Source: Lineus longissimus
Lineage: Eukaryota; Nemertea; Pilidiophora; Heteronemertea; Lineidae
Length of the DNA stretch: 64,000 nt
Direction: 5' to 3'
Assembly: GCF_910592395.1 (NCBI RefSeq)
Contig: NC_088308.1
Span: 12,971,001-13,035,000 of the forward strand
In this document: positions 1-64,000 of the stretch, one piece after another
Position numbering within the stretch: the first letter of the stretch is position 1
Layout: each line of letters begins with the position of its first letter
Position numbers and translations under genes: made by a program
The notes under the pieces: generated by a model
What the model was told of the DNA's origin: nothing
Database searches by the model: none
What the model saw: the letters and a program-made list of their open reading frames with translations, nothing else

Positions 1-530
1 GTTATTTCACCGCTAAGGAGACAGACAAGTGGATTGTCGTTCTGGATGACCTGGTCAGCGGCTACAATAACACATTTCACTCATCAATAGGTATGAAACC
101 TGTAGACGCCAGAAAGATGGAAAACGAAGGAACAGTGTGGTACAATCTTTACGGTCTTCACCTCAAAGAGACATTTGGTGATCCAAAGTACAAAGTAGGT
201 GACAGTGTAAGAATTTCAAAGTACAAGTCCATTTTCGGTAAAGGTTACATGCCCAACTACACTGAGGAGGTGTTCCAAATCAAACAGATCATCTTTACTC
301 ACCCTATCGTCTACCAGCTTGAGGATTACCACAAAGAAGAAATTCAAGGATATTTCTATGAAGAGGAATTGAGCTATGTTCCTAATCCTGACCAGCTAGA
401 GTACAAGATCGAGAAAATCTTGAGGTACAAGACCAGTAAAGGCAAGAAATACGGATTAGTGAAGTGGAAGGGTTACAGTGATAAGTTCAATGAATGGTTA
501 CCAGTTTCTGATATCAAATCATTGAAATGA
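1..530 (+). CDS. INT: Integrase, C-terminal part with chromodomain (copy A, 5' end outside window)
   Basis: The open frame enters from the window edge (first whole codon at base 3) and ends at 530. It corresponds to residues ~209-383 of the intact integrase in copy C (37301-38452). It covers the end of the catalytic core (SGYNNTFHSSIGMKP), an SH3-like DNA-binding region (YKVGDSVRISK) and a C-terminal chromodomain (YKIEKILRYK, VKWKGY, NEWLP), which in other integrases binds modified histone tails and steers insertion. The catalytic D,D,E residues lie outside the window. Confidence 0.93.
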   Translation, partial: YFTAKETDKWIVVLDDLVSGYNNTFHSSIGMKPVDARKMENEGTVWYNLYGLHLKETFGDPKYKVGDSVRISKYKSIFGKGYMPNYTEEVFQIKQIIFTHPIVYQLEDYHKEEIQGYFYEEELSYVPNPDQLEYKIEKILRYKTSKGKKYGLVKWKGYSDKFNEWLPVSDIKSLK

Positions 531-618
531 AATAAAGTCTCTAAAGTGACTTAAGTCACAAGAACAAGTTCGAAAAACGTAATTTAAAAAAAAAATGTCC
601 TACTAAATAAAGAAAGAA

Positions 619-1737
619 ATGGAGGGAGCAATATTTGATAATCAAAATGGTATGATGAATCAAAATGGTATGATGAATCATGATAATATGATGAATCATG
701 ATAATATGATGAATCAAAATATTCAGAAGTTTTTGTATTATTTGCATCAAAATAATATGTTAAATCAAAATATGATAAATCAGATTATGTTAAATCAAAA
801 TATGATAAATCAGTTTATCTTAAATCAGATTATGTTAAATCAAAACATGGAAAATCAGAATATGATAAATCAGAATAATATGATGAATCAAAACATGGAA
901 AATCAACCTACAATTTATTGTGTTAAGTGCTGTGAAAAGAAACCTGAAATTAATTTTGAAAAGAACAGGCGTAATAAACTACTTGATTACTGTAAAGAAT
1001 GTGGTTCAAGTAAAATCAAGGGATGTAATAAATGTTATGAAATTAAATTACTAAGTGATGGTGAATTTGGTAAAAACGGAAATAGAGGTAACTGCAGATC
1101 ATGTTTTAATTCATATTACAAAAAGGATTACCTTGACCAAAATGGTAATAGAGACAGACACAAAATTAGAGTTGGTCTAAACCGCATTTCTAAGGGAGAG
1201 TGTAACGGTAATTCCTCATTTAATCTAGGATGTACAGACAGTTTCTTCCATCAGTGGTTAGAGAACCAGAGGAGTCTATCTCCAATAGGACAAAGTCCCG
1301 GGAACAGAGTTTGAATAGAAGAAGCGTTGGATCATGTCTTACCAATCAAGGAATTCAAAGATAAACCTGAACTGTGCTTTGCTTGGTTTAACATGAGACC
1401 AATGGAAAAGACAGAAAACAGACAGAAGAGTGCTAAAGTAGACTACACACTATTTAAGGATCAATTGGATAGGTCAATGGATTTCATGGTAAAGATGAGA
1501 AGTGAAAACTGGTTTGTCTTTCGAGACCAGGATGTAATACCAGATTGGAAAATAGTGATATCACAGCATTTCGGGGATTATCTTCGTGATGAAAATACGA
1601 TTCTGCTTGATAGATTATCGAATTTAAATAATAACATGAGAATGAACCAGAACATTAACATATGTAGTCAGACAGAAATCATAAACGAGATGATTAAGTT
1701 GAATAATAGACTTGAAAAAATTTACTCTTTGCAGTGA
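619..1737 (+). pseudogene. HNH-type zinc protein with Asn/Gln-rich N-terminus (copy A, broken)
   Basis: The first part (619-1314) has Asn-Gln-Met repeats over ~95 residues followed by Cys pairs (CVKCCEKKP, CKECGSS, CNKC, CRSC) that look like zinc ribbons. A TGA at 1312-1314 replaces the CGA codon of copy B; the frame resumes and carries LDHVLPIKEF and FNMRPM..ENRQKSA, an HNH-endonuclease-like core. The TGA lies in the Arg codon of a two-hairpin element, so it is probably a CpG transition. A 1-base deletion near 1717 also changes the last residues. The intact form is at 29871-30977. A DNA-nicking role is inferred from the motif only. Confidence 0.8.
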
Positions 1738-1761
1738 ATTGATTTTATTCTACTTAATTAA

Positions 1762-2013
1762 ATGAATAGAACTTGGGGTTACACAAAACGACCACGTAAT
1801 TGGAAAGAAAGATTAGAACGATTTCATAGAGAATTAGAGGCAGAAGTAGAGTCAAAGTTGGAGCCTGGTCCCGAAAAACCTTTAAAACCTGCTGGGCCTG
1901 CTGGGTCAGAAAAACCTTTAACATTTAATGTACTTCAAAAACCTGTAGTGTCTGTAAGATCAACACTAAACACTAGAAATGACAGAACAACTGATTCTAG
2001 TTATTCCCACTAA
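1762..2013 (+). CDS. 83-aa basic protein, Pro-rich middle (copy A)
   Basis: I do not recognise the family. The N-terminus is basic and aromatic (MNRTWGYTKRPRNWKERLERF), followed by an acidic helix and Pro/Gly/Lys repeats (PLKPAGPAGSEKP). The start ATG lies in TTAATTAAATG, and the next gene begins 4 bases after its stop. It is kept open in all three copies, with a 6-residue repeat expansion in copy C, which argues for a real gene. Confidence 0.7.
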   Translation: MNRTWGYTKRPRNWKERLERFHRELEAEVESKLEPGPEKPLKPAGPAGSEKPLTFNVLQKPVVSVRSTLNTRNDRTTDSSYSH

Positions 2014-2017
2014 TTAA

Positions 2018-2677
2018 ATGAATGGAGACAAAAAGGTTTATCCAGATTTAAGTAATTTAAACTCTGAAAGTCAATTAAACTATGAAAGGTCTGAAAAGCA
2101 TACAGAAAGTAACCCTCAGGCTTTCAGACTACAACAAATATGTGATGTTAAGAGTTTCTTAGAAAGCGAGATTGAATTTAGAAGAAAGATATTTTCAAAG
2201 TACAAAAAAGCATTTAGCGTAATTACTGGCATTAGCCATTTCCTTAATTTTGCCAGCGTAGCAGCCGGATCTGTTGGTGTTTCTGCTCTAGCTGGTGTCA
2301 TCACGGCACCGATAGGCTTAGCTTTGGGTGGCGTAACAATAGGTAGTGCCATTATTTCATCAGCCTTAGGCTGGGAGAAAAAGAATATTCTAAGGAAAAT
2401 TGAAAAGCATGAGAATATCAGAATGTTGGCAATTTCAAAACTGAACACAATCAATGATTTGGTCAGTAAAGCCTTAACCGATTCTCACATATCTACAGAT
2501 GAGTTTACTTTGATTCTCAAGGAGAAGGAGAAATACATTTCGATGAAAAATGCCATTAGGAAAAAACAAAGGGAGGCAAGTTCAGCTGTTGATGTAGAGT
2601 CTTTAAAGAAGACTTTTTTAGAAGAAGGAAAAAAACTAGCACAGACAGAGATGCTAGAAAAACTAAAAGTTCAGTAA
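2018..2677 (+). CDS. 219-aa membrane protein (copy A)
   Basis: Unrecognised family. Residues ~66-118 are a Gly/Ala-rich hydrophobic stretch (two possible membrane passes, SVAAGSVGVSALAG and LALGGVTIGSAII) between charged amphipathic helices. This resembles virion membrane-active proteins, which is inference. ATG at 2018 in TAAATG context. Near the end, the run of seven A's at 2629-2635 (A-AAA-AAA in frame) precedes an open -1 frame that continues to 2895; see the extension entry. Confidence 0.75.
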   Translation: MNGDKKVYPDLSNLNSESQLNYERSEKHTESNPQAFRLQQICDVKSFLESEIEFRRKIFSKYKKAFSVITGISHFLNFASVAAGSVGVSALAGVITAPIGLALGGVTIGSAIISSALGWEKKNILRKIEKHENIRMLAISKLNTINDLVSKALTDSHISTDEFTLILKEKEKYISMKNAIRKKQREASSAVDVESLKKTFLEEGKKLAQTEMLEKLKVQ

Positions 2678-2895
2678 ATCAAACAGGACCCGGACTACGT
2701 CCAGAGAACAGAGTTCGACTCGAGCTATGCTCTCAAGACGAAGTCGGACTAGGACAAAGTCCAGAGAACAAAGTTCGACTAAATAGTCCTAATCCTAATG
2801 TGGTGTATCACTATCACTATTATCATTACTTTGGTGTTAGAGATGAATTTCACCAAGTAGCACTACCATCAGCACCACCCTATTCATTAGTTTAA
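2629..2895 (+). CDS. -1 frame extension of the 219-aa protein, ends in PSAPPY (copy A)
   Basis: The -1 frame is open from upstream of the slippery run at 2629-2635 to a TAA at 2893-2895 and contains no ATG, so it needs frameshifting (or splicing) to be made. It first reads through three two-hairpin elements (2691-2778), then a Tyr/His-rich stretch (NVVYHYHYYHYFG) and finally LPSAPPYSLV. PSAP is a form of the P(T/S)AP late-domain motif that binds the ESCRT protein TSG101. The same frame is open in copies B and C, although they differ in the number of inserted elements. Translation by frameshift is inference. Confidence 0.6.
   Translation, partial: KKTSTDRDARKTKSSVNQTGPGLRPENRVRLELCSQDEVGLGQSPENKVRLNSPNPNVVYHYHYYHYFGVRDEFHQVALPSAPPYSLV
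2691..2778. repeat. Three two-hairpin elements (copy A, in -1 extension)
   Basis: Units with stems GAAC/GTTC (twice) and GAGC/GCTC. All three are read without stops in the -1 frame. Confidence 0.85.
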
Positions 2896-2998
2896 TCGAG
2901 CTATGCTCTCAGGACAAAGTCCGAATAATGATTTTGCACTCGAGCTATGCTCTCAGGACGAAGTCCGACTAGGACAAGGTCCAGAGAGCAAAGCTCGA
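2896..2998. repeat. Three two-hairpin elements between genes (copy A)
   Basis: Units at 2896-2924, 2940-2968 (forward) and 2969-2998 (reverse), between the extension stop and the polB stop. They are noncoding. Confidence 0.85.
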
Positions 2999-5385
2999 CT
3001 CAAGCGAAGTTTGAATTGCTGTAATCCATGTAGCCTTCATAATACATTCCAAATGGTAAGGTGCTTATTCCATCTTCAAGTATGAACCTCTTGTCATCAA
3101 AAGGACTGAGGCTTTTTTTGTCAACTTCTTCCAAATAGATTTGGTGTTTATCTGATCTTAAGTGTCTCATCTTGTGGTAAAATGACCTACTCTTTTCAAG
3201 ACAATCAACATTGTCATCAAATGAGATATTTCTCCTTACTACATTCTTGGCAATACCCTTTAATTTCTTAGAATCGTAATCTTTTGTCCTGTAAGCGTAC
3301 ATCTTACTTCTCAGGGCAATGAATTCAGTCATCTCTACTCCTCCTAGCTCATCCTTAAAGTAGCCTGGTACCTTCTTTTTACTGGTATCATAGAGTGTAT
3401 GATCTTTTGGATAATTACTGAAGTCAAAATAGTGTTTCAACTCCTTTAAGTCTTTAGTTAAGTCATCAGTATTAATGTTAAGTACAAAGGAATCTGTATC
3501 TAGATACAGCAGTTCAATATTTTTCTCACCAAAGTACGGTTGAAGAACTTCATAATAGAATTCATACATTAATAATTTAGACAATTCAAGTACTGAAGCT
3601 CCTATGTAGATTGGTTTGTTGAATTTCATTGATGTTTTCCTCATGCTAATAGCAGCATTCTGTTCGTCAAATACGCATATCGATGAAAACCTGGGATTGG
3701 CCATTACATTCCTGGCTCTCTCCCCGTCCGATACAAATTCAATTTCAACCCTGTTCCTTACATTCTCACAAGTCTTTCCGTAGAACGCATTATTCATGAG
3801 CTTAAAATAGTCTTTCTCAAAATCAGTCTTAGAATCCATACGTCTTTTAGTGTTAAAATCAATGTATGGTGCTAACCACTTTGATTGTTTAAAGCTTATC
3901 ACTGAATGAACCCTCTTAAGTACCATTCCGTGCTTGAGGTAAAATTGTAGCATTCTGTAATGCACTATGTAATTAGTTTTATCCTTTTGTGTTAGTATTA
4001 GTTTCTCTACATTTGATCTTTTATCATCGCCCAGTAACTCTCTCTGGTAAGGACTTAATTCATCATCTTCAATAAAGAGAGATTCAGGACAGAATGGAAA
4101 GTTCCTCGACTTAAATTTAATATTTCCTGGATACTCCAAATCCACCTCTAAGAAATACCCTACCTCACTATCACTTGGAATTGCCATAATCTGCTCTTTA
4201 CTAATAGCATTCATGTTAAGTGGATCAATATCTATCATTTCAAAACTACCATAGGGTTGAGGTTCCATCATGGACCATCCGTAAAGATTGTTTGCGTCTA
4301 CGTAGAGTAGTTTGTGGTGTTCATCTGCCTTGACATGTCTTGTTCCCATAACACCCGAAATTCCACCTCGTATTGCTTTCTCAAAAGTAAGTAAGATGTT
4401 GGTATCAGTCAGTAGTTCTAGGTTTATTCCTGTGTACTTCAAACCAGCTTGCCAGGTTAGGCCTGGTGCCGAGTAACAGTGACATGGATCAATCTGAAAG
4501 TAGTTCAAATTGACATCCCTGAATTTCTCAAATAAATCAGCTAAAAGGATCACATCAGTTTTGAGGTAGAGGTCAATGAACTCACCGTGATTCCTGATCT
4601 TGAAATGATCCCATATTACCTTAGCTTCATCATAGGCAGAATCAGGTGCCATTTCATTTTTCAATTCGTCAAAAAACATAGACTTTTCTAGGTAAGTAAC
4701 ATTGTAGCTTTCATGTGATGTGTAAAAAGAGTAAGGTACTGAACCCTTCTTCCTCAATAGCTTAAAGTCAGTGGTATTTGGGAACAGCTGTCTGGTAATT
4801 TTAAAATCATCATCCAACATTGATTTGGTTATGTTGTCTAAACTGGACTGCAGGAATCTGTACGAGTCCAAAAACCTGAAACAACCGAACTGAAATGAGA
4901 TGTATTCCTCTGATGTTTTGGCAAGTATTTTCAGTTTCTTGTACTTCGGTAGCTTAGTCATTAATTCTTTAATAAATAAGTGAGAATCGTAATTACTGAG
5001 ATTGTGAAAAAATACTGGAACAAACATAGCTTTCTTTTCATTCAAATTACACGAGTTGTGAGCAGCACCTCGATATCTACCACAGTAGTGATCATGATCC
5101 TTGACCTTGTCATATCCCAAAGGTTGATTACAATAGTAACAATGTGTTTCTAATTGATATTTATGCCAGTCTTCATCTGTCATTGTTAGAGGAAAGTTAC
5201 AGTTCAATAAATTAGAGAATTGTTCTTCCATCCTGATTAACCAATTACAGAACACATCTACAACATCAGCACCCCTGTGAGACACATACTGGCTACTGTA
5301 AAGGTGTGTGTAGTCTGAGTGAACATAAACACCAACAGCTGATGCATTTTGTTTAAAAAGTTTTTTAGTGGTAACAGTGGTATCT

Positions 5386-5456
5386 GTCTGAGGACGAAGT
5401 CCGACTCGAGCTCTGCTCTGAGTTGTGTCGGACTTCGTCCTGAGAGCAGAGCTCGA
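5386..5456. repeat. Inverted pair of two-hairpin elements inside polB (copy A)
   Basis: Forward-like unit next to a reverse unit, making a larger palindrome. Read as SSALRTKSD and RARVGLRPQ. Copy C has unrelated residues here. Confidence 0.85.
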
Positions 5457-5936
5457 GTTATCATTGACTGTTGTGCTTATCGCTTCGAAATCAGCATAGA
5501 TCACAAACGGAACTCTATTTTTGAATGAGTGTTTTTCAAATTTAATTTGTGACCATTTACTGTTAGGTGGAGGCAAAGTAATCTTACAGTAATCGTGTTC
5601 TCCACATTTCTTTTTATGCTTATCTAGTGTTGACTTCCTGTAAAAGTAATTCATGCATCTCCTGCAAAGATACACTCTATGAGCTAGTGTCCTGAAGAAA
5701 AGATTGATGTCTCTTATGTACATGAAATGGTCCTTGAAATACAGCAGATCGATGACATCATCATCATCATAATTCTTGGACAGGTAGAGAGGTTCTAGTT
5801 TTGCCTCACAGGTGCTCTTAGCCGATTCATTCTGCAATTTAAACACATTAATTTTGAGATTATTATCACTTTCTATCTTAGGAATATCCTTTTGAATACA
5901 TACAGGAAATGATTTGATTTTGATATCAGTAGTTTT

Positions 5937-6025
5937 CGAACTCTGTTCTCGTGACGAAGTCATTTGTAGCATATCGGTAGTAATATTTAATGTACTCTCG
6001 AGCTCTGCTCTCAGGACGAAGTCCG
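5937..6025. repeat. Two elements inside polB N-terminal region (copy A)
   Basis: 5937-5963 (stem GAAC/GTTC, read TSSREQSSK, TGA replaced by CGA) and 5998-6025 (read TDFVLRAELES). Confidence 0.85.
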
Positions 6026-6328
6026 TCTCTGGATTTTCTTTTAGATATTTAGCGGCCAATAAAGACCAGAGAAAACATTTATTGTCATTTGATTCCACAT
6101 TTATTACTGCTTTTGTTTTAAATGGTAATTTAGTGTAATGACCACCTTAACACCTCTTGTAAGAACAGATGGTCATGTTACAAGACTCTATTTTATTTAA
6201 AGTAAGTCCAGAACCTTGAAAGTACCTTTCCTCAATCTGTGTCTTAATGTAGTTTAACTGGTTGGTTATGGCATAAATTGCCTGGTTCCTTGAAATTATG
6301 CTTTCCATTGGAGACTGTATGGGGTGTG

Positions 6329-6388
6329 TCGAACTTTGTTCTCGGGACTTTGTCCTAGTCGAGCTATGCTCTCTGGACGTAGTCCGGG
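6329..6388. repeat. Two tandem elements in polB in the stop-prone frame (copy A)
   Basis: Read TRTTSREHSS and TRTKSREQSS. In this frame the canonical TGA would stop translation; here it is AGA and CGA. Copy C lacks both units. Confidence 0.87.
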
Positions 6389-6824
6389 TTACACTTTCAC
6401 CCTGACGATCAATGCTCTGCTCTTCGACCAAAGGTCGATCAAACTGAGCAAATACTGATATGCTAATTTTGTGATGGTAATCATTGAGTTGAAATAATAC
6501 CTCCTCTAATTTATCTCTGTATTCATACACTTGTTTAGCTTCTCTGTCAATCTTCAAACTAATGGTCACTACAGGCTTTCCAAATTGTTTTACTATTTCT
6601 ATTCCACTCACTTTCTTTATGCCATCTAGCTCATTTTCCTCAAATGCAAGTTTCTTATCCATAGTTTTAGGGATCAGTGATTGGGCTCGGGGTTGAGCAA
6701 GAGGCACATAATCCGGATTTAATTTACTTAAGTGACCTTTGGTTCTCCTGTGAATAGCCATATTATTGTAGGATATGTACTTGTCACATGTAGTGCAAAG
6801 TATTTTCTGATTCTTATCAGTCAT

Positions 6825-6880
6825 TCTATTTATTAGATTAAAATTTATTAAATTCAATAAATCTCTTGAATTAAATAGAA
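6825..6880. promoter_or_regulatory. Divergent start region between polB and penton-like gene (copy A)
   Basis: These 56 bp separate the two start codons. Each ATG is preceded by an AT-rich motif: AATAAATAGA before polB and TTAAATAGAA before the rightward gene. The same layout occurs at 25167-25222 and 44494-44549. Promoter function is inferred. Confidence 0.5.
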
Positions 6881-7903
6881 ATGGACTTCATAATCAATGA
6901 ACAAGAATGTAATGAAGCCAAATTTGAGTACTACTTAACAGACCAATTAGACATAAAATCCATTACTTTGAAATCGATAACCTTTTACAATTCATGGTGG
7001 ACAGGTGATTTTCTACCAGAGGGAGTCAGGATTTTCTCATTTCTAGTCGAAATAACCAGAATTACAAAAAATGATGAGCCCTTAGGTAAACAATTATTGT
7101 GTATGGATGAATTTAGGCCATTATTTGATCCTGGACTTGAAACAGATACATTTGAAAAGGAAGTCATGAAAGTTTGCGAACTGGAAAATGAATCTACCAC
7201 AACTAAAGACACCATTACTCAATACACATTTCCATACTCTCGACATTTTAGTTTAAGTGAGTTTTGTGAGGTATGGCAAAAATACATAAAAGAAATTGGA
7301 ATTAGCCACGTTAAGGTCAACTGTGATAACAATAATTACATAACCCTTGAACTTACAGAGGATAAAGAGTACCCTCTGAAAGTAGACAAGTTAGATAAAC
7401 ATGAACACACCGAGATTGAGATAAACACAGAAGGTTTTCAAATAAGCAAAACCATAAGAGAGGTGATAGAAAAACAGCTCACAGTGGTGAATGAGTGGTT
7501 TGGCTTTAAGCAAACTAAATTCACCAAGAAAGGAAAATACTACTCCACAAGACCACTCAACTTTTACAGGAAATATCTATTCCTGCAAGCTAATTTGGTT
7601 GACAAAGCTAAGACCCTCTACAACAATAAACCATCTGACATTTTCTGCATCATACCTGTAGAAGATGGTGACCAAATAAAAATGCAGCGATACGAACCGA
7701 ATTGTAAGAAAACGATAAATAAGTGTACTAATCACATAAAATTCGAAATCACTGATGAGAATGGTAAGCTAGTTAATTTCAGAGGAACAGAGGTTTCTTT
7801 AGAGTTAAGAATAGAGTTAAACTCTCAGGACAAAGTCCGACTAGGACAAAGTCCCGAGAGCAAAGCTCGACCACCTGATGAGATCATTCCATTAAAGGAA
7901 TAG
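6881..7903 (+). CDS. Second penton-like (minor capsid paralogue) protein, 340 aa (copy A)
   Basis: No direct family name, but the layout matches the penton protein of the same element (35380-36147). Both have an N-terminal strand then ITFYNSWW or CTFYNIS, an F-x(2-3)-F/W-x-K helix (FSLSEFCEVWQKYIKE; LQSFSKVFADKLKE), an FG(F/M)K turn, RPLNFYRKY or KPINFRPINH, and a final strand ITDENGKLVNF or LTDEKGEIIDL. I infer a second jelly-roll capsid-vertex or spike protein. The C-terminal tail is made of two two-hairpin elements (7813-7870) and overlaps the convergent membrane-protein gene by 20 bp. Confidence 0.72.
   Translation: MDFIINEQECNEAKFEYYLTDQLDIKSITLKSITFYNSWWTGDFLPEGVRIFSFLVEITRITKNDEPLGKQLLCMDEFRPLFDPGLETDTFEKEVMKVCELENESTTTKDTITQYTFPYSRHFSLSEFCEVWQKYIKEIGISHVKVNCDNNNYITLELTEDKEYPLKVDKLDKHEHTEIEINTEGFQISKTIREVIEKQLTVVNEWFGFKQTKFTKKGKYYSTRPLNFYRKYLFLQANLVDKAKTLYNNKPSDIFCIIPVEDGDQIKMQRYEPNCKKTINKCTNHIKFEITDENGKLVNFRGTEVSLELRIELNSQDKVRLGQSPESKARPPDEIIPLKE
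7813..7870. repeat. Two elements forming the tail of the penton-like gene (copy A)
   Basis: The first has stem GAGT/ACTC in place of GAGC/GCTC (compensated); the second is reverse. Read IELNSQDKVRLGQSPESKAR. Confidence 0.85.
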
Positions 7904-8390
7904 TACATTTCTTCTCTTTAACTACAGGTTTAACAAGAGGGTTAATTGACCCCTTCATGACTGCTTCATTCGGACTTTGTCCTGAGAGCGGAGCTCGATT
8001 CAAGCCTGATCGCTGCTCTTTACTTACTTTTTTAGGAAGTTTCTTAAACATAATGAATGCTGCTAAAATAACGGCACCTAAACCTAGTACATAGACATAG
8101 GTATTACTACTAGATTCACGCAGTGATACATCAGTATTTTGAGATTGTGGTTCTTCTTCCTCTACTTCTTCTTCCTCTTTTTCCATAACTCTGTTTTTTG
8201 GGACAGAGTCCTGTACTTTAAATGTCGTCTTATCCTTTTTTATCCTCTTAGATTCCTTAGATCTTCTACCCAGTTCTCTAGACCATGCTAATTGTTTCTC
8301 TGATCGAGGTTTCTTAGACACTGAAACTTTAGTCGGACTTTGTCCTGAGAGCATAGCTCGAGTAGTATCAGTTACAGTTTCAAGTTCCAT
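7884..8390 (-). CDS. 168-aa single-pass membrane protein (copy A)
   Basis: Unrecognised. A basic region (PRSEKQLAWSRELGRRSK), an acidic Glu run and one membrane segment near residues 105-125 (YVYVLGLGAVILAAFIMF). Two two-hairpin elements are read in the TRAMLSGQSPT/NRAPLSGQSPN frame, one after residue 10 and one near the C-terminus. ATG in GATAAATG context. Copies B and C have frameshifts in the C-terminal part, so that tail may be dispensable. Confidence 0.68.
   Translation of the reverse strand: MELETVTDTTRAMLSGQSPTKVSVSKKPRSEKQLAWSRELGRRSKESKRIKKDKTTFKVQDSVPKNRVMEKEEEEVEEEEPQSQNTDVSLRESSSNTYVYVLGLGAVILAAFIMFKKLPKKVSKEQRSGLNRAPLSGQSPNEAVMKGSINPLVKPVVKEKKCTIPLME
7970..7998 (-). repeat. Two-hairpin element (copy A, membrane-protein tail)
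   Basis: Read NRAPLSGQSPN in the 168-aa protein. Confidence 0.85.
8333..8361 (-). repeat. Two-hairpin element (copy A, membrane-protein N-terminus)
   Basis: Read TRAMLSGQSPT. Present at the same place in copies B (23614) and C (46022). Confidence 0.87.
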
Positions 8391-8409
8391 TTATCTTGGC
8401 CGAATTTAA

Positions 8410-8437
8410 TTCGAACTATGTTCTCATAACCAGGTTA
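8410..8437. repeat. Diverged two-hairpin element between genes (copy A)
   Basis: GAAC-TAT-GTTC, TCA, then TAACC-A-GGTTA: the second stem has a different sequence but still pairs. Same in copies B and C. Confidence 0.65.
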
Positions 8438-8439
8438 AT

Positions 8440-9291
8440 TTAGTCTTCTTTATCATCACTACCTGTGATATCTAGACTTTCATCTATTGGTTTGTCACAT
8501 TCAGAGACAGTCATATTTGGTGTATTCATATTTGATGCAGTCATACTCGATGTATTCATAGATGATTCCTCATGACAATGACCTAAAGTAATAAGTGTTG
8601 TTGAGGCAAGTGCCGTTAATGCACCCATTCTCAAACTCAACCATCCAAGCCATTTATCCAACTCGTTAGTTATCAAATAATCATTTCTAAGATCATGATA
8701 AAGATTATCTTCATCATCTATTGGTAATAACCACCTTGATAATTTAGTGTAAGCTTTAAGTACTGTCTTACCCAAAGAATCATTAAGTATGGCAGCCATC
8801 TTTGTTTCATACATTCTATGGTGTTTTAAGATTTCTTTTTCAGTCATATTATCTAAGTCATTAAAAGTTATTTGTTTATTAAGGAAATCCTTGCTTTTAC
8901 CAGTTGCAATTAAAATTTCTAAGTCTTGTTTGGCTTTAAGGCCACTATCAGTCAAATAGTTCAAATTTTGTTGATTGCTACTTGAACCTTGTTGATTGCT
9001 AGTCGGACTTTGTCCTGAGAGCGTAGCTCGAGTTGATCCTAGTTGGCAACTAGAATTGACTATTCCTTGACTAGGAGTAACAAAATTTGAACTATTTGAC
9101 TGCTTGTTTGAAACTTGTTGATTTGTAGAGCAGTTCTGTTGAAAGTTAGTTCTGTTTTGTTGGTAACTACCAGTGTTCTGTTGGTTAGAAGCCCCAACTC
9201 GAGCTAAGCTCTCAGGACTCATAACACCAATCTGTTTCATCTGTTGTTCAATCACTGCAGATGTCTGACTATTCATTTGCTGATTATTCAT
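8440..9291 (-). CDS. 283-aa Gln/Asn-rich protein with C-terminal hydrophobic segment (copy A)
   Basis: Unrecognised. Residues 1-115 are rich in Gln, Asn and Ser and hold one full and one half two-hairpin element (STRATLSGQSPT and SPESLARVG). A structured middle follows (LNDLDNMTEKEILKHHRM-like helix), then a hydrophobic stretch near 220-240 (MGALTALASTTLITLGH) and Met-Asn-Thr repeats. It starts at ATTTAAATG. Open in all three copies. Confidence 0.7.
   Translation of the reverse strand: MNNQQMNSQTSAVIEQQMKQIGVMSPESLARVGASNQQNTGSYQQNRTNFQQNCSTNQQVSNKQSNSSNFVTPSQGIVNSSCQLGSTRATLSGQSPTSNQQGSSSNQQNLNYLTDSGLKAKQDLEILIATGKSKDFLNKQITFNDLDNMTEKEILKHHRMYETKMAAILNDSLGKTVLKAYTKLSRWLLPIDDEDNLYHDLRNDYLITNELDKWLGWLSLRMGALTALASTTLITLGHCHEESSMNTSSMTASNMNTPNMTVSECDKPIDESLDITGSDDKED
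9003..9031 (-). repeat. Two-hairpin element (copy A, Gln-rich protein)
   Basis: Read TRATLSGQSPT. Confidence 0.85.
9197..9218. repeat. Half element, first hairpin only (copy A, Gln-rich protein)
   Basis: GAGC-TAA-GCTC followed by TCAGGACT; the second stem is incomplete. Read SPESLARVG. Confidence 0.7.
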
Positions 9292-9341
9292 TTAAATTAT
9301 GGAAAAATGACTGTTAAGTGCAAAATGCTGTTTTCACAACT

Positions 9342-10574
9342 TTATTGCATCTTAACACTAGCTCGAGCTATGCTCTCAGGACGAAGTCCGGCTCGAGCTA
9401 TGCTCTCAGGACGAAGTCCGGCTGGTGTAAACTTAATACTACTGATGCAGTTATTGTCTCTACCTGCACTGGCACTCAGTAAAACGTCAAACTGCTTGTC
9501 AATATCCTGGTCATATTCCTTCTCAACCTTGTAATTCCGGAAGAAAATACTTTGAGTGAAATCATACCATAATCTCTCCAAATCATTAACTCGCTCCTTG
9601 TTGGTTAAAAAAGGTGTAAATATTACATAATCAATTTTCAGCGTTTTAAAGGCTTGGTGTAAAAATACCTTGTAGTTAATGGTGACCTTGACACCACAGT
9701 AATGCAGAAATCTAAGGAAAGCATAGTACACTAGTCTAAGGTCAGTGATATTCTCATCGGTTAATTGCGGTTTACCAATTGCCCTGTTAATAAATTCTAT
9801 TGCAAGAAACCAATCATATTCCCCACAGTGAAATTTAAAAAGCATGGCTTCACCATGTAACCCTTGGTTACATAACTTAGAGGGGAGAGTGTTAATACCC
9901 ATTTTTAGGGCTGACTGAAGAGTACTTTCATATCTCTGCTTACTAAGACATTTTCTGTGACTTGAAAAGTAGCACTGTAAATACCCTTCCACAAAGTCCT
10001 TTAAATACTTAACTGCCGATTCGGACAGCCGCCTCCATCCAAGTTTCCTTAGAATACTGTCAAAGTAACGTGTCTTGTTGTCAATATTGATCTCAAGAGT
10101 TTTAAAATCATCATCGTAAGTAGTCGAATTGCAATTGGTGCAGAATTGATACTTCACAGTTTTAGCTGCGTACCTTGCTGAATTCAAGTTTTTTTGATAC
10201 TCAAAAAGGGTCCACCTTTTGCAATTACGGCAGAATTGGGCATTAGTGTTGGTACTGACGTCATATTCTTTCATTCTTGGCAGGACTACTTTGTGTGTCT
10301 CAGTCAGACTTCGTCCTGAGAGCTCTGCTCGAGTCAGACTTCGTCTTGAGAGCATAGCTCGAGTAGGCTTATCAAATTTCCCACTGTCATAATTCTTGCT
10401 GTCATTTTCTTCACTAAAATTTCTAGTCGGACGCAGTCCTGAGAGCATAGCTCGATCCATAACCCTAGGATGAATGTATCCTTTAAGATTCTCATTGTTC
10501 CACTCGAGCTCTGCTCTCAGGACGAAGTCCGACTCACTAGAATAATAATCTTTAAATGAGATGTATTCATTCAT
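9342..10574 (-). CDS. 410-aa zinc-ribbon protein with element-made C-terminal tail (copy A)
   Basis: Unrecognised family. Two Cys pairs (CRNCKRW and CTNCNST, ~35 residues apart) form a likely zinc ribbon near residues 115-160; the rest is a helical domain with LHYCGVKVTINYK. The last ~24 residues are two copies of the decapeptide AGLRPESIAR encoded by two 30-bp elements (9361-9420), then ASVKMQ. Four further elements lie in the N-terminal 100 residues. A DNA- or RNA-binding role is only a guess from the ribbon. Confidence 0.7.
   Translation of the reverse strand: MNEYISFKDYYSSESDFVLRAELEWNNENLKGYIHPRVMDRAMLSGLRPTRNFSEENDSKNYDSGKFDKPTRAMLSRRSLTRAELSGRSLTETHKVVLPRMKEYDVSTNTNAQFCRNCKRWTLFEYQKNLNSARYAAKTVKYQFCTNCNSTTYDDDFKTLEINIDNKTRYFDSILRKLGWRRLSESAVKYLKDFVEGYLQCYFSSHRKCLSKQRYESTLQSALKMGINTLPSKLCNQGLHGEAMLFKFHCGEYDWFLAIEFINRAIGKPQLTDENITDLRLVYYAFLRFLHYCGVKVTINYKVFLHQAFKTLKIDYVIFTPFLTNKERVNDLERLWYDFTQSIFFRNYKVEKEYDQDIDKQFDVLLSASAGRDNNCISSIKFTPAGLRPESIARAGLRPESIARASVKMQ
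9361..9420. repeat. Two tandem 30-bp elements, zinc-ribbon protein tail (copy A)
   Basis: Identical units encoding AGLRPESIAR twice. Confidence 0.9.
10303..10362 (-). repeat. Two tandem elements, zinc-ribbon protein N-terminal part (copy A)
   Basis: Read TRAMLSRRSL and TRAELSGRSL. One unit has stem AGAC/GTCT. Copy B has one unit here, copy C none. Confidence 0.9.
10427..10532. repeat. Two elements near zinc-ribbon protein N-terminus (copy A)
   Basis: 10427-10455 (loop GCA; absent from copy C) and 10504-10532 (read SDFVLRAELEW; absent from copy B). Confidence 0.88.
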
Positions 10575-10655
10575 ATTTACATGATAATTATTTTTTAAAC
10601 ATTGTTTTGATAGAAGTTCACCTAAGACCTTTTATGTTTTTTTAACTGTTTTACG

Positions 10656-12155
10656 TTATTTTAAGGCTTTAACACCCTCTATTAAACCATAGATTATGGA
10701 GCTCACAATAGCAATAACTGCTATGATCAGATGTTCAGCTAGAAAGCCAACAACTGCACCAATTGTTTTCAGGAGAAATGATATGATAGAACCGATGATT
10801 CCCGGTAAAGCCGCAGCTGATTTCTTGGCTAATTCTTTTAGCCATTCAGCAAACTTCTTGAGACCTTCTTTTACTTTATCTGGTATTAATGGTTTTGGTC
10901 CAGGTTCTGGTGTAGGTCCTGGAGTTGGGTCTGGTCCTGGAGTTGGGTCTGGTCCTGGAGTTGGTTTTACAGATTTAGTGGCACCACTTAAAGCACTACT
11001 GATACTGAGACCTAGAGTTGTAAATGTCATTACAACAGCTGTTATTATGGCGCTAATAGTTACACCATACGTCTTAAAAAGTAACTTTATTCTGTCCTTC
11101 AGAGGAATAGTTGAATCTGGTTTCTTTAGAACATCAACAATTAAACGTTTAATTCTTCTAGTTTGTGACTCCCTGTCATTGTCTAACCTCCATACCTTTG
11201 ACTGTTCCTCATACAATTTGTCATTTAGTTCATCTATTTGCTTTTTCAACTCTCCTTTATCTTTAGTATCTTCTTCTACAGACTTTACATAGTCTCTTGT
11301 TAAATGATGAATTTTTTTTTCTAGTTCTTGTATTTGCATGTCCTTATCCATCTTTACTGCAGCTAGATCATCACCAGCCTGTTTTAACCCTCTAAGTTCT
11401 CTCAAGGCATATTCAGTAAAACCCAGTGATTTAAGTTCATCATCATTAGAATCTATCAGTTTATCTATTGGTTTGTTTGAACTGTTTACCTCATTAATTA
11501 ATATATCTGTTTGAGTGGATGCAGATTTAGGTTCCCTTACTGGTGGGTCAAGTGCAATCATATCTTTAATCATGTCAGCAAATCTAGTACCAAACTTAGT
11601 CTTTAATGTGCCTTCAGCATAGAAGCTTCCATTATCCTTAGTTAAAGGAATAAACTTTATCTTTTCTCCATTTTTATCAGGATATTCAAATAAATTTTTG
11701 TTTCCTAGTTTATCTTTTATCAAATCAAATTCAGAATTTGTCGGATTGTAATAAAGTTTGTTACCTTTGTAACTAATGTGTGGTGAAAGATTACTCAATT
11801 TTTTCTTGTCATACTTCCAGTTTGATCCTCCCAATGCTGTATCAAGTTTATCCTCTATTGTATTGTAACTTAACTCCTTTTCCATCAATTCAGGGACAAT
11901 ACCTCTTACTCTTTCTGGTGTACTGAATGAAGTTTCATCAGTAAGATTTTCACCTCCTGTGTTGTATGTTGTGCCTGGCCTTTCTGGAGTTTTAGTGAAT
12001 GAAGTTTCATCAGTAAGATTTTCACCTCCTGTGTTGCATCTTGCGCGATCATCTTTAAACTTTTTATTAATATCAAAGATATCAACATAATCTTCAGGTT
12101 TGTAATAATCAGGATCGTAATCATCCATTTCATAAAGTTCCATTCCTTCAGCCAT
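10656..12155 (-). CDS. 499-aa coiled-coil membrane protein with Pro-Gly-Pro repeats (copy A)
   Basis: Unrecognised. The N-terminus has a repeated YNTGGENLTDETSF motif. A coiled coil spans ~255-340 (EELKKQIDELNDKLYEEQ-like). Then come a membrane stretch (ISAIITAVVMTFTTLGLSIS), a Pro-Gly-Pro-Thr repeat (TPGPDPTPGPDPTPGP) and a long hydrophobic C-terminus (GIIGSIISFLLKTIGAVVGF; IIAVIAIVSSIIYGLI). The architecture suggests a virion fibre or fusion-like surface protein; this is inference. It contains no two-hairpin element. Confidence 0.68.
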   Translation of the reverse strand: MAEGMELYEMDDYDPDYYKPEDYVDIFDINKKFKDDRARCNTGGENLTDETSFTKTPERPGTTYNTGGENLTDETSFSTPERVRGIVPELMEKELSYNTIEDKLDTALGGSNWKYDKKKLSNLSPHISYKGNKLYYNPTNSEFDLIKDKLGNKNLFEYPDKNGEKIKFIPLTKDNGSFYAEGTLKTKFGTRFADMIKDMIALDPPVREPKSASTQTDILINEVNSSNKPIDKLIDSNDDELKSLGFTEYALRELRGLKQAGDDLAAVKMDKDMQIQELEKKIHHLTRDYVKSVEEDTKDKGELKKQIDELNDKLYEEQSKVWRLDNDRESQTRRIKRLIVDVLKKPDSTIPLKDRIKLLFKTYGVTISAIITAVVMTFTTLGLSISSALSGATKSVKPTPGPDPTPGPDPTPGPTPEPGPKPLIPDKVKEGLKKFAEWLKELAKKSAAALPGIIGSIISFLLKTIGAVVGFLAEHLIIAVIAIVSSIIYGLIEGVKALK

Positions 12156-12165
12156 AATTACTTAT

Positions 12166-13635
12166 TTATCTAACCATAAAAACAATCAATGTACCAACAA
12201 CTGAGTAAAGCATGAATTTAATTGTTTCATGAGTATCATCCACCTTCTCAACTTTGGTGTCAAGTTTAGTAGTAGTAGGAGTATTCTTTGAGGTTTCAGT
12301 TGTTTTTGGTGTATCAACATTACTCTTTGGTTTATGACTGGTCTCGAGCTTTGCTCTCAGGACGAAGTCCGTCTTGACAGTACCAACACTACTCTTAACT
12401 CTTATTTTCTTAGAACTATTTCCTTCCATCAGTGGTGGTGGTAAGGTCTTTTTGTGGTTAATGTCATTCTTACCGGGTTTAGCATTTTTTGGTGCTATTA
12501 AAATGTTATTATTGTAGTTATCCAGCTTACCAATAACGAGTACCATATTTGATCCTATGACATACAATCCTGGTGCTATTACATAATCTAGTCTTGTATG
12601 AGTGTCACTCACTGCTTTTTGGTATCTTTGAATTGAAGTGGGAATATCAGGATGTTGATTAATCGAGTCCTTTAATAGTTTGTTAAATTCCTTCTGAGCA
12701 TCCAATTCTGTACCCGGTACTCCAATTATTGGTGTTCTAGTCAACGCCTGAGCACCCAGAATACAGTAAACATATGTTCTTATTGTGTCATTCAACCTCT
12801 CTATTCCAGGATTAGAGAAACCATTTGTTTTAAATATCATGAATTGTTGATAGGTTTGACATTCATTTTGTGTAATTACATCAAATACATTCTTGTGTTG
12901 TTTCACATGATACTTAATGAAGGTATCAGGATATTTGAAATTAGCCATTCCAGCATCCCAGTCTTTACTGAACATTGGTGGCATTCTATTTTCATGAACT
13001 TGCATGAGGAAGAAATTGATTTTAGAATCATTGATGTAATATCCGGGATCAGTTATGTTCGGGTTGTAATCCGGTACACTCCATGACCTCCAACCACCGT
13101 TATTTTCAAACACCGAGAAATCGTACTCGTCTTTTAAACCAAATTCACTCAATAACCCTCCTAGTTTCCTACGGTTAATGCTATTGTTTGTCTTATTAAA
13201 ATCACTTTCACCTGGAATTGGTATCTCTAGATTCTTCATGATCTTCAATATTTGATAGTAAACATGAAACCTGTAAATTGACCTTAACAATGGGTCACTG
13301 TGATTCAAGTGATCGTCTATTGAAATACCACAACCTGTTGTAGCAAACCAAACAGCCATGTTAAATTGGTTCTGGTAAAATGATAATAGATTCTTTTCCA
13401 GTCGCAAACAGTCTTTCTTATTTTTCAGGCTCAAAAACCCAGGTGTTATCTTAGTTTCTTGTAGTCTGAAGAAGTTATTAGTATTAACAGTTACTTCTAA
13501 ATTAAAGAAGTCATAGGTGAATTTACTTTTATGTTGATTTGCTATTGGGTAATACTTTATTACTCCAGAAGCTGATGAATAATTATGTTTGGTTTTAACT
13601 TCAGTTTTGGATAATGAAGACAGTAAAAAGGCCAT
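12166..13635 (-). CDS. 489-aa protein with C-terminal membrane anchor (copy A)
   Basis: Unrecognised. A large soluble N-terminal region (~1-400), a Thr/Lys-rich linker holding one two-hairpin element read as TDFVLRAKLE, and a C-terminal anchor (FMLYSVVGTLIVFMVR, last ~17 residues), the layout of a tail-anchored virion protein. Copy A starts at an ATG at 13635 in AAAATAAATG context. Copies B and C use a start 25-30 codons further in. The next gene begins 10 bp after the stop. Confidence 0.72.
   Translation of the reverse strand: MAFLLSSLSKTEVKTKHNYSSASGVIKYYPIANQHKSKFTYDFFNLEVTVNTNNFFRLQETKITPGFLSLKNKKDCLRLEKNLLSFYQNQFNMAVWFATTGCGISIDDHLNHSDPLLRSIYRFHVYYQILKIMKNLEIPIPGESDFNKTNNSINRRKLGGLLSEFGLKDEYDFSVFENNGGWRSWSVPDYNPNITDPGYYINDSKINFFLMQVHENRMPPMFSKDWDAGMANFKYPDTFIKYHVKQHKNVFDVITQNECQTYQQFMIFKTNGFSNPGIERLNDTIRTYVYCILGAQALTRTPIIGVPGTELDAQKEFNKLLKDSINQHPDIPTSIQRYQKAVSDTHTRLDYVIAPGLYVIGSNMVLVIGKLDNYNNNILIAPKNAKPGKNDINHKKTLPPPLMEGNSSKKIRVKSSVGTVKTDFVLRAKLETSHKPKSNVDTPKTTETSKNTPTTTKLDTKVEKVDDTHETIKFMLYSVVGTLIVFMVR
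12343..12371. repeat. Two-hairpin element in anchored-protein linker (copy A)
   Basis: Read TDFVLRAKLE. The same site is filled in copies B (19624-19652) and C (50173-50201). Confidence 0.87.
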
Positions 13636-13734
13636 TTATTTTAATGGAATAACCCATTGAGCTCTAGTATTCCCTCACCATTTCACTGACCATTTCATTG
13701 CAACGCTTCACTGGGAAGCTCATGAATGATAGAA
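13636..13734. repeat. Inner part of terminal repeat, copy A right end
   Basis: This ~100-bp stretch matches the inner portions of the other Polinton ends (motifs CCCATTGAGCTCTAG and CAACGCTTCACTGGGAA). It carries a short internal duplication of the CATTTCA-TG motif. Confidence 0.85.
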
Positions 13735-13856
13735 AGTGTATATTGCGGTGGATGGTTCTTAGGGGGTTGTAGGCTTATTTGGGGCAAAAGACCTGTAAGG
13801 GCTTTTGGTCAAAATAACTTAGAATTACCTAGATTCCTACCACCGCAATATACACT
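13735..13856. repeat. Terminal palindrome (hairpin) of copy A, right end
   Basis: It is an imperfect ~122-bp palindrome. The outer arm AGTGTATATTGCGG is mirrored by CCGCAATATACACT, and the centre lies near ACCTGTAAGG. Copies B and C have other arm sequences that also match each other. Confidence 0.85.
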
Positions 13857-15155
13857 CCTGTTGTTTGTCTATCAATACAATTCAATTCAATTTATTTCAA
13901 CTGATTTTTAGGCCACATTTTTTGCAGCAGGAAAATATAGACATATACATCGGGATAATACAATAGGAAGACACGATGATACTTATGTACATAGTAATAC
14001 ACATACACTAACGCCTCTGCTCTTTTACTTTTTGCAGATACGTGGTCGATAAATTTCGTAAAATTTCATAACGTTTTGTAGACATGATATTGATAAATAA
14101 TGATAGAACGGTTGGTCGTACAAATGTAAATACAAGACATATAAATATTGTATCAATCGTAACCAGTATTTCTGAACTTTGGCTTTGCAATAGGAAAATA
14201 CTTACGGCAGCCGCAATCTCCCAAAGCCGCAGTATTATGGGCCTTTGTTGAAACATTCATAAAACGCTTGCATGCATAATAGTGTACTCATTGAAATGAC
14301 CTGAACTCCTCATGGCCCCATAAGTCAAGATCGGGGATATCTTTGTGTCAAAGATCTTAAAGAATAAACGATTCGACAGCTCACAAAACAATCTCTAATG
14401 AGCGAAGACATTGGGCAACTGCTCTCTTGCCTTTCTCTGTTACATGATACAAACAAGAGAATGTACCTTTCTAATAGACAGACAACAGGAGCGATTGCTT
14501 TTCACTCATATACTAGTATTCATATGTTCAAAGTACAGGCTATATAATTCATTTACAAAAAATATATACTACAACAGCAACAGTGATCCCGGCAGTGATC
14601 CTTTAAATTTTTTTGTAAAGGTAAAATTCATACTGTGCTAGTGTCATTCTTTCTGGTATGTGCTGTGTTTTTTTTTTCGCGCTCAAAGGAATACAGTATT
14701 CTCGCGGATCGTAGATGACATGAATGGAGCTCTTCTTGCAAGATGTTTTTAAAGGAGCCCTTCTCCTCCCTGTTTTCGTTAAAAGTCATTGTTTTTTCTT
14801 GCCCCCACGTCCTTTTCCACATGGCTTTCCGCTAAACGGTTTGATAGCTTCTGTCAAAACAGGCAAACAGTGCATTAGACAGCCCTTACAACTTTGCAAA
14901 GCTGTGGTTTTTCGGTCGAAGAAACAGTGAAATTTTGTCATGGCTTCTTCATTTTTTTTTCATGCCCGCAATAAAAGTCTCGACAGCTTTTTCTTCCCGC
15001 GCCATGAGATTGTCTACAGAGGCCTTTCGTGAAACAAAATCCTTGTGGTATTTTTTCGCATTTTTCAACCCAAGGTTTTATCTTTTCCAAAGCGAGCTTT
15101 TGTTTTTCGTGGACAGAACAAATGTTTACAAAATCTTCAATAATGTGAGGATATT
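13857..15155. other. Host or older DNA left of copy B; decayed reading frames, no intact gene
   Basis: No intact gene is visible. On the minus strand 14640-15155 contains Lys/Glu-rich open pieces in changing frames (for example EKAVETFIAGMKKK and NENREEKGSFKNIL) that continue the direction of the 280-codon frame at 15156-15998. They look like a decayed downstream gene. 13860-14400 shows nothing I recognise. Confidence 0.4.
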
Positions 15156-15998
15156 TTAATCTATTCTTTTCCGACTCAAATATTGGACGAAGATATTTTT
15201 TACGAAGGCTTTTTCATCGCCTGAACAGCATTCATGAGCGGAAGCTCCAGCTTGTTGGGGGGTTATATCCTTGAAGGCAAGTTGTTCGTTCAGCTGGTTA
15301 CGTAAAGTGATAGCATCCTGTTCTACATTATACGCTTTCGGAAAAAGAGACCCACTCGACAGGGATAATTTTTCGACTGCATGTGCACCCGCGGCCCCCC
15401 GGCTTGCTACTCTATCCGATTCGGTTTCGGACGCAGTTTCCACGCCGTCACTGGACAAGTTCAAATCGGCTTCCAAGCTAACAGCGCCGCGTTCTTCGTT
15501 CTCATTTTCAATAGAACACATTTTTTTGTGCGCAACGGCATTGCCTGTATCATCAATAAAACAACTATCTGCCTTTCGTTTTTTGTTCTCAGAAAGTATG
15601 TTTTCAATTTGATTCGAAGTTCTATTGAATCCATCATCAATTGCTTTAATCGCACTCTCTTCCTCGCTATCATACTCATCACTACTGCATTCTAAACTAG
15701 TTTTCATGACTTTCACAACATCATTTGGGGCAAAAGAAATATTTAAACTGGCCCCTGCTTTCAAAGGACTAGCCCCTCCCCTAATTGAACCTCCAAAATG
15801 ATAACATGATATTTGAATGGTAAAATAGCCCAGAGTATCGATGATGATTTTAATCAGGTTCATCCATGAAGGACGTTCTGACGAGTCAAAGTGTTTGAGC
15901 GTTTTTCGAATGTATTTTGTAAATCTCATTAACTTTTCTTCTGATGGCTCTATAGCCGCGACTATTTTTGCAATGATATCCTCAATCAATTCTGTCAT
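15156..15998 (-). CDS. 280-aa open frame, unknown, possible remnant of another virus-like element
   Basis: I do not recognise it. ATG at 15998 (MTELIEDIIAKIVAAIEPS). The first ~90 residues are helical with a hydrophobic patch (LGYFTIQISCYHFGG); the middle is acidic and Ser-rich with a basic patch (ENKKRKADS). Its codon use is plausible, and the frames after its stop look like continued coding sequence in shifted frames, so it may be a decayed viral or host gene. It contains no two-hairpin element and no similarity to the Polinton genes here. Confidence 0.4.
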   Translation of the reverse strand: MTELIEDIIAKIVAAIEPSEEKLMRFTKYIRKTLKHFDSSERPSWMNLIKIIIDTLGYFTIQISCYHFGGSIRGGASPLKAGASLNISFAPNDVVKVMKTSLECSSDEYDSEEESAIKAIDDGFNRTSNQIENILSENKKRKADSCFIDDTGNAVAHKKMCSIENENEERGAVSLEADLNLSSDGVETASETESDRVASRGAAGAHAVEKLSLSSGSLFPKAYNVEQDAITLRNQLNEQLAFKDITPQQAGASAHECCSGDEKAFVKNIFVQYLSRKRID

Positions 15999-16184
15999 GA
16001 TGTTTCTATTATCATCAAAAGCAAATTAATTTGTCTGTGATCATCCGAGAGACCCCGTCTGTTGGCAATTTCAATTCATGATGAACCAGATTTTCTTCCA
16101 AGAATTCAAAGACAATTCTTGTTTTCTCCGCAAAAAGCTCAATTAAGTAAAAACAAAAGTACATACTATATTTTCTCGCAGATG

Positions 16185-17083
16185 CAAAGTAATGTGTAAT
16201 TTCTTACTTACCCGGTAAGAAATGTCAGTAAAACGTCGCGTAACATAACCGTCTTTAACTGTTTGGAAATATTTTTTGGAAAAGTGATAGATTTCAAACT
16301 TGTATTTTTCAAAAAATGAAGACTCTATAAGGTCAAAGTGAAATATAACCTGTTTGATGGAACTAACTATTGTATCATTCATTCAGCTTTATGGGGGTTA
16401 TGGAAGAAACTTAAGTTTTTTCCAGCGCGTGCACGGGCATACAGTTGTTGTTGTATATACTTTTTACGAATGATTATATGCTGTACTTACAAATACTCAG
16501 TCTTACATGTAATTCCCCTTAGAATTCCTGAAGTCATAAACACTAGTGAATGGAACAGTTGTAGTACACAGTCACGCTCCAAACGTTGAATGATATATTG
16601 AGGCTATACTGTATGTGTATGAGAAAACATCAGGTCGAGCTGTCTGGAAAGAGAAAAACGAGGGTTGACGTTAGTTTGCTGTTAGAGAATATCGCTTACG
16701 ATCATGTAAAGTAATGTGTAATTTTTTACTAACCCGGTAGGAAATGTCAGTAAAACCTCGTGCAACATAAGCGCTTTTACTGTCTGGAAATATTTTTCAA
16801 AAATGAAGGCTCTATAAGGCCAAAGTGAAATATAACCTGTTTTATGGAACAAAGTATTGTACCGCGTTCACATGCATACAGTTGCTGTTTTTATACTTTT
16901 TATGTATATGTATATATATGTACTTACAAATACTCCTACATGAAATTCCCTTTTGAATATTCCTGTACACTCATGCTTCATCCGTTGAATGATTTTGTGA
17001 AAACATCAGGTCGAGCTGTCTGGAAAGAGAAAAACGAGGGTTGACGTTAGTTTGCTGTCAGAGAATATCGCTTACGATCATGT
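16185..17083. repeat. Degenerate tandem duplication (~521 and ~376 bp units)
   Basis: The first unit (from ~16185) and the second (from ~16706) share AGTAATGTGTAAT, CCCGGTA-GAAATGTCAGTAAAAC, GAAATATAACCTGTTT, and the ending CAGGTCGAGCTGTCTGG, AACGAGGGTTGACGTTAG, GAATATCGCTTACGATCATG. The second unit has internal deletions. Function unknown. Confidence 0.8.
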
Positions 17084-18162
17084 ATCACACGCTTTTGTTC
17101 CAACGACGTGCTCTTTGCTTTTTACTTCACATGATCAGGAATTGATGTAATGAGACAGACTAAGTACAGCGTGTCCTTGTCGCATTGTATAAATAATCAG
17201 CCTTAGCGCTTGTCTATTTTGTTGAGATGTTATTCTGGAAAATTAAATAGAAAGGATATGATGAGTTGAAAAACAAGTAAAAGCCTTTCGTTTAGTAGAG
17301 ACAGTATTTTTGTGTATCCTTGTGAGTAACCAAATAGGCCTACCTTTTAATCGGGCGCCAACAAGGGCTGTTTATATCTGCATGGCGCTGGAAGAGAAAT
17401 ATGGGGTCGCATGTTATTTCATTTCCCAAAGAAGAGATGATTATTATTGTCGAATCGAAATCATACTGAGCCGACAGAACTATAAAAGTGAAGGCCCTAC
17501 CTTGATTCACGAAAACGAGGCCAAAACTGGGGAAAACCCCGCCGCGACGATGTTGCTGACCAGCGTACCTTTGACCAACGAACCGGCGGCAACATACCTT
17601 GCCAGGAAATGGAAATGCAAGTCACGTGCAAGGGAGTTGATTTTTCCCTATTCTATGGCATAACGAAAAACGATTTGAGTTAATGAGATCATTTAAATAC
17701 ATCAGTTAACTAGTTCGGAGCACTAGTTCCCGCGGTCAAAGGTCACTTTCCATACGCCGGGCGCATGCGCAGTGCGATCGAAAACCTTAATTCGTATCAA
17801 GCGCGTCACACTTGAAATCTCAATACGGTTTCGTTGATTCGGATTAGCTGATTCGCATTCAATTCGGTTTAAGAACCGTGTTGGTTAAAGCGGATTGAGA
17901 TCGGTATGAACCGAATTGAGTGTGACGCCCCAATACGTATCAACGTTTTAATTCGAATTCAATTCGTGTTAAAACCCCAGTGTGACCACGGCAAGAATGT
18001 TTCTCGGCTTTGGGGCGCTTGTGTATAAGCCATCCCTCTGAAAGAGAAAATAATGGACGGATGTTACTAAGTCTGTTTCTGAAGACTTTAAGCCGAGCTG
18101 CTAACTAAACGGAAAAATAACAGTTATAATCAATCAATCAATCATTTGGGATTTAAGGTGCC
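17084..18162. other. Intergenic DNA with a foldback sequence; no gene seen
   Basis: No convincing gene. At about 17803-17928 a GCGTCACACT stretch is mirrored by AGTGTGACGC, with AATTCGGTT/AACCGAATT inside, giving a ~125-bp MITE-like foldback. The open frame near 17310-17663 has no recognisable motif and I do not call it. Confidence 0.45.
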
Positions 18163-18168
18163 TATATC
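18163..18168. repeat. Target-site duplication of copy B, left (TATATC)
   Basis: It is identical to 55440-55445. A 6-bp duplication is the size made by Polinton integrases. Confidence 0.92.
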
Positions 18169-18297
18169 AGAATATATGTATTGCGGTGGTAGGAACTAGG
18201 TTATGTTTTAGGCCCTTTTGACCAAAGACCTTACAGGTCTTTTGCCCCAAATTAGCCTACAACCCCAAAGAACCATCCACCGCAATACTGTTATTCT
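18169..18297. repeat. Terminal palindrome of copy B, left end
   Basis: Imperfect palindrome with arms AGAATATATGTATTGCGG and CCGCAATACTGTTATTCT. One arm has small changes (CTGTTA for CATATA) not present at the right end. Confidence 0.85.
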
Positions 18298-18366
18298 ATC
18301 ATTCATGAGATTCCCAGTGAAGCGTTGCAATGAAATGGTGAGGGAATACTAGAGCTCAATGGGTTA
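18169..18366. repeat. Terminal inverted repeat of copy B, left (198 bp)
   Basis: It is nearly identical to the reverse complement of 55242-55439. The outer 129 bp are an imperfect palindrome; the inner ~70 bp are a unique stretch ending in AATGGGTTA. Confidence 0.93.
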
Positions 18367-18438
18367 TTCCATTAAAATAAATGGCCTTTTCACAGTCTTC
18401 ATTATCCAAAATTCAAGGAAAAAATTCAAGTAAATTAA

Positions 18439-19830
18439 ATGTATTATCCAATAGCAAATCAACATAAAAGTAAATTCACCTATGACTTCTTTAATTTAGA
18501 AGTAACTGTTAATACTAATAACTTCTTCAGACTACAAGAAACTAAGATAACACCTGGGTTTTTGAGCCTGAAAAATAAGAAAGACTGTTTGCGACTGGAA
18601 AAGAATCCATTATCGTTTTACCAAAACCAATTTAACATGGCTGTTTGGTTTGCTACAACAGGTTGTGGTATTTCAATAGACGATCACTTGAATCACAGTG
18701 ACCCATTGATAAGGTCAATTTACAGGTTTCATGTTTACTATCAAATATTGAAGATCATGAAGAATCTAGAGATACCAATTCCAGGTGAAAGTGATTTTAA
18801 TGAGACAAACAATAACATTAACCGTAGGAAACTAGGAGGGTTATTGAGTGAATTTGGTTTAAAAGACGAGTACGATTTCTCAGTGTTTGAAAATAACGGT
18901 GGTTGGAGGTCATGGAGTGTACCGGATTACAACCCGAACATAACTGATCCCGGATATTACATCAATGATTCTAAAATCAATTTCTTCCTCATGCAAGTTC
19001 ATGAAAATAGAATGCCACCAATGTTCAGTAAAGACTGGGATGCTGGAATGGCTAATTTCAAATATCCAGATACTTTCATTAAGTATCATGTGAAACAACA
19101 CAAGAATGTATTTGATGTAATTACACAAAATGAATGTCAAACCTATCAACAATTCATGATATTTAAAACAAATGGTTTCTCTAATCCTGGAATAGAGAGG
19201 TTGAATGACACAATAAGAACATATGTTTACTGTATTCTGGGTGCTCAGGCGTTGACCAGAACACCAATAATTGGAGTACCGGGTACAGAATTGGATGCTC
19301 AGAAGGAATTTAACAAACTATTAAAGGACTCGATTAATCAACATCCTGATATTCCCACTTCAATTCAAAGATACCAAAAAGCAGTGAGTGACACTCATAC
19401 AAGACTAGATTATGTAATAGCACCAGGATTGTATGTCATAGGATCAAATATGGTACTCTTTATTGGTAAGCTGGATAACTACAATAATAACATTTTAATA
19501 GCACCAAAAAATGCTAAACCCGGTAAGAATGACATTAACCACAAAAAGACCTTACCACCACCACTGATGGAAGGAAATAGTTCTAAGAAAATAAGAGTTA
19601 AGAGTAGTGTTGGTACTGTCAAGACGGACTTCGTCCTGAGAGCAGAGCTCGAGACCAGTCATAAACCAAAGAGTAATGTTGATACACCAAAAACAACTGA
19701 AACCTCAAAGAATACTCCTACTACTACTAAACTTGACACCAAAGTTGAGAAGGTGGATGATACTCATGAAACAATTAAATTCATGCTTTACTCAGTTGTT
19801 GGTACATTGATTGTTTTTATGGTTAGATAA
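18439..19830 (+). CDS. C-terminally anchored protein, 463 aa (copy B)
   Basis: Copy of the gene at 12166-13635 with the same C-terminal anchor and the same two-hairpin element (19624-19652, read TDFVLRAELE). The old upstream ATG (ATAAATGGCC, 18380) is followed by altered sequence that is out of frame. A new ATG in AAATTAAATG is in frame and begins MYYPIANQHK. Copy C has the same arrangement, so the change predates the B/C split. Confidence 0.75.
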   Translation: MYYPIANQHKSKFTYDFFNLEVTVNTNNFFRLQETKITPGFLSLKNKKDCLRLEKNPLSFYQNQFNMAVWFATTGCGISIDDHLNHSDPLIRSIYRFHVYYQILKIMKNLEIPIPGESDFNETNNNINRRKLGGLLSEFGLKDEYDFSVFENNGGWRSWSVPDYNPNITDPGYYINDSKINFFLMQVHENRMPPMFSKDWDAGMANFKYPDTFIKYHVKQHKNVFDVITQNECQTYQQFMIFKTNGFSNPGIERLNDTIRTYVYCILGAQALTRTPIIGVPGTELDAQKEFNKLLKDSINQHPDIPTSIQRYQKAVSDTHTRLDYVIAPGLYVIGSNMVLFIGKLDNYNNNILIAPKNAKPGKNDINHKKTLPPPLMEGNSSKKIRVKSSVGTVKTDFVLRAELETSHKPKSNVDTPKTTETSKNTPTTTKLDTKVEKVDDTHETIKFMLYSVVGTLIVFMVR

Positions 19831-19840
19831 ATAAGTAATT

Positions 19841-21385
19841 ATGGCTGAAGGAAGAGAACTTTATGAAATGAGTGATTACGATCCTGATGAATACAAACCT
19901 GAGGATTATTCTGATATATTTGGTATTAATCCAAAGCCTCGAGATGATGGCACAACATACAACACAGGAGGTGAAAATCTTACTGATGAAACTTCATTCA
20001 GTACTCCTCCAGAAAGGCCAGGCACAACATACAACACATGAGGTGAAAATCTTACTGATGAAACTTCATTCAGTACTCCTCCAGAAAGAGCAAGAGGTAT
20101 TGTCCCTGAATTGATGGAAAAGGAGTTTAATTACGATAAAATAGAGGATAAACTTGATACAGCATTGGGAGGATCAAACTGGAAGTATGACAAGAAAAAA
20201 TTGAGTAATCTTGCACAACAAATTGTTTACAAAGGTAACAAACTTTATTTACATTGGAAATCAAATTCTGAATTTGATTTGATAACGGATAAACTAGAAA
20301 ACAAAAATTTATTTAGCACGGAATATACTAATAATAATGGAGAAAAGATAAAGTTAATTCCTTTAACTAAGGATAATGGAAGCTTCTATGCTGAAAACAC
20401 TTTAAAGACTAAGTTTGGTACTAGATTTGCTAACATGATTAGATGTATGATTGCACCTGACCCACCAGTAAGGGAACCTAAATCTGCATCCACTCAAACA
20501 GATATATTAATTAATGAGGTATACAGTTCAAACCAACCAATAGATCAACTGATAGATGCTACTGATGATGAACTTAAAACACTGGGTTTTACTGAATATG
20601 CCTTGAGAGAACTTAGAGGGTTAAAACAGGCTGGTGATGAACTAGCTGCAGTAAAGATGGATATGGACATGCAAATAGAGGAATTAAAAGATCAGCTTCA
20701 TAATTTAACAAGAGACTATGTAAAGTCTGTAGAAGAAGATACTAAAGATAAAGGAGAGTTGAAAAAGCAAATAGATGAACTAAATGACAAATTGTATGAG
20801 GAACAGTCAAAGGTATGGAGGTTAGACAATGACAGGGAGTCACAAACTAGAAGAATTAAACGTTTAATTGTTGATGTTCTAAAGAAACCAGATTCAACTA
20901 TTCCTCTGAAGGACAGAATAAAGTTACTTTTTAAGACGTATGGTGTAACTATTAGCGCCATAATAACAGCTGTTGTAATGACATTTACAACTCTAGGTCT
21001 TAGTATCAGTAGTGCTTTAAGTGGTGCCACTAAATCTGTAAAACCAACTCCAGGACCAGACCCAACTCCAGGACCAGAACCAACTCCTGGACCTACACCA
21101 GAACCTGGACCAAAACCATCAATACCAGATAAAGTAAAAGAAGGTCTTAAGAAGTTTGCTGAATGGCTAAAAGAACTAGCAAAGAGATAAGCTGCGGCTT
21201 TACCGGGAATAATAGGGTCTTTAGTTTCATTTCTCCTGAAAACAATTGGTGCAGTTGTTGGCTTTCTAGCTGAACATCTGATCATAGCAGTTATGATTAT
21301 TGTGAGCTCCATAATCTATGGTTTAATAGAGGGTGTTAAAGCCTTAAAATCACGTAAAGCCTTAAAATCACGTAAAAGGTCTTAG
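19841..21385 (+). pseudogene. Coiled-coil Pro-Gly-Pro membrane protein, broken (copy B)
   Basis: Same frame throughout but with TGA at 20039-20041 (in the duplicated YNTGGENL repeat) and TAA at 21188-21190 just before the C-terminal membrane region. The end is extended relative to copy A by a repeated Lys-Ser-Arg-Lys tail ending at the TAG at 21383. Confidence 0.85.
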
Positions 21386-21522
21386 GTGACCTTCTATCAA
21401 AACAATGTTTAAAAAATAATTATTATGTAAATAGAAGTGAATAGGATGATTTCATTAAAAGACTATTTTAGTAAATGTAGCAATGAAAATCTTACTGGAT
21501 TCCTTCGTCCTAGGGTTATGGA

Positions 21523-21634
21523 TCGAGCTTTGCTCTCAGGACTGCGTCCGACTGGAAATTCTACATTCAATAAAAAAGATGACAGTGGAGAAGATGATAA
21601 GCCTACTCGAGCTATGCTCTCAAGACGAAGTCTG
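21523..21634 (+). repeat. Two elements, zinc-ribbon protein N-terminal part (copy B)
   Basis: 21523-21551 (loop TGC) and 21606-21634 (stem AGAC/GTCT). The latter is a single unit where copy A has two and copy C none. Confidence 0.88.
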
Positions 21635-22560
21635 ACTGAGACAGGCAAAGATGAAAACAACTTTCTTGTGCACAGCTCTGCTGTTAATACCAAAGGTATG
21701 CCAAAAATGAAAGAGTATGACACCAGTACCATCGCCAAAGCGGAATTATGTAGAAATTGTAAAAGGTGGACCCTTTTTGAGTATCAAAAAAACTTGAATT
21801 CAGCAAGGTACGCAGCTAAAACTGTCAGGTATCAATTCTGCACCAATTGCAATTCGACTACTTACGACGATGATTTTAAAACTCTTGAGATCAATATTGA
21901 CAACAAGACACGTTACTTTGACAGTATTCTAAGGAAACTTGGATGAAGTCAGCTGTCCGAATCGGCAGTTAAGTATTTAAAGGACTTTGTGGAAGGGTAT
22001 TTACAGTGCTACTTTTCAAGTCACAGAAAATGTCTTAGTAAGCAGAGATATGAAAGTACAGTCCACTTAGCTTTAAAAATGGGTATTAACACTCTCCCCT
22101 CTAAGTTATGTAACCAAGGGTTACATGGTGAAGCCATGCTTTTTAAATTTCACTGTGGGGAATATGACTGGTTTCTTGCCATTGAATTTATCAACAGGGT
22201 TATTGGTAAACCCCAATTAACCGATGAGAATATCACTGACCTTAGACTAGTGTACTATGCTTTCCTTAGATTTCTGCATTACTGTGGTGTCAAGGTCACA
22301 ATTAACTACAGGGTATTTTTACACCAAGCCTTTAAAACGATGAAAATTGATTATGTAATATTTAGACCTTTTTTAACCAACAAGGAGCGAGTTAATGATT
22401 TGGAGAGATTATGGTATGATTTCACTCAAAGTATTTTCTTCCAAAATTACAAATTTGAGAAGGTATATGACCAGGATATTGACAAGCAGTTTGACGTTTT
22501 ATTGAGTGCTAGTGCAGGTCGAAACATTAACTGCATCAGTAGTATTAAGTTTACACCAGC

Positions 22561-22620
22561 CGGACTTCGTCCTGAGAGCATAGCTCGAGTCGGACTTCGT
22601 CCTGAGAGCATAGCTCGAGC
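22561..22620 (+). repeat. Two tandem elements, zinc-ribbon protein tail (copy B)
   Basis: Encode GLRPESIAR(V/A) twice. Confidence 0.9.
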
Positions 22621-22690
22621 TAGTGTTAAGATGCAATAAAGTTGTGAAAACAGCATTTTGCACTTAACAGTCATTTTTCCATAATTTTAA

Positions 22691-23536
22691 ATGAATAATC
22701 AGCAAATGAATAGTCAGACATCATCTGTAATTGAACAACAAATGAAACATATTGGTGTTATGAGTCCTGAGAGCTTAGCTCGAGTTGGGGCTTCTAACCA
22801 ACAGAACACTGGTAGTTACCAACATAACAGAACTAACTTTCAACAGAACTGCTCTACAAATCAACAAGTTTCAAACAAGCAGTTGAATAGTTCAAATTTA
22901 GTTAATCCTAGTCAGGGAATAGTTAATCCCAGTCAGGGAATAGTCAATTCTAGTTACCAACTAGGATCAACTCGAGCTACGCTCTCAGGACAAAGTCCGA
23001 CTAGCAATCAACAAAATTTGAACTATTTGACTGATAGTGGCCTTAAAGCCAAACAAGACTTTCTAGTTGCAACTGGTAAAAGCAAGGATTTCCTTAATAA
23101 ACAAATAACTTTTAATGACTTAGATAATATGACTGAAAAAGAAATCTTAAAACACCATAGAATGTATGAAACAAATATGGCTGCCAGACTTAATGATTCT
23201 TTGGGTAAGACAGTACTTAAAGCTTACACTAAATTATCAAGGTGGTTATTACCAATAGATGATGAAGATGATCTTTACCATGATCTTAGAAATGATTATT
23301 TGATAACTAACGAGTTGGATAAATGGCTTGGATGGTTGAGTTTGAGAATGGGTGCACTAACTGCACTTGCTTCAACAACACTTATTACTTTAGGTCATTG
23401 TCATGAGGAATCATCTATGAATACATCGAGTATGACTGCATCAAATATGAATACACCAAATATGACTGTCTCTGAATGTGACAAACCAATAGATGAAAGT
23501 CTAGATATCACAGGTAGTGATGATAAAGAAGACTAA
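22691..23536 (+). CDS. Gln/Asn-rich protein, 281 aa (copy B)
   Basis: Homologue of 8440-9291. It differs by a duplicated VNPSQGI segment and a shorter Gln-rich linker, as expected for repeat slippage. Starts at TTTTAAATG. One full (22972-23000) and one half element (22764-22785) are in frame. Confidence 0.7.
   Translation: MNNQQMNSQTSSVIEQQMKHIGVMSPESLARVGASNQQNTGSYQHNRTNFQQNCSTNQQVSNKQLNSSNLVNPSQGIVNPSQGIVNSSYQLGSTRATLSGQSPTSNQQNLNYLTDSGLKAKQDFLVATGKSKDFLNKQITFNDLDNMTEKEILKHHRMYETNMAARLNDSLGKTVLKAYTKLSRWLLPIDDEDDLYHDLRNDYLITNELDKWLGWLSLRMGALTALASTTLITLGHCHEESSMNTSSMTASNMNTPNMTVSECDKPIDESLDITGSDDKED
22972..23000 (+). repeat. Two-hairpin element (copy B, Gln-rich protein)
   Basis: Read TRATLSGQSPT. 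A half element also lies at 22764-22785. Confidence 0.85.
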
Positions 23537-23585
23537 ATTAACCTGGTTATGAGAACATAGTTCGAATTAAATTCGGCCAAGATAA

Positions 23586-24053
23586 ATGGAACTTGAAACT
23601 GTAACTGATACTACTCGAGCTATGCTCTCAGGACAAAGTCCGACTAAAGTTTCAGTGTCTAAGAAACCTCGATCAGAGAAACAATTAGCATGGTCTAGAG
23701 AACTGGGTAGAAGATCTAAGGAATCTAAGAGGATAAAAAAGGATAAGACGACATTTAAAGTACAGGACTCTGTCCCAAAAAACAGAGTTGTGGAAAAGGA
23801 GGAAGAAGAAGTAGAGGAAGAAGAACCACAATCTCAGAATACTGATGTATCACTGCGTGAATCTAGTAGTAATACCTATGTCTATGTACTAGGTTTAGGT
23901 GCCGTTATTTTAGCAGCATTTATTATGTTTAAGAAACTTCCTAAAAAAGTAAGTAAAGAGCAGCGATCAGGCTTGAATCGAGCTATGCTCTCAGGACAAA
24001 GTCCGAATGAAGCAGTCATGAAGGGTCAATTAGCCCTCTTGTTAAACCTGTAG
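23586..24053 (+). CDS. Single-pass membrane protein, C-terminus frameshifted (copy B)
   Basis: Homologue of 7884-8390. A one-base deletion near 24026 replaces the last ~19 residues with GQLALLLNL. The membrane segment and both in-frame elements (23614-23642, 23978-24005) are intact, so the product may still work. Confidence 0.65.
   Translation: MELETVTDTTRAMLSGQSPTKVSVSKKPRSEKQLAWSRELGRRSKESKRIKKDKTTFKVQDSVPKNRVVEKEEEEVEEEEPQSQNTDVSLRESSSNTYVYVLGLGAVILAAFIMFKKLPKKVSKEQRSGLNRAMLSGQSPNEAVMKGQLALLLNL
23614..24005 (+). repeat. Two elements in the single-pass membrane protein (copy B)
   Basis: Units at 23614-23642 (TRAMLSGQSPT) and 23978-24005 (NRAMLSGQSPN), separated by unique coding sequence. 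Confidence 0.85.
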
Positions 24054-24104
24054 TTAAAGAGAAGAAATGTACTATTCCTTTAATGGAATGATCTCATCAG
24101 GTGG

Positions 24105-24232
24105 TCAGACTTCGTCCTGAGAGCAGAGCTCGAGTCCGAGGTGCTTGTCTTCACCACAAGAGTTTAACTCTATTCGGACTTTGTCCTGAGAGTTTAACTC
24201 TATTCGGACTTCGTCCTGAGAGCATAGCTCGA
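24105..24232. repeat. Element cluster at penton-like gene tail (copy B)
   Basis: Units at 24105-24133, 24174-24202 (first stem GAGT/ACTC) and 24204-24232, plus a lone GAGT-TTA-ACTC hairpin at ~24160. Confidence 0.85.
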
Positions 24233-25166
24233 TTCTTAACTCTAAAGAAACCTCTGTTCCTCTGAAATTAACTAGCTTACCATTCTCATCAGTGATTTCG
24301 AATTTTATGTGATTAGTACACTTATTTATCGTTTTCTTACAATTCGGTTCGTATCGCTGCATTTTTATTTGGTCACCATCTTCTACAGGTATGATGCAGA
24401 AAATGTTAGATGGTTTATTGTTGTAGAGGGTCTTAGCTTTGTCAACCAAATTAGCTTGCAGGAATAGATATTTCCTGTAAAAGTTGAGTGGTCTTGTGGA
24501 GTAGTATTTTCCTTTCTTTGTGAATTTAGTTTGCTTAAAGCCAAACCACTCATTCACCACTGTGAGCTGTTTTTTTATCACCTCTCTTATGGTTTTTCTT
24601 ATTTGAAAACCTTCTGTGTTTCTCTCAATCTTGATTTTTTCATTTTTATCTAACTTGTATACTTTCAGAGGGTACTCTTTATCCTCTGTAAGTTCAATTA
24701 TTATGTAATTATTGTTATCACAGTAAATTTTCACATGGCTTATTCCAATTTCTTTTATGTATTTTTGCCATACCTCACAAAACTCACTTAAACTAAAATG
24801 TCGAGAGTATGGAAATGTGTATTGAGTAATGGTGTCTTTAGTTGTGGTAGATTCATTTTCCAAATACCGTTCGCAAACTTTCATGACTTCCTTTTCAAGT
24901 GTATCTGTTTCAAGTCCAGGAGCAAATAATGTCCTAAATTCATCCATACACCATAATTGTTTATCTAAGGGCTCATTTGTTGTAATTCTGGTTATTTCGA
25001 CTAGAAATGAGAAAATCCTGACTCCCTCTGGTAGAAAATCACCTGTCCACCATGAATTGTAAAAGGTTATCGATTTCAAAGTAATGGATTTTATGTCTAA
25101 TTGGTATGTTAAGTAGTACTCAAATTTGGCTTCATTACATTCTTGTTCATTGATTATGAAGTCCAT
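24105..25166 (-). CDS. Second penton-like protein, 353 aa (copy B)
   Basis: Homologue of 6881-7903. The C-terminal tail differs: it reads through three elements or part-elements (24105-24232), and its stop codon is a TGA inside the last one, where the canonical element has CGA. The core motifs (FYNSWW, NFYRKY, ITDENGKLVNF) are unchanged. Confidence 0.72.
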   Translation of the reverse strand: MDFIINEQECNEAKFEYYLTYQLDIKSITLKSITFYNSWWTGDFLPEGVRIFSFLVEITRITTNEPLDKQLWCMDEFRTLFAPGLETDTLEKEVMKVCERYLENESTTTKDTITQYTFPYSRHFSLSEFCEVWQKYIKEIGISHVKIYCDNNNYIIIELTEDKEYPLKVYKLDKNEKIKIERNTEGFQIRKTIREVIKKQLTVVNEWFGFKQTKFTKKGKYYSTRPLNFYRKYLFLQANLVDKAKTLYNNKPSNIFCIIPVEDGDQIKMQRYEPNCKKTINKCTNHIKFEITDENGKLVNFRGTEVSLELRIELCSQDEVRIELNSQDKVRIELNSCGEDKHLGLELCSQDEV

Positions 25167-25222
25167 TTCTATTTAATTCAAGAGATTTATTGAATTTAAT
25201 AAATTTTAATCTAATAAATAGA
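25167..25222. promoter_or_regulatory. Divergent start region, polB / penton-like gene (copy B)
   Basis: 56-bp spacer with TTTAATTCAAGAG and AATAAATAGA motifs as in copies A and C. It has no ATG upstream of 25223, which fixes the polB start. Confidence 0.5.
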
Positions 25223-25660
25223 ATGACTGATAAGAATCAGAAAATACTTTGCACTACATGTGACAAGTACATATCCTACAATAATATGGCTATTCACAGG
25301 AGAACCAAAGGTCACTTAAGTAAATTAAATCCGGATTATGTCCCTATTGCTCAACCCCGAGCCCCATCACTGATCCCTAAAACTATGGATAAGAAACTTG
25401 CATTTGAGGAAAATGAGCTAGATGGCATAAAGAAAGTGAGTGGAATAGAAATAGTAAAACAATTTGGAAAGCCTGTAGTCACCATTAGTTTGAAGATTGA
25501 CAGAGAAGCTAAACAAGTGTATGAATACAGAGATAAATTAGAGGAGGTATTATTTCAACTCAATGATTACCATCACAAAATTAGCATATCAGTATTTGCT
25601 CAGTTTGATCGACCTTTGGTCGAAGAGCAGAGCATTGATCGTCAGGGTGAAAGTGTAACC

Positions 25661-25718
25661 CGGACTACGTATAGAGAGCATAGCTCGACTAGGACAAAGT
25701 CCCGAGAACAAAGTTCGA
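25661..25718 (+). repeat. Two tandem elements in polB, stop-prone frame (copy B)
   Basis: Read TRTTYREHSS and TRTKSREQSS; the TGA position is AGA and CGA. Confidence 0.87.
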
Positions 25719-26021
25719 CACACCCCATTCAGTCCCAAATGGAAAGCATAATTTCAAGGAACCAGGCAATTTATGCCATAACCAACCAGTTAAACTACAT
25801 TAAGACACAGATTGAGGAAAGGTACTTTCAAGGTTCTGGACTTACTTTAAATAAAATAGAGTCTTGTAACATGACCATCTGTTCTTACAAGAGGTGTAAA
25901 GGTGGTCATTACACTAAATTACCATTTAAAACAAAAGCAGTAATAAATGTGGAATCAAATGACAATAAATGTTTTCTCTGGTCTTTATTGGCCGCTAAAG
26001 ATCTGAAAGAAAATCCAGAGA

Positions 26022-26111
26022 CGGACTTTGTCCTGAGAGCAGAGCTCGAGAGTACATTCAATATCACTACTGATATGCTAGAAATGACTTCGTCACGAGA
26101 ACAGAGTTCGA
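26022..26111 (+). repeat. Two elements in polB N-terminal region (copy B)
   Basis: 26022-26050 (TDFVLRAELE) and 26084-26111 (TSSREQSSK, TGA replaced by CGA). Confidence 0.85.
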
Positions 26112-27762
26112 AAACTACTGATATCAAAATCAAATCATTTCCTGTATGTATTCAAAAGGATATTCCTAAGATAGAGAGTGATAATAATCTCAAAATTAAT
26201 GTGTTTAAATTGCAGAATGAATCGGCTAAGAGCACCTGTGAGGCAAAACTAGAACCTCTCTACCTGTCCAAGAATTATGATGATGATGATGTCATCGATC
26301 TGCTGTATTTCAAGGACCATTTCATGTACATAAGAGACATCAATCTTTTCTTCAGGACACTAGCTCATAGAGTGTATCTTTGCAGGAGATGCATGAATTA
26401 CTTTTACAGGAAGTCAACACTAGATAAGCATAAAAAGAAATGTGGAGAACACGATTACTGTAAGATTACTTTGCCTCCACCTAACAGTAAATGGTCACAA
26501 ATTAAATTTGAAAAACACTCATTCAAAAATAGAGTTCCGTTTGTGATCTATGCTGATTTCGAAGCGATAAGCACAACAGTCAATGATAACACAACTCAGA
26601 CAGATACCACTGTTTCCACTAAAAAAACTTTTTAAACAAAATGCATCAGCTGTTGGTGTTTATGTTCACTCAGACTACACACACCTTTACAGTAGCCAGT
26701 ATGTGTCTCACAGGGGTGCTGATGTTGTAGATGTGTTCTGTAATTGGTTAATCAGGATGGAAGAACAATTCTCTAATTTATTGAACTGTAACTTTCCTCT
26801 AACAATGACAGATGAAGACTGGCATAAATATAAATTAGAAACACATTGTTACTATTGTAATCAACCTTTGGGATATGACAAGGTCAAGGATCATGATCAC
26901 TACTGTGGTAGATATCGAGGTGCTGCTCACAACTCGTGTAATTTGAATGAAAAGAAAGCTATGTTTGTTCCAGTGTTTTTTCACAATCTCAGTAATTACG
27001 ATTCTCACTTATTTATTAAAGAATTAATGACTAAGCTACCGAAGTACAAGAAACTGAAAATACTTGCCAAAACATCGGAGGAATACATTTCATTTCAGTT
27101 CGGTTGTTTCAGGTTTTTGGACTCGTACAGATTCCTGCAGTCCAGTTTAGACAACATAACCAAATCAATGTTGGATGATGATTTTAAAATTACCAGACAG
27201 CTGTTCCCAAATACCACTGACTTTAAGCTATTGAGGAAGAAGGGTTCAGTACCTTACTCTTTTTACACATCACATGAAAGCTACAATGTTATAAGTAAAG
27301 TCTATGTTTTTTGACGAATTGAAAAATGAAATGGCACCTGATTCTGCCTATGATGAAGCTAAGGTAATATGGGATCATTTCAAGATCAGGAATCACGGTG
27401 AGTTCATTGACCTCTACCTCAAAACTGATGTGATCCTTTTAGCTGATTTATTTGAGAAATTCAGGGATGTCAATTTGAACTACTTTCAGATAGATCCATG
27501 TCACTGTTACTCGGCACCAGGCCTAACCTGGCAAGCTGGTTTGAAATACACAGGAATAAACCTAGAACTACTGACTGATACCAACATATTACTTACTTTT
27601 GAAAAGGCAATAAGAGGTGGAATATCGGGTGTTATGGGCACAAGGTGTGTCAAGGCAGATGAACACCACAAACTACTCTACATAGACGCAAATAATCTCT
27701 ATGGCTGGTCTATGATGGAACCTCAACCCTATGGTAGTTTTGAAATGATAGATATTGATCCA

Positions 27763-27822
27763 CTCGAGCTTTGCTCTCAGGACAAAGTCCGACTAGGACA
27801 AAGTCCAGAGAGCAAAGCTCGA
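27763..27822 (+). repeat. Forward plus reverse element after polB motif A (copy B)
   Basis: Read LELCSQDKVR and LGQSPESKAR. Copy C has the first only; copy A has none. Confidence 0.9.
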
Positions 27823-28718
27823 CTTAACATGAATGTTATTAGTAAAGAGCAGATTATGGCAATTCCAAGTGATAGTAGGTAGGGTATTTCTTAGAGGTGG
27901 ATTTGGAGTATCCAGGAAATATTAAATTTAAGTCAAGGAACTTTCCATTCTGTCCTGAATCTCTCTTTATTGAAGATGATGAATTAAGTCCTTACCAGAG
28001 GGAGTAACTGGGTGATGATAAAAGATCAAATGTAGAGAAACTAATACTAACACAAAAGGATAAAACTAATTACATAGTGCATTACAGAATGCTACAGTTT
28101 TACCTCAAGCACGGAATGGTACTTAAGAGGGTTCATTCAGTGATAAGCTTTAAACAATCAAAGTGGTTAGCACCATACATTGATTTTAACACTAAAAGAC
28201 GTATGGATTCTAAGACTGATTTTGAGAAAGTCTATTTTAAGCTCATGAATAATGCGTTCTACGGAAAGACTTGTGAGAATGTAAGGAACAGGGTTGAAAT
28301 TGAATTGGTATCGGACGGGGAGAGAGCCAGGAATGTAATGGCCAATCCCAGGTTTTCATCGATATGCGTATTTGACGAACATAATGCTGCTATTAGCATG
28401 AGGAAAACATCAATGAAATTCAACAAACCAATCTACATAGGAGCTTCAGTACTTGAATTGTCTAAATTATTAATGTATGAATTCTATCATGAAGTTCTTC
28501 AACCGTACTTTGGTGAGAAAAATATTGAACTACTGTATCTAGATACAGATTCCTTTGTACTTAACATTAATACTGATGACTTAACTAAAGACTTAAAGGA
28601 GTTGAGACACTATTTTGATTTCAGTAATTATCCAAAAGATCATCCACTCTATGATACCAGTAAAAAGAAGGTACCAGGCTACTTTAAGGATGAGCTAGGA
28701 GGATTGCAAAATCTTTAT

Positions 28719-28924
28719 TCGGACTTTGTCCTGAGAGCATAGCTCGATTAAACTAATGAATATGGTGGTGCTGATGGTAGTGCTACTTGGTGAAATTCAT
28801 CCCTAACACCAAAGTAATGATAATAGTGATAGTGATAAACCACATTAGGATTAGGACTATTTAGTCGAACTTTGTTCTCGGGACCTTGTCCTAGTACGAC
28901 TTCGTCTTGAGAGCATAGCTCGAG
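28719..28924. repeat. Elements at polB end and in -1 extension (copy B)
   Basis: 28719-28747 closes the truncated polB frame; 28865-28892 and 28896-28924 are read in the -1 extension. Confidence 0.83.
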
Positions 28925-29595
28925 TCCTGTTTGATTTACTGAACTTTTAGTTTTTCTAGCATCTCTATCTGAGCTATCTTTTTTCCTTCTTCTAAAAAAG
29001 TCTTCTTTAAAGACTCTACATCGACAGCTGAACTTGCCTCCCTTTGTTTTTTCCTAATGGCATTTTTCATCGAAATGTATTTCTCCTTCTCCTTGAGAAT
29101 CAAAGTAAACTCATCTGTAGATATGTGAGAATCGGTTAAGGCTTTACTAACCAAATCATTGATTGTGTTCAGTTTTGAAATTGCCAACATTCTGATATTC
29201 TCATGTTTTTCAATTTTCCTTAGAATATTCTTTTTCTCCCAGCCTAAGGCTGATGAAATAATGGCACTACCTATTGTTACGCCACCCAAAGCTAAGCCTA
29301 TCGGTGCCGTGATGACACCAGCTAGAGCGGAAACACCAACAGATCCGGCTGCTACGCTAGTTAAATTAAGGAAATGGCTAATGCCAGTAATTACGCTAAA
29401 TGCTTTTTTGTACTTTGAAAATATCTTTCTTCTAAATTCAATCTCGCTTTCTAAGAAACTCTTAACATCACATATTTGTTGTAGTCTGAAAGCCTGAGGG
29501 TTACTTTCTGTATGCTTTTCAGACCTTTCATAGTTTAATTGACTTTCAGAGTTTAAATTACTTAAATCTGGATAAACCTTTTTGTCTCCATCCAT
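28748..29595 (-). CDS. 219-aa membrane protein plus -1 frame extension (copy B)
   Basis: Frame 0 is 28936-29595. The slippery run here is A-AAA-AAG (28978-28984 on the minus strand), with flanking codons different from copies A and C, yet the -1 frame is still open. It runs to a TAA at 28748-28750 and again ends with PSAPPYS. Two elements lie in the extension (28865-28924) in frames that keep it open. Confidence 0.65.
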
Positions 29596-29599
29596 TTAA

Positions 29600-29851
29600 T
29601 TAGTGGGAATAACTAGAATCAGTTGTTCTGTCATTTCTAGTGTTTAGTGTTGATCTTGCAGACACTACAGGTTTTTGAAGTACATTAAATTTTAAAGGTT
29701 TTTCTGACCCAGCAGGCCCAGCAGGTTTTAAAGGTTTTTCGGGACCAGGCTCCAACTTTGACTCTACTTCTGCCTCTAATTCTCTATGAAATCGTTCTAA
29801 TCTTTCTTTCCAATTACGTGGTCGTTTTGTGTAACCCCAAGTTCTATTCAT
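29600..29851 (-). CDS. 83-aa basic Pro-rich protein (copy B)
   Basis: Homologue of 1762-2013 with a few substitutions (for example T to K in the KPLKFNV segment) and the same TAATTAAATG-type start. Confidence 0.7.
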   Translation of the reverse strand: MNRTWGYTKRPRNWKERLERFHRELEAEVESKLEPGPEKPLKPAGPAGSEKPLKFNVLQKPVVSARSTLNTRNDRTTDSSYSH

Positions 29852-29870
29852 TTAATTAAGTAAAATAAAA

Positions 29871-30977
29871 TCAATTCACTGCAAAGAGTAAATTTCTTTC
29901 AAGTCTATTATTCAACTTAATCATCTCGTTTATGATTTCTGTCTGACTACATATGTTAATGTTCTGGTTCATTCTCATGTTATTATTTAAATTCGATAAT
30001 CTATCAAGCAGAATCATATTTTCATCACGAAGATAATCCCCGAAATGCTGTGATATCACTATTTTCCAATTTGGTATTACATCCTGGTCTCGAAAGACAA
30101 ACCAGTTTTCACTTCTCATCTTTACCATGAAATCCATTGACCTATCCAATTGATCCTTAAATAGTGTGTAGTCTACTGTAGCACTCTTCTGTCTGTTTTC
30201 TGTCTTTTCCATTGGTCTCATGTTAAACCAAGCAAAGCACAGTTCAGGTTTATCTTTGAATTCCTTGATTGGTAAGACATGATCCAACGCTTCTTCTATT
30301 CGAACTCTGTTCCCGGGACTTTGTCCTATTGGAGATAGACTCCTCTGGTACTCTAACCACTGATGGAAGAAACTGTCTGTACATCCTAGATTAAATGAGG
30401 AATTACCGTTACACTCTCCCTTAGAAATGTGGTTTAGACCAACTCTAATTTTGTGTCTGTCTCTATTACCATTTTGGTCAAGGTAATCCTTTTTGTAATA
30501 TGAATTAAAACATGATCTGCAGTTACCTCTATTTCCGTTTTTACCAAATTCACCATCACTTAGTAATTTAATTTCATAACATTTATTACATCCCTTGATT
30601 TTACTTGAACCACATTCTTTACAGTAATCAAGTAGTTTATTACGCCTGTTCTTTTCAAAATTAATTTCGGGTTTCTTTTCACAGCACTTAACACAATAAA
30701 TTGTAGGTTGATTTTCCATGTTTTGATTCATCATATTATTCTGATTTTCCATGTTTTGATTTTCCATGTTTTGATTTAACATAATCTGATTTAAGATAAA
30801 CTGATTTATCATATTTTGATTTAACATAATCTGATTTATCATATTTTGATTTAACATATTATTTTGATGCAAATAATACAAAAACTTCTGAATATTTTGA
30901 TTCATCATATTATCATGATTCATCATATTATTCTGATTCATCATACCATTTTGATTATCAAATATTGCTCCCTCCAT
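29871..30977 (-). CDS. HNH-type zinc protein, 368 aa, intact (copy B)
   Basis: Intact version of the gene broken in copy A. An Asn-Gln-Met repeat N-terminus (~1-85) is followed by four Cys pairs (zinc ribbons) and an HNH-like core, DHVLPIKEF ... FNMRPMEKTENRQKSA. One degenerate two-hairpin element (30300-30327) encodes GQSPGNRVRIEE between the ribbon and HNH parts. HNH proteins cleave or nick DNA; the specific job here is unknown. Confidence 0.8.
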   Translation of the reverse strand: MEGAIFDNQNGMMNQNNMMNHDNMMNQNIQKFLYYLHQNNMLNQNMINQIMLNQNMINQFILNQIMLNQNMENQNMENQNNMMNQNMENQPTIYCVKCCEKKPEINFEKNRRNKLLDYCKECGSSKIKGCNKCYEIKLLSDGEFGKNGNRGNCRSCFNSYYKKDYLDQNGNRDRHKIRVGLNHISKGECNGNSSFNLGCTDSFFHQWLEYQRSLSPIGQSPGNRVRIEEALDHVLPIKEFKDKPELCFAWFNMRPMEKTENRQKSATVDYTLFKDQLDRSMDFMVKMRSENWFVFRDQDVIPNWKIVISQHFGDYLRDENMILLDRLSNLNNNMRMNQNINICSQTEIINEMIKLNNRLERNLLFAVN

Positions 30978-31022
30978 TTCTTTCTTTATTTAGTAGGACA
31001 TTTTTTTTTTAAATTACGTTTT

Positions 31023-31050
31023 TCGAACTTGTTCTTGTGACTTAAGTCAC
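31023..31050. repeat. Diverged two-hairpin element after integrase (copy B)
   Basis: GTGAC-TTAA-GTCAC next to GAAC-AA-GTTC on the gene strand: same order of two hairpins, different stems. Also at 547-575 and 38470-38497. Confidence 0.65.
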
Positions 31051-31065
31051 TTTAGAGACTTTATT

Positions 31066-32187
31066 TCATTTCAATGATTTGATATCAGAAACTGGTAACC
31101 ATTCATTGAACTTATCACTGTAACCCTTCCACTTCACTAATCCGTAGTTCTTGCCTTTACTGGTCTTGTACCTGAGGATTTTCTCGATCTTGTACTCTAG
31201 CTGGTCAGGATTAGGAACATAGCTCAATTCCTCTTCATAGAAATATCCTTGAATTTCTTCTTTGTGGTAATCCTCAAGCTTGTAGACGATAGGGTGAGTA
31301 AAGATGATCTGTTTGATTTGGAACACCTCCTCAGTGTAGTTGGGCATGTAACCTTTACCGAAAATGGACTTGTACTTTGAAATTCTTACACTGTCACCTA
31401 CTTTGTACTTTGGATTACCAAATGTCTCTTTGAGGTGAAGACCGTAAAGATTGTACCACACTGTTCCTTCGTTTTCCATCTTTCTGGCGTCTACAGGTTT
31501 CATACCTATTGATGAGTGAAATGTGTTGTTGTAGCCGCTGACCAGGTCATCCAGAACGTCAATCCACTTGTCAGTCTCCTTAGCGGTGAAATAACGCCAC
31601 ATTTTTTCTTTAAGGGTTCTATTGAATCTCTCTACTACTGCTGCCTTCTTATCAGATTTTGTGGAGAACCATTCTATGTCATTTTCTGTTAAGAGTTCCT
31701 TGAAGTGTTTGTTGTAAAATTCTTTACCGTCATCAAACTGGATTTTCGTTGGTTTTGCTTCCTCAAATATCACTTTAAATGCATCTCTGAGTTCTTCTCC
31801 CCTCTTACTCTTAACTGCTAGAGCCCAAGAAAAACTACTAAATAGATCTATGACTGTTAAAATGAATCTGAAACCCTTATTCTTACTCTCGAATTTCTGC
31901 ATGTCAACCAGATCAGCTTGCCACTGTTGATCGATGTACGATACCATTGTCTTCCTGAAGGTGAATTTCTTAATGGCCGGTTTGTGTAGTTGGTGAGTTG
32001 GTAGTGTTTCTAGAAATTCTTTCACTTCTTTTTGTTTAATAAGTTTTCCTGAGCTCTGCTCTCGTGACGAAGTAATATCTTCCTTGACCTGTTTCTAGAT
32101 TTTACGCAAAGAACTGTAAGCCACGGGACTCTCGGGGTCGTAGTACAAATCCCTTAGACACTGCTGTGTGTCATCCTTTACATCCAT
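31066..32187 (-). pseudogene. INT: Integrase with chromodomain, one nonsense codon (copy B)
   Basis: ATG at 32187. A TAG (TGG in copy C) at codon ~31 interrupts the N-terminal helix; the rest (DDE core, SH3-like region, chromodomain) is open to 31066. One two-hairpin element lies in the N-terminal region (32050-32074), where copy C has two. Confidence 0.88.
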
Positions 32188-32191
32188 TTAA
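32188..32191. promoter_or_regulatory. 4-bp divergent spacer TTAA between integrase and ATPase (copy B)
   Basis: The two start codons form the palindrome CAT-TTAA-ATG, so both genes start in a TAAATG context and any promoter must overlap coding sequence. Copy C has the same arrangement at 37297-37300. Confidence 0.6.
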
Positions 32192-32812
32192 ATGAGTGAA
32201 GTATTTATTTACGAGCCACACAATATGTTAATTACTGGTGTTACCAATTGTGGTAAGACATATTTTGCCCTTGACCTCTTAGAAAAGGAGTATCGGCACA
32301 AGTTCCAGAACATAGTCATTTTCTGTCCAACATATTTCAACAATAAGACATATGAAAGGAAATGGATTTACCAAGACAAGAACGTCTACATAGTTAATCC
32401 CGAAGCTGTGGCCAGTAATTTGGACCTTGTGCTTCAATTTGCTACTCTGACCTTTGCTGGTTCTAACACATTATTCCTCATTGATGACTGTGCTAATTTG
32501 AGAGACACAAAAAAGAAGGTGTCCGAGTTATGTAATCTTGCCTTTTCCGGCAGGCACTACAATCTCACTGTTTGGTTACTAGTTCAGAAGTACAATTCAG
32601 TTGTCAAGGACTACAGAGAGAACATAAGAATTTTAGTATTATTTTTTAATAAGGATGAATCAGCCATGAAAGATGCCTTAGAAGAAAACAGTGTTATTCC
32701 TAAGGAGAAAAGACAGTACTACATAGAAGAACTTAAGATGAAAAAAGGATCAAATCTGATCATTAGACTACAACATCCATTTGGATTTACTCTTTCCCAT
32801 CAAAAATCTTAG
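32192..32812 (+). CDS. ATP: A32-like packaging ATPase, 206 aa (copy B)
   Basis: FtsK/HerA-type genome-packaging ATPase as in Polintons, virophages and poxviruses (A32). Walker A GVTNCGKT at residues 16-23, Walker B TLFLIDD at 93-99, and a polar Gln (LLVQ) at 132 in sensor position. It would pump the linear DNA into the capsid. It contains no two-hairpin element and is nearly identical to the copy C gene. Confidence 0.92.
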   Translation: MSEVFIYEPHNMLITGVTNCGKTYFALDLLEKEYRHKFQNIVIFCPTYFNNKTYERKWIYQDKNVYIVNPEAVASNLDLVLQFATLTFAGSNTLFLIDDCANLRDTKKKVSELCNLAFSGRHYNLTVWLLVQKYNSVVKDYRENIRILVLFFNKDESAMKDALEENSVIPKEKRQYYIEELKMKKGSNLIIRLQHPFGFTLSHQKS

Positions 32813-32822
32813 TCCCGCTTCT

Positions 32823-32873
32823 GATCAAGCTATGCTCTCAGGACTGTGTCCGATCATCAGGACTGTGTCCGAT
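32823..32873. repeat. One and a half elements after ATPase (copy B)
   Basis: GGAC-TGT-GTCC stem twice, one with and one without the first hairpin. Mirrored in copy C at 36616-36664. Confidence 0.8.
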
Positions 32874-33315
32874 CAGTGGTCTTAGTCTTTCTAACCCTAG
32901 TAAAATAATAAATTATTAACCCTAAACCACTAAGTCCTAGGATAATCCATAGGTACTCGTATTTCTTCATTTCATCACTAGGTTGGTAGTAATCACTTAA
33001 TTGTGGTCGCTGAGGTAGTACAATAGTTCTTTCTGGATGTAAATGATTGTAAACAGTAAGTGCTGAATCAGTATTGTTAAAATCAATAGAAGCGTCTCTT
33101 TCTCTCTTTAATTCAAGATTAACAAAGTCAATAGTACTCTTTCTATGCTCCTCCCATTCGGTTGAAGCTTTTTGTAATTGCTCCTGAGCCAAATCATGTC
33201 TTTTCACTTCATCTTCATAACCGTTTTTGTCTAGTGACTTGAAAAGGTAACCGGATCCAGTGAATGCTAATCCATTGATTATTGCAGATCCAAATAACAT
33301 ACCAATGCCAGCCAT
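32857..33315 (-). CDS. 152-aa membrane protein (copy B)
   Basis: Unrecognised but intact here. N-terminal hydrophobic Gly-rich segment (MAGIGMLFGSAIINGLAFTG), a charged helix (RHDLAQEQLQKASTEW ... ELKRERDASIDF), a Pro-rich stretch and a C-terminal membrane segment (YLWIILGLSGLGLIIYYF). It sits between ATPase and penton, as small virion membrane proteins do in related elements. The C-terminal TTDRTQS is encoded by a two-hairpin element. Confidence 0.7.
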   Translation of the reverse strand: MAGIGMLFGSAIINGLAFTGSGYLFKSLDKNGYEDEVKRHDLAQEQLQKASTEWEEHRKSTIDFVNLELKRERDASIDFNNTDSALTVYNHLHPERTIVLPQRPQLSDYYQPSDEMKKYEYLWIILGLSGLGLIIYYFTRVRKTKTTDRTQS

Positions 33316-33348
33316 TTAATTCCAGTGAAAATGTTAATTCCAGTGAAT

Positions 33349-33402
33349 TTAATGATGTGTCGCTGAGAGCATAGCTCGAGTTAATACCAATTGGTACTGT
33401 AC
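33349..33402 (-). pseudogene. Penton gene, 3' fragment (copy B, cut off by copy C)
   Basis: Last ~18 codons of copy B's penton gene, ending with an element-encoded TRAMLS and TAA at 33349-33351. The remainder is at 52251-52964. Confidence 0.9.
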
Positions 33403-33408
33403 ATTATG
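33403..33408. repeat. Target-site duplication of copy C, left (ATTATG)
   Basis: These are the last bases of copy B's penton 3' fragment before copy C. They match 52251-52256. Confidence 0.95.
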
Positions 33409-33538
33409 AGAATATATGTATTGTGGTGGTAGGAATCTAGGTAATTCTAAGCTATTTTAACAAAAGCCCTTACAGGCCTTTTTGTCTCAAAATAGCTTAG
33501 AAACCCCTAAGAACCAGACACCACAATACATATATTCT
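33409..33538. repeat. Terminal palindrome of copy C, left end
   Basis: The arms are AGAATATATGTATTGTGG and the exact complement CCACAATACATATATTCT. Compared with copy B, GCGG/CCGC has become GTGG/CCAC on both arms. Confidence 0.87.
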
Positions 33539-33670
33539 ATCATTCATGAGATTCCCAGTGAAGCGTTGCAATGAAATGGTGAGGGAAATGGTAAGGGAAT
33601 ACTAGAGTTCAATGGGTTAATGTAATCATGACTTACTGTATTCCAACAGAAAGTACACGTCAATAGCTTT
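33409..33670. repeat. Terminal inverted repeat of copy C, left (~262 bp)
   Basis: It matches the reverse complement of 51977-52250 up to the bases CAATAGCTTT. A small indel lies in the inner part. Confidence 0.92.
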
Positions 33671-33749
33671 TTTCCGTGCATTTTACCTGATATATGATGT
33701 TGGCACTGTTCACTGCATGTACATAATTTTACTAGTAAATAAATAGAAA

Positions 33750-35006
33750 ATGGCAACAGGATATTTATTAAATACCGAAAGGGCACATAAGATTCCACTT
33801 GGTTTGAAAGCTGAGAGGCAGCATCATATCATTACTCATAACCCCTCATCTGCTAACCCCAAAGAAACACTGTATGTTAGAATACCGGCATTGCGAGAGA
33901 ATACATTCTTTGTACCTAAATCTCTTTATCTGTCTGCTGATGTAACCATTTCTGGTAATTCTAAAAATAGTGTTGTAAATAATCTTGGTAGAAACCTGAT
34001 TTCAAAGATGGTGGTTAAGTGGGGAACAGAGCAGATATTTGACCTTGACGAATACAGTCATTATTCTACATTTAAAGATCTGTGGTTTACAGAAGAAGAA
34101 AGAAATGATAGAGTTTTTCAGGGTATTCAGTCAAAAAATCTTAGAGAATTAAGATCAGGAGTCGCTGAAGCTGATGTCACTGGAGAAACAGCTAATGAAA
34201 AGACTTTAAAGAAAGTGTTTGACAAGAAGTACAAAATACCATTAGATTTTGAACTATTCCATCATCATGCTCCATTTTACAAGTTTCCAATTCAAGAAGA
34301 TGTTATCATTGAAATAACTTTAGCACCAAAGGAGGAAATCATAGTCACCACAACCACAGCAAGTATGGGCTACAAACTTGAAAATATTTGTTTTGAATAT
34401 GATACCGTAACCAACAAAATGATTGCTAGTCAATTGAGTAACAAGTACAATTCTGGATTCTCAATATTTTATGATTGGGTAGACCATTTTAAGACAGTCA
34501 ATGTTACTGCTAATGAAACACTAATTAATGAGAACATCAACTTTCCAAGAATGTCTATTAAAGGATTATTATTACTATTTGTGTCTGACTATGTAGATGG
34601 AGCTAGAGATTCAGAGAAGTTTGAAAACCCTAACATAAGTAAAGTGCAGATCACAATAGAGGGTGTTGCCAATCAGGTGTTCCCAGAAGGAATGAGAATG
34701 ATGGATCAATGGGAGGAGATCAAGAAACATTTTATGTCTGAAGATTTAAAGAAAACTCATGACTGTAACATGACCATGGACAAATACTATGGTGATTCTA
34801 ATCACTATGGTTTATGGTTGGACCTGAGAACTTCTGAGGATAATCGCCTTCACGGATCAGGAAAGAAGCTCCAGAACACAAAAGATGGTATTCAATTATC
34901 TATTACAAAGAAATCTGGAAAGGGACCATACAAAATGCACATATTCGTGGTTTCTGACGCCCAGGTAAACATCCAGAATTCTCAGATTGCTTCACTCCAG
35001 CACTGA
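33750..35006 (+). CDS. MCP: Major capsid protein, double jelly roll (copy C)
   Basis: 418 aa. Polinton-type major capsid protein: strand patterns and motifs VRIPALRENTFFVPKS, NLGRNLISKMVVKWG, KIPLDFELFHHHAPFY, then a second barrel ending QLSITKKSGKGPYKMHIF. Such proteins form pseudo-hexameric capsomers. The ATG at 33750 is preceded by AAATAAATAGAAA, an AT-rich motif shared with polB and the penton-like gene. No two-hairpin element lies inside, in contrast to most other genes; a degenerate one (GAAC-n4-GTTC) follows the stop. Confidence 0.9.
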   Translation: MATGYLLNTERAHKIPLGLKAERQHHIITHNPSSANPKETLYVRIPALRENTFFVPKSLYLSADVTISGNSKNSVVNNLGRNLISKMVVKWGTEQIFDLDEYSHYSTFKDLWFTEEERNDRVFQGIQSKNLRELRSGVAEADVTGETANEKTLKKVFDKKYKIPLDFELFHHHAPFYKFPIQEDVIIEITLAPKEEIIVTTTTASMGYKLENICFEYDTVTNKMIASQLSNKYNSGFSIFYDWVDHFKTVNVTANETLINENINFPRMSIKGLLLLFVSDYVDGARDSEKFENPNISKVQITIEGVANQVFPEGMRMMDQWEEIKKHFMSEDLKKTHDCNMTMDKYYGDSNHYGLWLDLRTSEDNRLHGSGKKLQNTKDGIQLSITKKSGKGPYKMHIFVVSDAQVNIQNSQIASLQH

Positions 35007-35085
35007 GGTGCTGCAAGAACAAAAGTTCGCTCCAACACTGAATACTAGATAAATGAGTTTTACTAGTGATTTTCTAAGTAATTAA

Positions 35086-35322
35086 ATGGATACACCAGGA
35101 AAGAAAGATATCATAAATACACTGTATCAAAGTTTACTGTTGGCATCAACAACAATTGGTTACTCTATGTTACTGAAAAGGTTCTTGAGAATCAATATTG
35201 GTCCCCCAAGTCAGGCCAACCTAGAGGAAATTCTTAAACTGGGAGGAACTGTAGCTATTAGTAATGGAACATTAGAGTACCTTTACGATCAAGGAATCCT
35301 ACCCAGAAATATTATGAAGTAA
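35086..35322 (+). CDS. 78-aa small membrane protein (copy C)
   Basis: Unrecognised. An N-terminal helix with membrane character (LYQSLLLASTTIGYSMLL) and a conserved-looking C-terminus (GGTVAISNGTLEYLYDQGIL). Start in TAATTAAATG. Identical in copies B and C. It lies between MCP and penton, so a small virion protein is likely. Confidence 0.7.
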   Translation: MDTPGKKDIINTLYQSLLLASTTIGYSMLLKRFLRINIGPPSQANLEEILKLGGTVAISNGTLEYLYDQGILPRNIMK

Positions 35323-35379
35323 GAATAATTTACTTATTTGATAAAAGCTAAATTTGAAAACGAAAATTTGCTTAAGTAA

Positions 35380-36147
35380 ATGGTTACTGTAATGAACATA
35401 GATTCAAGTGACTATCCAGATCAGAGTTCAAGTGATTTAACAGTCAATCTCAAGACTGAAATTCAGGATGCATGTAGCATCACTTTAACTTTTGCAGTAA
35501 TACCTTGTACATTCTACAACATAAGTGCAGCCAGGGAGAATAACCGAATCAAAGTTAAGGGGTTTGATGTGGCAGAGATTACGCTACCAGATGGTCTCTA
35601 TGACCTACAGAGCTTTTCAAAAGTATTTGCGGATAAGTTGAAAGAAAATAGTATGAGTAGAGGTGCTGTCAGATTTGACCTTGAAGAACCAACAGGTAAG
35701 GCCATCTTACACTTCCTAAAGAGAAAAAATGAGGCGCATTATCAGATCTATTTTCTTGGTAAAAGTAATGAATTATTTGGCATGAAATCAGAATGGCCTT
35801 ACCCTTTAGACAATAAAAGTAAGGATGATGTTGTAAGCGAGAAACCCATCAATTTTAGACCAATTAACCATTTTGTTTTTCACTGTGACATAATCGAATC
35901 TAATAGTGTATTAAGTAATGGTGAAGCATCTGATGTGCTAACCACAAGACCAATAAAGGAAGCTAATTTTGGGGATTTAATAGCATACACATTTGAGAAA
36001 CCAATAGCAATTCCCTGTAAACCAAGATTCAATAAGCTGAATATTCGCTTAACTGATGAAAAAGGTGAAATCATCGATCTTATTGGTCATAATGTACAGT
36101 ACCAATTGGTATTAACTCGAGCTATGCTCTCAGGGACACATCATTGA
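35380..36147 (+). CDS. Penton (minor capsid) protein, 255 aa (copy C)
   Basis: Single jelly-roll vertex protein by position next to MCP and by layout: DQSSSDLTVNLKTEI, then a hydrophobic strand with CTFYNISAAREN, DLQSFSKVFADKLKE, and the final strands NIRLTDEKGEIIDL. The last residues (TRAMLSGTHH) come from a half two-hairpin element at 36117-36136. The equivalent gene of copy B is the insertion target of copy C. Confidence 0.82.
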   Translation: MVTVMNIDSSDYPDQSSSDLTVNLKTEIQDACSITLTFAVIPCTFYNISAARENNRIKVKGFDVAEITLPDGLYDLQSFSKVFADKLKENSMSRGAVRFDLEEPTGKAILHFLKRKNEAHYQIYFLGKSNELFGMKSEWPYPLDNKSKDDVVSEKPINFRPINHFVFHCDIIESNSVLSNGEASDVLTTRPIKEANFGDLIAYTFEKPIAIPCKPRFNKLNIRLTDEKGEIIDLIGHNVQYQLVLTRAMLSGTHH

Positions 36148-36171
36148 AATTAACATTTTCATTGGAATTAA

Positions 36172-36631
36172 ATGGCTGGCATTGGCATGTTATTTGGATC
36201 TGCAATAATCAATGGATTAGCATTCACTGGATCCGGTTACCTTTTTAAAAAAACTAGACAAGAATGGCTATGAGACTGAAGTGAAAAGACATGATTTGGC
36301 TCAGGAGCAATTACAGAAGGCCTCCACAGAATGGGATGAGCATAGGAAAAGTACCATTGACTTCGTTAATCTTGAATTAAAGAGAGAAAGAGACGCTTCT
36401 ATTGATTTTAACAATACTGATTCAGCACTTACTGTTTACAATCATTTACATCCAGAAAGAACTATTGTACTACCTCAGCGACCACAATTAAGTGATTACT
36501 ACCAACCTAGTGATGAAATGAAGAAATACGAGTACCTATGGATTATCCTAGGACTTAGTGGTTTAGGGTTAATAATTTATTATTTTACTAGGGTTAGAAA
36601 GACTAAGACCACTGATCGGACACAGTCCTGA
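36172..36631 (+). pseudogene. 152-aa membrane protein with 1-base insertion (copy C)
   Basis: Homologue of 32857-33315. ATG at 36172; an extra A in the run at ~36247-36253 shifts the frame after ~27 residues, and the downstream part is open from 36281. Either a recent mutation or read by +1 slippage; I favour mutation. Confidence 0.75.
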
Positions 36632-36664
36632 TGATCGGACACAGTCCTGAGAGCATAGCTCGAT
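36616..36664. repeat. One and a half elements between membrane protein and ATPase (copy C)
   Basis: Loop variant ACA (GGAC-ACA-GTCC). Encodes the end of the 152-aa protein (TTDRTQS). Confidence 0.8.
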
Positions 36665-36675
36665 CAGAAGCGGGA

Positions 36676-37296
36676 CTAAGATTTTTGATGTGAAAGAGTA
36701 AATCCAAATGGATGTTGTAGTCTAATGATCAGTTTTGATCCTTTTTTCATCTTAAGTTCTTCTATGTAGTACTGTCTTTTCTCCTTAGGAATAACACTGT
36801 TTTCTTCTAAGGCATCTTTCATGGCTGATTCATCCTTATTAAAAAATAATACTAAAATTCTTATGTTCTCTCTGTAGTCCTTAACAACTGAATTGTACTT
36901 CTGAACTAGTAACCAAACAGTGAGATTGTAGTGCCTGCCGGAAAAGGCAAGATTACATAACTCGGACACCTTCTTTTTTGTGTCTCTCAAATTAGCACAG
37001 TCATCAATGAGGAATAATGTGTTAGAACCAGCAAAGGTCAGAGTAGCAAACTGAAGCACAAGGTCCAAATTACTGGCCACAGCTTCGGGATTAACTATGT
37101 AGACGTTCTTGTCTTGGTAAATCCATTTCCTTTCATATGTCTTATTGTTGAAATATGTTGGACAGAAAATTACTATGTTCTGGAACTTGTGCCGATACTC
37201 CTTTTCTAAGAGGTCAAGGGCAAAATATGTCTTACCACAATTGGTAACACCAGAAATTAACATATTGTGTGGCTCGTAAATAAATACTTCACTCAT
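36676..37296 (-). CDS. ATP: A32-like packaging ATPase, 206 aa (copy C)
   Basis: Same domains as 32192-32812; differences are minor (I to S before Walker A, N to K near the C-terminus). Starts 4 bp from the divergent integrase. Confidence 0.92.
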   Translation of the reverse strand: MSEVFIYEPHNMLISGVTNCGKTYFALDLLEKEYRHKFQNIVIFCPTYFNNKTYERKWIYQDKNVYIVNPEAVASNLDLVLQFATLTFAGSNTLFLIDDCANLRDTKKKVSELCNLAFSGRHYNLTVWLLVQKYNSVVKDYRENIRILVLFFNKDESAMKDALEENSVIPKEKRQYYIEELKMKKGSKLIIRLQHPFGFTLSHQKS

Positions 37297-37300
37297 TTAA
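37297..37300. promoter_or_regulatory. 4-bp divergent spacer TTAA between ATPase and integrase (copy C)
   Basis: CAT-TTAA-ATG as in copy B; the two genes cannot have separate leader sequences of any length. Confidence 0.6.
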
Positions 37301-38452
37301 ATGAATGTAAAGGATGACACACAGCAGTATCTAAGGGATTTGTACTACAACCCTGAGAGTCCCGTGGCTTACAGTTCTTTGAGTAAAATATGGAAACAGG
37401 TCAAGGAAGATATGACTTCGTCACGAGAGCAGAGCACAACTTCGTTGTTAGGGACAAAGTCCCGCTCAGGAAAACTTATTAAAAAAAAAGAAGTGAAAGA
37501 ATTTCTAGAAACACTACCAACTCACCAACTACACAAACCGGCCATTAAGAAATTCACCTTCAGGAAGACAATGGTATCGTACATCGATCAACAATGGCAA
37601 GCAGATCTGGTTGACATGCAGAAATTCGAGAAACAAAATAAAGGCAACAGATTCATTTTAACAGTCATAGATCTATTTAGTCGTTTTTCTTGGGCTCTAG
37701 CAATTAAGAGTAAGAGGGGAGAAGAAATCAGAGATGCATTTAAAGTGATATTTGAGGAAGCAAAACCAACGAAAATCCAGTTTGATGACGGTAAAGAATT
37801 TTACAACAAACACTTCAAGGAACTCTTAACAGAAAATGACATAGAATGGTTCTCCACAAAATCTGATAAGAAGGCAGCAGTAGTAGAGAGATTCAATAGA
37901 ACCCTTAAAGAAAAAATGTGGCGTTATTTCACCGCTAAGGAGACTGACAAGTGGATTGATGTTCTGGATGACCTGGTCAGCGGCTACAATAACACATTTC
38001 ACTCATCAATAGGTATGAAACCTGTAGACGCCAGAAAGATGGAAAACGAAGGAACAGTGTGGTACAATCTTTACGGTCTTCACCTCAAAGAGACATTTGG
38101 TGATCCAAAGTACAAAGTAGGTGACAGTGTAAGAATTTCAAAGTACAAGTCCATTTTCGGTAAAGGTTACATGCCCAACTACACTGAGGAGGTGTTCCAA
38201 ATCAAACAGATCATATTTACTCACCCTATCGTCTACCAGCTTGAGGATTACCACAAAGAAGAAATTCAAGGATATTTCTATGAAGAGGAATTGAGCTATG
38301 TTCCTAATCCTGACCAGCTAGAGTACAAGATCGAGAAAATCCTAAGGTACAAGACCAGTAAAGGCAAGAAATACGGATTAGTGAAGTGGAAGGGTTACAG
38401 TGATAAGTTCAATGAATGGTTACCAGTTTCTGATATCAAATCATTGAAATGA
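37301..38452 (+). CDS. INT: Retrovirus-type integrase with chromodomain, 383 aa, intact (copy C)
   Basis: Inserts the linear element and makes the 6-bp duplications seen here. RNase H-like core with D102 (WQADLVDM), D162 (QFDDGKEF) and E197 (VVERFNRTLK); SH3-like segment (KVGDSVRISK); C-terminal chromodomain at ~340-376 (YKIEKILRYK ... VKWKGYS ... EWLP). I see no canonical HHCC zinc domain at the N-terminus. Residues ~37-57 come from two two-hairpin elements (37411-37470), in a linker before the core. Confidence 0.94.
   Translation: MNVKDDTQQYLRDLYYNPESPVAYSSLSKIWKQVKEDMTSSREQSTTSLLGTKSRSGKLIKKKEVKEFLETLPTHQLHKPAIKKFTFRKTMVSYIDQQWQADLVDMQKFEKQNKGNRFILTVIDLFSRFSWALAIKSKRGEEIRDAFKVIFEEAKPTKIQFDDGKEFYNKHFKELLTENDIEWFSTKSDKKAAVVERFNRTLKEKMWRYFTAKETDKWIDVLDDLVSGYNNTFHSSIGMKPVDARKMENEGTVWYNLYGLHLKETFGDPKYKVGDSVRISKYKSIFGKGYMPNYTEEVFQIKQIIFTHPIVYQLEDYHKEEIQGYFYEEELSYVPNPDQLEYKIEKILRYKTSKGKKYGLVKWKGYSDKFNEWLPVSDIKSLK
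37411..37470 (+). repeat. Two elements in integrase N-terminal linker (copy C)
   Basis: Read MTSSREQSTT and a diverged SLLGTKSRSG; copy B has only the first. The stop-prone frame is kept open by CGA. Confidence 0.8.
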
Positions 38453-38540
38453 AATAAAGTCTCTAAAGTGACTTAAGTCACAAGAACAAGTTCGAAAAAC
38501 GTAATTTAAAAAAAAAATGTCCTACTAAATAAAGAAAGAA

Positions 38541-39527
38541 ATGGATGGAGCAATATTTAATGCTACTGTCAATGTGTATCAGCAACAACCTATGTATCAG
38601 CAGCAACCTATGTTTCAGCAGCAACCTATGTATCAGCAACAACCAGTAATTTCAGGACCTACAATTTATTGTGTTAAGTGCTGTGAAAAGAAACCTGAAA
38701 TTAATTTTGAAAAGAACAGGCGTAATAAACTACTTGATTACTGTAAAGAATGTGGTTCAAGTAAAATCAAGGGATGTAATAAATGTTATGAAAATAAATT
38801 ACTAAGTGATGGTGAATTTGGTAAAGACGGAAATAGAGGTAACTGCAGATCATGTTTTAATTCATATTACAAAAAGGATTACCTTGACCAAAATGGTAAT
38901 AGAGACAGACACAAAATTAGAGTTGGTCTAAACCGCATTTCTAAGGGAGAGTGTACTGGGGCTCTGCTCTCAGGACGAAGTCCGACCGGTAATTCATCAT
39001 TTAATCTAGGATGTACAGACAGTTTCTTCTCACAGTGGTTAGAGTACCAGAGGAGTCTATCTCCAATAGGACAAAATCCCGAGAACAGAGTTCGAATAGT
39101 AGAAGAAGAGTTGGATCATGTCTTACCAATCAAGGAATTCAAAGATAAACCTGAACTGTGCTTTGCTTGGTTTAACATTAGACCAATGTCTAAAACACAA
39201 AACAGACAGAAGAGTGCTAAAGTAGACTACACACTATTTAAGGATCAATTGGATAGGTCAATGGATTTCATGGTAAAAATGAGAAGTGAAAACTGGTTTG
39301 TCTTTCGAGACCAGGATGTAATACCAAATTGGAAAATAGTGATATCACAGCATTTCGGGGATTATCTTCGTGATGAAAATATGATTCTGCTTGATAGATT
39401 ATCGAATTTAAATAATAACATGAGAATGAACCAGAACATTAACATATGTAGTCAGACAGAAATCATAAACGAGATGATTAAGTTGAATAATAGACTTGAA
39501 AGAAATTTACTCTTTGCAGTGAATTGA
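38541..39527 (+). CDS. HNH-type zinc protein, 328 aa, Gln-rich N-terminus (copy C)
   Basis: Core identical to 29871-30977, but the Asn-Gln-Met N-terminus is replaced by QQPMYQQQPMFQQQP repeats. One extra element (38956-38986) inserts ten residues (ALLSGRSPTG-like) in the middle of an otherwise conserved stretch (GEC/NSSFN), and a degenerate one lies at 39068-39095. The HNH core DHVLPIKEF ... ENRQKSA-type residues are intact. Confidence 0.8.
   Translation: MDGAIFNATVNVYQQQPMYQQQPMFQQQPMYQQQPVISGPTIYCVKCCEKKPEINFEKNRRNKLLDYCKECGSSKIKGCNKCYENKLLSDGEFGKDGNRGNCRSCFNSYYKKDYLDQNGNRDRHKIRVGLNRISKGECTGALLSGRSPTGNSSFNLGCTDSFFSQWLEYQRSLSPIGQNPENRVRIVEEELDHVLPIKEFKDKPELCFAWFNIRPMSKTQNRQKSAKVDYTLFKDQLDRSMDFMVKMRSENWFVFRDQDVIPNWKIVISQHFGDYLRDENMILLDRLSNLNNNMRMNQNINICSQTEIINEMIKLNNRLERNLLFAVN
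38956..38986 (+). repeat. Two-hairpin element in HNH gene (copy C only)
   Basis: Adds exactly 30 bp relative to copies A and B between GEC and NSSFN codons. Confidence 0.88.
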
Positions 39528-39546
39528 TTTTATTTTACTTAATTAA

Positions 39547-39816
39547 ATGAATAGAACTTGGGGTTACACAAAACGACCACGTAATTGGAAAGAAAGATTA
39601 GAACGATTTCATAGAGAATTAGAGGCAGAAGTAGAGTCAAAGTTGGAGCCTGGTCCCGAAAAACCTTTAAAACCTGCTGTGCCTGCTGGGTCAGAAAAAC
39701 CTGTTGGGTCAGAAAAACCTTTAAAATTTAATGTACTTCAAAAACCTGTAGTGTCTGTAGGATCAACACTAAACACTAGAAATGACAGAACAACTGATTC
39801 TAGTTTTTCCCACTAA
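39547..39816 (+). CDS. 89-aa basic Pro-rich protein (copy C)
   Basis: Homologue of 1762-2013 with one extra GSEKPV repeat. Start in TAATTAAATG; 4 bp gap to the next gene. Confidence 0.7.
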   Translation: MNRTWGYTKRPRNWKERLERFHRELEAEVESKLEPGPEKPLKPAVPAGSEKPVGSEKPLKFNVLQKPVVSVGSTLNTRNDRTTDSSFSH

Positions 39817-39820
39817 TTAA

Positions 39821-40480
39821 ATGGATGGAGACAATAAGGTTTATCCAGATTTAAGTAATTTAAACTCTGAAAGTCATTTGAACTATGAAAGGTCTGAAAA
39901 GCATACAGAAAGTAACCCTCAGGCTTTCAGACTACAACAAATATGTGAGGTTAAGAGTTTCTTAGAAAGCGAGATTGAATTTAGAAGAAAGATATTTTCA
40001 AAGTACAAAAAAGCATTTAGCGTAATTACTGGCATTAGCCATTTCCTTAATTTAACTAGCGTAGCAGCTGGCTCTGTTGGTGTTTCCGCTCTAGCTGGTG
40101 TAATCACGGCACCGATAGGCTTAGCTTTGGGTGGCGTAACAATAGGTAGTGCCATTATTTCATCAGCCTTAGGCTGGGAGAAAAAGAATATTCTTAAGAA
40201 AATTGAAAAGCATGAGAATATCAGAATGTTGGCAATTTCAAAACTGAACACAATCAATGATTTGGTTAGTAAAGCCTTAACCGATTCTCACATATCTACA
40301 GATGAGTTTACTTTGATTCTCAAGGAGAAGGAGAAATACATTTCGATGAAAAATGCCATTAGGAAAAAACAAAGGGAGGCAAGTTCAGCTGTTGATGTAG
40401 AGTCTTTAAAGAAGACTTTTTTAGAAGAAGGAAAAAAACTAGCACAGACAGAGATGCTAGAAAAACTAAAAGTTCAGTAA
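39821..40480 (+). CDS. 219-aa membrane protein (copy C)
   Basis: Homologue of 2018-2677 with the same Gly/Ala-rich membrane stretch. The slippery run A-AAA-AAA is at 40432-40438. Confidence 0.75.
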   Translation: MDGDNKVYPDLSNLNSESHLNYERSEKHTESNPQAFRLQQICEVKSFLESEIEFRRKIFSKYKKAFSVITGISHFLNLTSVAAGSVGVSALAGVITAPIGLALGGVTIGSAIISSALGWEKKNILKKIEKHENIRMLAISKLNTINDLVSKALTDSHISTDEFTLILKEKEKYISMKNAIRKKQREASSAVDVESLKKTFLEEGKKLAQTEMLEKLKVQ

Positions 40481-40641
40481 ATCAAACAGGACTCGAGCTA
40501 TGCTCTCAAGACGAAGTCGGACCCGGACTACGTCCTAATCCTAATGTGGTGTATCACTATCACTATTATCATGACTTCGGTGTTAGGGATGAATTTCACC
40601 AAGTAACACTACCATCAGCACCACCCTATTCATTAGTTTAA
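40432..40641 (+). CDS. -1 frame extension ending in PSAPPY (copy C)
   Basis: The -1 frame is open to TAA at 40639-40641 and has no ATG. One full and one half element (40492-40535) replace the three of copy A, with the reading frame kept. The tail differs from copy A at only a few residues (for example HDFG for HYFG) and ends LPSAPPYSLV. Confidence 0.6.
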   Translation, partial: KKTSTDRDARKTKSSVNQTGLELCSQDEVGPGLRPNPNVVYHYHYYHDFGVRDEFHQVTLPSAPPYSLV

Positions 40642-40730
40642 TCGAACTTTGTTCTCTGGACGTAGTCCTAATCGAGCTATGCTCTCAGGACAAAGATCGA
40701 CTCGAGCTATGCTCTCAAGACGTAGTCGTA
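40492..40730. repeat. Element cluster between membrane protein and polB (copy C)
   Basis: Units at 40492-40520 and half 40523-40535 (in the -1 extension), then 40642-40670, 40672-40700 and 40701-40730 (noncoding, close to the polB stop). Confidence 0.83.
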
Positions 40731-40731
40731 C

Positions 40732-43700
40732 TCAAGCGAAGTTTGAATCGCTGTAATCTATGTAGCCTTCATAATACATTCCAAATGGTAAGGTGCTTAT
40801 TCCATCTTCAAGTATGAACCTCTTGTCATCAAAAGGACTGAGGCTTTTTTTGTCAACTTCTTCCAAATAGATTTGGTGTTTATCTGATCTTAAGTGTCTC
40901 ATCTTGTGGTAAAATGACCTACTCTTTTCAAGACAATCAACATAGTCATCAAATGAGATATTTCTCCTTACTACATTCTTGGCAATACCCTTCAATTTCT
41001 TAGAATCGTAATCTTTTGTCGATCCTTGCTCTCCAGACATAGTCTTGGTCCTGTAAGCGTACATCTTACTTCTCAGGGCAATGAATTCAGTCATCTCTAC
41101 TCCTCCTAGCTCATCCTTAAAGTAGCCTGGTACCTTCTTCTTACTGGTGTCATAGAGTGTATGATCTTTTGGATAATTACTGAAGTCAAAATAGTGTTTC
41201 AACTCCTTTAAGTCTTTAGTTAAGTCATCATTATTAATGTTAAGTACAAAGGAATCTGTATCTAGATACAGTAGTTCAATATTTTTCTCACCAAAGTACG
41301 GTTGAAGAACTTCATAATAGAATTCATACATTAATAATTTAGACAATTCAAGTACTGAAGCTCCTATGTAGATTGGTTTGTTGAATTTCATTGATGTTTT
41401 CCTCATGCTAATAGCAGCATTATGTTCGTCAAATACGCATATCGATGAAAACCTTGGATTGGCCATTACATTCCTGGCTCTCTCCCCGTCCGATACAAAT
41501 TCAATTTCAACCCTGTTCCTTACATTCTCACAGGTTTTTCCATAGAACGCATTGTTCATCAGTTTAAAATAGTCTTTCTCAAAATCAGTCTTAGAATCCA
41601 TACGTCTTTTAGTGTTAAAATCAATGTATGGTGCTAACCACTTTGATTGTTTAAAGCTTATCACTGAATGAACCCTCTTAAGTACCATTCCGTGCTTGAG
41701 GTAAAATTGTAGCATTCTGTAATGCACTATGTAATTAGTTTTATCCTTTTGTGTTAGTATTAGTTTCTCCACATTTGATCTTTTATCATCGCCCAGTAAC
41801 TCTCTCTGGTAAGGACTTAATTCATCATCTTCAATAAAGAGAGATTCGGGACAGAATGGAAAGTTCCTTGACTTAAATTTAATATTTCCTGGATACTCCA
41901 AATCAACCTCTAAGAAGTAGCCTACTTCACTATCACTTGGAATTGCCATAATCTGCTCTTTACTGATAACATTCATGTTAAGTCGGACTTTGTCCTGAGA
42001 GCATAGCTCGAGTGGATCAATATCTATCATTTCAAAACTACCATAGGGTTGAGGTTCCATCATGGACCAGCCGTAGAGATTATTTGCGTCTACGTAGAGT
42101 AGTTTGTGGTGTTCATCTGCCTTTACATGTCTTGTTCCCATAACACCCGAAATTCCACCTCGTATTGCTTTCTCAAAAGTAAGTAAGATGTTGGTATCAG
42201 TCAGTAGTTCTAGGTTTATTCCTGTGTACTTCAAACCAGCTTGCCAGGTTAGGCCTGGTGCCGAGTAACAGTGACATGGATCTATCTGAAAGTAGTTCAA
42301 ATTGACATCCCTGAATTTCTCAAATAAATCAGCTAAAAGGATCACATCAGTTTTGAGGTAGAGGTCAATGAACTCACCGTGATTCCTGATCTTGAAATGA
42401 TCCCATATTACCTTAGCTTCATCATAGGCAGAATCAGGTGCCATTTCATTTTTCAATTCGTCAAAAAACATAGACTTTTCTAGGTAAGTAACATTGTAGC
42501 TTTCATGTGATGTGTAAAAAGAGTAAGGTACTGAACCCTTCTTCCTCAATAGCTTAAAGTCAGTGGTATTTGGGAACAGCTGTCTGGTAATTTTAAAATC
42601 ATCATCCAACATTGATTTGGTTATGTTGTCTAAACTGGACTGCAGGAATCTGTACGAGTCCAAAAACCTGAAACAACCGAAATGAAATGAGATGTATTCC
42701 TCTGATGTTTTGGCAAGTATTTTCAGTTTCTTGTACTTCGGTAGCTTATTCATTAATTCTTTAATAAATAAGTGAGAATCGTAATTACTGAGATTGTGAA
42801 AAAACACTGGAACAAACATAGCTTTCTTTTCATTCAAATTACACGAGTTGTGAGCAGCACCTCGATATCTACCACAGTAGTGATCATGATCCTTGACCTT
42901 GTCATAACCCAAAGGTTGATTACAATAGTAACAATGTGTTTCTAATTGATATTTATGCCAGTCTTCATCTGTCATTGTTAGAGGAAAGTTACAGTTCAAT
43001 AAATTAGAGAATTGTTCTTCCATCCTGATTAACCAATTACAGAACACATCTACAACATCAGCACCCCTGTGAGACACATACTGGCTACTGTAAAGGTGTG
43101 TGTAGTCTGAGTGAACATAAACACCAACAGCTGATGCATTTTGTTTAAAAAGTTTCTTTGAACTCGGTTCTTTCATCATAGGTGGCTCTACTGATACTAC
43201 TGGTATGTTGCCTTCGGCAGAAGAACAAGGTTCGCTTATCGCTTCGAAATCAGCATAGATCACAAACGGAACTCTATTTTTGAATGAGTGTTTTTCAAAT
43301 TTAATTTGTGACCATTTACTGTTAGGTGGAGGCAAAGTAATCTTACAGTAATCGTTTTCTCCACATTTCTTTTTATGTTTATCTAGTGTTGACTTCCTGT
43401 AAAAGTAATTCATGCATCTCCTGCAAAGATACACTCTATGAGCTAGTGTCCTGAAGAAAAGATTGATGTCTCTTATGTATATGAAATGGTCCTTGAAATA
43501 GAGCAGATCAATGACATCATCATCATCATAATTCTTGGACAGGTAGAGAGGTTCTAGTTTTGCCTCACAGGTGCTCTTAGCCCATTCGTTCTCTAACTTG
43601 AACACATTAATCTTGAGATTATTATCACTCTCTATCTTAGGGATATCCTTTTGAATACATACAGGAAATGATTTGATTTTGATATCAGTAGTTTTCGAAC

Positions 43701-44493
43701 TCTGTTCTCGTGACAAAGTCATTTGTAGCATATCGGTAGTGATATTGAATGTACTCTCGAGCTCTGCTCTCAGGACAAAGTCCGTCTCTGGATTTTCTTT
43801 CAGATATTTAGCGGCCAATAAAGACCAGAGAAAACATTTATTGTCATTTGATTCCACATTTATTACTGCTTTTGTTTTAAATGGTAATTTAGTGTAATGA
43901 CCACCTTTACACCTCTTGTAAGAACAGATGGTCATGTTACAAGACTCTATTTTATTTAAAGTAAGTCCAGACCCTTGAAAGTACCTTTCCTCAATCTGTG
44001 TCTTAATGTAGTTTAACTGGTTGGTTATGGCATAAATTGCCTGGTTCCTTGAAATTATGCTTTCCATTGGAGACTGTATGGGGTGTGTTACACTTTCACC
44101 CTGACGATCAAACTGAGCAAATACTGATATGCTAATTTTGTGATGGTAATCATTGAGTTGAAATAATACCTCCTCTAATTTATCTCTGTATTCATACACT
44201 TGTTTAGCTTCTCTGTCAATCTTCAAACTAATGGTGACTACAGGCTTGCCAAATTGTTTTACTATTTCTATTCCACTCACTTTCTTTATGCCATCTAGCT
44301 CATTTTCCTCAAATGCAAGTTTCTTATCCATAGTTTTAGGGATCAGTGATTGGGCTCGGGGTTGAGCAATAGGGACATAATCCGGATTTAATTTACTTAA
44401 GTGACCTTTGGTTCTCCTGTGAATAGCCATATTATTGTAGGATATGTACTTGTCACATGTAGTGCAAAGTATTTTCTGATTCTTATCAGTCAT
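40732..44493 (-). CDS. POLB: Protein-primed DNA polymerase B, 1253 aa, intact (copy C)
   Basis: Replicates the linear element from a terminal protein. From the ATG at 44493: C2H2 finger ~10-31; second zinc finger ~357-377 (CRRCMNYF); 3'-5' exonuclease motifs ~411 (IYADFEA), ~566 (HNLSNYDSHLF), ~711 (YLKTDVILLADLF); a Cys/His insert like endonuclease VII ~521-552 (CYYCNQ, DHDHYCGRYRG); palm motif A ~799 (YVDANNLYG), B ~979 (NNAFYGK), C ~1068 (YLDTDS). Elements encode NPETDFVLRAELE and SREQSS in the N-terminal part, ten residues just after motif A (LELCSQDKVR), and a degenerate TMSGEQGSTK near the thumb. Confidence 0.95.
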   Translation of the reverse strand: MTDKNQKILCTTCDKYISYNNMAIHRRTKGHLSKLNPDYVPIAQPRAQSLIPKTMDKKLAFEENELDGIKKVSGIEIVKQFGKPVVTISLKIDREAKQVYEYRDKLEEVLFQLNDYHHKISISVFAQFDRQGESVTHPIQSPMESIISRNQAIYAITNQLNYIKTQIEERYFQGSGLTLNKIESCNMTICSYKRCKGGHYTKLPFKTKAVINVESNDNKCFLWSLLAAKYLKENPETDFVLRAELESTFNITTDMLQMTLSREQSSKTTDIKIKSFPVCIQKDIPKIESDNNLKINVFKLENEWAKSTCEAKLEPLYLSKNYDDDDVIDLLYFKDHFIYIRDINLFFRTLAHRVYLCRRCMNYFYRKSTLDKHKKKCGENDYCKITLPPPNSKWSQIKFEKHSFKNRVPFVIYADFEAISEPCSSAEGNIPVVSVEPPMMKEPSSKKLFKQNASAVGVYVHSDYTHLYSSQYVSHRGADVVDVFCNWLIRMEEQFSNLLNCNFPLTMTDEDWHKYQLETHCYYCNQPLGYDKVKDHDHYCGRYRGAAHNSCNLNEKKAMFVPVFFHNLSNYDSHLFIKELMNKLPKYKKLKILAKTSEEYISFHFGCFRFLDSYRFLQSSLDNITKSMLDDDFKITRQLFPNTTDFKLLRKKGSVPYSFYTSHESYNVTYLEKSMFFDELKNEMAPDSAYDEAKVIWDHFKIRNHGEFIDLYLKTDVILLADLFEKFRDVNLNYFQIDPCHCYSAPGLTWQAGLKYTGINLELLTDTNILLTFEKAIRGGISGVMGTRHVKADEHHKLLYVDANNLYGWSMMEPQPYGSFEMIDIDPLELCSQDKVRLNMNVISKEQIMAIPSDSEVGYFLEVDLEYPGNIKFKSRNFPFCPESLFIEDDELSPYQRELLGDDKRSNVEKLILTQKDKTNYIVHYRMLQFYLKHGMVLKRVHSVISFKQSKWLAPYIDFNTKRRMDSKTDFEKDYFKLMNNAFYGKTCENVRNRVEIEFVSDGERARNVMANPRFSSICVFDEHNAAISMRKTSMKFNKPIYIGASVLELSKLLMYEFYYEVLQPYFGEKNIELLYLDTDSFVLNINNDDLTKDLKELKHYFDFSNYPKDHTLYDTSKKKVPGYFKDELGGVEMTEFIALRSKMYAYRTKTMSGEQGSTKDYDSKKLKGIAKNVVRRNISFDDYVDCLEKSRSFYHKMRHLRSDKHQIYLEEVDKKSLSPFDDKRFILEDGISTLPFGMYYEGYIDYSDSNFA
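41019..41047. repeat. Degenerate element in polB thumb region (copy C only)
   Basis: Adds ten residues (TMSGEQGSTK) after YAYRTK; copy A lacks them. Confidence 0.7.
41983..42011 (-). repeat. Two-hairpin element after polB motif A (copy C)
   Basis: Inserted after GATCCACT. The uninserted sequence is in copy A (4222-4236), giving an exact 30-bp insertion with ACT on both sides. Confidence 0.92.
43696..43784. repeat. Two elements in polB N-terminal region (copy C)
   Basis: 43696-43723 (stem GAAC/GTTC; TGA replaced by CGA) and 43757-43784 (TDFVLRAELE). Confidence 0.85.
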
Positions 44494-44549
44494 TCTATTT
44501 ATTAGATTAAAATTTATTAAATTCAATAAATATCTTGAATTAAATAGAA
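44494..44549. promoter_or_regulatory. Divergent start region, polB / penton-like gene (copy C)
   Basis: As in copies A and B: AATAAATAGA before polB and TTAAATAGAA before the rightward gene. Confidence 0.5.
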
Positions 44550-45530
44550 ATGGACTTCATAATCAATGAACAAGAATGTAATGAAGCCAAATTTGAGTAC
44601 TACTTAACAGACCAATTAGACATAAAATCCATTACTTTGAAATCGATAACCTTTTACAATTCATGGTGGACAGGTGATTTTCTACCAGAGGGAGTCAGGA
44701 TTTTCTCATTTCTAGTCGAAATAACCAGAATTACAACACATGAGCCCTTAGATAAAAAATTATGGTGTAGGACATTATTTGCTCCTGGACTTGAAACAGA
44801 TACACTTGAAAAGGAAGTCATGAAAATTTGCGAACGGCATTTGGAAAATGATTCTACCACAACTAAAGACACCATTACTCAATACACATTTCCATACTCT
44901 CGACATTTTAGTTTAAGTGAGTTTTGTGAGGTATGGCAAAAATACATAAAAGAAATTGGAATAAGCCATGTGAAAATTTACTGTGATAACAATAATTACA
45001 TAACCCTTGAACTTACAGAGGATAAAGAGTACCCTCTGAAAGTAGAAAAGTTAGATAAAAATGAAAAAATCAAGATTGAGAGAAACACAGAAGGTTTTCA
45101 AATAAGCAAAACCATAAGAGAGGTGATAGAAAAACAGCTCACAGTGGTGAATGAGTGGTTTGGCTTTAAGCAAACTAAATTCACCAAGAAAGGAAAATAC
45201 TACTCCACAATACCACTCAACTTTTACAGGAAATATCTATTCCTGCAAGCTAATTTGGTTGACAAAGCTAATACCCTCTACAACAATAAACCATCTAACA
45301 TTTTCTGCATCATACCTGTAGAAGATGGTGACCAAATAAAAATGCAGCGATACGAACCGAATTGTAAGAAAACGATAAATAAGTGTACTAATCACATAAA
45401 ATTCGAAATCACTGATGAGAATGGTAAGCTAGTTAATTTCAGAGGAACAGAGGTTTCTTTAGAGTTAAGAATCGAGCAGAGCTCTCTGGCCTTTGTCCTA
45501 GACGGACTTCGTCCAGAGAGCAAAGCTTGA
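44550..45530 (+). CDS. Second penton-like protein, 326 aa (copy C)
   Basis: Homologue of 6881-7903 with a short deletion after residue ~60. The element-encoded tail (45472-45530) ends at a TGA where copy A has CGA (GCTCGA to GCTTGA), so the stop is a CpG transition inside the element. Confidence 0.72.
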   Translation: MDFIINEQECNEAKFEYYLTDQLDIKSITLKSITFYNSWWTGDFLPEGVRIFSFLVEITRITTHEPLDKKLWCRTLFAPGLETDTLEKEVMKICERHLENDSTTTKDTITQYTFPYSRHFSLSEFCEVWQKYIKEIGISHVKIYCDNNNYITLELTEDKEYPLKVEKLDKNEKIKIERNTEGFQISKTIREVIEKQLTVVNEWFGFKQTKFTKKGKYYSTIPLNFYRKYLFLQANLVDKANTLYNNKPSNIFCIIPVEDGDQIKMQRYEPNCKKTINKCTNHIKFEITDENGKLVNFRGTEVSLELRIEQSSLAFVLDGLRPESKA

Positions 45531-45688
45531 CCACCTGATGAGATCATTCCATTAAAGGAATAGTACATTTCTTCTCTTTAACTACAGGTTTAACAAGAGG
45601 GTTAATTGATCCCTTCATGACTGCTTCATTCGGACTACGTCCAGAGAACAAAGTTCGATTAGGACTTTGTCCTGAGAGCATAGCTCGA
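45472..45688. repeat. Element cluster at penton-like gene tail and beyond (copy C)
   Basis: Units at 45472-45500, 45502-45530 (supplies the TGA stop), 45630-45658 (stem GAAC/GTTC) and 45660-45688. Confidence 0.83.
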
Positions 45689-45713
45689 TTCAAGCCTGAT
45701 CGCTGCTCTTTAC

Positions 45714-46079
45714 TTACTTTTTAGTAAGTTTCTTAAACATGATAAATGATGCTAAAATAATTGCACCTAAACCTAGTACATAGACATAAGTATTACTACT
45801 AGATTCACGCAGTGATACATCAGTATTTTGAGATTGTGGTTCTTCTTCCTCTAATTCTTCTTCCTCCTTTTCCACAACTCTGTTGTTTGGTGAGGAGTCC
45901 TGTACTTTAAATGTCGTCTTATCCTTTTTTATCCTCTTAAATTCCTTAGATCTTCTACCCAGTTCTCTAGACCATGCTAATTGTTTCTCTGATCGAGGTT
46001 TCTTAGACACTGAAACTTTAGTCGGACTTTGTCCTGAGAGCATAGCTCGAGTAGTATCAGTTACAGTTTCAAGTTCCAT
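45714..46079 (-). CDS. Single-pass membrane protein, C-terminus truncated (copy C)
   Basis: Homologue of 7884-8390. A one-base deletion just after the membrane segment gives FKKLTKK and a stop; the lost tail is the part also altered in copy B. Confidence 0.68.
   Translation of the reverse strand: MELETVTDTTRAMLSGQSPTKVSVSKKPRSEKQLAWSRELGRRSKEFKRIKKDKTTFKVQDSSPNNRVVEKEEEELEEEEPQSQNTDVSLRESSSNTYVYVLGLGAIILASFIMFKKLTKK
46022..46050 (-). repeat. Two-hairpin element (copy C, membrane-protein N-terminus)
   Basis: Read TRAMLSGQSPT. Confidence 0.86.
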
Positions 46080-46128
46080 TTATCTTGGCCGAATTTAATT
46101 CGAACTATGTTCTCATAACCAGGTTAAT

Positions 46129-46980
46129 TTAGTCTTCTTTATCATCACTACCTGTGATATCTAGACTTTCATCTATTGATTTGTCACATTCAGAGACAGT
46201 CATATTTGGTGTATTCATATTTGATGCAGTCATACTCGATGTATTCATAGATGATTCCTCATGACAATGACCTAAAGTAATAAGTGTTGTTGAAGCAAGT
46301 GCAGTTAGTGCACCCATTCTCAAACTCAACCATCCAAGCCATTTATCCAACTCGTTAGTTATCAAATAATCATTTCTAAGATCATGGTAAAGATCATCTT
46401 CATCATCTATTGGTAATAACCACCTTGATAATTTAGTGTAAGCTTTAAGTACTGTCTTACCCAAAGAATCATTAAGTCTGGCAGCCATATTTGTTTCATA
46501 CATTCTATGGTGTTTTAAGATTTCTTTTTCAGTCATATTATCTAAGTCATTAAAAGTTATTTGTTTATTAAGGAAATCCTTGCTTTTACCAGTTGCAACT
46601 AGAATCTCTAAGTCTTGTTTGGCTTTAAGGCCACTATCAGTCAAATAGTTCAAATTTTGTTGATTGCTAGTCGGACTTTGTCCTGAGAGCGTAGCTCGAG
46701 TTGAGCCTAGTTGGCAACTAGAATTGACTATTCCTTGACTGGGATTAACTATTCCTTGACTAGGATTAACAAAATTTGAACTATTCAACTGCTTGTTTGA
46801 AACTTGTTGATTTGTAGAGCAGTTCTGTTGAAAGTTAGTTCTGTTTTGTTGGTAACTACCAGTGTTCTGTTGGTTAGAAGCCCCAACTCGAGCTAAGCTC
46901 TCAGGACTCATAACACCAATCTGTTTCATCTGTTGTTCAATCACTGCAGATGTCTGATTATTCATTTGCTGATTATTCAT
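46129..46980 (-). CDS. Gln/Asn-rich protein, 283 aa (copy C)
   Basis: Homologue of 8440-9291 with the duplicated VNPSQGI segment as in copy B. Elements at 46671-46699 and 46887-46907 are in frame. Confidence 0.7.
   Translation of the reverse strand: MNNQQMNNQTSAVIEQQMKQIGVMSPESLARVGASNQQNTGSYQQNRTNFQQNCSTNQQVSNKQLNSSNFVNPSQGIVNPSQGIVNSSCQLGSTRATLSGQSPTSNQQNLNYLTDSGLKAKQDLEILVATGKSKDFLNKQITFNDLDNMTEKEILKHHRMYETNMAARLNDSLGKTVLKAYTKLSRWLLPIDDEDDLYHDLRNDYLITNELDKWLGWLSLRMGALTALASTTLITLGHCHEESSMNTSSMTASNMNTPNMTVSECDKSIDESLDITGSDDKED
46671..46699 (-). repeat. Two-hairpin element (copy C, Gln-rich protein)
   Basis: Read TRATLSGQSPT. A half element follows at 46887-46907. Confidence 0.85.
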
Positions 46981-47031
46981 TTAAAATTATGGAAAAGTGA
47001 CTGTTAAGTGCAAAATGCTGTTTTCACAACT

Positions 47032-48324
47032 TTATTGCATCTTAACACTAGCTCGAGCTATGCTCTCAGGACGAAGTCCGGCTCGAGCTATGCTCTCAGG
47101 ACGAAGTCCGGCTCGAGCTATGCTCTCAGGACGAAGTCCGGCTCGAGCTATGCTCTCAGGACGAAGTCCGGCTCGAGCTGTGCTCTCAGGACGAAGTCCG
47201 GCTCGAGCTGTGCTCTCAGGACGAAGTCCGGCTCGAGCTATGCTCTCAGGACGAAGTCCGGCTGGTGTAAACTTAATATTACTGATGCAATTAATGTCTC
47301 GACCTGCACTGGCACTCAGTAAAACGTCAAACTGCTTGTCAATATCCTGGTCATATTCCTTCTCAACCTTGTAATTCTGGAAGAAAATACTTTGAGTGAA
47401 ATCATACCATAATCTCTCCAAATCATTTACTCGCTCCTTGTTGGTTAAAAAAGGTGTAAATATTACATAATCAATTTTCAGCGTTTTAAAGGCTATGTGT
47501 AAAAATACCTTGTAGTTAATGGTGACCTTGACACCACAGTAATGCAGAAATCTAAGGAAAGCATAGTACACTAGTCTAAGGTCAGTGATATTCTCATCGG
47601 TTAATTGCGGTTTACCAATTGCCCTGTTAATAAATTCAATGGCAAGAAACCAATCATATTCCCCACAGTGAAATTTAAAAAGCATGGCTTCACCATGTAA
47701 CCCTTGGTTACAAAACTTAGAGGGGAGAGTGTTAATACCCATTTTTAGGGCTGACTGAAGAGTACTTTCATATCTCTGCTTACTAAGACATTTTCTGTGA
47801 CTTGAAAAGTAGCAATGTAAATACCCTTCCACAAAGTCCTTTAAATACTTAACTGCCGATTCGGACAGCCGACTCCATCCAAGTTTCCTTAGAATACTGT
47901 CAAAGTAACGTGTCTTGTTGTCAATATTGATCTCAAGAGTTTTAAAATCATCGTCGTAAGTAGTCGAATTGCAATTGGTGCAGAATTGATACTTCACAGT
48001 TTTAGCTGCGTACCTTGCTGAATTCAAGTTTTTTTGATACTCAAAAAGGGTCCACCTTTTACAATTACGGCAGAATTGAGCATTAGTGTTGGTACTGACG
48101 TCATATTCTTTCATTCTTGGCAGGACTACTTTGTGTGTCTCAGTAGGCTTATCAAATTTCCCACTGTCATAATTCTTGCTGACATTTTCTTCACTAAAAT
48201 TTCTATCCATGACCCTAGGACGAATGTATCCTTTAAGATTCTCATTGTTCCACTCGAGCTCTGCTCTCAGGACGAAGTCCGACTCACTAGAATAATAGTC
48301 TTTTAATGAGATGTATTTATTCAT
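47032..48324 (-). CDS. Zinc-ribbon protein with seven-unit decapeptide tail, 430 aa (copy C)
   Basis: Homologue of 9342-10574. The tail holds seven tandem AGLRPES(I/T)AR units from seven 30-bp elements, against two in copies A and B. It lacks the elements that copy A carries after residues ~45 and ~60, and those empty sites give the uninserted sequence. CRNC and CTNC are kept. Confidence 0.75.
   Translation of the reverse strand: MNKYISLKDYYSSESDFVLRAELEWNNENLKGYIRPRVMDRNFSEENVSKNYDSGKFDKPTETHKVVLPRMKEYDVSTNTNAQFCRNCKRWTLFEYQKNLNSARYAAKTVKYQFCTNCNSTTYDDDFKTLEINIDNKTRYFDSILRKLGWSRLSESAVKYLKDFVEGYLHCYFSSHRKCLSKQRYESTLQSALKMGINTLPSKFCNQGLHGEAMLFKFHCGEYDWFLAIEFINRAIGKPQLTDENITDLRLVYYAFLRFLHYCGVKVTINYKVFLHIAFKTLKIDYVIFTPFLTNKERVNDLERLWYDFTQSIFFQNYKVEKEYDQDIDKQFDVLLSASAGRDINCISNIKFTPAGLRPESIARAGLRPESTARAGLRPESTARAGLRPESIARAGLRPESIARAGLRPESIARAGLRPESIARASVKMQ
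47051..47260. repeat. Seven-unit tandem array of 30-bp elements (copy C)
   Basis: Seven perfect-length units. Units 5 and 6 share the loop change TAT to TGT, which points to duplication within the array. They encode seven decapeptides in the zinc-ribbon protein tail. Confidence 0.95.
48253..48281. repeat. Two-hairpin element (copy C, zinc-ribbon protein N-terminus)
   Basis: Read SDFVLRAELEW; same site as 10504-10532, empty in copy B. Confidence 0.86.
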
Positions 48325-48371
48325 ATTTACATAATAATTATTTTTTAAACATTGTTTTGATAGAAGGTCAC

Positions 48372-49985
48372 CTAAGACCTTTTACGTGATTTTACTGTTT
48401 TACGTGATTTTAAGGCTTTAACACCCCCAATTAAACCATAAATTATGGAGCTCACAATAGCAATAACTGCTATGATCAGATGTTCGGCTAGAAAGCCAAC
48501 AACTGCACCAATTGTTTTCAGGAGAAATGATACGATAGAACCGATGATTCCCGGTAAAGCCGCAGCTGATTTCTTGGCTAGTTCTTTTAGCCATTCAGCA
48601 AACTTCTTTAGACCTTCTTTTACTTTATCTGGTATTGATGGTTTTGGTCCAGGTTCTGGTGTAGGTCCTGGAGTTGGGTCTGGTCCTGGAGATGGTCCTG
48701 GTCCTGGAGTTGGTTTTACAGATTTAGTGGCACCACTTAAAGCACTACTGATACTAAGACCTAGAGTTGTAAATGTCATTACAACAGCTGTTATTATGGC
48801 GCTAATGGTTACACCATACGTCTTAAAAAGTAACTTTATTCTGTCCTTCAGAGGAATAGTTGAATCTGGTTTCTTTAGAACATCAACAATTAAACGTTTA
48901 ATTCTTCTAGTTTGTGACTCCCTGTCATTGTCTAACCTCCATACCTTTGACTGTTCCTCATGCAATTTGTCATTTAGTTCATCTATTTGCTTTTTCAACT
49001 CTCCTTTATCTTTAGTATCTTCTTCTACAGACTTTACATAGTCTCTTGTTAAATTATGAAGTTTATTTTCTAGTTCTTGTATTTGCATGTCCTTATCCCT
49101 CTTTACTGCAGCTAGTTTATCACCAGCCTGTTTTAACCCTCTAAGTTCTCTCAAGGCATATTCAGTAAAACCCAGTGATTTAAGTTCATCATCATTAGAA
49201 TCTATCAGTTTATCTATTGGTTTGTTTGAACTGTTTACCTCATTAATTACTGCCTGTGTTTCAGGGGTTACTAATGTAGGTTCCCTTACTGGTGGGTCAG
49301 GTGCAATCATACCTCTAATCATGTCAGCAAATCTCAGACCATACTTATTCTTTAATGTGCCTTCAGCATAGAAGCTTCCATTATCCTTAGTTAAAGGAAT
49401 TAACTTTATCTTTTCTCCATTTTTATCAGAATATTCAAATAAATTTTTGTTTCCTCGTTTATCTTTTATCAAATCAAATTCAGAATTTCTCGGATTGTAA
49501 TAAAGTTTGTTTCCATTGTAACTAATGTGTGGTGAAAGATTACTCAATTTTTTCTTGTCATAATTCCAGATTGATCCTCCCAATGCTGTATCAAGTTTAT
49601 CCTCTATTGTATCGTAACTTAACTCCTTTTCCATCAATTCAGGGACAATACCTCTTACTCTTTCTGGTGTACTGAATGAAGTTTCAGTAGTAAGATTTCC
49701 ACCTCCTGTGTTGTATGTTGTGCCGTCATCTTGAAAAGTTCTATTGGTTTCACCTGTATTAGGATCTATCTCATCCATTTGGATATATTCACCTCCTGTG
49801 TTGTATGTGGTGCCGTCATCTTGAAAAGTTCTATTGATTTCACCTGTGTTGTATCTTGCGTGAATATATTGATTAATTAAATCATTCTTTCTCATTTCTA
49901 GAATTTGTTCAAAAGTTCCTGATGATGATGATGATGATTGTGAATCGTAATCATCCATTTCATAATTTTCACCTCCTTCAGCCAT
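48372..49985 (-). CDS. Coiled-coil Pro-Gly-Pro membrane protein, 537 aa, intact (copy C)
   Basis: Homologue of 10656-12155 with a different N-terminus (Ser run, two YNTGGE repeats with NRTFQDDG) and a longer basic C-terminus (SRKTVKSRKRS) after the last membrane segment. The coiled coil and Pro-Gly-Pro repeat are conserved. Confidence 0.7.
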   Translation of the reverse strand: MAEGGENYEMDDYDSQSSSSSSGTFEQILEMRKNDLINQYIHARYNTGEINRTFQDDGTTYNTGGEYIQMDEIDPNTGETNRTFQDDGTTYNTGGGNLTTETSFSTPERVRGIVPELMEKELSYDTIEDKLDTALGGSIWNYDKKKLSNLSPHISYNGNKLYYNPRNSEFDLIKDKRGNKNLFEYSDKNGEKIKLIPLTKDNGSFYAEGTLKNKYGLRFADMIRGMIAPDPPVREPTLVTPETQAVINEVNSSNKPIDKLIDSNDDELKSLGFTEYALRELRGLKQAGDKLAAVKRDKDMQIQELENKLHNLTRDYVKSVEEDTKDKGELKKQIDELNDKLHEEQSKVWRLDNDRESQTRRIKRLIVDVLKKPDSTIPLKDRIKLLFKTYGVTISAIITAVVMTFTTLGLSISSALSGATKSVKPTPGPGPSPGPDPTPGPTPEPGPKPSIPDKVKEGLKKFAEWLKELAKKSAAALPGIIGSIVSFLLKTIGAVVGFLAEHLIIAVIAIVSSIIYGLIGGVKALKSRKTVKSRKRS

Positions 49986-49995
49986 AATTACTTAT

Positions 49996-51387
49996 TTATC
50001 TAACCATAAAAACAATCAATGTACCAACAACTGAGTAAAGCATGAATTTAATTGTTTTATGAGTATCATCCACCTTCTCAACTTTGGTGTCAAGTTTAGT
50101 AGTAGTAGGAGTATTCTTTGAGGTTTCAGTTGTTTTTGGTGTATCAACATTACTATTTGGTTTATGACTGGTCTCGAGCTTTGCTCTCAGGACGAAGTCC
50201 GTCATTGATGTACCAACGCTACTCTTAACTCTTATTTTCTTAGAACTATTTCCTTCCATCAGTGGTGGTGGTAAGGTCTTTTTGTGGTTAATGTCATTCT
50301 TACCGGGTTTAGCATTTTTTGGTGCTATTAAAATGTTATTATTGTAGTTATCCAGCTTACCAATAACGAGTACCATATTTGATCCTATGACATACAATCC
50401 TGGTGATATTACATAATCTAGTCTTGTATGAGTGTCACTCACTGCTTTTTGATATCTTTGAATTGAAGTGGGAATATCAGGATGTTGATTAATCGAATCC
50501 TTTAATAGTTTGTTAAATTCCTTCTGTGCATCCAATTCTGTACCCGGTACTCCAATTATTGGTGTTCTGGTCAACGCCTGAGCACCCAGAATACAGTAAA
50601 CATATGTTCTTATTGTATCATTCAACCTCTCTATTCCAGGATTAGAGAAACCATTTGATTTAAATATCATGAATTGTTGATAGGTTTGACATTCATTTTG
50701 TGTAATTACATCAAATACATTCTTGTGTCTCCTGACATGATCCTTGATGAAAATATCTGGATATTTGAAATTAGCCATTCCAGCATCCCAGTCTTTACTG
50801 AACATCGGTGGCATTCTATTTTCATGAACTTGCATGAGGAAGAAATTGATTTTAGAATCATTGATGTAATATCCGGGATCAGTTATGTTCGGGTTGTAAT
50901 CCGGTACATTCCATGACCTCCAACCACCGTTATTTTCAAACACCGAGAAATCGTACTCGTCTTTTAAACCAAATTCACTCAATAACCCTCCTAGTTTCCT
51001 ACGGTTAATGTTATTGTTTGTCTCATTAAAATCACTTTCACCTGGAATTGGTATCTCTAGATTCTTCATGATCTTCAATATTTGATAGTAAACATGAAAC
51101 CTGTAAATTGACCTTAACAATGGGTCACTGTGATTCAAGTGATCGTCTATTGAAATACCACAACCTGTTGTAGCAAACCAAACAGCCATGTTAAATTGGT
51201 TCTGGTAAAACGATAATGGATTCTTTTCCAGTAGCAGACAGTCTTTCTTATTTTTCAGGCTCAAAAACCCAGGTGTTATCTTAGTTTCTTGTAGTCTGAA
51301 GAAGTTATTAGTATTAACAGTTACTTCTAAATTAAAGAAGTCATAGGTGAATTTACTTTTATGTTGATTTGCTATTGGATAATACAT
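49996..51387 (-). CDS. C-terminally anchored protein, 463 aa (copy C)
   Basis: Homologue of 18439-19830, sharing its shortened N-terminus (MYYPIAN, start in AATTAAATG). One element (50173-50201) is in frame in the linker before the anchor. Confidence 0.75.
   Translation of the reverse strand: MYYPIANQHKSKFTYDFFNLEVTVNTNNFFRLQETKITPGFLSLKNKKDCLLLEKNPLSFYQNQFNMAVWFATTGCGISIDDHLNHSDPLLRSIYRFHVYYQILKIMKNLEIPIPGESDFNETNNNINRRKLGGLLSEFGLKDEYDFSVFENNGGWRSWNVPDYNPNITDPGYYINDSKINFFLMQVHENRMPPMFSKDWDAGMANFKYPDIFIKDHVRRHKNVFDVITQNECQTYQQFMIFKSNGFSNPGIERLNDTIRTYVYCILGAQALTRTPIIGVPGTELDAQKEFNKLLKDSINQHPDIPTSIQRYQKAVSDTHTRLDYVISPGLYVIGSNMVLVIGKLDNYNNNILIAPKNAKPGKNDINHKKTLPPPLMEGNSSKKIRVKSSVGTSMTDFVLRAKLETSHKPNSNVDTPKTTETSKNTPTTTKLDTKVEKVDDTHKTIKFMLYSVVGTLIVFMVR
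50173..50201. repeat. Two-hairpin element in anchored-protein linker (copy C)
   Basis: Read TDFVLRAKLE; loop TTT in the first hairpin. Confidence 0.86.
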
Positions 51388-51976
51388 TTAATTTACTTGA
51401 ATTTTTTTCCTTGAATTTTGGTTAATGAAGACAGTAAAAAGGCCATTTATTTTAATGGAATAATCTCACCAGATGGAGGAAGTGTGACGTTAACATCATG
51501 TCTCCATGGACAGAATAACATTTGCCTTTAAACCATAGTAATATTCAGTTGTACAATGGCCATATCAGATGTTGCAATCATTAATTATTTTTGCTTGTCA
51601 AAGACATGAAAAGGCCTATTGTGTCTTAATGCGTTTATCCGACAGAATTTTAGAAAATATTTTCAGCGCTGAAAATTATTTTTGTGTCGTTAAAATAATG
51701 TCTCGAAATTCTGTCGGATAAACGCATTAACGAACAATAGACTTTTGTAATACTTTGGGACGTGAGTATTGTTTGGTAACATATGTTACCATGTACATGC
51801 AGACACTGTCAACATTATTTTCAATAGATTCAAGCAACAATGATTAATCACTGTAACAGCTGTCTTGTAGGCCTACAGCATTTATTGGAATACGCTGGGA
51901 CTGTCAAGATGTGCGAACTTCAAGGGTTCATTTCTCTGCTAGTTTTTAACGGATATTTGCAATGATGTATCCTTGG
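51388..51976. other. Inner terminal region of copy C with long palindrome; no gene
   Basis: The block 51497-51976 is shared with the other end of copy B (54668-55241). It contains a perfect 20-plus-bp inverted repeat (GCGTTTATCCGACAGAATTT and its complement, about 51630-51730) around a central TTCAGCGCTGAA. No coding frame is supported. Confidence 0.75.
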
Positions 51977-52250
51977 AAAGCTATTGACGTGTACTTTCTG
52001 TTGGAATACAGTAAGTCATGATTACATTAACCCATTGAACTCTAGTATTCCCTTACCATTTCACTGCAACGCTTCACTGACCATTTCATTGCAACGCTTC
52101 ACTGGGAATCTAATGAATGATAGAATATATGTATTGTGGTGTCTGGTTCTTTGGGGTTGTAGGCTATTTTGAGACAAAAAGGCCTGTAAGGGCTTTTGTC
52201 AAAATAGCTTAGAATTACCTACATTCCTACCACCACAATACATATATTCT
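51977..52250. repeat. Terminal inverted repeat of copy C, right (~274 bp)
   Basis: It pairs with 33409-33670. It contains a local duplication of the motif around CAACGCTTCACTG (about 52068-52101) that is absent from the left repeat. Confidence 0.92.
52122..52250. repeat. Terminal palindrome of copy C, right end
   Basis: Same orientation (the arm containing GGTAGGAAT outermost) as the other four termini. The arms carry the C-type GTGG/CCAC change. Confidence 0.87.
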
Positions 52251-52256
52251 ATTATG
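52251..52256. repeat. Target-site duplication of copy C, right (ATTATG)
   Basis: It follows the last base of copy C, and the penton gene of copy B resumes immediately. Confidence 0.95.
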
Positions 52257-52964
52257 ACCTTTAAGATCGATGATGTCACCTTTTTCATCAGTTAAACGAA
52301 TATTCAGCTTATTGAATCTTGGTTTACAGGGAATTGCTATTGGTTTCTCAAATGTGTATGCTATTAAATCTCCAAAATTAGCTTCCTTTATTGGTCTTGT
52401 GGTTAGCACATCAGATGCTATACCATTACTTAATACACTATTAGATTCGATTATGTCACAGTGAAAAACAAAATGGTTAATTGGTCTAAAATTGATGGGT
52501 TTCTCGCTTACAACATCATCCTTACTTTTATTGTCTAAAGGGTAAGGCCATTCTGATTTCATGCCAAATAATTCATTACTTTTACCAAGAAAATAGATCT
52601 GATAATGCGCCTCATTTTTTCTCTTTAGGAAGTGTAAGATGGCCTTACCTGTTGGTTCTTCAAGGTCAAATCTGACAGCACCTCTACTCATACTATTTTC
52701 TTTCAACTTATCCGCAAATACTTTTGAAAAGCTCTGTAGGTCATAGAGACCATCTGGTAGCGTAATCTCTGCCACATCAAACCCCTTAACTTTGATTCGG
52801 TTATTCTCCCTGGCTGCACTTATGTTGTAGAATGTACAAGGTATTACTGCAAAAGTTAAAGTGATGCTACATGCATCCTGAATTTCAGTCTTGAGATTGA
52901 CTGTTAAATCACTTGAACTCTGATCTGGATAGTCACTTGAATCTATCTTCATTACAGTAACCAT
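52251..52964 (-). pseudogene. Penton gene, 5' part (copy B, interrupted by copy C)
   Basis: Starts at ATG 52964 (MVTVMKIDSSDYPDQ) and is nearly identical to the copy C penton until the ATTATG duplication; the frame then runs a few codons into copy C's terminal palindrome. The insertion removes the last ~20 residues. Confidence 0.92.
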
Positions 52965-53021
52965 TTAGTTAAGTAAATTTTCGTTTTCAAATTTACCTTT
53001 TATCAAATAAGTAAATTATTC

Positions 53022-53258
53022 TTACTTCATAATATTTCTGGGTAGGATTCCTTGATCGTAAAGGTACTCTAATGTTCCATTACTAATAGCTACAGTTCCT
53101 CCCAGTTTAAGAATTTCCTCTAGGTTGGCCTGACTTGGGGGACCAATATTGATTCTCAAGAACCTTTTCAGTAGCATAGAGTAACCAATTGTTGTTGATG
53201 CCAACAGTAAACTCTGATACAGTGTATTTATGATATCTTTCTTTCCTGGTGTATCCAT
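53022..53258 (-). CDS. 78-aa small membrane protein (copy B)
   Basis: Same protein sequence as 35086-35322, with the same start context; lies between MCP and penton. Confidence 0.7.
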   Translation of the reverse strand: MDTPGKKDIINTLYQSLLLASTTIGYSMLLKRFLRINIGPPSQANLEEILKLGGTVAISNGTLEYLYDQGILPRNIMK

Positions 53259-53335
53259 TTAATTACTTAGAAAATCACTAGTAAAACTCATTATCTAGTA
53301 TTCAGTGCTGGAGCGAACTTTGTTCTTGCAACACC

Positions 53336-54592
53336 TTAGTGTTGGAGTGAAGCAATCTGAGAATTCTGAATGTTAACCTGGGCGTCAGAAACCACGAATA
53401 TGTGCATTTTGTATGGTCCCTTTCCAGATTTCTTTGTAATAGATAATTGAATACCATCTTTTGTGTTCTGGAGCTTCTTTCCTGATCCGTGTAGACGATT
53501 ATCTTCAGAAGTTCTCAGGTCCAACCATAAACCATAGTGATTAGAATCACCATAGTATTTTTCCATGGTCATGTTACAGTCATGAGTTTTCTTCAAATCT
53601 TCAGACATAAAATGTTTCTTGATCTCCTCCCATTGATCCATCATTCTCATTCCTTCTGGGAACACCTGATTGGCAACACCCTCTATTGTGATCTGCACTT
53701 TACTTATGTTAGGGTTTTCAAACTTCTCTGAATCTCTAGCTCCATCTACATAGTCAGACACAAATAGTAATAATAATCCTTTAATAGACATTCTTGGAAA
53801 GTTGATGTTCTCATTAATTAGTGTTTCATTAGCAGTAACATTGACTGTCTTAAAATGGTCTACCCAATCATAAAATATTGAGAATCCAGAATTGTACTTG
53901 TTACTCAATTGACTAGCAATCATTTTGTTGGTTACGGTGTCATATTCAAAACAAATATTCTCTAGTTTGTAGCCCATACTTGCTGTGGTTGCGGTAACTA
54001 TGATCTCTTCCTTTGGTGCTAATGTGATTTCAATGATAACATCTTCCTGAATTGGAAACTTGTAAAATGGAGCATGATGATGGAATAGTTCAAAATCTAA
54101 TGGTATTTTGTACTTCTTGTCAAACACTTTCTTTAATGTCTTTTCATTAGCTATTTCACCAGTGACATCAGCTTCAGCTACTCCTGATCTTAATTCTCTA
54201 AGATTTTCTGATTGAATACCCTGAAAAACTCGATCACTTCTTTCTTCTTCTGTTAGCCACAGATCTTTAAATGTAGAATAATGACTGTATTCGTCAAGGT
54301 CAAATATCTGCTCTGTTCCCCACTTAACCACCATCTTTGAAATCAGGTTTCTACCAAGATTATTTACAACACTATTTTTAGAATCACCAGAAATGGTTAC
54401 ATCAGCAGACAGATAAAGAGATTTAGGTACAAAGAATGTATTCTCTCGCAATGCCGGTATTCTAACATACAGTGTTTCTTTGGGGTTAGCAGATGAGGGG
54501 TTATGAGTAATGATATGATGCTGCCTCTCAGCTTTCAAACCAAGTGGAATCTTATGTGCCCTTTCGGTATTTAATAAATATCCTGTTGCCAT
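53336..54592 (-). CDS. MCP: Major capsid protein (copy B)
   Basis: 418 aa, open, differing from the copy C protein at only a few positions (for example FT to LT near residue 112). No internal two-hairpin element. The degenerate element after the stop is GAAC-TTT-GTTC (53312-53322). Confidence 0.9.
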   Translation of the reverse strand: MATGYLLNTERAHKIPLGLKAERQHHIITHNPSSANPKETLYVRIPALRENTFFVPKSLYLSADVTISGDSKNSVVNNLGRNLISKMVVKWGTEQIFDLDEYSHYSTFKDLWLTEEERSDRVFQGIQSENLRELRSGVAEADVTGEIANEKTLKKVFDKKYKIPLDFELFHHHAPFYKFPIQEDVIIEITLAPKEEIIVTATTASMGYKLENICFEYDTVTNKMIASQLSNKYNSGFSIFYDWVDHFKTVNVTANETLINENINFPRMSIKGLLLLFVSDYVDGARDSEKFENPNISKVQITIEGVANQVFPEGMRMMDQWEEIKKHFMSEDLKKTHDCNMTMEKYYGDSNHYGLWLDLRTSEDNRLHGSGKKLQNTKDGIQLSITKKSGKGPYKMHIFVVSDAQVNIQNSQIASLQH

Positions 54593-55241
54593 TTTCTATT
54601 TATTTACTAGTAAAATTATGTTACATTTTCCAGGCAAAATTAAGGCCTCTAAAAACCACTAGATATTTCATCAGAATAACATTTGCCTTTAAACCATAGT
54701 GATATTCAGTTGTACAATGGCCATATCAGATGTTGCAGTCATTAATTATTTGTGCTTGCAAATTACAATGGCCATATCAGATGTTGCAGTCATTAATTAT
54801 TTTTGCTTGTCAAAGACATGAAAAGGCCTATTGTGTCTTAATGCGTTTATCCGACAGAATTTTCGAAAATATTTTCAGCGCTGAAAATTATTTTTGCGAC
54901 ACTAAAATAATTTCTCGAAATTCTGTCGGATAAACGCATTAACGAACAATAGACCTTTGTAATACTTTGGGACGTGAGTATTGTTTGGTCAGCATATGTT
55001 ACCATGTACATGCAGACTCTGTCAACAATATTTTCAATAGATTCAAGCAACAATGATTAATCACTGTATCAGCTGTCTTGTAGGCCTACAGCATTTATTG
55101 GAATACGCTGGGACTGTCAAGATGTGCGAACTTCAAGGGTTCATTTCTCTGCTATTTTTTAACGGATATTTGCAAATGAGGTATCCTTGGAAAGCTATTG
55201 ACGTGTACTTTCTGTTGGAATACAGTAAGTCATGATTAAAT
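54593..55241. other. Inner terminal region of copy B, capsid side; long palindrome, no gene
   Basis: Contains a perfect 24-bp inverted repeat (54839-54862 and 54925-54948, TAATGCGTTTATCCGACAG...) and a ~55-bp direct duplication (GGCCATATCAGATGTTGCAGT at ~54718 and ~54773). The copy C counterpart at 51388-51976 has the block once. Confidence 0.78.
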
Positions 55242-55439
55242 TAACCCATTGAGCTCTAGTATTCCCTCACCATTTCATTGCAACGCTTCACTGGGAATCT
55301 CATGAATGATAGAATATATGTATTGCGGTGGATGGTTCTTTGGGGTTGTAGGCTAATTTGGGGCAAAAGACCTGTAAGGTCTTTGGTCAAAAGGGCCTAA
55401 AACATAACCTAGTTCCTACCACCGCAATACATATATTCT
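55242..55439. repeat. Terminal inverted repeat of copy B, right (198 bp)
   Basis: It pairs with 18169-18366. The terminal sequence continues inward to about 54668 as a block found again in copy C's other end (51497-51976), so the ancestral repeat was probably longer, near 770 bp. Confidence 0.93.
55311..55439. repeat. Terminal palindrome of copy B, right end
   Basis: Arms AGAATATATGTATTGCGG and its exact complement at the outer end; the centre is near ACCTGTAAGGT. Confidence 0.87.
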
Positions 55440-55445
55440 TATATC
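55440..55445. repeat. Target-site duplication of copy B, right (TATATC)
   Basis: It directly follows the terminal CATATATTCT of copy B and matches 18163-18168. Confidence 0.92.
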
Positions 55446-55446
55446 C

Positions 55447-57720
55447 AAAAAAAAAACGTGATCAAAGACACCAGAGAAACCAATCAAAAAAATATAAGCT
55501 GCTGGCCATTTTGACAGACTGCTGCCTAGTTAGAGAACAGGAACGTTTTCAGCTTTCTCTTGAAGACAAGGATACTGCTGCTCGCACGAATTTCCTGTGG
55601 TAGCCCGTTCCACAGGCGCGGCGCAACACAAGCAAAAGCCCTGTCTCCAGAGGAAGCCATCCTGCTGCGTGGTTGCACCAGCAGCAGTCTGTCCGAGGAA
55701 CGCAATGATCGGGACGGGTTGTACATTGTTAGAAGATCTTGCAAATAAACTGGCGCAACACCATTTATGCATTTAAATGTTAACAACAGAACTTTAAATT
55801 TAATTATGCTGGCTACTGGCAACCAGTGGAGGTCACGGAGAATGGGAGAAATATGATCTGATCTTGCAACTCCAGTCACCATCCTCGCTGCACAATTCTG
55901 GACCCTTTGCAATGAAGCAACACTCTGCTGAGGTAGACCAATCAGCAGTGCATTCAGCCCATCCAATTTGGATGTCACGAATTCATTTACAAGCGTAGCA
56001 GTTGCATCAGGGGTCAGAAACTTTCTGATCAGACCAATGTTGTGCAGGTGATAATAAACTGGACCTGCAGATAGATCGTATATGGTGGTTCATTGAGACA
56101 TGTTCGTCAAACAACGCGCCTATATTTCTAGCCAAAGCGACTGCAGCAATGTTTTGGTCACCAATCTTGACAGATGTTGGATGGCCAGCAAAATTTCTCC
56201 TTTGATGCTTCGAACAAATCAGAAGAAACTCTGATTTGTCGTCATTTAGCTTGAGGAAATTTTGTGCCATCCATTGGCGAACTTCCGCAATACAGGCTTC
56301 AAGTTTGCCGATTGACTGTACTGAATCGGTCTGCTCAAAACATATGTAGAGTTGAGTATCATCAGCAAAGAAATGAACCTGTATACTTTGACGTCGAATC
56401 ACATCAGCCAGTGGAGCCATGTAAATGCTGAAAAGCAATGGGCCCAAGACTGATCCTTGGGGAACGCCTGTCTCTAGCTTGAAAGCTAAAGATGACTCTC
56501 CTTTAACTATAACCTTCTGTGACCGGTTTGTCAGGTAGGACCTAAACCACTCCAAAGCGGTACCATTCAGACCGATCCTGTCACGTAGACGATCAAGGAG
56601 AACCGAATGATTGACAGTATCAAATGCTGCAGATAAATCAAGCAATACCAGACCAACCATTTGCTTTTTGTCTAGTGCCAAGAGGATGTCATTCATAACC
56701 CTGACCAAGGCTGTTTCGGTACTATGGTTGGCCCGGTATGCCGACTGCATGCATTCGAAAAGCTCGTTTTCGGACATGTGGTCACGTAACTGGTGGTCAA
56801 CTACCCTTTCCAAAATTTTGGAGATGAAGCTTAGGTTGGAAACAGGCCGGTAGTTTTTAAGGTCCTCCCTTTGTAGACTAGGTTTCTTCAAAATTGGCGT
56901 GACATTGGCTGATTTGAGACAATCCGGAACTGAACCAGATAAAATTGACGAGTTTACAAGCTTACAGATTGCAGGAGAAATTGCTTCAGCAATCGCATCC
57001 TCTTTAAGAAGATGTGTGGGAAGAGGATCAAGTGCACAAGATTTTGTTGGCGACTTCTTGATCACCCTTCTAATTTCATCCTCAGTAACAGGTTGAAAGA
57101 AAGACAGCTTTTGTTGGCAGCTAGGTTGCTCAGCGTCAGTAACCAATGACCCCATTGAATCGCGGAGCCCTGAAAGGTAGACATTGATGCCATTGACCTT
57201 ATTTTGGAAAAAAATGAGCAAATCTATTGGCTAGCTGCTGCCCTTCCCCAACAGAGAAGTCAGGCAATGAGCTGTCTTTCTTCCTGTTGAGTTATGAGTT
57301 CACAGTTCTGTAGAGTTTACGCTGATCACCACCATCGTCCTTAATTTTTTCAACTAGAAAGTCCCTTTTTGCCTTCTCAATCTTCCGAATAACCTGCACA
57401 TGCTTTTCACGGTTGACCTTGCTATGGATTTCAAGCTTTGAGTGGCGCCACTGTCTCTCAGCCTTTTTGCGGATTATGCGTGCCTCGTGCACCTCAGCAT
57501 TATACCATGGTACCTTGTGCCGTATTGTACCTGCCTTAGAATGAATTGGTGCATGCTTGTCCAAGATTGCCTTCAGATCGTGGTTGTAGGTTTCCACCAA
57601 GACTGAGGCATTGTCTTGGACACATTGGTTCACTGCAGATGCTGCAACATCAAGAGCAAATGCACCAACATCTATTGACCTCAGCCTTCTCACATTCATC
57701 ATCACACGATTTATAAGGCC
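55447..57720 (-). mobile_element. CR1-type non-LTR retrotransposon, 5'-truncated
   Basis: Reverse transcriptase frame 56007-57221 with LVLLDLSAAFDTVNHSVLL, TGVPQGSVLGPLLFSIYM and the catalytic FFADDTQLY. The C-terminal part (55526-55978: LQRVQNCAARMVTG, LHWLPV, WNGLPQEIR, FKRKLKTFLF) and the linker before RT (57292-57705: HAPIHSKAGTIRH, WYNAEVHEARIIRKKAER) are in other frames, so it is a pseudogene. The endonuclease is missing. Its 3' end abuts the right target duplication of copy B. It contains no two-hairpin elements. Confidence 0.9.
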
Positions 57721-58555
57721 TACCTTTTATCCCGATTGCTTATCAGCAAAATGTGTGTGCGTAAGTTTCCCGCACATGCGAAATGGGGGAAGTTTTGCAC
57801 TCACAGCTCTAAATAAAGGTTGAAATATTCCATTTGTAACCAATCATGGAGGCTAGAAGTGTAGTTTGCCACGCAAGGAGTACGAGACCATGATAGAATA
57901 TTTTCGTATTGATTTACAAACGAAATACTTGACCTAAAGCCCTTCGAACTGATCAAGGCGCCTCCAGGCACTTTTGAAATTATTCTCAAGAACAATCTCC
58001 CACTGATAATATAGGGCGCTTAATATTTCATCACAGATCCAAGCTCAGATTAGATACAACTCGGTCGAAATAAAAGCCAGTAAGTGCGAAAATGACTTTT
58101 TTCCTGTTCAGGATTCATAATAAAACAATTAGGCATTTTAACTTCACCTTTCGGTCACCCAATAGCTCTCATTAGATTGTGCGTATTAGAAATGATGCCA
58201 AGAGAATAAGTTCATAAGTTTTTTCTTTGTTGCTAGAAGAAAAACAATTGTTATCGCTCCAAGGACGGCTGGAAAAGGAATTCAATTTCACACATTGCGC
58301 TAGTAACCTACCTCTCATTAGATTGTTCGTATCAGTAATTTGTTTTTCAATAGCAAACTTGTTCTATTTTGTGGAGAAAATCATTTGAGTAGGCCCAGCA
58401 TATTCTCGTCACAAGGCTATTACGAGCAAAATGATGTTTGCTGTGGTGGTTTTTCTCTTAACCATGATGTGACACGATAGAATTAAACCAACGCGTTGGC
58501 ACCGCCGATTGTTGCTTTCAATACGACTGATTTTGTTAGTGCGCATTTCGTCATC
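57721..58555. other. Intergenic DNA, nothing recognised
   Basis: No gene, RNA or repeat that I can support. A short direct repeat around CTCATTAGATTG(T/G)(G/T)CGTAT occurs at ~58168 and ~58316. Confidence 0.4.
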
Positions 58556-59068
58556 ATGTCAGACGACCAACTTTTATTCTATAGACCAAAGATTGTGGAT
58601 GAAAAAAATGATGATGATGAAGTTGAAACACTCATTTTTCACAAATTGAGTGACTTTGCTTCTGCCCCGGAAAGGGCGACGGCACATTCAGTGGGTTTTG
58701 ACCTGGCTAGCGCCCATGACTACACGATTTTGGCCGGTTGCTCGCAACTTGTCCGCCCAGATTTACAACTCGTTCTTCCAAGAGCGTGTTATGGTCGAAT
58801 CGCGCCTCGCTCAGGTCTAGCCTTTAACTATATGATAGCCGTAGGCGCAGGTTTAATCGATTCCGATTTTAGAAGCAATTTGGGTATTTTGCTATTCAAT
58901 CATCATCCGCAAAACGAATTTCGTATTCGACACGGCGATCGTGTGGCCCAACTTATTTGCGAAAAAGCCCTTATGTCACGTATTCGAGAATCCAAAGATG
59001 AATTGCCCTCAACCCCGCGCGGCCAAGGCGGTCTTGGATCAACTGGCGGCTATTCTACGAGAAATTAA
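58556..59068 (+). CDS. dUTPase, 170 aa
   Basis: Trimeric dUTP pyrophosphatase (dUTP to dUMP and PPi). All five family motifs are present in order: GFDLASA (~48), GRIAPRSGLA (~87), GAGLIDSDF (~104), RHGDRVAQLI (~129) and GQGGLGSTG (~160). The ATG at 58556 gives MSDDQLLFYRPK; upstream in-frame codons have no ATG. Intron-less and full length. It lies near a penton-like fragment, so I infer a virus-derived gene from an older element rather than a host gene, but a host copy is possible. Confidence 0.88.
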   Translation: MSDDQLLFYRPKIVDEKNDDDEVETLIFHKLSDFASAPERATAHSVGFDLASAHDYTILAGCSQLVRPDLQLVLPRACYGRIAPRSGLAFNYMIAVGAGLIDSDFRSNLGILLFNHHPQNEFRIRHGDRVAQLICEKALMSRIRESKDELPSTPRGQGGLGSTGGYSTRN

Positions 59069-59673
59069 GAAGCCGTGAAATGAGCTTGTGATAAAAACGG
59101 ACCATCCAAATGTAACGCTCAAAGTACAGTTGTGTTGTTGTCACTATGAGAGCAACATTCTCTTTTTGATGTTTTGAAAAAGAAGCCCCATGATTTGGAG
59201 TGGAGCCGTTCACTAAAGTCTACTGCGGCATCAGACATGCATTAAATTAGTAGGCGAAATAAGAGTTGCCGATGTCCAGATTTTGCCTTGACTTAGATTA
59301 AAGATGTATTAGAACGTGTCTGTCATTTTGGGAATCTCTGCCCCCTATGTAGCGTCGACTGTCCCTGTTGGAAGACACTGCAAAGAGCTTTTGCACTACC
59401 TGATCTTTTATTGTTTTCGTTTCAATCATTAGTAAGCGAACAATTGATAAGAAAAAACGCATCTCCTGATGAAAGAAAGAAAACACAAGAGACGAGTTAC
59501 TCTATCCTTCGTTCGGATTTACAAATAGATCTTGTCGCCTATCGCGCCATGCAAGATATATTTGTTTCGTGCCAGAGGAAGGGTCTAACTACGTCAGAAT
59601 CTAACTGAGACAATAGCTAGGCGCCTACCATTTACTAAGAATATTAAGGATAGCTTACTTTAATCGCGACCAA
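59069..59673. other. Stretch between dUTPase and penton-like fragment; short Cys-rich open frame
   Basis: An open frame without clear start ends at ~59608; it reads Cys-rich (CPLCSVDCPC) and then SPDERKKTQETSYS. I cannot assign it. It may be part of the same decayed element as the dUTPase. Confidence 0.35.
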
Positions 59674-60132
59674 ATGGAGGAGCAAGAACAAGATACGTAT
59701 ATCGTGTGCCCCTCAAATACGCCCGTACAAAGGGGAAGTCGGCCCAACACAAGTTCGAATTTTAGGATTCCTTTGGCGAAGCCGCTCGATTTCACGATGT
59801 CGCCTTTTGCATACGAATGTGGCATCACGGAGGTCTACTACGCACATTCTTGGTCGAGCGAGATCAACGTTAAGAGGTGTACTTACCAGATAGCGCTGGC
59901 AGATTTTAACGAACCCGACAAAGCGCCCGTATTGCGTGATGCCTGCGCGCAGAGCGAAAAATGGGTCTCGTATGGCATGATATACGTTGCAAAATTGGAT
60001 AACATAAAATTTATTTTCGATATAACATATACATATGCGATATCCCATATATATATGCGATATCCAATATATATTTGCGATATTACAATATATATATATA
60101 TATCAATAACATCTAATATATGTATTGGATAG
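59674..60132 (+). pseudogene. Penton-like minor capsid protein, N-terminal fragment
   Basis: ATG at 59674. Residues ~15-65 (NTSSNFRIPLAKPLDF, YECGITEVYYAHSW) match the start of Polinton/adintovirus penton proteins (NTxSxFxVxL..PLxL...WEVGLxEIxYxxSW). After ~110 residues the frame runs into an AT-rich repeat and reads Tyr-Ile repeats, so the rest of the gene is lost. It is not close to the penton genes of copies B and C, hence a different element. Confidence 0.65.
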
Positions 60133-60195
60133 TTGATAAATATGCGACCTCACAAAAAATTTATGTTCGATAAATTCTAAATATATATGCGAAAA
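60018..60195. repeat. AT-rich simple repeat (ATATGCGATATCC-like)
   Basis: Imperfect units of ATATATGCGATATCC and (AT)n. It replaces the distal part of the penton-like gene. Confidence 0.8.
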
Positions 60196-61377
60196 CGGAA
60201 TTTTGGGTAAAAATGAAACGACGGCTCTGATTGGTTTATCATTTCCAATATGTCTGCGCCCATCTGAGACGTGTTTTCCAGATTCTTTTAACTAAATCAG
60301 GTAACATTCTCTCACAAATATCTCTAAGGCCCGAAACAAACTTGACCATAATCCATATATTCTCTACGCTGCTGTAGCGGGGCGAGTAGTCCTGTCCTTC
60401 CCTAGCTCAGTAGTTGCCAGCCGGCTAGTAGCCATGTGTATAATTCAATGACAATTCAAATCAATTTTTTTCAAATTCAATCTAATTGTAGTGTACACAT
60501 TGATGCTAAGGCTAGTGTTATGAGATGGATGCTGAGGCATAGGCATCTATCCTAGGCCCCGTGTACGCACCAGTCCAAGGCCCTAGCTACATGTGAGCAG
60601 GCAGGCCTATGACACTATAGTATATCTCCACACTGGCACACCAACGTACTCTCTACTATACAACAGTAGAGCATTTCACTGTTGTCGATATCGCATTAAA
60701 CAGTGAACATTCTACTGTGTGTTTGCTTTTGCGCACATTCTCTGCGCAACGAAGAATACCATTGAATATTACATAAATATTGCATGTCAAGCCATAGAAT
60801 AGTCAAAATTATTTGTCAGGTAAAAAATTATTTCACGAGGCTTCGCGAGATCGGCGGATACGCAAATCATGTATGGAGCCAAGACGTGTACATTATGTAC
60901 TGTAGACAGTGTGTGTTTTAATACATTAGCAGACGATGTTTGTTTGAAGCGAGTCCAGGCCCAACTTGAATGCCTTGTACTTTCTGTTCGTGGATGTAAC
61001 AGTCCCACCCAATGCAACCTACCTACTTTGTGGGTGTAATTCAAGACCCTGACAGTATCACTGTGCAACTTCCTGGCTTAAAACGCCGTAAATATGCTGT
61101 TTTTTATCGCCGATTTCGTCGAAATCTTAATGGCCGCCATTTGCAATATCGCGTCATCGATGACGTCAGCCGTGGAATAATGCCGTCGAATAGTCAAAAT
61201 TATCGCATGGCACGTGGTCGTGAATGACGCGACGTGATTGGCTCACATACTAATGAGGTATGATAATCTGGAATATTGTTGAATGACCACGTGTTTTTAA
61301 TTTGTTCTATATATAGTTTTTGACTGTAGCCATTAGACAATTTGAACTTGAAATTTTGACTCTTTTATTTCATTTTA
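60196..61377. other. Intergenic DNA with possible promoter near 61160-61320
   Basis: No gene supported. A perfect CRE (TGACGTCA, 61161-61168) lies ~140 bp before a TATA-like TATATATAG (61308-61316), followed by a pyrimidine-rich TTTTATTTCATTTTAG. This could be the promoter and first splice acceptor of a gene on the right; weak evidence. Confidence 0.35.
61161..61316 (+). promoter_or_regulatory. Candidate RNA polymerase II promoter (CRE plus TATA)
   Basis: TGACGTCA at 61161 and TATATATAG at 61308. Spacing and direction would fit transcription towards the TDP-43-like gene. Not supported by anything beyond the motifs. Confidence 0.3.
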
Positions 61378-62832
61378 GCAGTGAGGATGGGCGGCTACAG
61401 GCGGTATCATTTCCAACAACATGTCACAATAAGAGACCTTTTTCCCCTATGTGCCAGGAGTATGAGGGGTTGGGGCGGTTAGGTCCTGTCATTCCCAGCC
61501 GCCAGTCACAATCTGGTAAATTTTTGTCTCGAGTATGAATTTTGGCAATGATTATGGGTCGGGGTCCTATCATTCCCAGCCGTGAGTCACAATCTGGTAA
61601 CTTTCTGTCTCACGTATGAAATTTGGCAGTGATCATGGGTCGGGGTCCTATCATTCACAGCCACGAGTCACAATCTGGTAACTTTTTGTCTCACATATAA
61701 AGTTTGGCAGTGATCATGGGTCGGGGTCCTATCATTCACAGCCACAAGTCACAATCTGGTAACTTTTTGTCTCACATATAAAGATTGGCAGTGGTCATGG
61801 GTCGGGGTCCCATCATTCCCAGCCGTAAGTCACAATCAGGTAACTTTTTGTCTCACATATAAAGTTTGGCAGTGAACAGGGGTCAGGGTCCTATCATTCA
61901 CAGCCACGCGTCACAATCTGGTAACTTTTTGTCTCACATATAAAGTTTGGCAGTGATCATGGGTCGGGGGCCTATCGTTCCCAGCCACGAGTCACAATCT
62001 GGTAACTTTTTGCCTCACGTATGAAGTTTGGCAGTGATCATGGGTCGGGGTCCTATCATTAACAGCCACGAGTCACAATCTGGTAACTTTTTGTCTCACA
62101 TATAAAGTTTGGCAGTGATCATGGGTCGGGGGCCTATCGTTCCCAGCCACGAGTCACAATCAGGTAACTTTTTGCCTCACGTATGAAGTTTGGCAGTGAT
62201 CATGGGTCGGGGTCCAATCATTCACAGCCATGAGTCACAATCTGGTAACTTTTTGTCTCACATATGAAGTTTGGCAGTGATCATGGTTCGGGGTCCTATC
62301 ATTAATAGCCACGAGTCACAATCTGGTAACTTTTTGTCTCACGTATGAAGTTTGGCAGTGATCATGGGTCGGGGTCCTATCATTCACAGCCACGAGTCAC
62401 AATCTGGTAACTTTTTGTCTCACATATGAAGTTTGGCAGTGATCATGGTTCAGGGTCCTATCATTTCCAGCCACGAGTCACCATCTGGTAACTTTTTGTC
62501 TCACGTATGAAGTTTGGCAGTTATCATGGGTCGAGGTCCTATCATTCACAGCCACGAGTCACAATCTGGTAACTTTTTGTCTCACATATAAAGTTTGGCA
62601 GTGGTCATGGGTCGGGGTCCCATCATTCCCAGCCGTAAGTCACAATCTGGTAACTTTTTGTCTCACATATGAAGTTTGGCAGTGATCATGGTTCAGGGTC
62701 CTATCATTTCCAGCCACGAGTCACCATCTGGTAACTTTTTGTCTCACGTATAAAGTTTGGCAGTGATCAGGGGTCAGGGTCCTATCATTCACAGCCACGA
62801 GTCACAATCTGGTAACTTTTTGTCTCACGTAT
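61378..62832. repeat. Satellite of ~81-bp units, about 18 copies
   Basis: Period measured from the core TTGGCAGTGATCATGGG (for example 61542, 61623, 61704: 81 bp apart). Conserved parts include GGGTCGGGGTCCTATCATT, GAGTCACAATCTGGTAAC and TTTTTGTCTCACATATAAAG. The first units (from 61378) are the most diverged. Each unit contains a pyrimidine stretch, an AG and a downstream GTAAC. Confidence 0.93.
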
Positions 62833-63281
62833 GGGCCCACTCATTGTTAGTTCAAGAAGTGGATAATAGACGGCGAAAGCATCTGGCCAACTGTGAACTG
62901 TCCACTGTGTAAGCGGAAAATGGAGACAGTGAAGAGTTCACTGTTTTGTGCGGAGCATGCTCTAGGCACACACACTGTCACTAGCATATCGAGCATCCAT
63001 GCACAGTGGCAGGTGCATACATTCATATACTCATTGATTGGCCTATATGGCCTAGTAAGTAACGAATCGAATTGATTTTATTAATGGCAGCCGCCAGGGT
63101 AGCTAGTGGCCCATAGCATGCGCCCCCTCCATTGGGGCAGTAGCCCCCTTCATTGGGGCAGTAAATCAGATTTTTCATAGGCCTAATCTTGAATGTTTTG
63201 ATTATTTTCGTTAAAAAGGAGAGACCACAAAGCCCGAATTTTTTTAAAATCCTTAAAATATTTGTTTTCATTTCAGAAACT
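62833..63281. other. Region between satellite and TDP-43-like gene
   Basis: Contains an open stretch with Cys/His pairs (NCPLCKRKM ... FCAEH, ~62893-63012) ending at a possible splice donor AG/GTGCAT (63012/63013), and a splice acceptor TTTTCATTTCAG at 63265-63276. If the first is an exon, its frame does not join the ATG at 63282, so it would be untranslated or unrelated. A short direct repeat CATTGGGGCAGTA lies at ~63131 and ~63151. Confidence 0.35.
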
Positions 63282-63590
63282 ATGGCCCGTTGGATCCGGG
63301 TGGCGAAAGGATGTGGCATTAATGGCCCTGAAAATTTGATACGGCTTCCTCTGACCCTAGATAAGGAGGTTCAACTTGAGACTGTACTGTCTCAATTTCC
63401 AGGCGCAGTTGGCCTGAAGTTTTTTGAACAATCTTCAGCCTGGACCTCACCAGGAGGGTCGTGGGTGGCTGTTCCATTGGTGAACGGCAAATTCACGGAA
63501 CCAATTGGAGGATGGTCCGAAGAATGCACCGACATGGTAGTATTCAATGAGCGAGACCGAGATACAACTGGAAAATTGACATGTATATAG
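63282..63590 (+). CDS. Stand-alone TDP-43 N-terminal-domain-like protein, 102 aa
   Basis: The protein follows the N-terminal domain of TDP-43 (TARDBP): start MARWIRVAKG (family: short strand ending IRV), RLPLTLDKEVQLETVL, the conserved SQFPGAVGLKF, GSWVAVPLVNGKF, GGW and VVFNERDRD. In TDP-43 this ubiquitin-like fold drives head-to-tail polymerisation. Here the gene stops after the domain, with no RRM following. ATG lies 6 bases behind the acceptor AG at 63276, so an upstream noncoding exon is likely. Polyadenylation signal at 63625. Confidence 0.8.
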   Translation: MARWIRVAKGCGINGPENLIRLPLTLDKEVQLETVLSQFPGAVGLKFFEQSSAWTSPGGSWVAVPLVNGKFTEPIGGWSEECTDMVVFNERDRDTTGKLTCI

Positions 63591-63624
63591 TTATTTCTAT
63601 TTTCCAACCTTGAAATTTTGAGTG

Positions 63625-63630
63625 AATAAA
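63625..63630 (+). terminator. Polyadenylation signal AATAAA
   Basis: 35 bp after the stop codon of the TDP-43-like gene; a GT-rich stretch (TTTGTGTGTACG) follows ~20 bp later, as expected for a cleavage site. Confidence 0.65.
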
Positions 63631-64000
63631 AATGTGGAGAAACCGCACGTTTGTGTGTACGCGTACCTGTGATGTGATGCAAAAGTGACGGGACACGTGA
63701 ACATGCATGGATGCTTCTATACGTACCGGTACAAGTACCCGTCACACGTTCGGTTTCTCAACCTCGCTAATGAATACATACTACCAGTAGTACACCATTT
63801 CCATGCTTGAAGCAATGTTAAACTCCGAGATGGATTCTAATCTCATTCATCATGAGCACTAAACCTTTATTCTAATAGCATGTTTACCAGTTGAATCAAA
63901 AGGTTTCTAACCCTGATCAGGATCAAGATAGATATAAAGTATAGTTAGATTGCTAAGCCTACTTGTCTACATGTACCTGTTATTCAGTTGCTTACATGAC
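63631..64000. other. Downstream DNA, nothing recognised
   Basis: No gene or repeat that I can support to the window end. Confidence 0.4.

Follow-up and report, generated by a model that had tools for sequence, protein, structure and literature searches.

Organisation of the three Polinton copies

The analysed window is a 64,000-bp stretch of the Lineus longissimus genome (contig NC_088308.1, positions 12,971,001 to 13,035,000) that contains three Polinton bodies, designated copies 1 to 3 (1-13850, 18179-33409 and 36087-52250; 45.2 kb together). The copies are ∼97% identical, with 2.8-3.4% substitution between pairs. The other 18.8 kb includes two copies of a capsid-gene module and other DNA. 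Genes referred to below are:

40732..44556, minus strand: polB ORF of copy 3, 1274 amino acids, containing four of the 79 units described below
37301..38452, plus strand: integrase of copy 3, with rve and chromodomain (domain search)
31066-32094, minus strand: integrase of copy 2
32192..32812, plus strand: packaging ATPase (Pox_A32), no unit inside
33747..35006, plus strand: candidate major capsid protein (MCP), with a Capsid_N match that stays below cut-off and no units; second copy at 53336-54595, minus strand
38529..39527, plus strand: ORF matching the endonuclease VII family (phrog_1035, E 2e-7)

The last of these ORFs gave no Pfam, NCBIfam or PDB sequence match, and is on its sequence a weak candidate for a mobilising nuclease. 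An endonuclease VII-type segment (PF02945) was also found in copy 1 polB at E 5e-4, below the Pfam cut-off, and the copy 2 counterpart of ORF 38529-39527, ORF 29874-30989, had no endonuclease VII match at E 0.1. At E 0.001, residues 1-425 of ORF 9345-10631 had no homolog. ORF 47035-48381 matched DotG/IcmE weakly, which was ascribed to its period-10 repeat and discarded.

Unit structure and number

Units were counted by matching GAGCnnnGCTC-TCA-GGACnnnGTCC in both orientations. At up to 3 mismatches there were 68 matches between 2692 and 50200, against 0.01 expected from shuffles, which bears out the count of about 70 in a preliminary description of this DNA; at up to 5 mismatches the window holds 79 units. 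A scan of the window for structure only returned 61 double hairpins versus 2.2 expected. By flank similarity the 79 units fall into 37 groups, a rough grouping in which one site is entered twice, as 10336 and 21609, and units adjoining other units may be merged across sites.

Each core (CGAGCTATGCTCTCAGGACGAAGTCCG type) is 27 bp, usually accompanied by a 3-bp direct repeat, which corrects the 30-bp unit first proposed. The core consists of two hairpins, each with a 4-bp stem and a 3-nt loop, joined by a 3-nt spacer. This plan is kept despite sequence variation; stems (GAGC/GCTC, GAAC/GTTC, GAGT/ACTC, TGCC/GGCA) and spacers (TCA, TCT, TCG) vary more than the fixed sequence originally reported. 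In the stems, 96.8% of cells are paired, a figure inflated by a search pattern that already includes the stems, and two-sided change occurs in 6 of 8 pairs (0 of 500 shuffles). For six units folded as DNA, the hairpins are only modestly stable, with z from −0.6 to −3.2. Read from the sequence, the units carry no terminal inverted repeat longer than 2 bp, the ends CGAG... and ...TCCG having only CG in common. An Rfam scan of the window found no family at its gathering score.

All 79 units lie inside the Polinton bodies; the remaining 18.8 kb is free of them, as the preliminary description had stated for the flanking DNA. Outside the bodies, a covariance model built from the units gave one weak match (53314-53345, E 0.48). 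The MCP and packaging-ATPase ORFs contain 0 of the 79. Such density, confined to Polinton bodies, would fit units that are useful to the Polinton, for example as dispersed replication, recombination or packaging signals or as RNA structures, and are selected rather than parasitic. Differences between copies are also fewer in stems (7/368 sites) than in flanks (65/1932), with loops at 11/138, although the stem figure rests on few changes and non-independent pairs. We regard this explanation as improbable: copies 3% apart differ in where and how many units they carry, some sites being empty; units are lacking from the MCP and ATPase ORFs; and the family was not found in five distant relatives (see below).

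Units within reading frames

In line with the earlier claim that most units lie in coding frames, 63 of the 79 are within open frames of at least 100 codons. At least five of the six frames had been reported in use. All six are (opp1 21, same0 15, opp0 10, same1 8, opp2 8, same2 1); note that same2 is a single unit and that 7 of the 21 opp1 units form one tandem array. When gene frames were set with the units masked, an in-frame stop was found in 0 of 66 units, versus 6.7 by permutation over 33 sites. In the frame where a TCA spacer would read TGA, TCA occurs at 0 of 6 sites, versus 21 of 27 elsewhere (Fisher p 0.0008); the loop-by-frame test alone was not significant (0/3 versus 14/30, p 0.24). 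Of the hairpin element tolerant of translation that had been envisaged, the tolerance is upheld by the stop counts and by spacer use. Judged from sequence, many in-gene units come and go in 30-base steps and so would lengthen the protein by ten amino acids while leaving it intact.

Protein genes of Magnusiomyces mitochondria also have short inserts at numerous positions (PMC5009743), and by that precedent the units might be removed from RNA as mini-introns or skipped by the ribosome. This is very improbable here, given the lack of stops, a spacer use that fits the frame, a commonest net length divisible by three, and insertion edges that, as read, have no GT...AG.

Gain and loss of units

Sites were compared by copy-to-copy alignment. 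Positions are in copy 1 unless otherwise stated.

2691..2777: three adjoining units that alternate in orientation; two in copy 2, and in copy 3 one together with a remnant
2897..2997: three units; a different three-unit set in copy 3 (40643-40729)
4217..4221: empty site ACT; filled by a single unit in copy 3 (41984-42010) and by two units of opposite orientation in copy 2 (27765-27821), with ACT on either side of every unit
5392..5418, plus strand: circularly permuted unit (GGAC hairpin, GACTC, GAGC hairpin); junction repeat TCTGAG, 6 bp; copy 2 empty
5429..5455, minus strand: polB unit, the sole one in frame same2; copy 2 empty; junction repeat 2 bp
5937..6025, plus strand: two units in all three copies, 5937-5963 of SREQSS type with a TGAC/GTCA stem and 5999-6025 of DFVLRAELE type
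6330..6386, plus strand: two adjoining units, opposite a 60-bp gap at 44087 of copy 3; 2-bp junction repeat
6406..6437, minus strand: 30-bp insert of divergent sequence that contains a CGACC-AAA-GGTCG hairpin; direct repeat CGATCAA; not in copy 3; matched only weakly by the model, E 0.55
7813..7869: two units close to the C-terminus of ORF 6875-7903; sets differ per copy (24106-24231, 45473-45529)
7971..7997, minus strand: RAPLSGQSP-type unit, AAT/AAT flanks; extra unit in copy 3 (45631-45657)
8334..8360, minus strand: RAMLSGQSP-type unit, ACT/ACT; the three copies agree fully over the unit and its 42-bp flanks
8412..8438, plus strand: structure-only member, GAACtatGTTC-tca-TAACcagGTTA; also at 23538-23564 and 46101-46127
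9004..9030, minus strand: RATLSGQSP unit, ACT/ACT, in three copies
10302..10361, minus strand: two tandem units, AGT repeats; copy 2 has one (21608-21634), copy 3 none (near 48142, AGT)
10428..10454, minus strand: unit in copies 1 and 2, not copy 3; junction repeat only 1 bp
12345..12371, plus strand: DFVLRAKLE-type unit; same site at 19625-19651 and 50175-50201; TCT/TCT, in copy 3 TCT/TCA
38958..38984, plus strand: copy-3-only unit in the endonuclease-VII-like ORF; junction repeat 1 bp
41020..41046, plus strand: divergent unit in copy 3 polB, absent here in copy 1; GTC/GTC repeat; its ∼ten residues are missing from all nine aligned polB relatives covering the place
43208..43234, plus strand: double hairpin with differing stems TGCC/GGCA and GAAC/GTTC, within sequence specific to copy 3; does not align with copy 2 as a clean insertion
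47051..47263, plus strand: seven-unit tandem array in copy 3 with a 30-bp period and GCT as the intervening triplet, located at the C-terminal end of ORF 47035-48381 (minus strand); two units each at this place in the other copies (9361-9423, 22561-22617)

The units are insertions, many of their sites differing between copies by gaps of 30, 60 or 150 bp. The share of exact multiples of 30 among indels of at least 9 bp was 6 of 17, 11 of 38 and 12 of 41 for the three pairwise comparisons of copies; in the third comparison, three of these 12 are not clean units. Not every length change at a unit site is divisible by 30; changes of 27, 33, 53 and 14 bp also occur. Thirteen presence/absence junctions were selected from 30- and 60-bp indels, so their indel length is by choice. 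An exact direct repeat of at least 3 bp was present at 8 of these and one of only 1-2 bp at 5; three of the better 8 (7972, 2687, 2895) adjoin another unit, whose sequence could supply the match. At 21 isolated sites, the three bases adjoining the core match at lag 30 in 15, 16 and 13 cases, versus 3-9 at neighbouring positions. ACT is the most frequent flanking triplet (5 of 10 exact cases); AAT, TCT, ATT, GCT and GTC also occur. Between copies, the flanking triplets change more (8/138) than the wider flanks do. Given the 1-2-bp repeats and the unit-adjoining junctions, either insertion can do without duplication or ACT travels with the core. Presence and absence of sites, often in 30-bp steps with 3-bp direct repeats, is behaviour like that of a mobile element.

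The same junctions could have arisen by template switching with no dedicated element, the polymerase leaving at a short match (ACT and others), copying an existing unit or part of an array before re-entering at the same match; hairpins would provoke the switch and gene conversion would keep the units alike. The prevalence of ACT is consistent with this, as are the permuted unit, growing arrays, mixed sets at one place and junction repeats that range from 1 to 7 bp. However, AAT, TCT, ATT, GCT and GTC flanks would each require a donor with the same triplet, the most frequent step is exactly 30 bp, and stems compensate across differing sequences. We consider template switching a possible but rather unlikely account.

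Searches for related elements

Unit sites correspond to gaps in most of ten aligned polB relatives, and a unit peptide was in 0 of 120 polB homologs among the matches listed. Five distant polB relatives (29-34% identity) were scanned for double hairpins at spacer 3 and, up to E 1, with the model; neither scan gave a match. Exact unit patterns were absent from the viral contig and genome contig collections searched. Six viral contigs carried half the pattern once each; with model scores of 18-23 bits, versus 24-44 for most window units, and having been selected by the half pattern itself, they were taken as chance. The permuted pattern matched once, in one contig with no other unit. No viral relative was found for the MCP and one polB piece; phage records gave none for the MCP, and the tandem array had no match in phage DNA. 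The array peptide matched at least one protein at E up to 1 among the 8000 candidates scored, P0122 (BatA-family, AGLRDESAAR repeats), which on protein sequence only was provisionally judged a chance likeness between low-complexity repeats. Hairpins of giant viruses are treated in PMC5799277. No description of such elements in Polintons was found among the open-licence papers listed.

Comparison with known hairpin inserts

Comparable inserts with hairpins are known from mitochondria and Rickettsia. Rickettsia palindromic elements (RPE) were the comparison made at the outset, and it is apt for in-frame insertion in genes: RPE are palindromic, in-frame insertions in many unrelated genes (PMC10969869), as the Polinton units are. 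RPE are ∼150 bp and bacterial, whereas the units are 27 bp and belong to a virus-like element of a eukaryote; mitochondrial double-hairpin elements (DHE) and the GC clusters of yeast resemble the units more in size and anatomy. The DHE known from fungal mitochondria (Allomyces, fission yeasts) are tiny, GC-rich, potentially mobile two-hairpin units, those of fission yeasts being intergenic or in rRNA genes (PMC10085805). Like them, the Polinton units are two adjoining short hairpins whose presence varies, here between copies in one window; unlike them, they occur in Polinton protein genes, where the usual 30-bp step keeps frame. An integrase with chromodomain, an A32 ATPase and a viral polB nearby mark the setting as non-mitochondrial.

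Yeast GC clusters are palindromic, have AG or ACT direct repeats resembling target-site duplications, turn over fast, merge, and have stems that change more slowly than loops (PMC4478555). The short direct repeats at Polinton unit ends are similar, with the proviso that 8 of 13 junctions reach 3 bp and three of these adjoin units. GC clusters (GC42 and others) are 42 bp in the best-studied case, mostly intergenic and mitochondrial, against a Polinton core of 27 bp. Their target is AG or ACT; at the Polinton units ACT is the commonest of several triplets. Compared with MITEs, the units have a target-site duplication (1-2 bp only at 5 of 13 junctions) and lack terminal inverted repeats.

The bypassed inserts of Magnusiomyces mitochondria reportedly form hairpins. 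In M. capitatus they are short, lie at 81 positions in protein genes, disrupt frames and are skipped (PMC5009743), whereas the Polinton units, on sequence, are open in the gene frame. Nematomorpha mitochondria keep inverted repeats within translated genes; these are up to 284 bp, their arms encode conserved protein, and the abstract of PMC6649704 describes no separate inserted unit.

Interpretation

With a probability of about 0.6, we interpret the units as copies of a non-autonomous mobile double-hairpin micro-element of this Polinton lineage. A new copy would enter at a 3-bp staggered break; 27 + 3 = 30 bp would keep the frame and insert ten residues; and copies falling in conserved protein cores or bringing stops would be purged by selection. 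More tentatively, copying might take place during protein-primed strand-displacement replication, when single strands could fold into the two hairpins, and a structure-selective Polinton nuclease (endonuclease VII-like) might make or resolve the break. The circularly permuted unit was counted against a transposon with fixed ends, and copying from a tandem array would give one.

A bolder version, which we hold to be doubtful, is that of a 27-bp structure-replicated transposable element outside organelles. What is inherited would be the two-hairpin plan and not the sequence, the Polinton's cruciform-cutting nuclease would move it in strand-displacement replication, and 27 + 3 would be an adaptation for genes in six frames. 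If so, ready-made ten-residue linkers would be added to viral proteins.

Palindromic GC clusters have been known for some forty years and their way of moving is open (PMC4478555). A similar element now appears in virus-like transposons, the Polintons, which bring a polymerase and an integrase of their own and perhaps a junction nuclease, and where empty and filled sites stand side by side, so that the mechanism is testable in vitro. It also illustrates how proteins may repeatedly acquire short in-frame inserts.

Unit structure and distribution

Within the window, the pattern GAGCnnnGCTC-TCA-GGACnnnGTCC was matched 68 times with up to three mismatches, against 0.01 expected, and 79 times with up to five. 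The resulting 79 units, which fall into 37 roughly drawn site groups, all lie inside three Polinton bodies (45.2 kb), with none in the other 18.8 kb. This bears out the preliminary description, which had claimed about 70 units in the Polinton copies and none in flanking DNA.

1-13850, Polinton copy 1, truncated by the window start
18179-33409, Polinton copy 2, inverted
36087-52250, Polinton copy 3
33717-36093 and 52251-54626, capsid module, two copies

The bodies were identified as Polintons from their gene set: an integrase (rve plus chromodomain), an A32-type ATPase, a viral DNA polymerase B (polB) and a capsid match scoring below the cut-off. The three copies are ∼97% identical at aligned positions. 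Copy 2 has a 399-bp gap relative to copy 1 in the polB region, and several ORFs share its split polB. The capsid module is present twice, inverted (33409-36093 and 51552-55443), accompanied by ∼260-bp repeats (33409-33670, 51977-52250 and 55191-55443); the layout reflects either an assembly join or Polintons nested or inverted in a complex way. In the flank, a reverse transcriptase (55526-57230, minus strand; RVT_1, E 2e-36, in ORF 56007-57230) probably belongs to a LINE-like element adjoining the Polintons. It is followed by a dUTPase ORF (58487-59068, plus strand; PF00692, E 5e-32), an ORF with no Pfam match (59617-60132) and ∼17 tandem copies of an 81-bp repeat, ∼90% alike (61482-62833).

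A structure-only scan, in which sequence was ignored and two perfect 4-bp hairpins with 3-nt loops were sought 3 nt apart, returned 61 matches; across 30 random sequences it averaged 2.2 and never exceeded 5. All but four (57/61) were already in the pattern set, and the remainder represent two further sequence types: GAAC/GTTC with TAAC/GTTA (three copies) and TGCC/GGCA with GAAC/GTTC (one copy). Among hairpin spacings, 3 nt was most prominent and 5 nt next (24 cases, 20 of them located inside or between neighbouring units); spacers of 1 and 8 nt showed little excess (9 and 8 versus 1.5-2 by chance). For 37 selected units, 31 of them distinct, standard pairs filled 96.8% of pair cells, a figure biased by the stems built into the pattern that found most units. 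Two-sided changes, which the pattern permitted and did not require, occurred at 6 of 8 stem pairs; none of 500 shuffles was as good, and slid controls were far lower. At 32838-32875 and 36613-36650, a 19-bp repeat duplicates just the second hairpin, as though half units could be copied as well.

Insertion sites and turnover

At 21 isolated sites, the left and right triplets flanking the 27-bp core matched at their three positions in 15, 16 and 13 cases, compared with 3-9 at other positions of equal lag and 0-13 at other lags. The triplet was duplicated exactly at 10 of these sites (ACT at five, AAT and TCT at two each, ATT at one). Thirteen junctions, chosen for 30- or 60-bp gaps, were compared with the empty site of a sister copy. 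Exact repeats of at least 3 bp were found at eight (4219, 10302, 5388, 6408, 3286, 7972, 2687 and 2895), the last three of which adjoin another unit that is a possible source of the match. The other five (10425, 1204, 5427, 6328 and 37413) had repeats of 1-2 bp, consistent with later change or with a core that brings its own ACT. The stretch at 43209, aligned with its sister copy, gave no clean insertion.

Alignment of matching sites revealed presence and absence of units across copies. Site 4219 is unoccupied in copy 1 (ACT); copy 3 carries a single unit there, flanked by two ACT, and copy 2 a pair of oppositely oriented units with three ACT. At site 10302, copy 3 has none (AGT), copy 2 one and copy 1 two. 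Indels of at least 9 bp were exact multiples of 30 in 6/17 cases for copies 1/2, 11/38 for 1/3 and 12/41 for 2/3, these pairs differing by 363, 384 and 430 substitutions, respectively. Inspected singly, the multiples of 30 were all units for the first two pairs and units in 9 of 12 cases for copies 2/3, where one was a GAT repeat and two lay within a larger copy 2 gap. Changes of 27, 33, 53 and 14 bp were also seen at unit sites. The tandem array at 47051-47263 in copy 3 contains seven units, and each other copy has two.

We think that the unit moves as a non-autonomous element. Copying 27 bp into a break staggered by 3 bp would add 30 bp in total and preserve the frame at any landing site. 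The main rival, template switching between existing units, which we consider less likely, better explains the ACT bias, the arrays and the single circularly permuted unit (5392-5418).

If the unit is a mobile element, a candidate enzyme for its movement is an endonuclease VII-like protein, a reasonable but weak suggestion made because phage T4 endonuclease VII resolves branched DNA. ORF 38529-39527 of copy 3 matched this family (phrog_1035, E 2e-7); Pfam, NCBIfam and PDB searches with it gave no match, and its copy 2 version had no phrog_1035 match at E 0.1. The polB of copy 1 also contains an endonuclease VII-type segment, under Pfam's cut-off.

Units in reading frames

Of the 79 units, 63 fall in open frames 100 codons or longer, with all six frames represented; in-frame placement had been claimed for at least five. 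To avoid circularity, gene frames were assigned with all units masked, requiring at least 60 codons outside units, which left out 13 of the 79 units that had no qualifying frame. None of the other 66 carried a stop in the masked gene frame. Frame permutation over 33 site groups gave a mean of 6.7, and zero was never reached in 10000 permutations. The TCA spacer was present at 0 of 6 sites in the frame that reads it as TGA, versus 21 of 27 elsewhere (p 0.0008); a loop-by-frame test went in the same direction and was not significant. Following insertion, selection would purge copies bearing stops or hitting conserved cores, the latter suggested by the absence of all 79 units from the MCP and ATPase ORFs. 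Insertion of 3+27 bp followed by such selection fits the data.

Relatives and comparison with known elements

Searches with polB gave 4142 homologs above threshold. Among the 120 listed, named sources were animals (molluscs, anthozoans, a spider) and one labelled Sulfurimonas, and none contained any of nine unit peptide patterns. In a polB alignment with ten relatives, the residues of unit 41020-41046 were a gap in all nine that cover it (relative P0006 ends earlier). Those of unit 41984-42010 were a gap in most, with 4-8 other residues in relatives P0012, P0013 and P0014. No units were found at five distant loci examined. Given their absence there and from the listed polB homologs, the family seems, within the collections searched, either recent in this Polinton lineage or peculiar to it. 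P0007, a polB relative (JGI protein), carries two long inserts, one of them directly behind the CYYC motif and containing an eight-residue repeat (NGETSALL); Pfam lists PF14528 and PF14890 for it. Judging from this protein, other Polinton lineages may have in-frame repeat inserts of their own. P0122, a BatA-family protein (PF07584), has ten-residue repeats (AGLRDESAAR) similar to the array peptide GLRPESIARA.

By anatomy, as far as the cited accounts describe it, mitochondrial double-hairpin elements (PMC10085805) and yeast GC clusters (PMC4478555) are among the closest to the unit. The account of GC clusters describes rapid turnover, repeats of AG or ACT, and stems that change more slowly than loops (PMC4478555). 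Similarly, in 23 pairs between copies, differences were fewer in stems (7/368) and more frequent in loops (11/138) than in flanks (65/1932), with 8/138 in flanking triplets; changes are few, and one pair of unlike units (7814/45474) supplied 3 of the 7 stem and 5 of the 11 loop changes. By habit, the closest described are Rickettsia palindromic elements, which lie in frame within genes (PMC10969869). The units combine the plan of double-hairpin elements and GC clusters with the habit of Rickettsia palindromic elements, and by location they belong to none of these.
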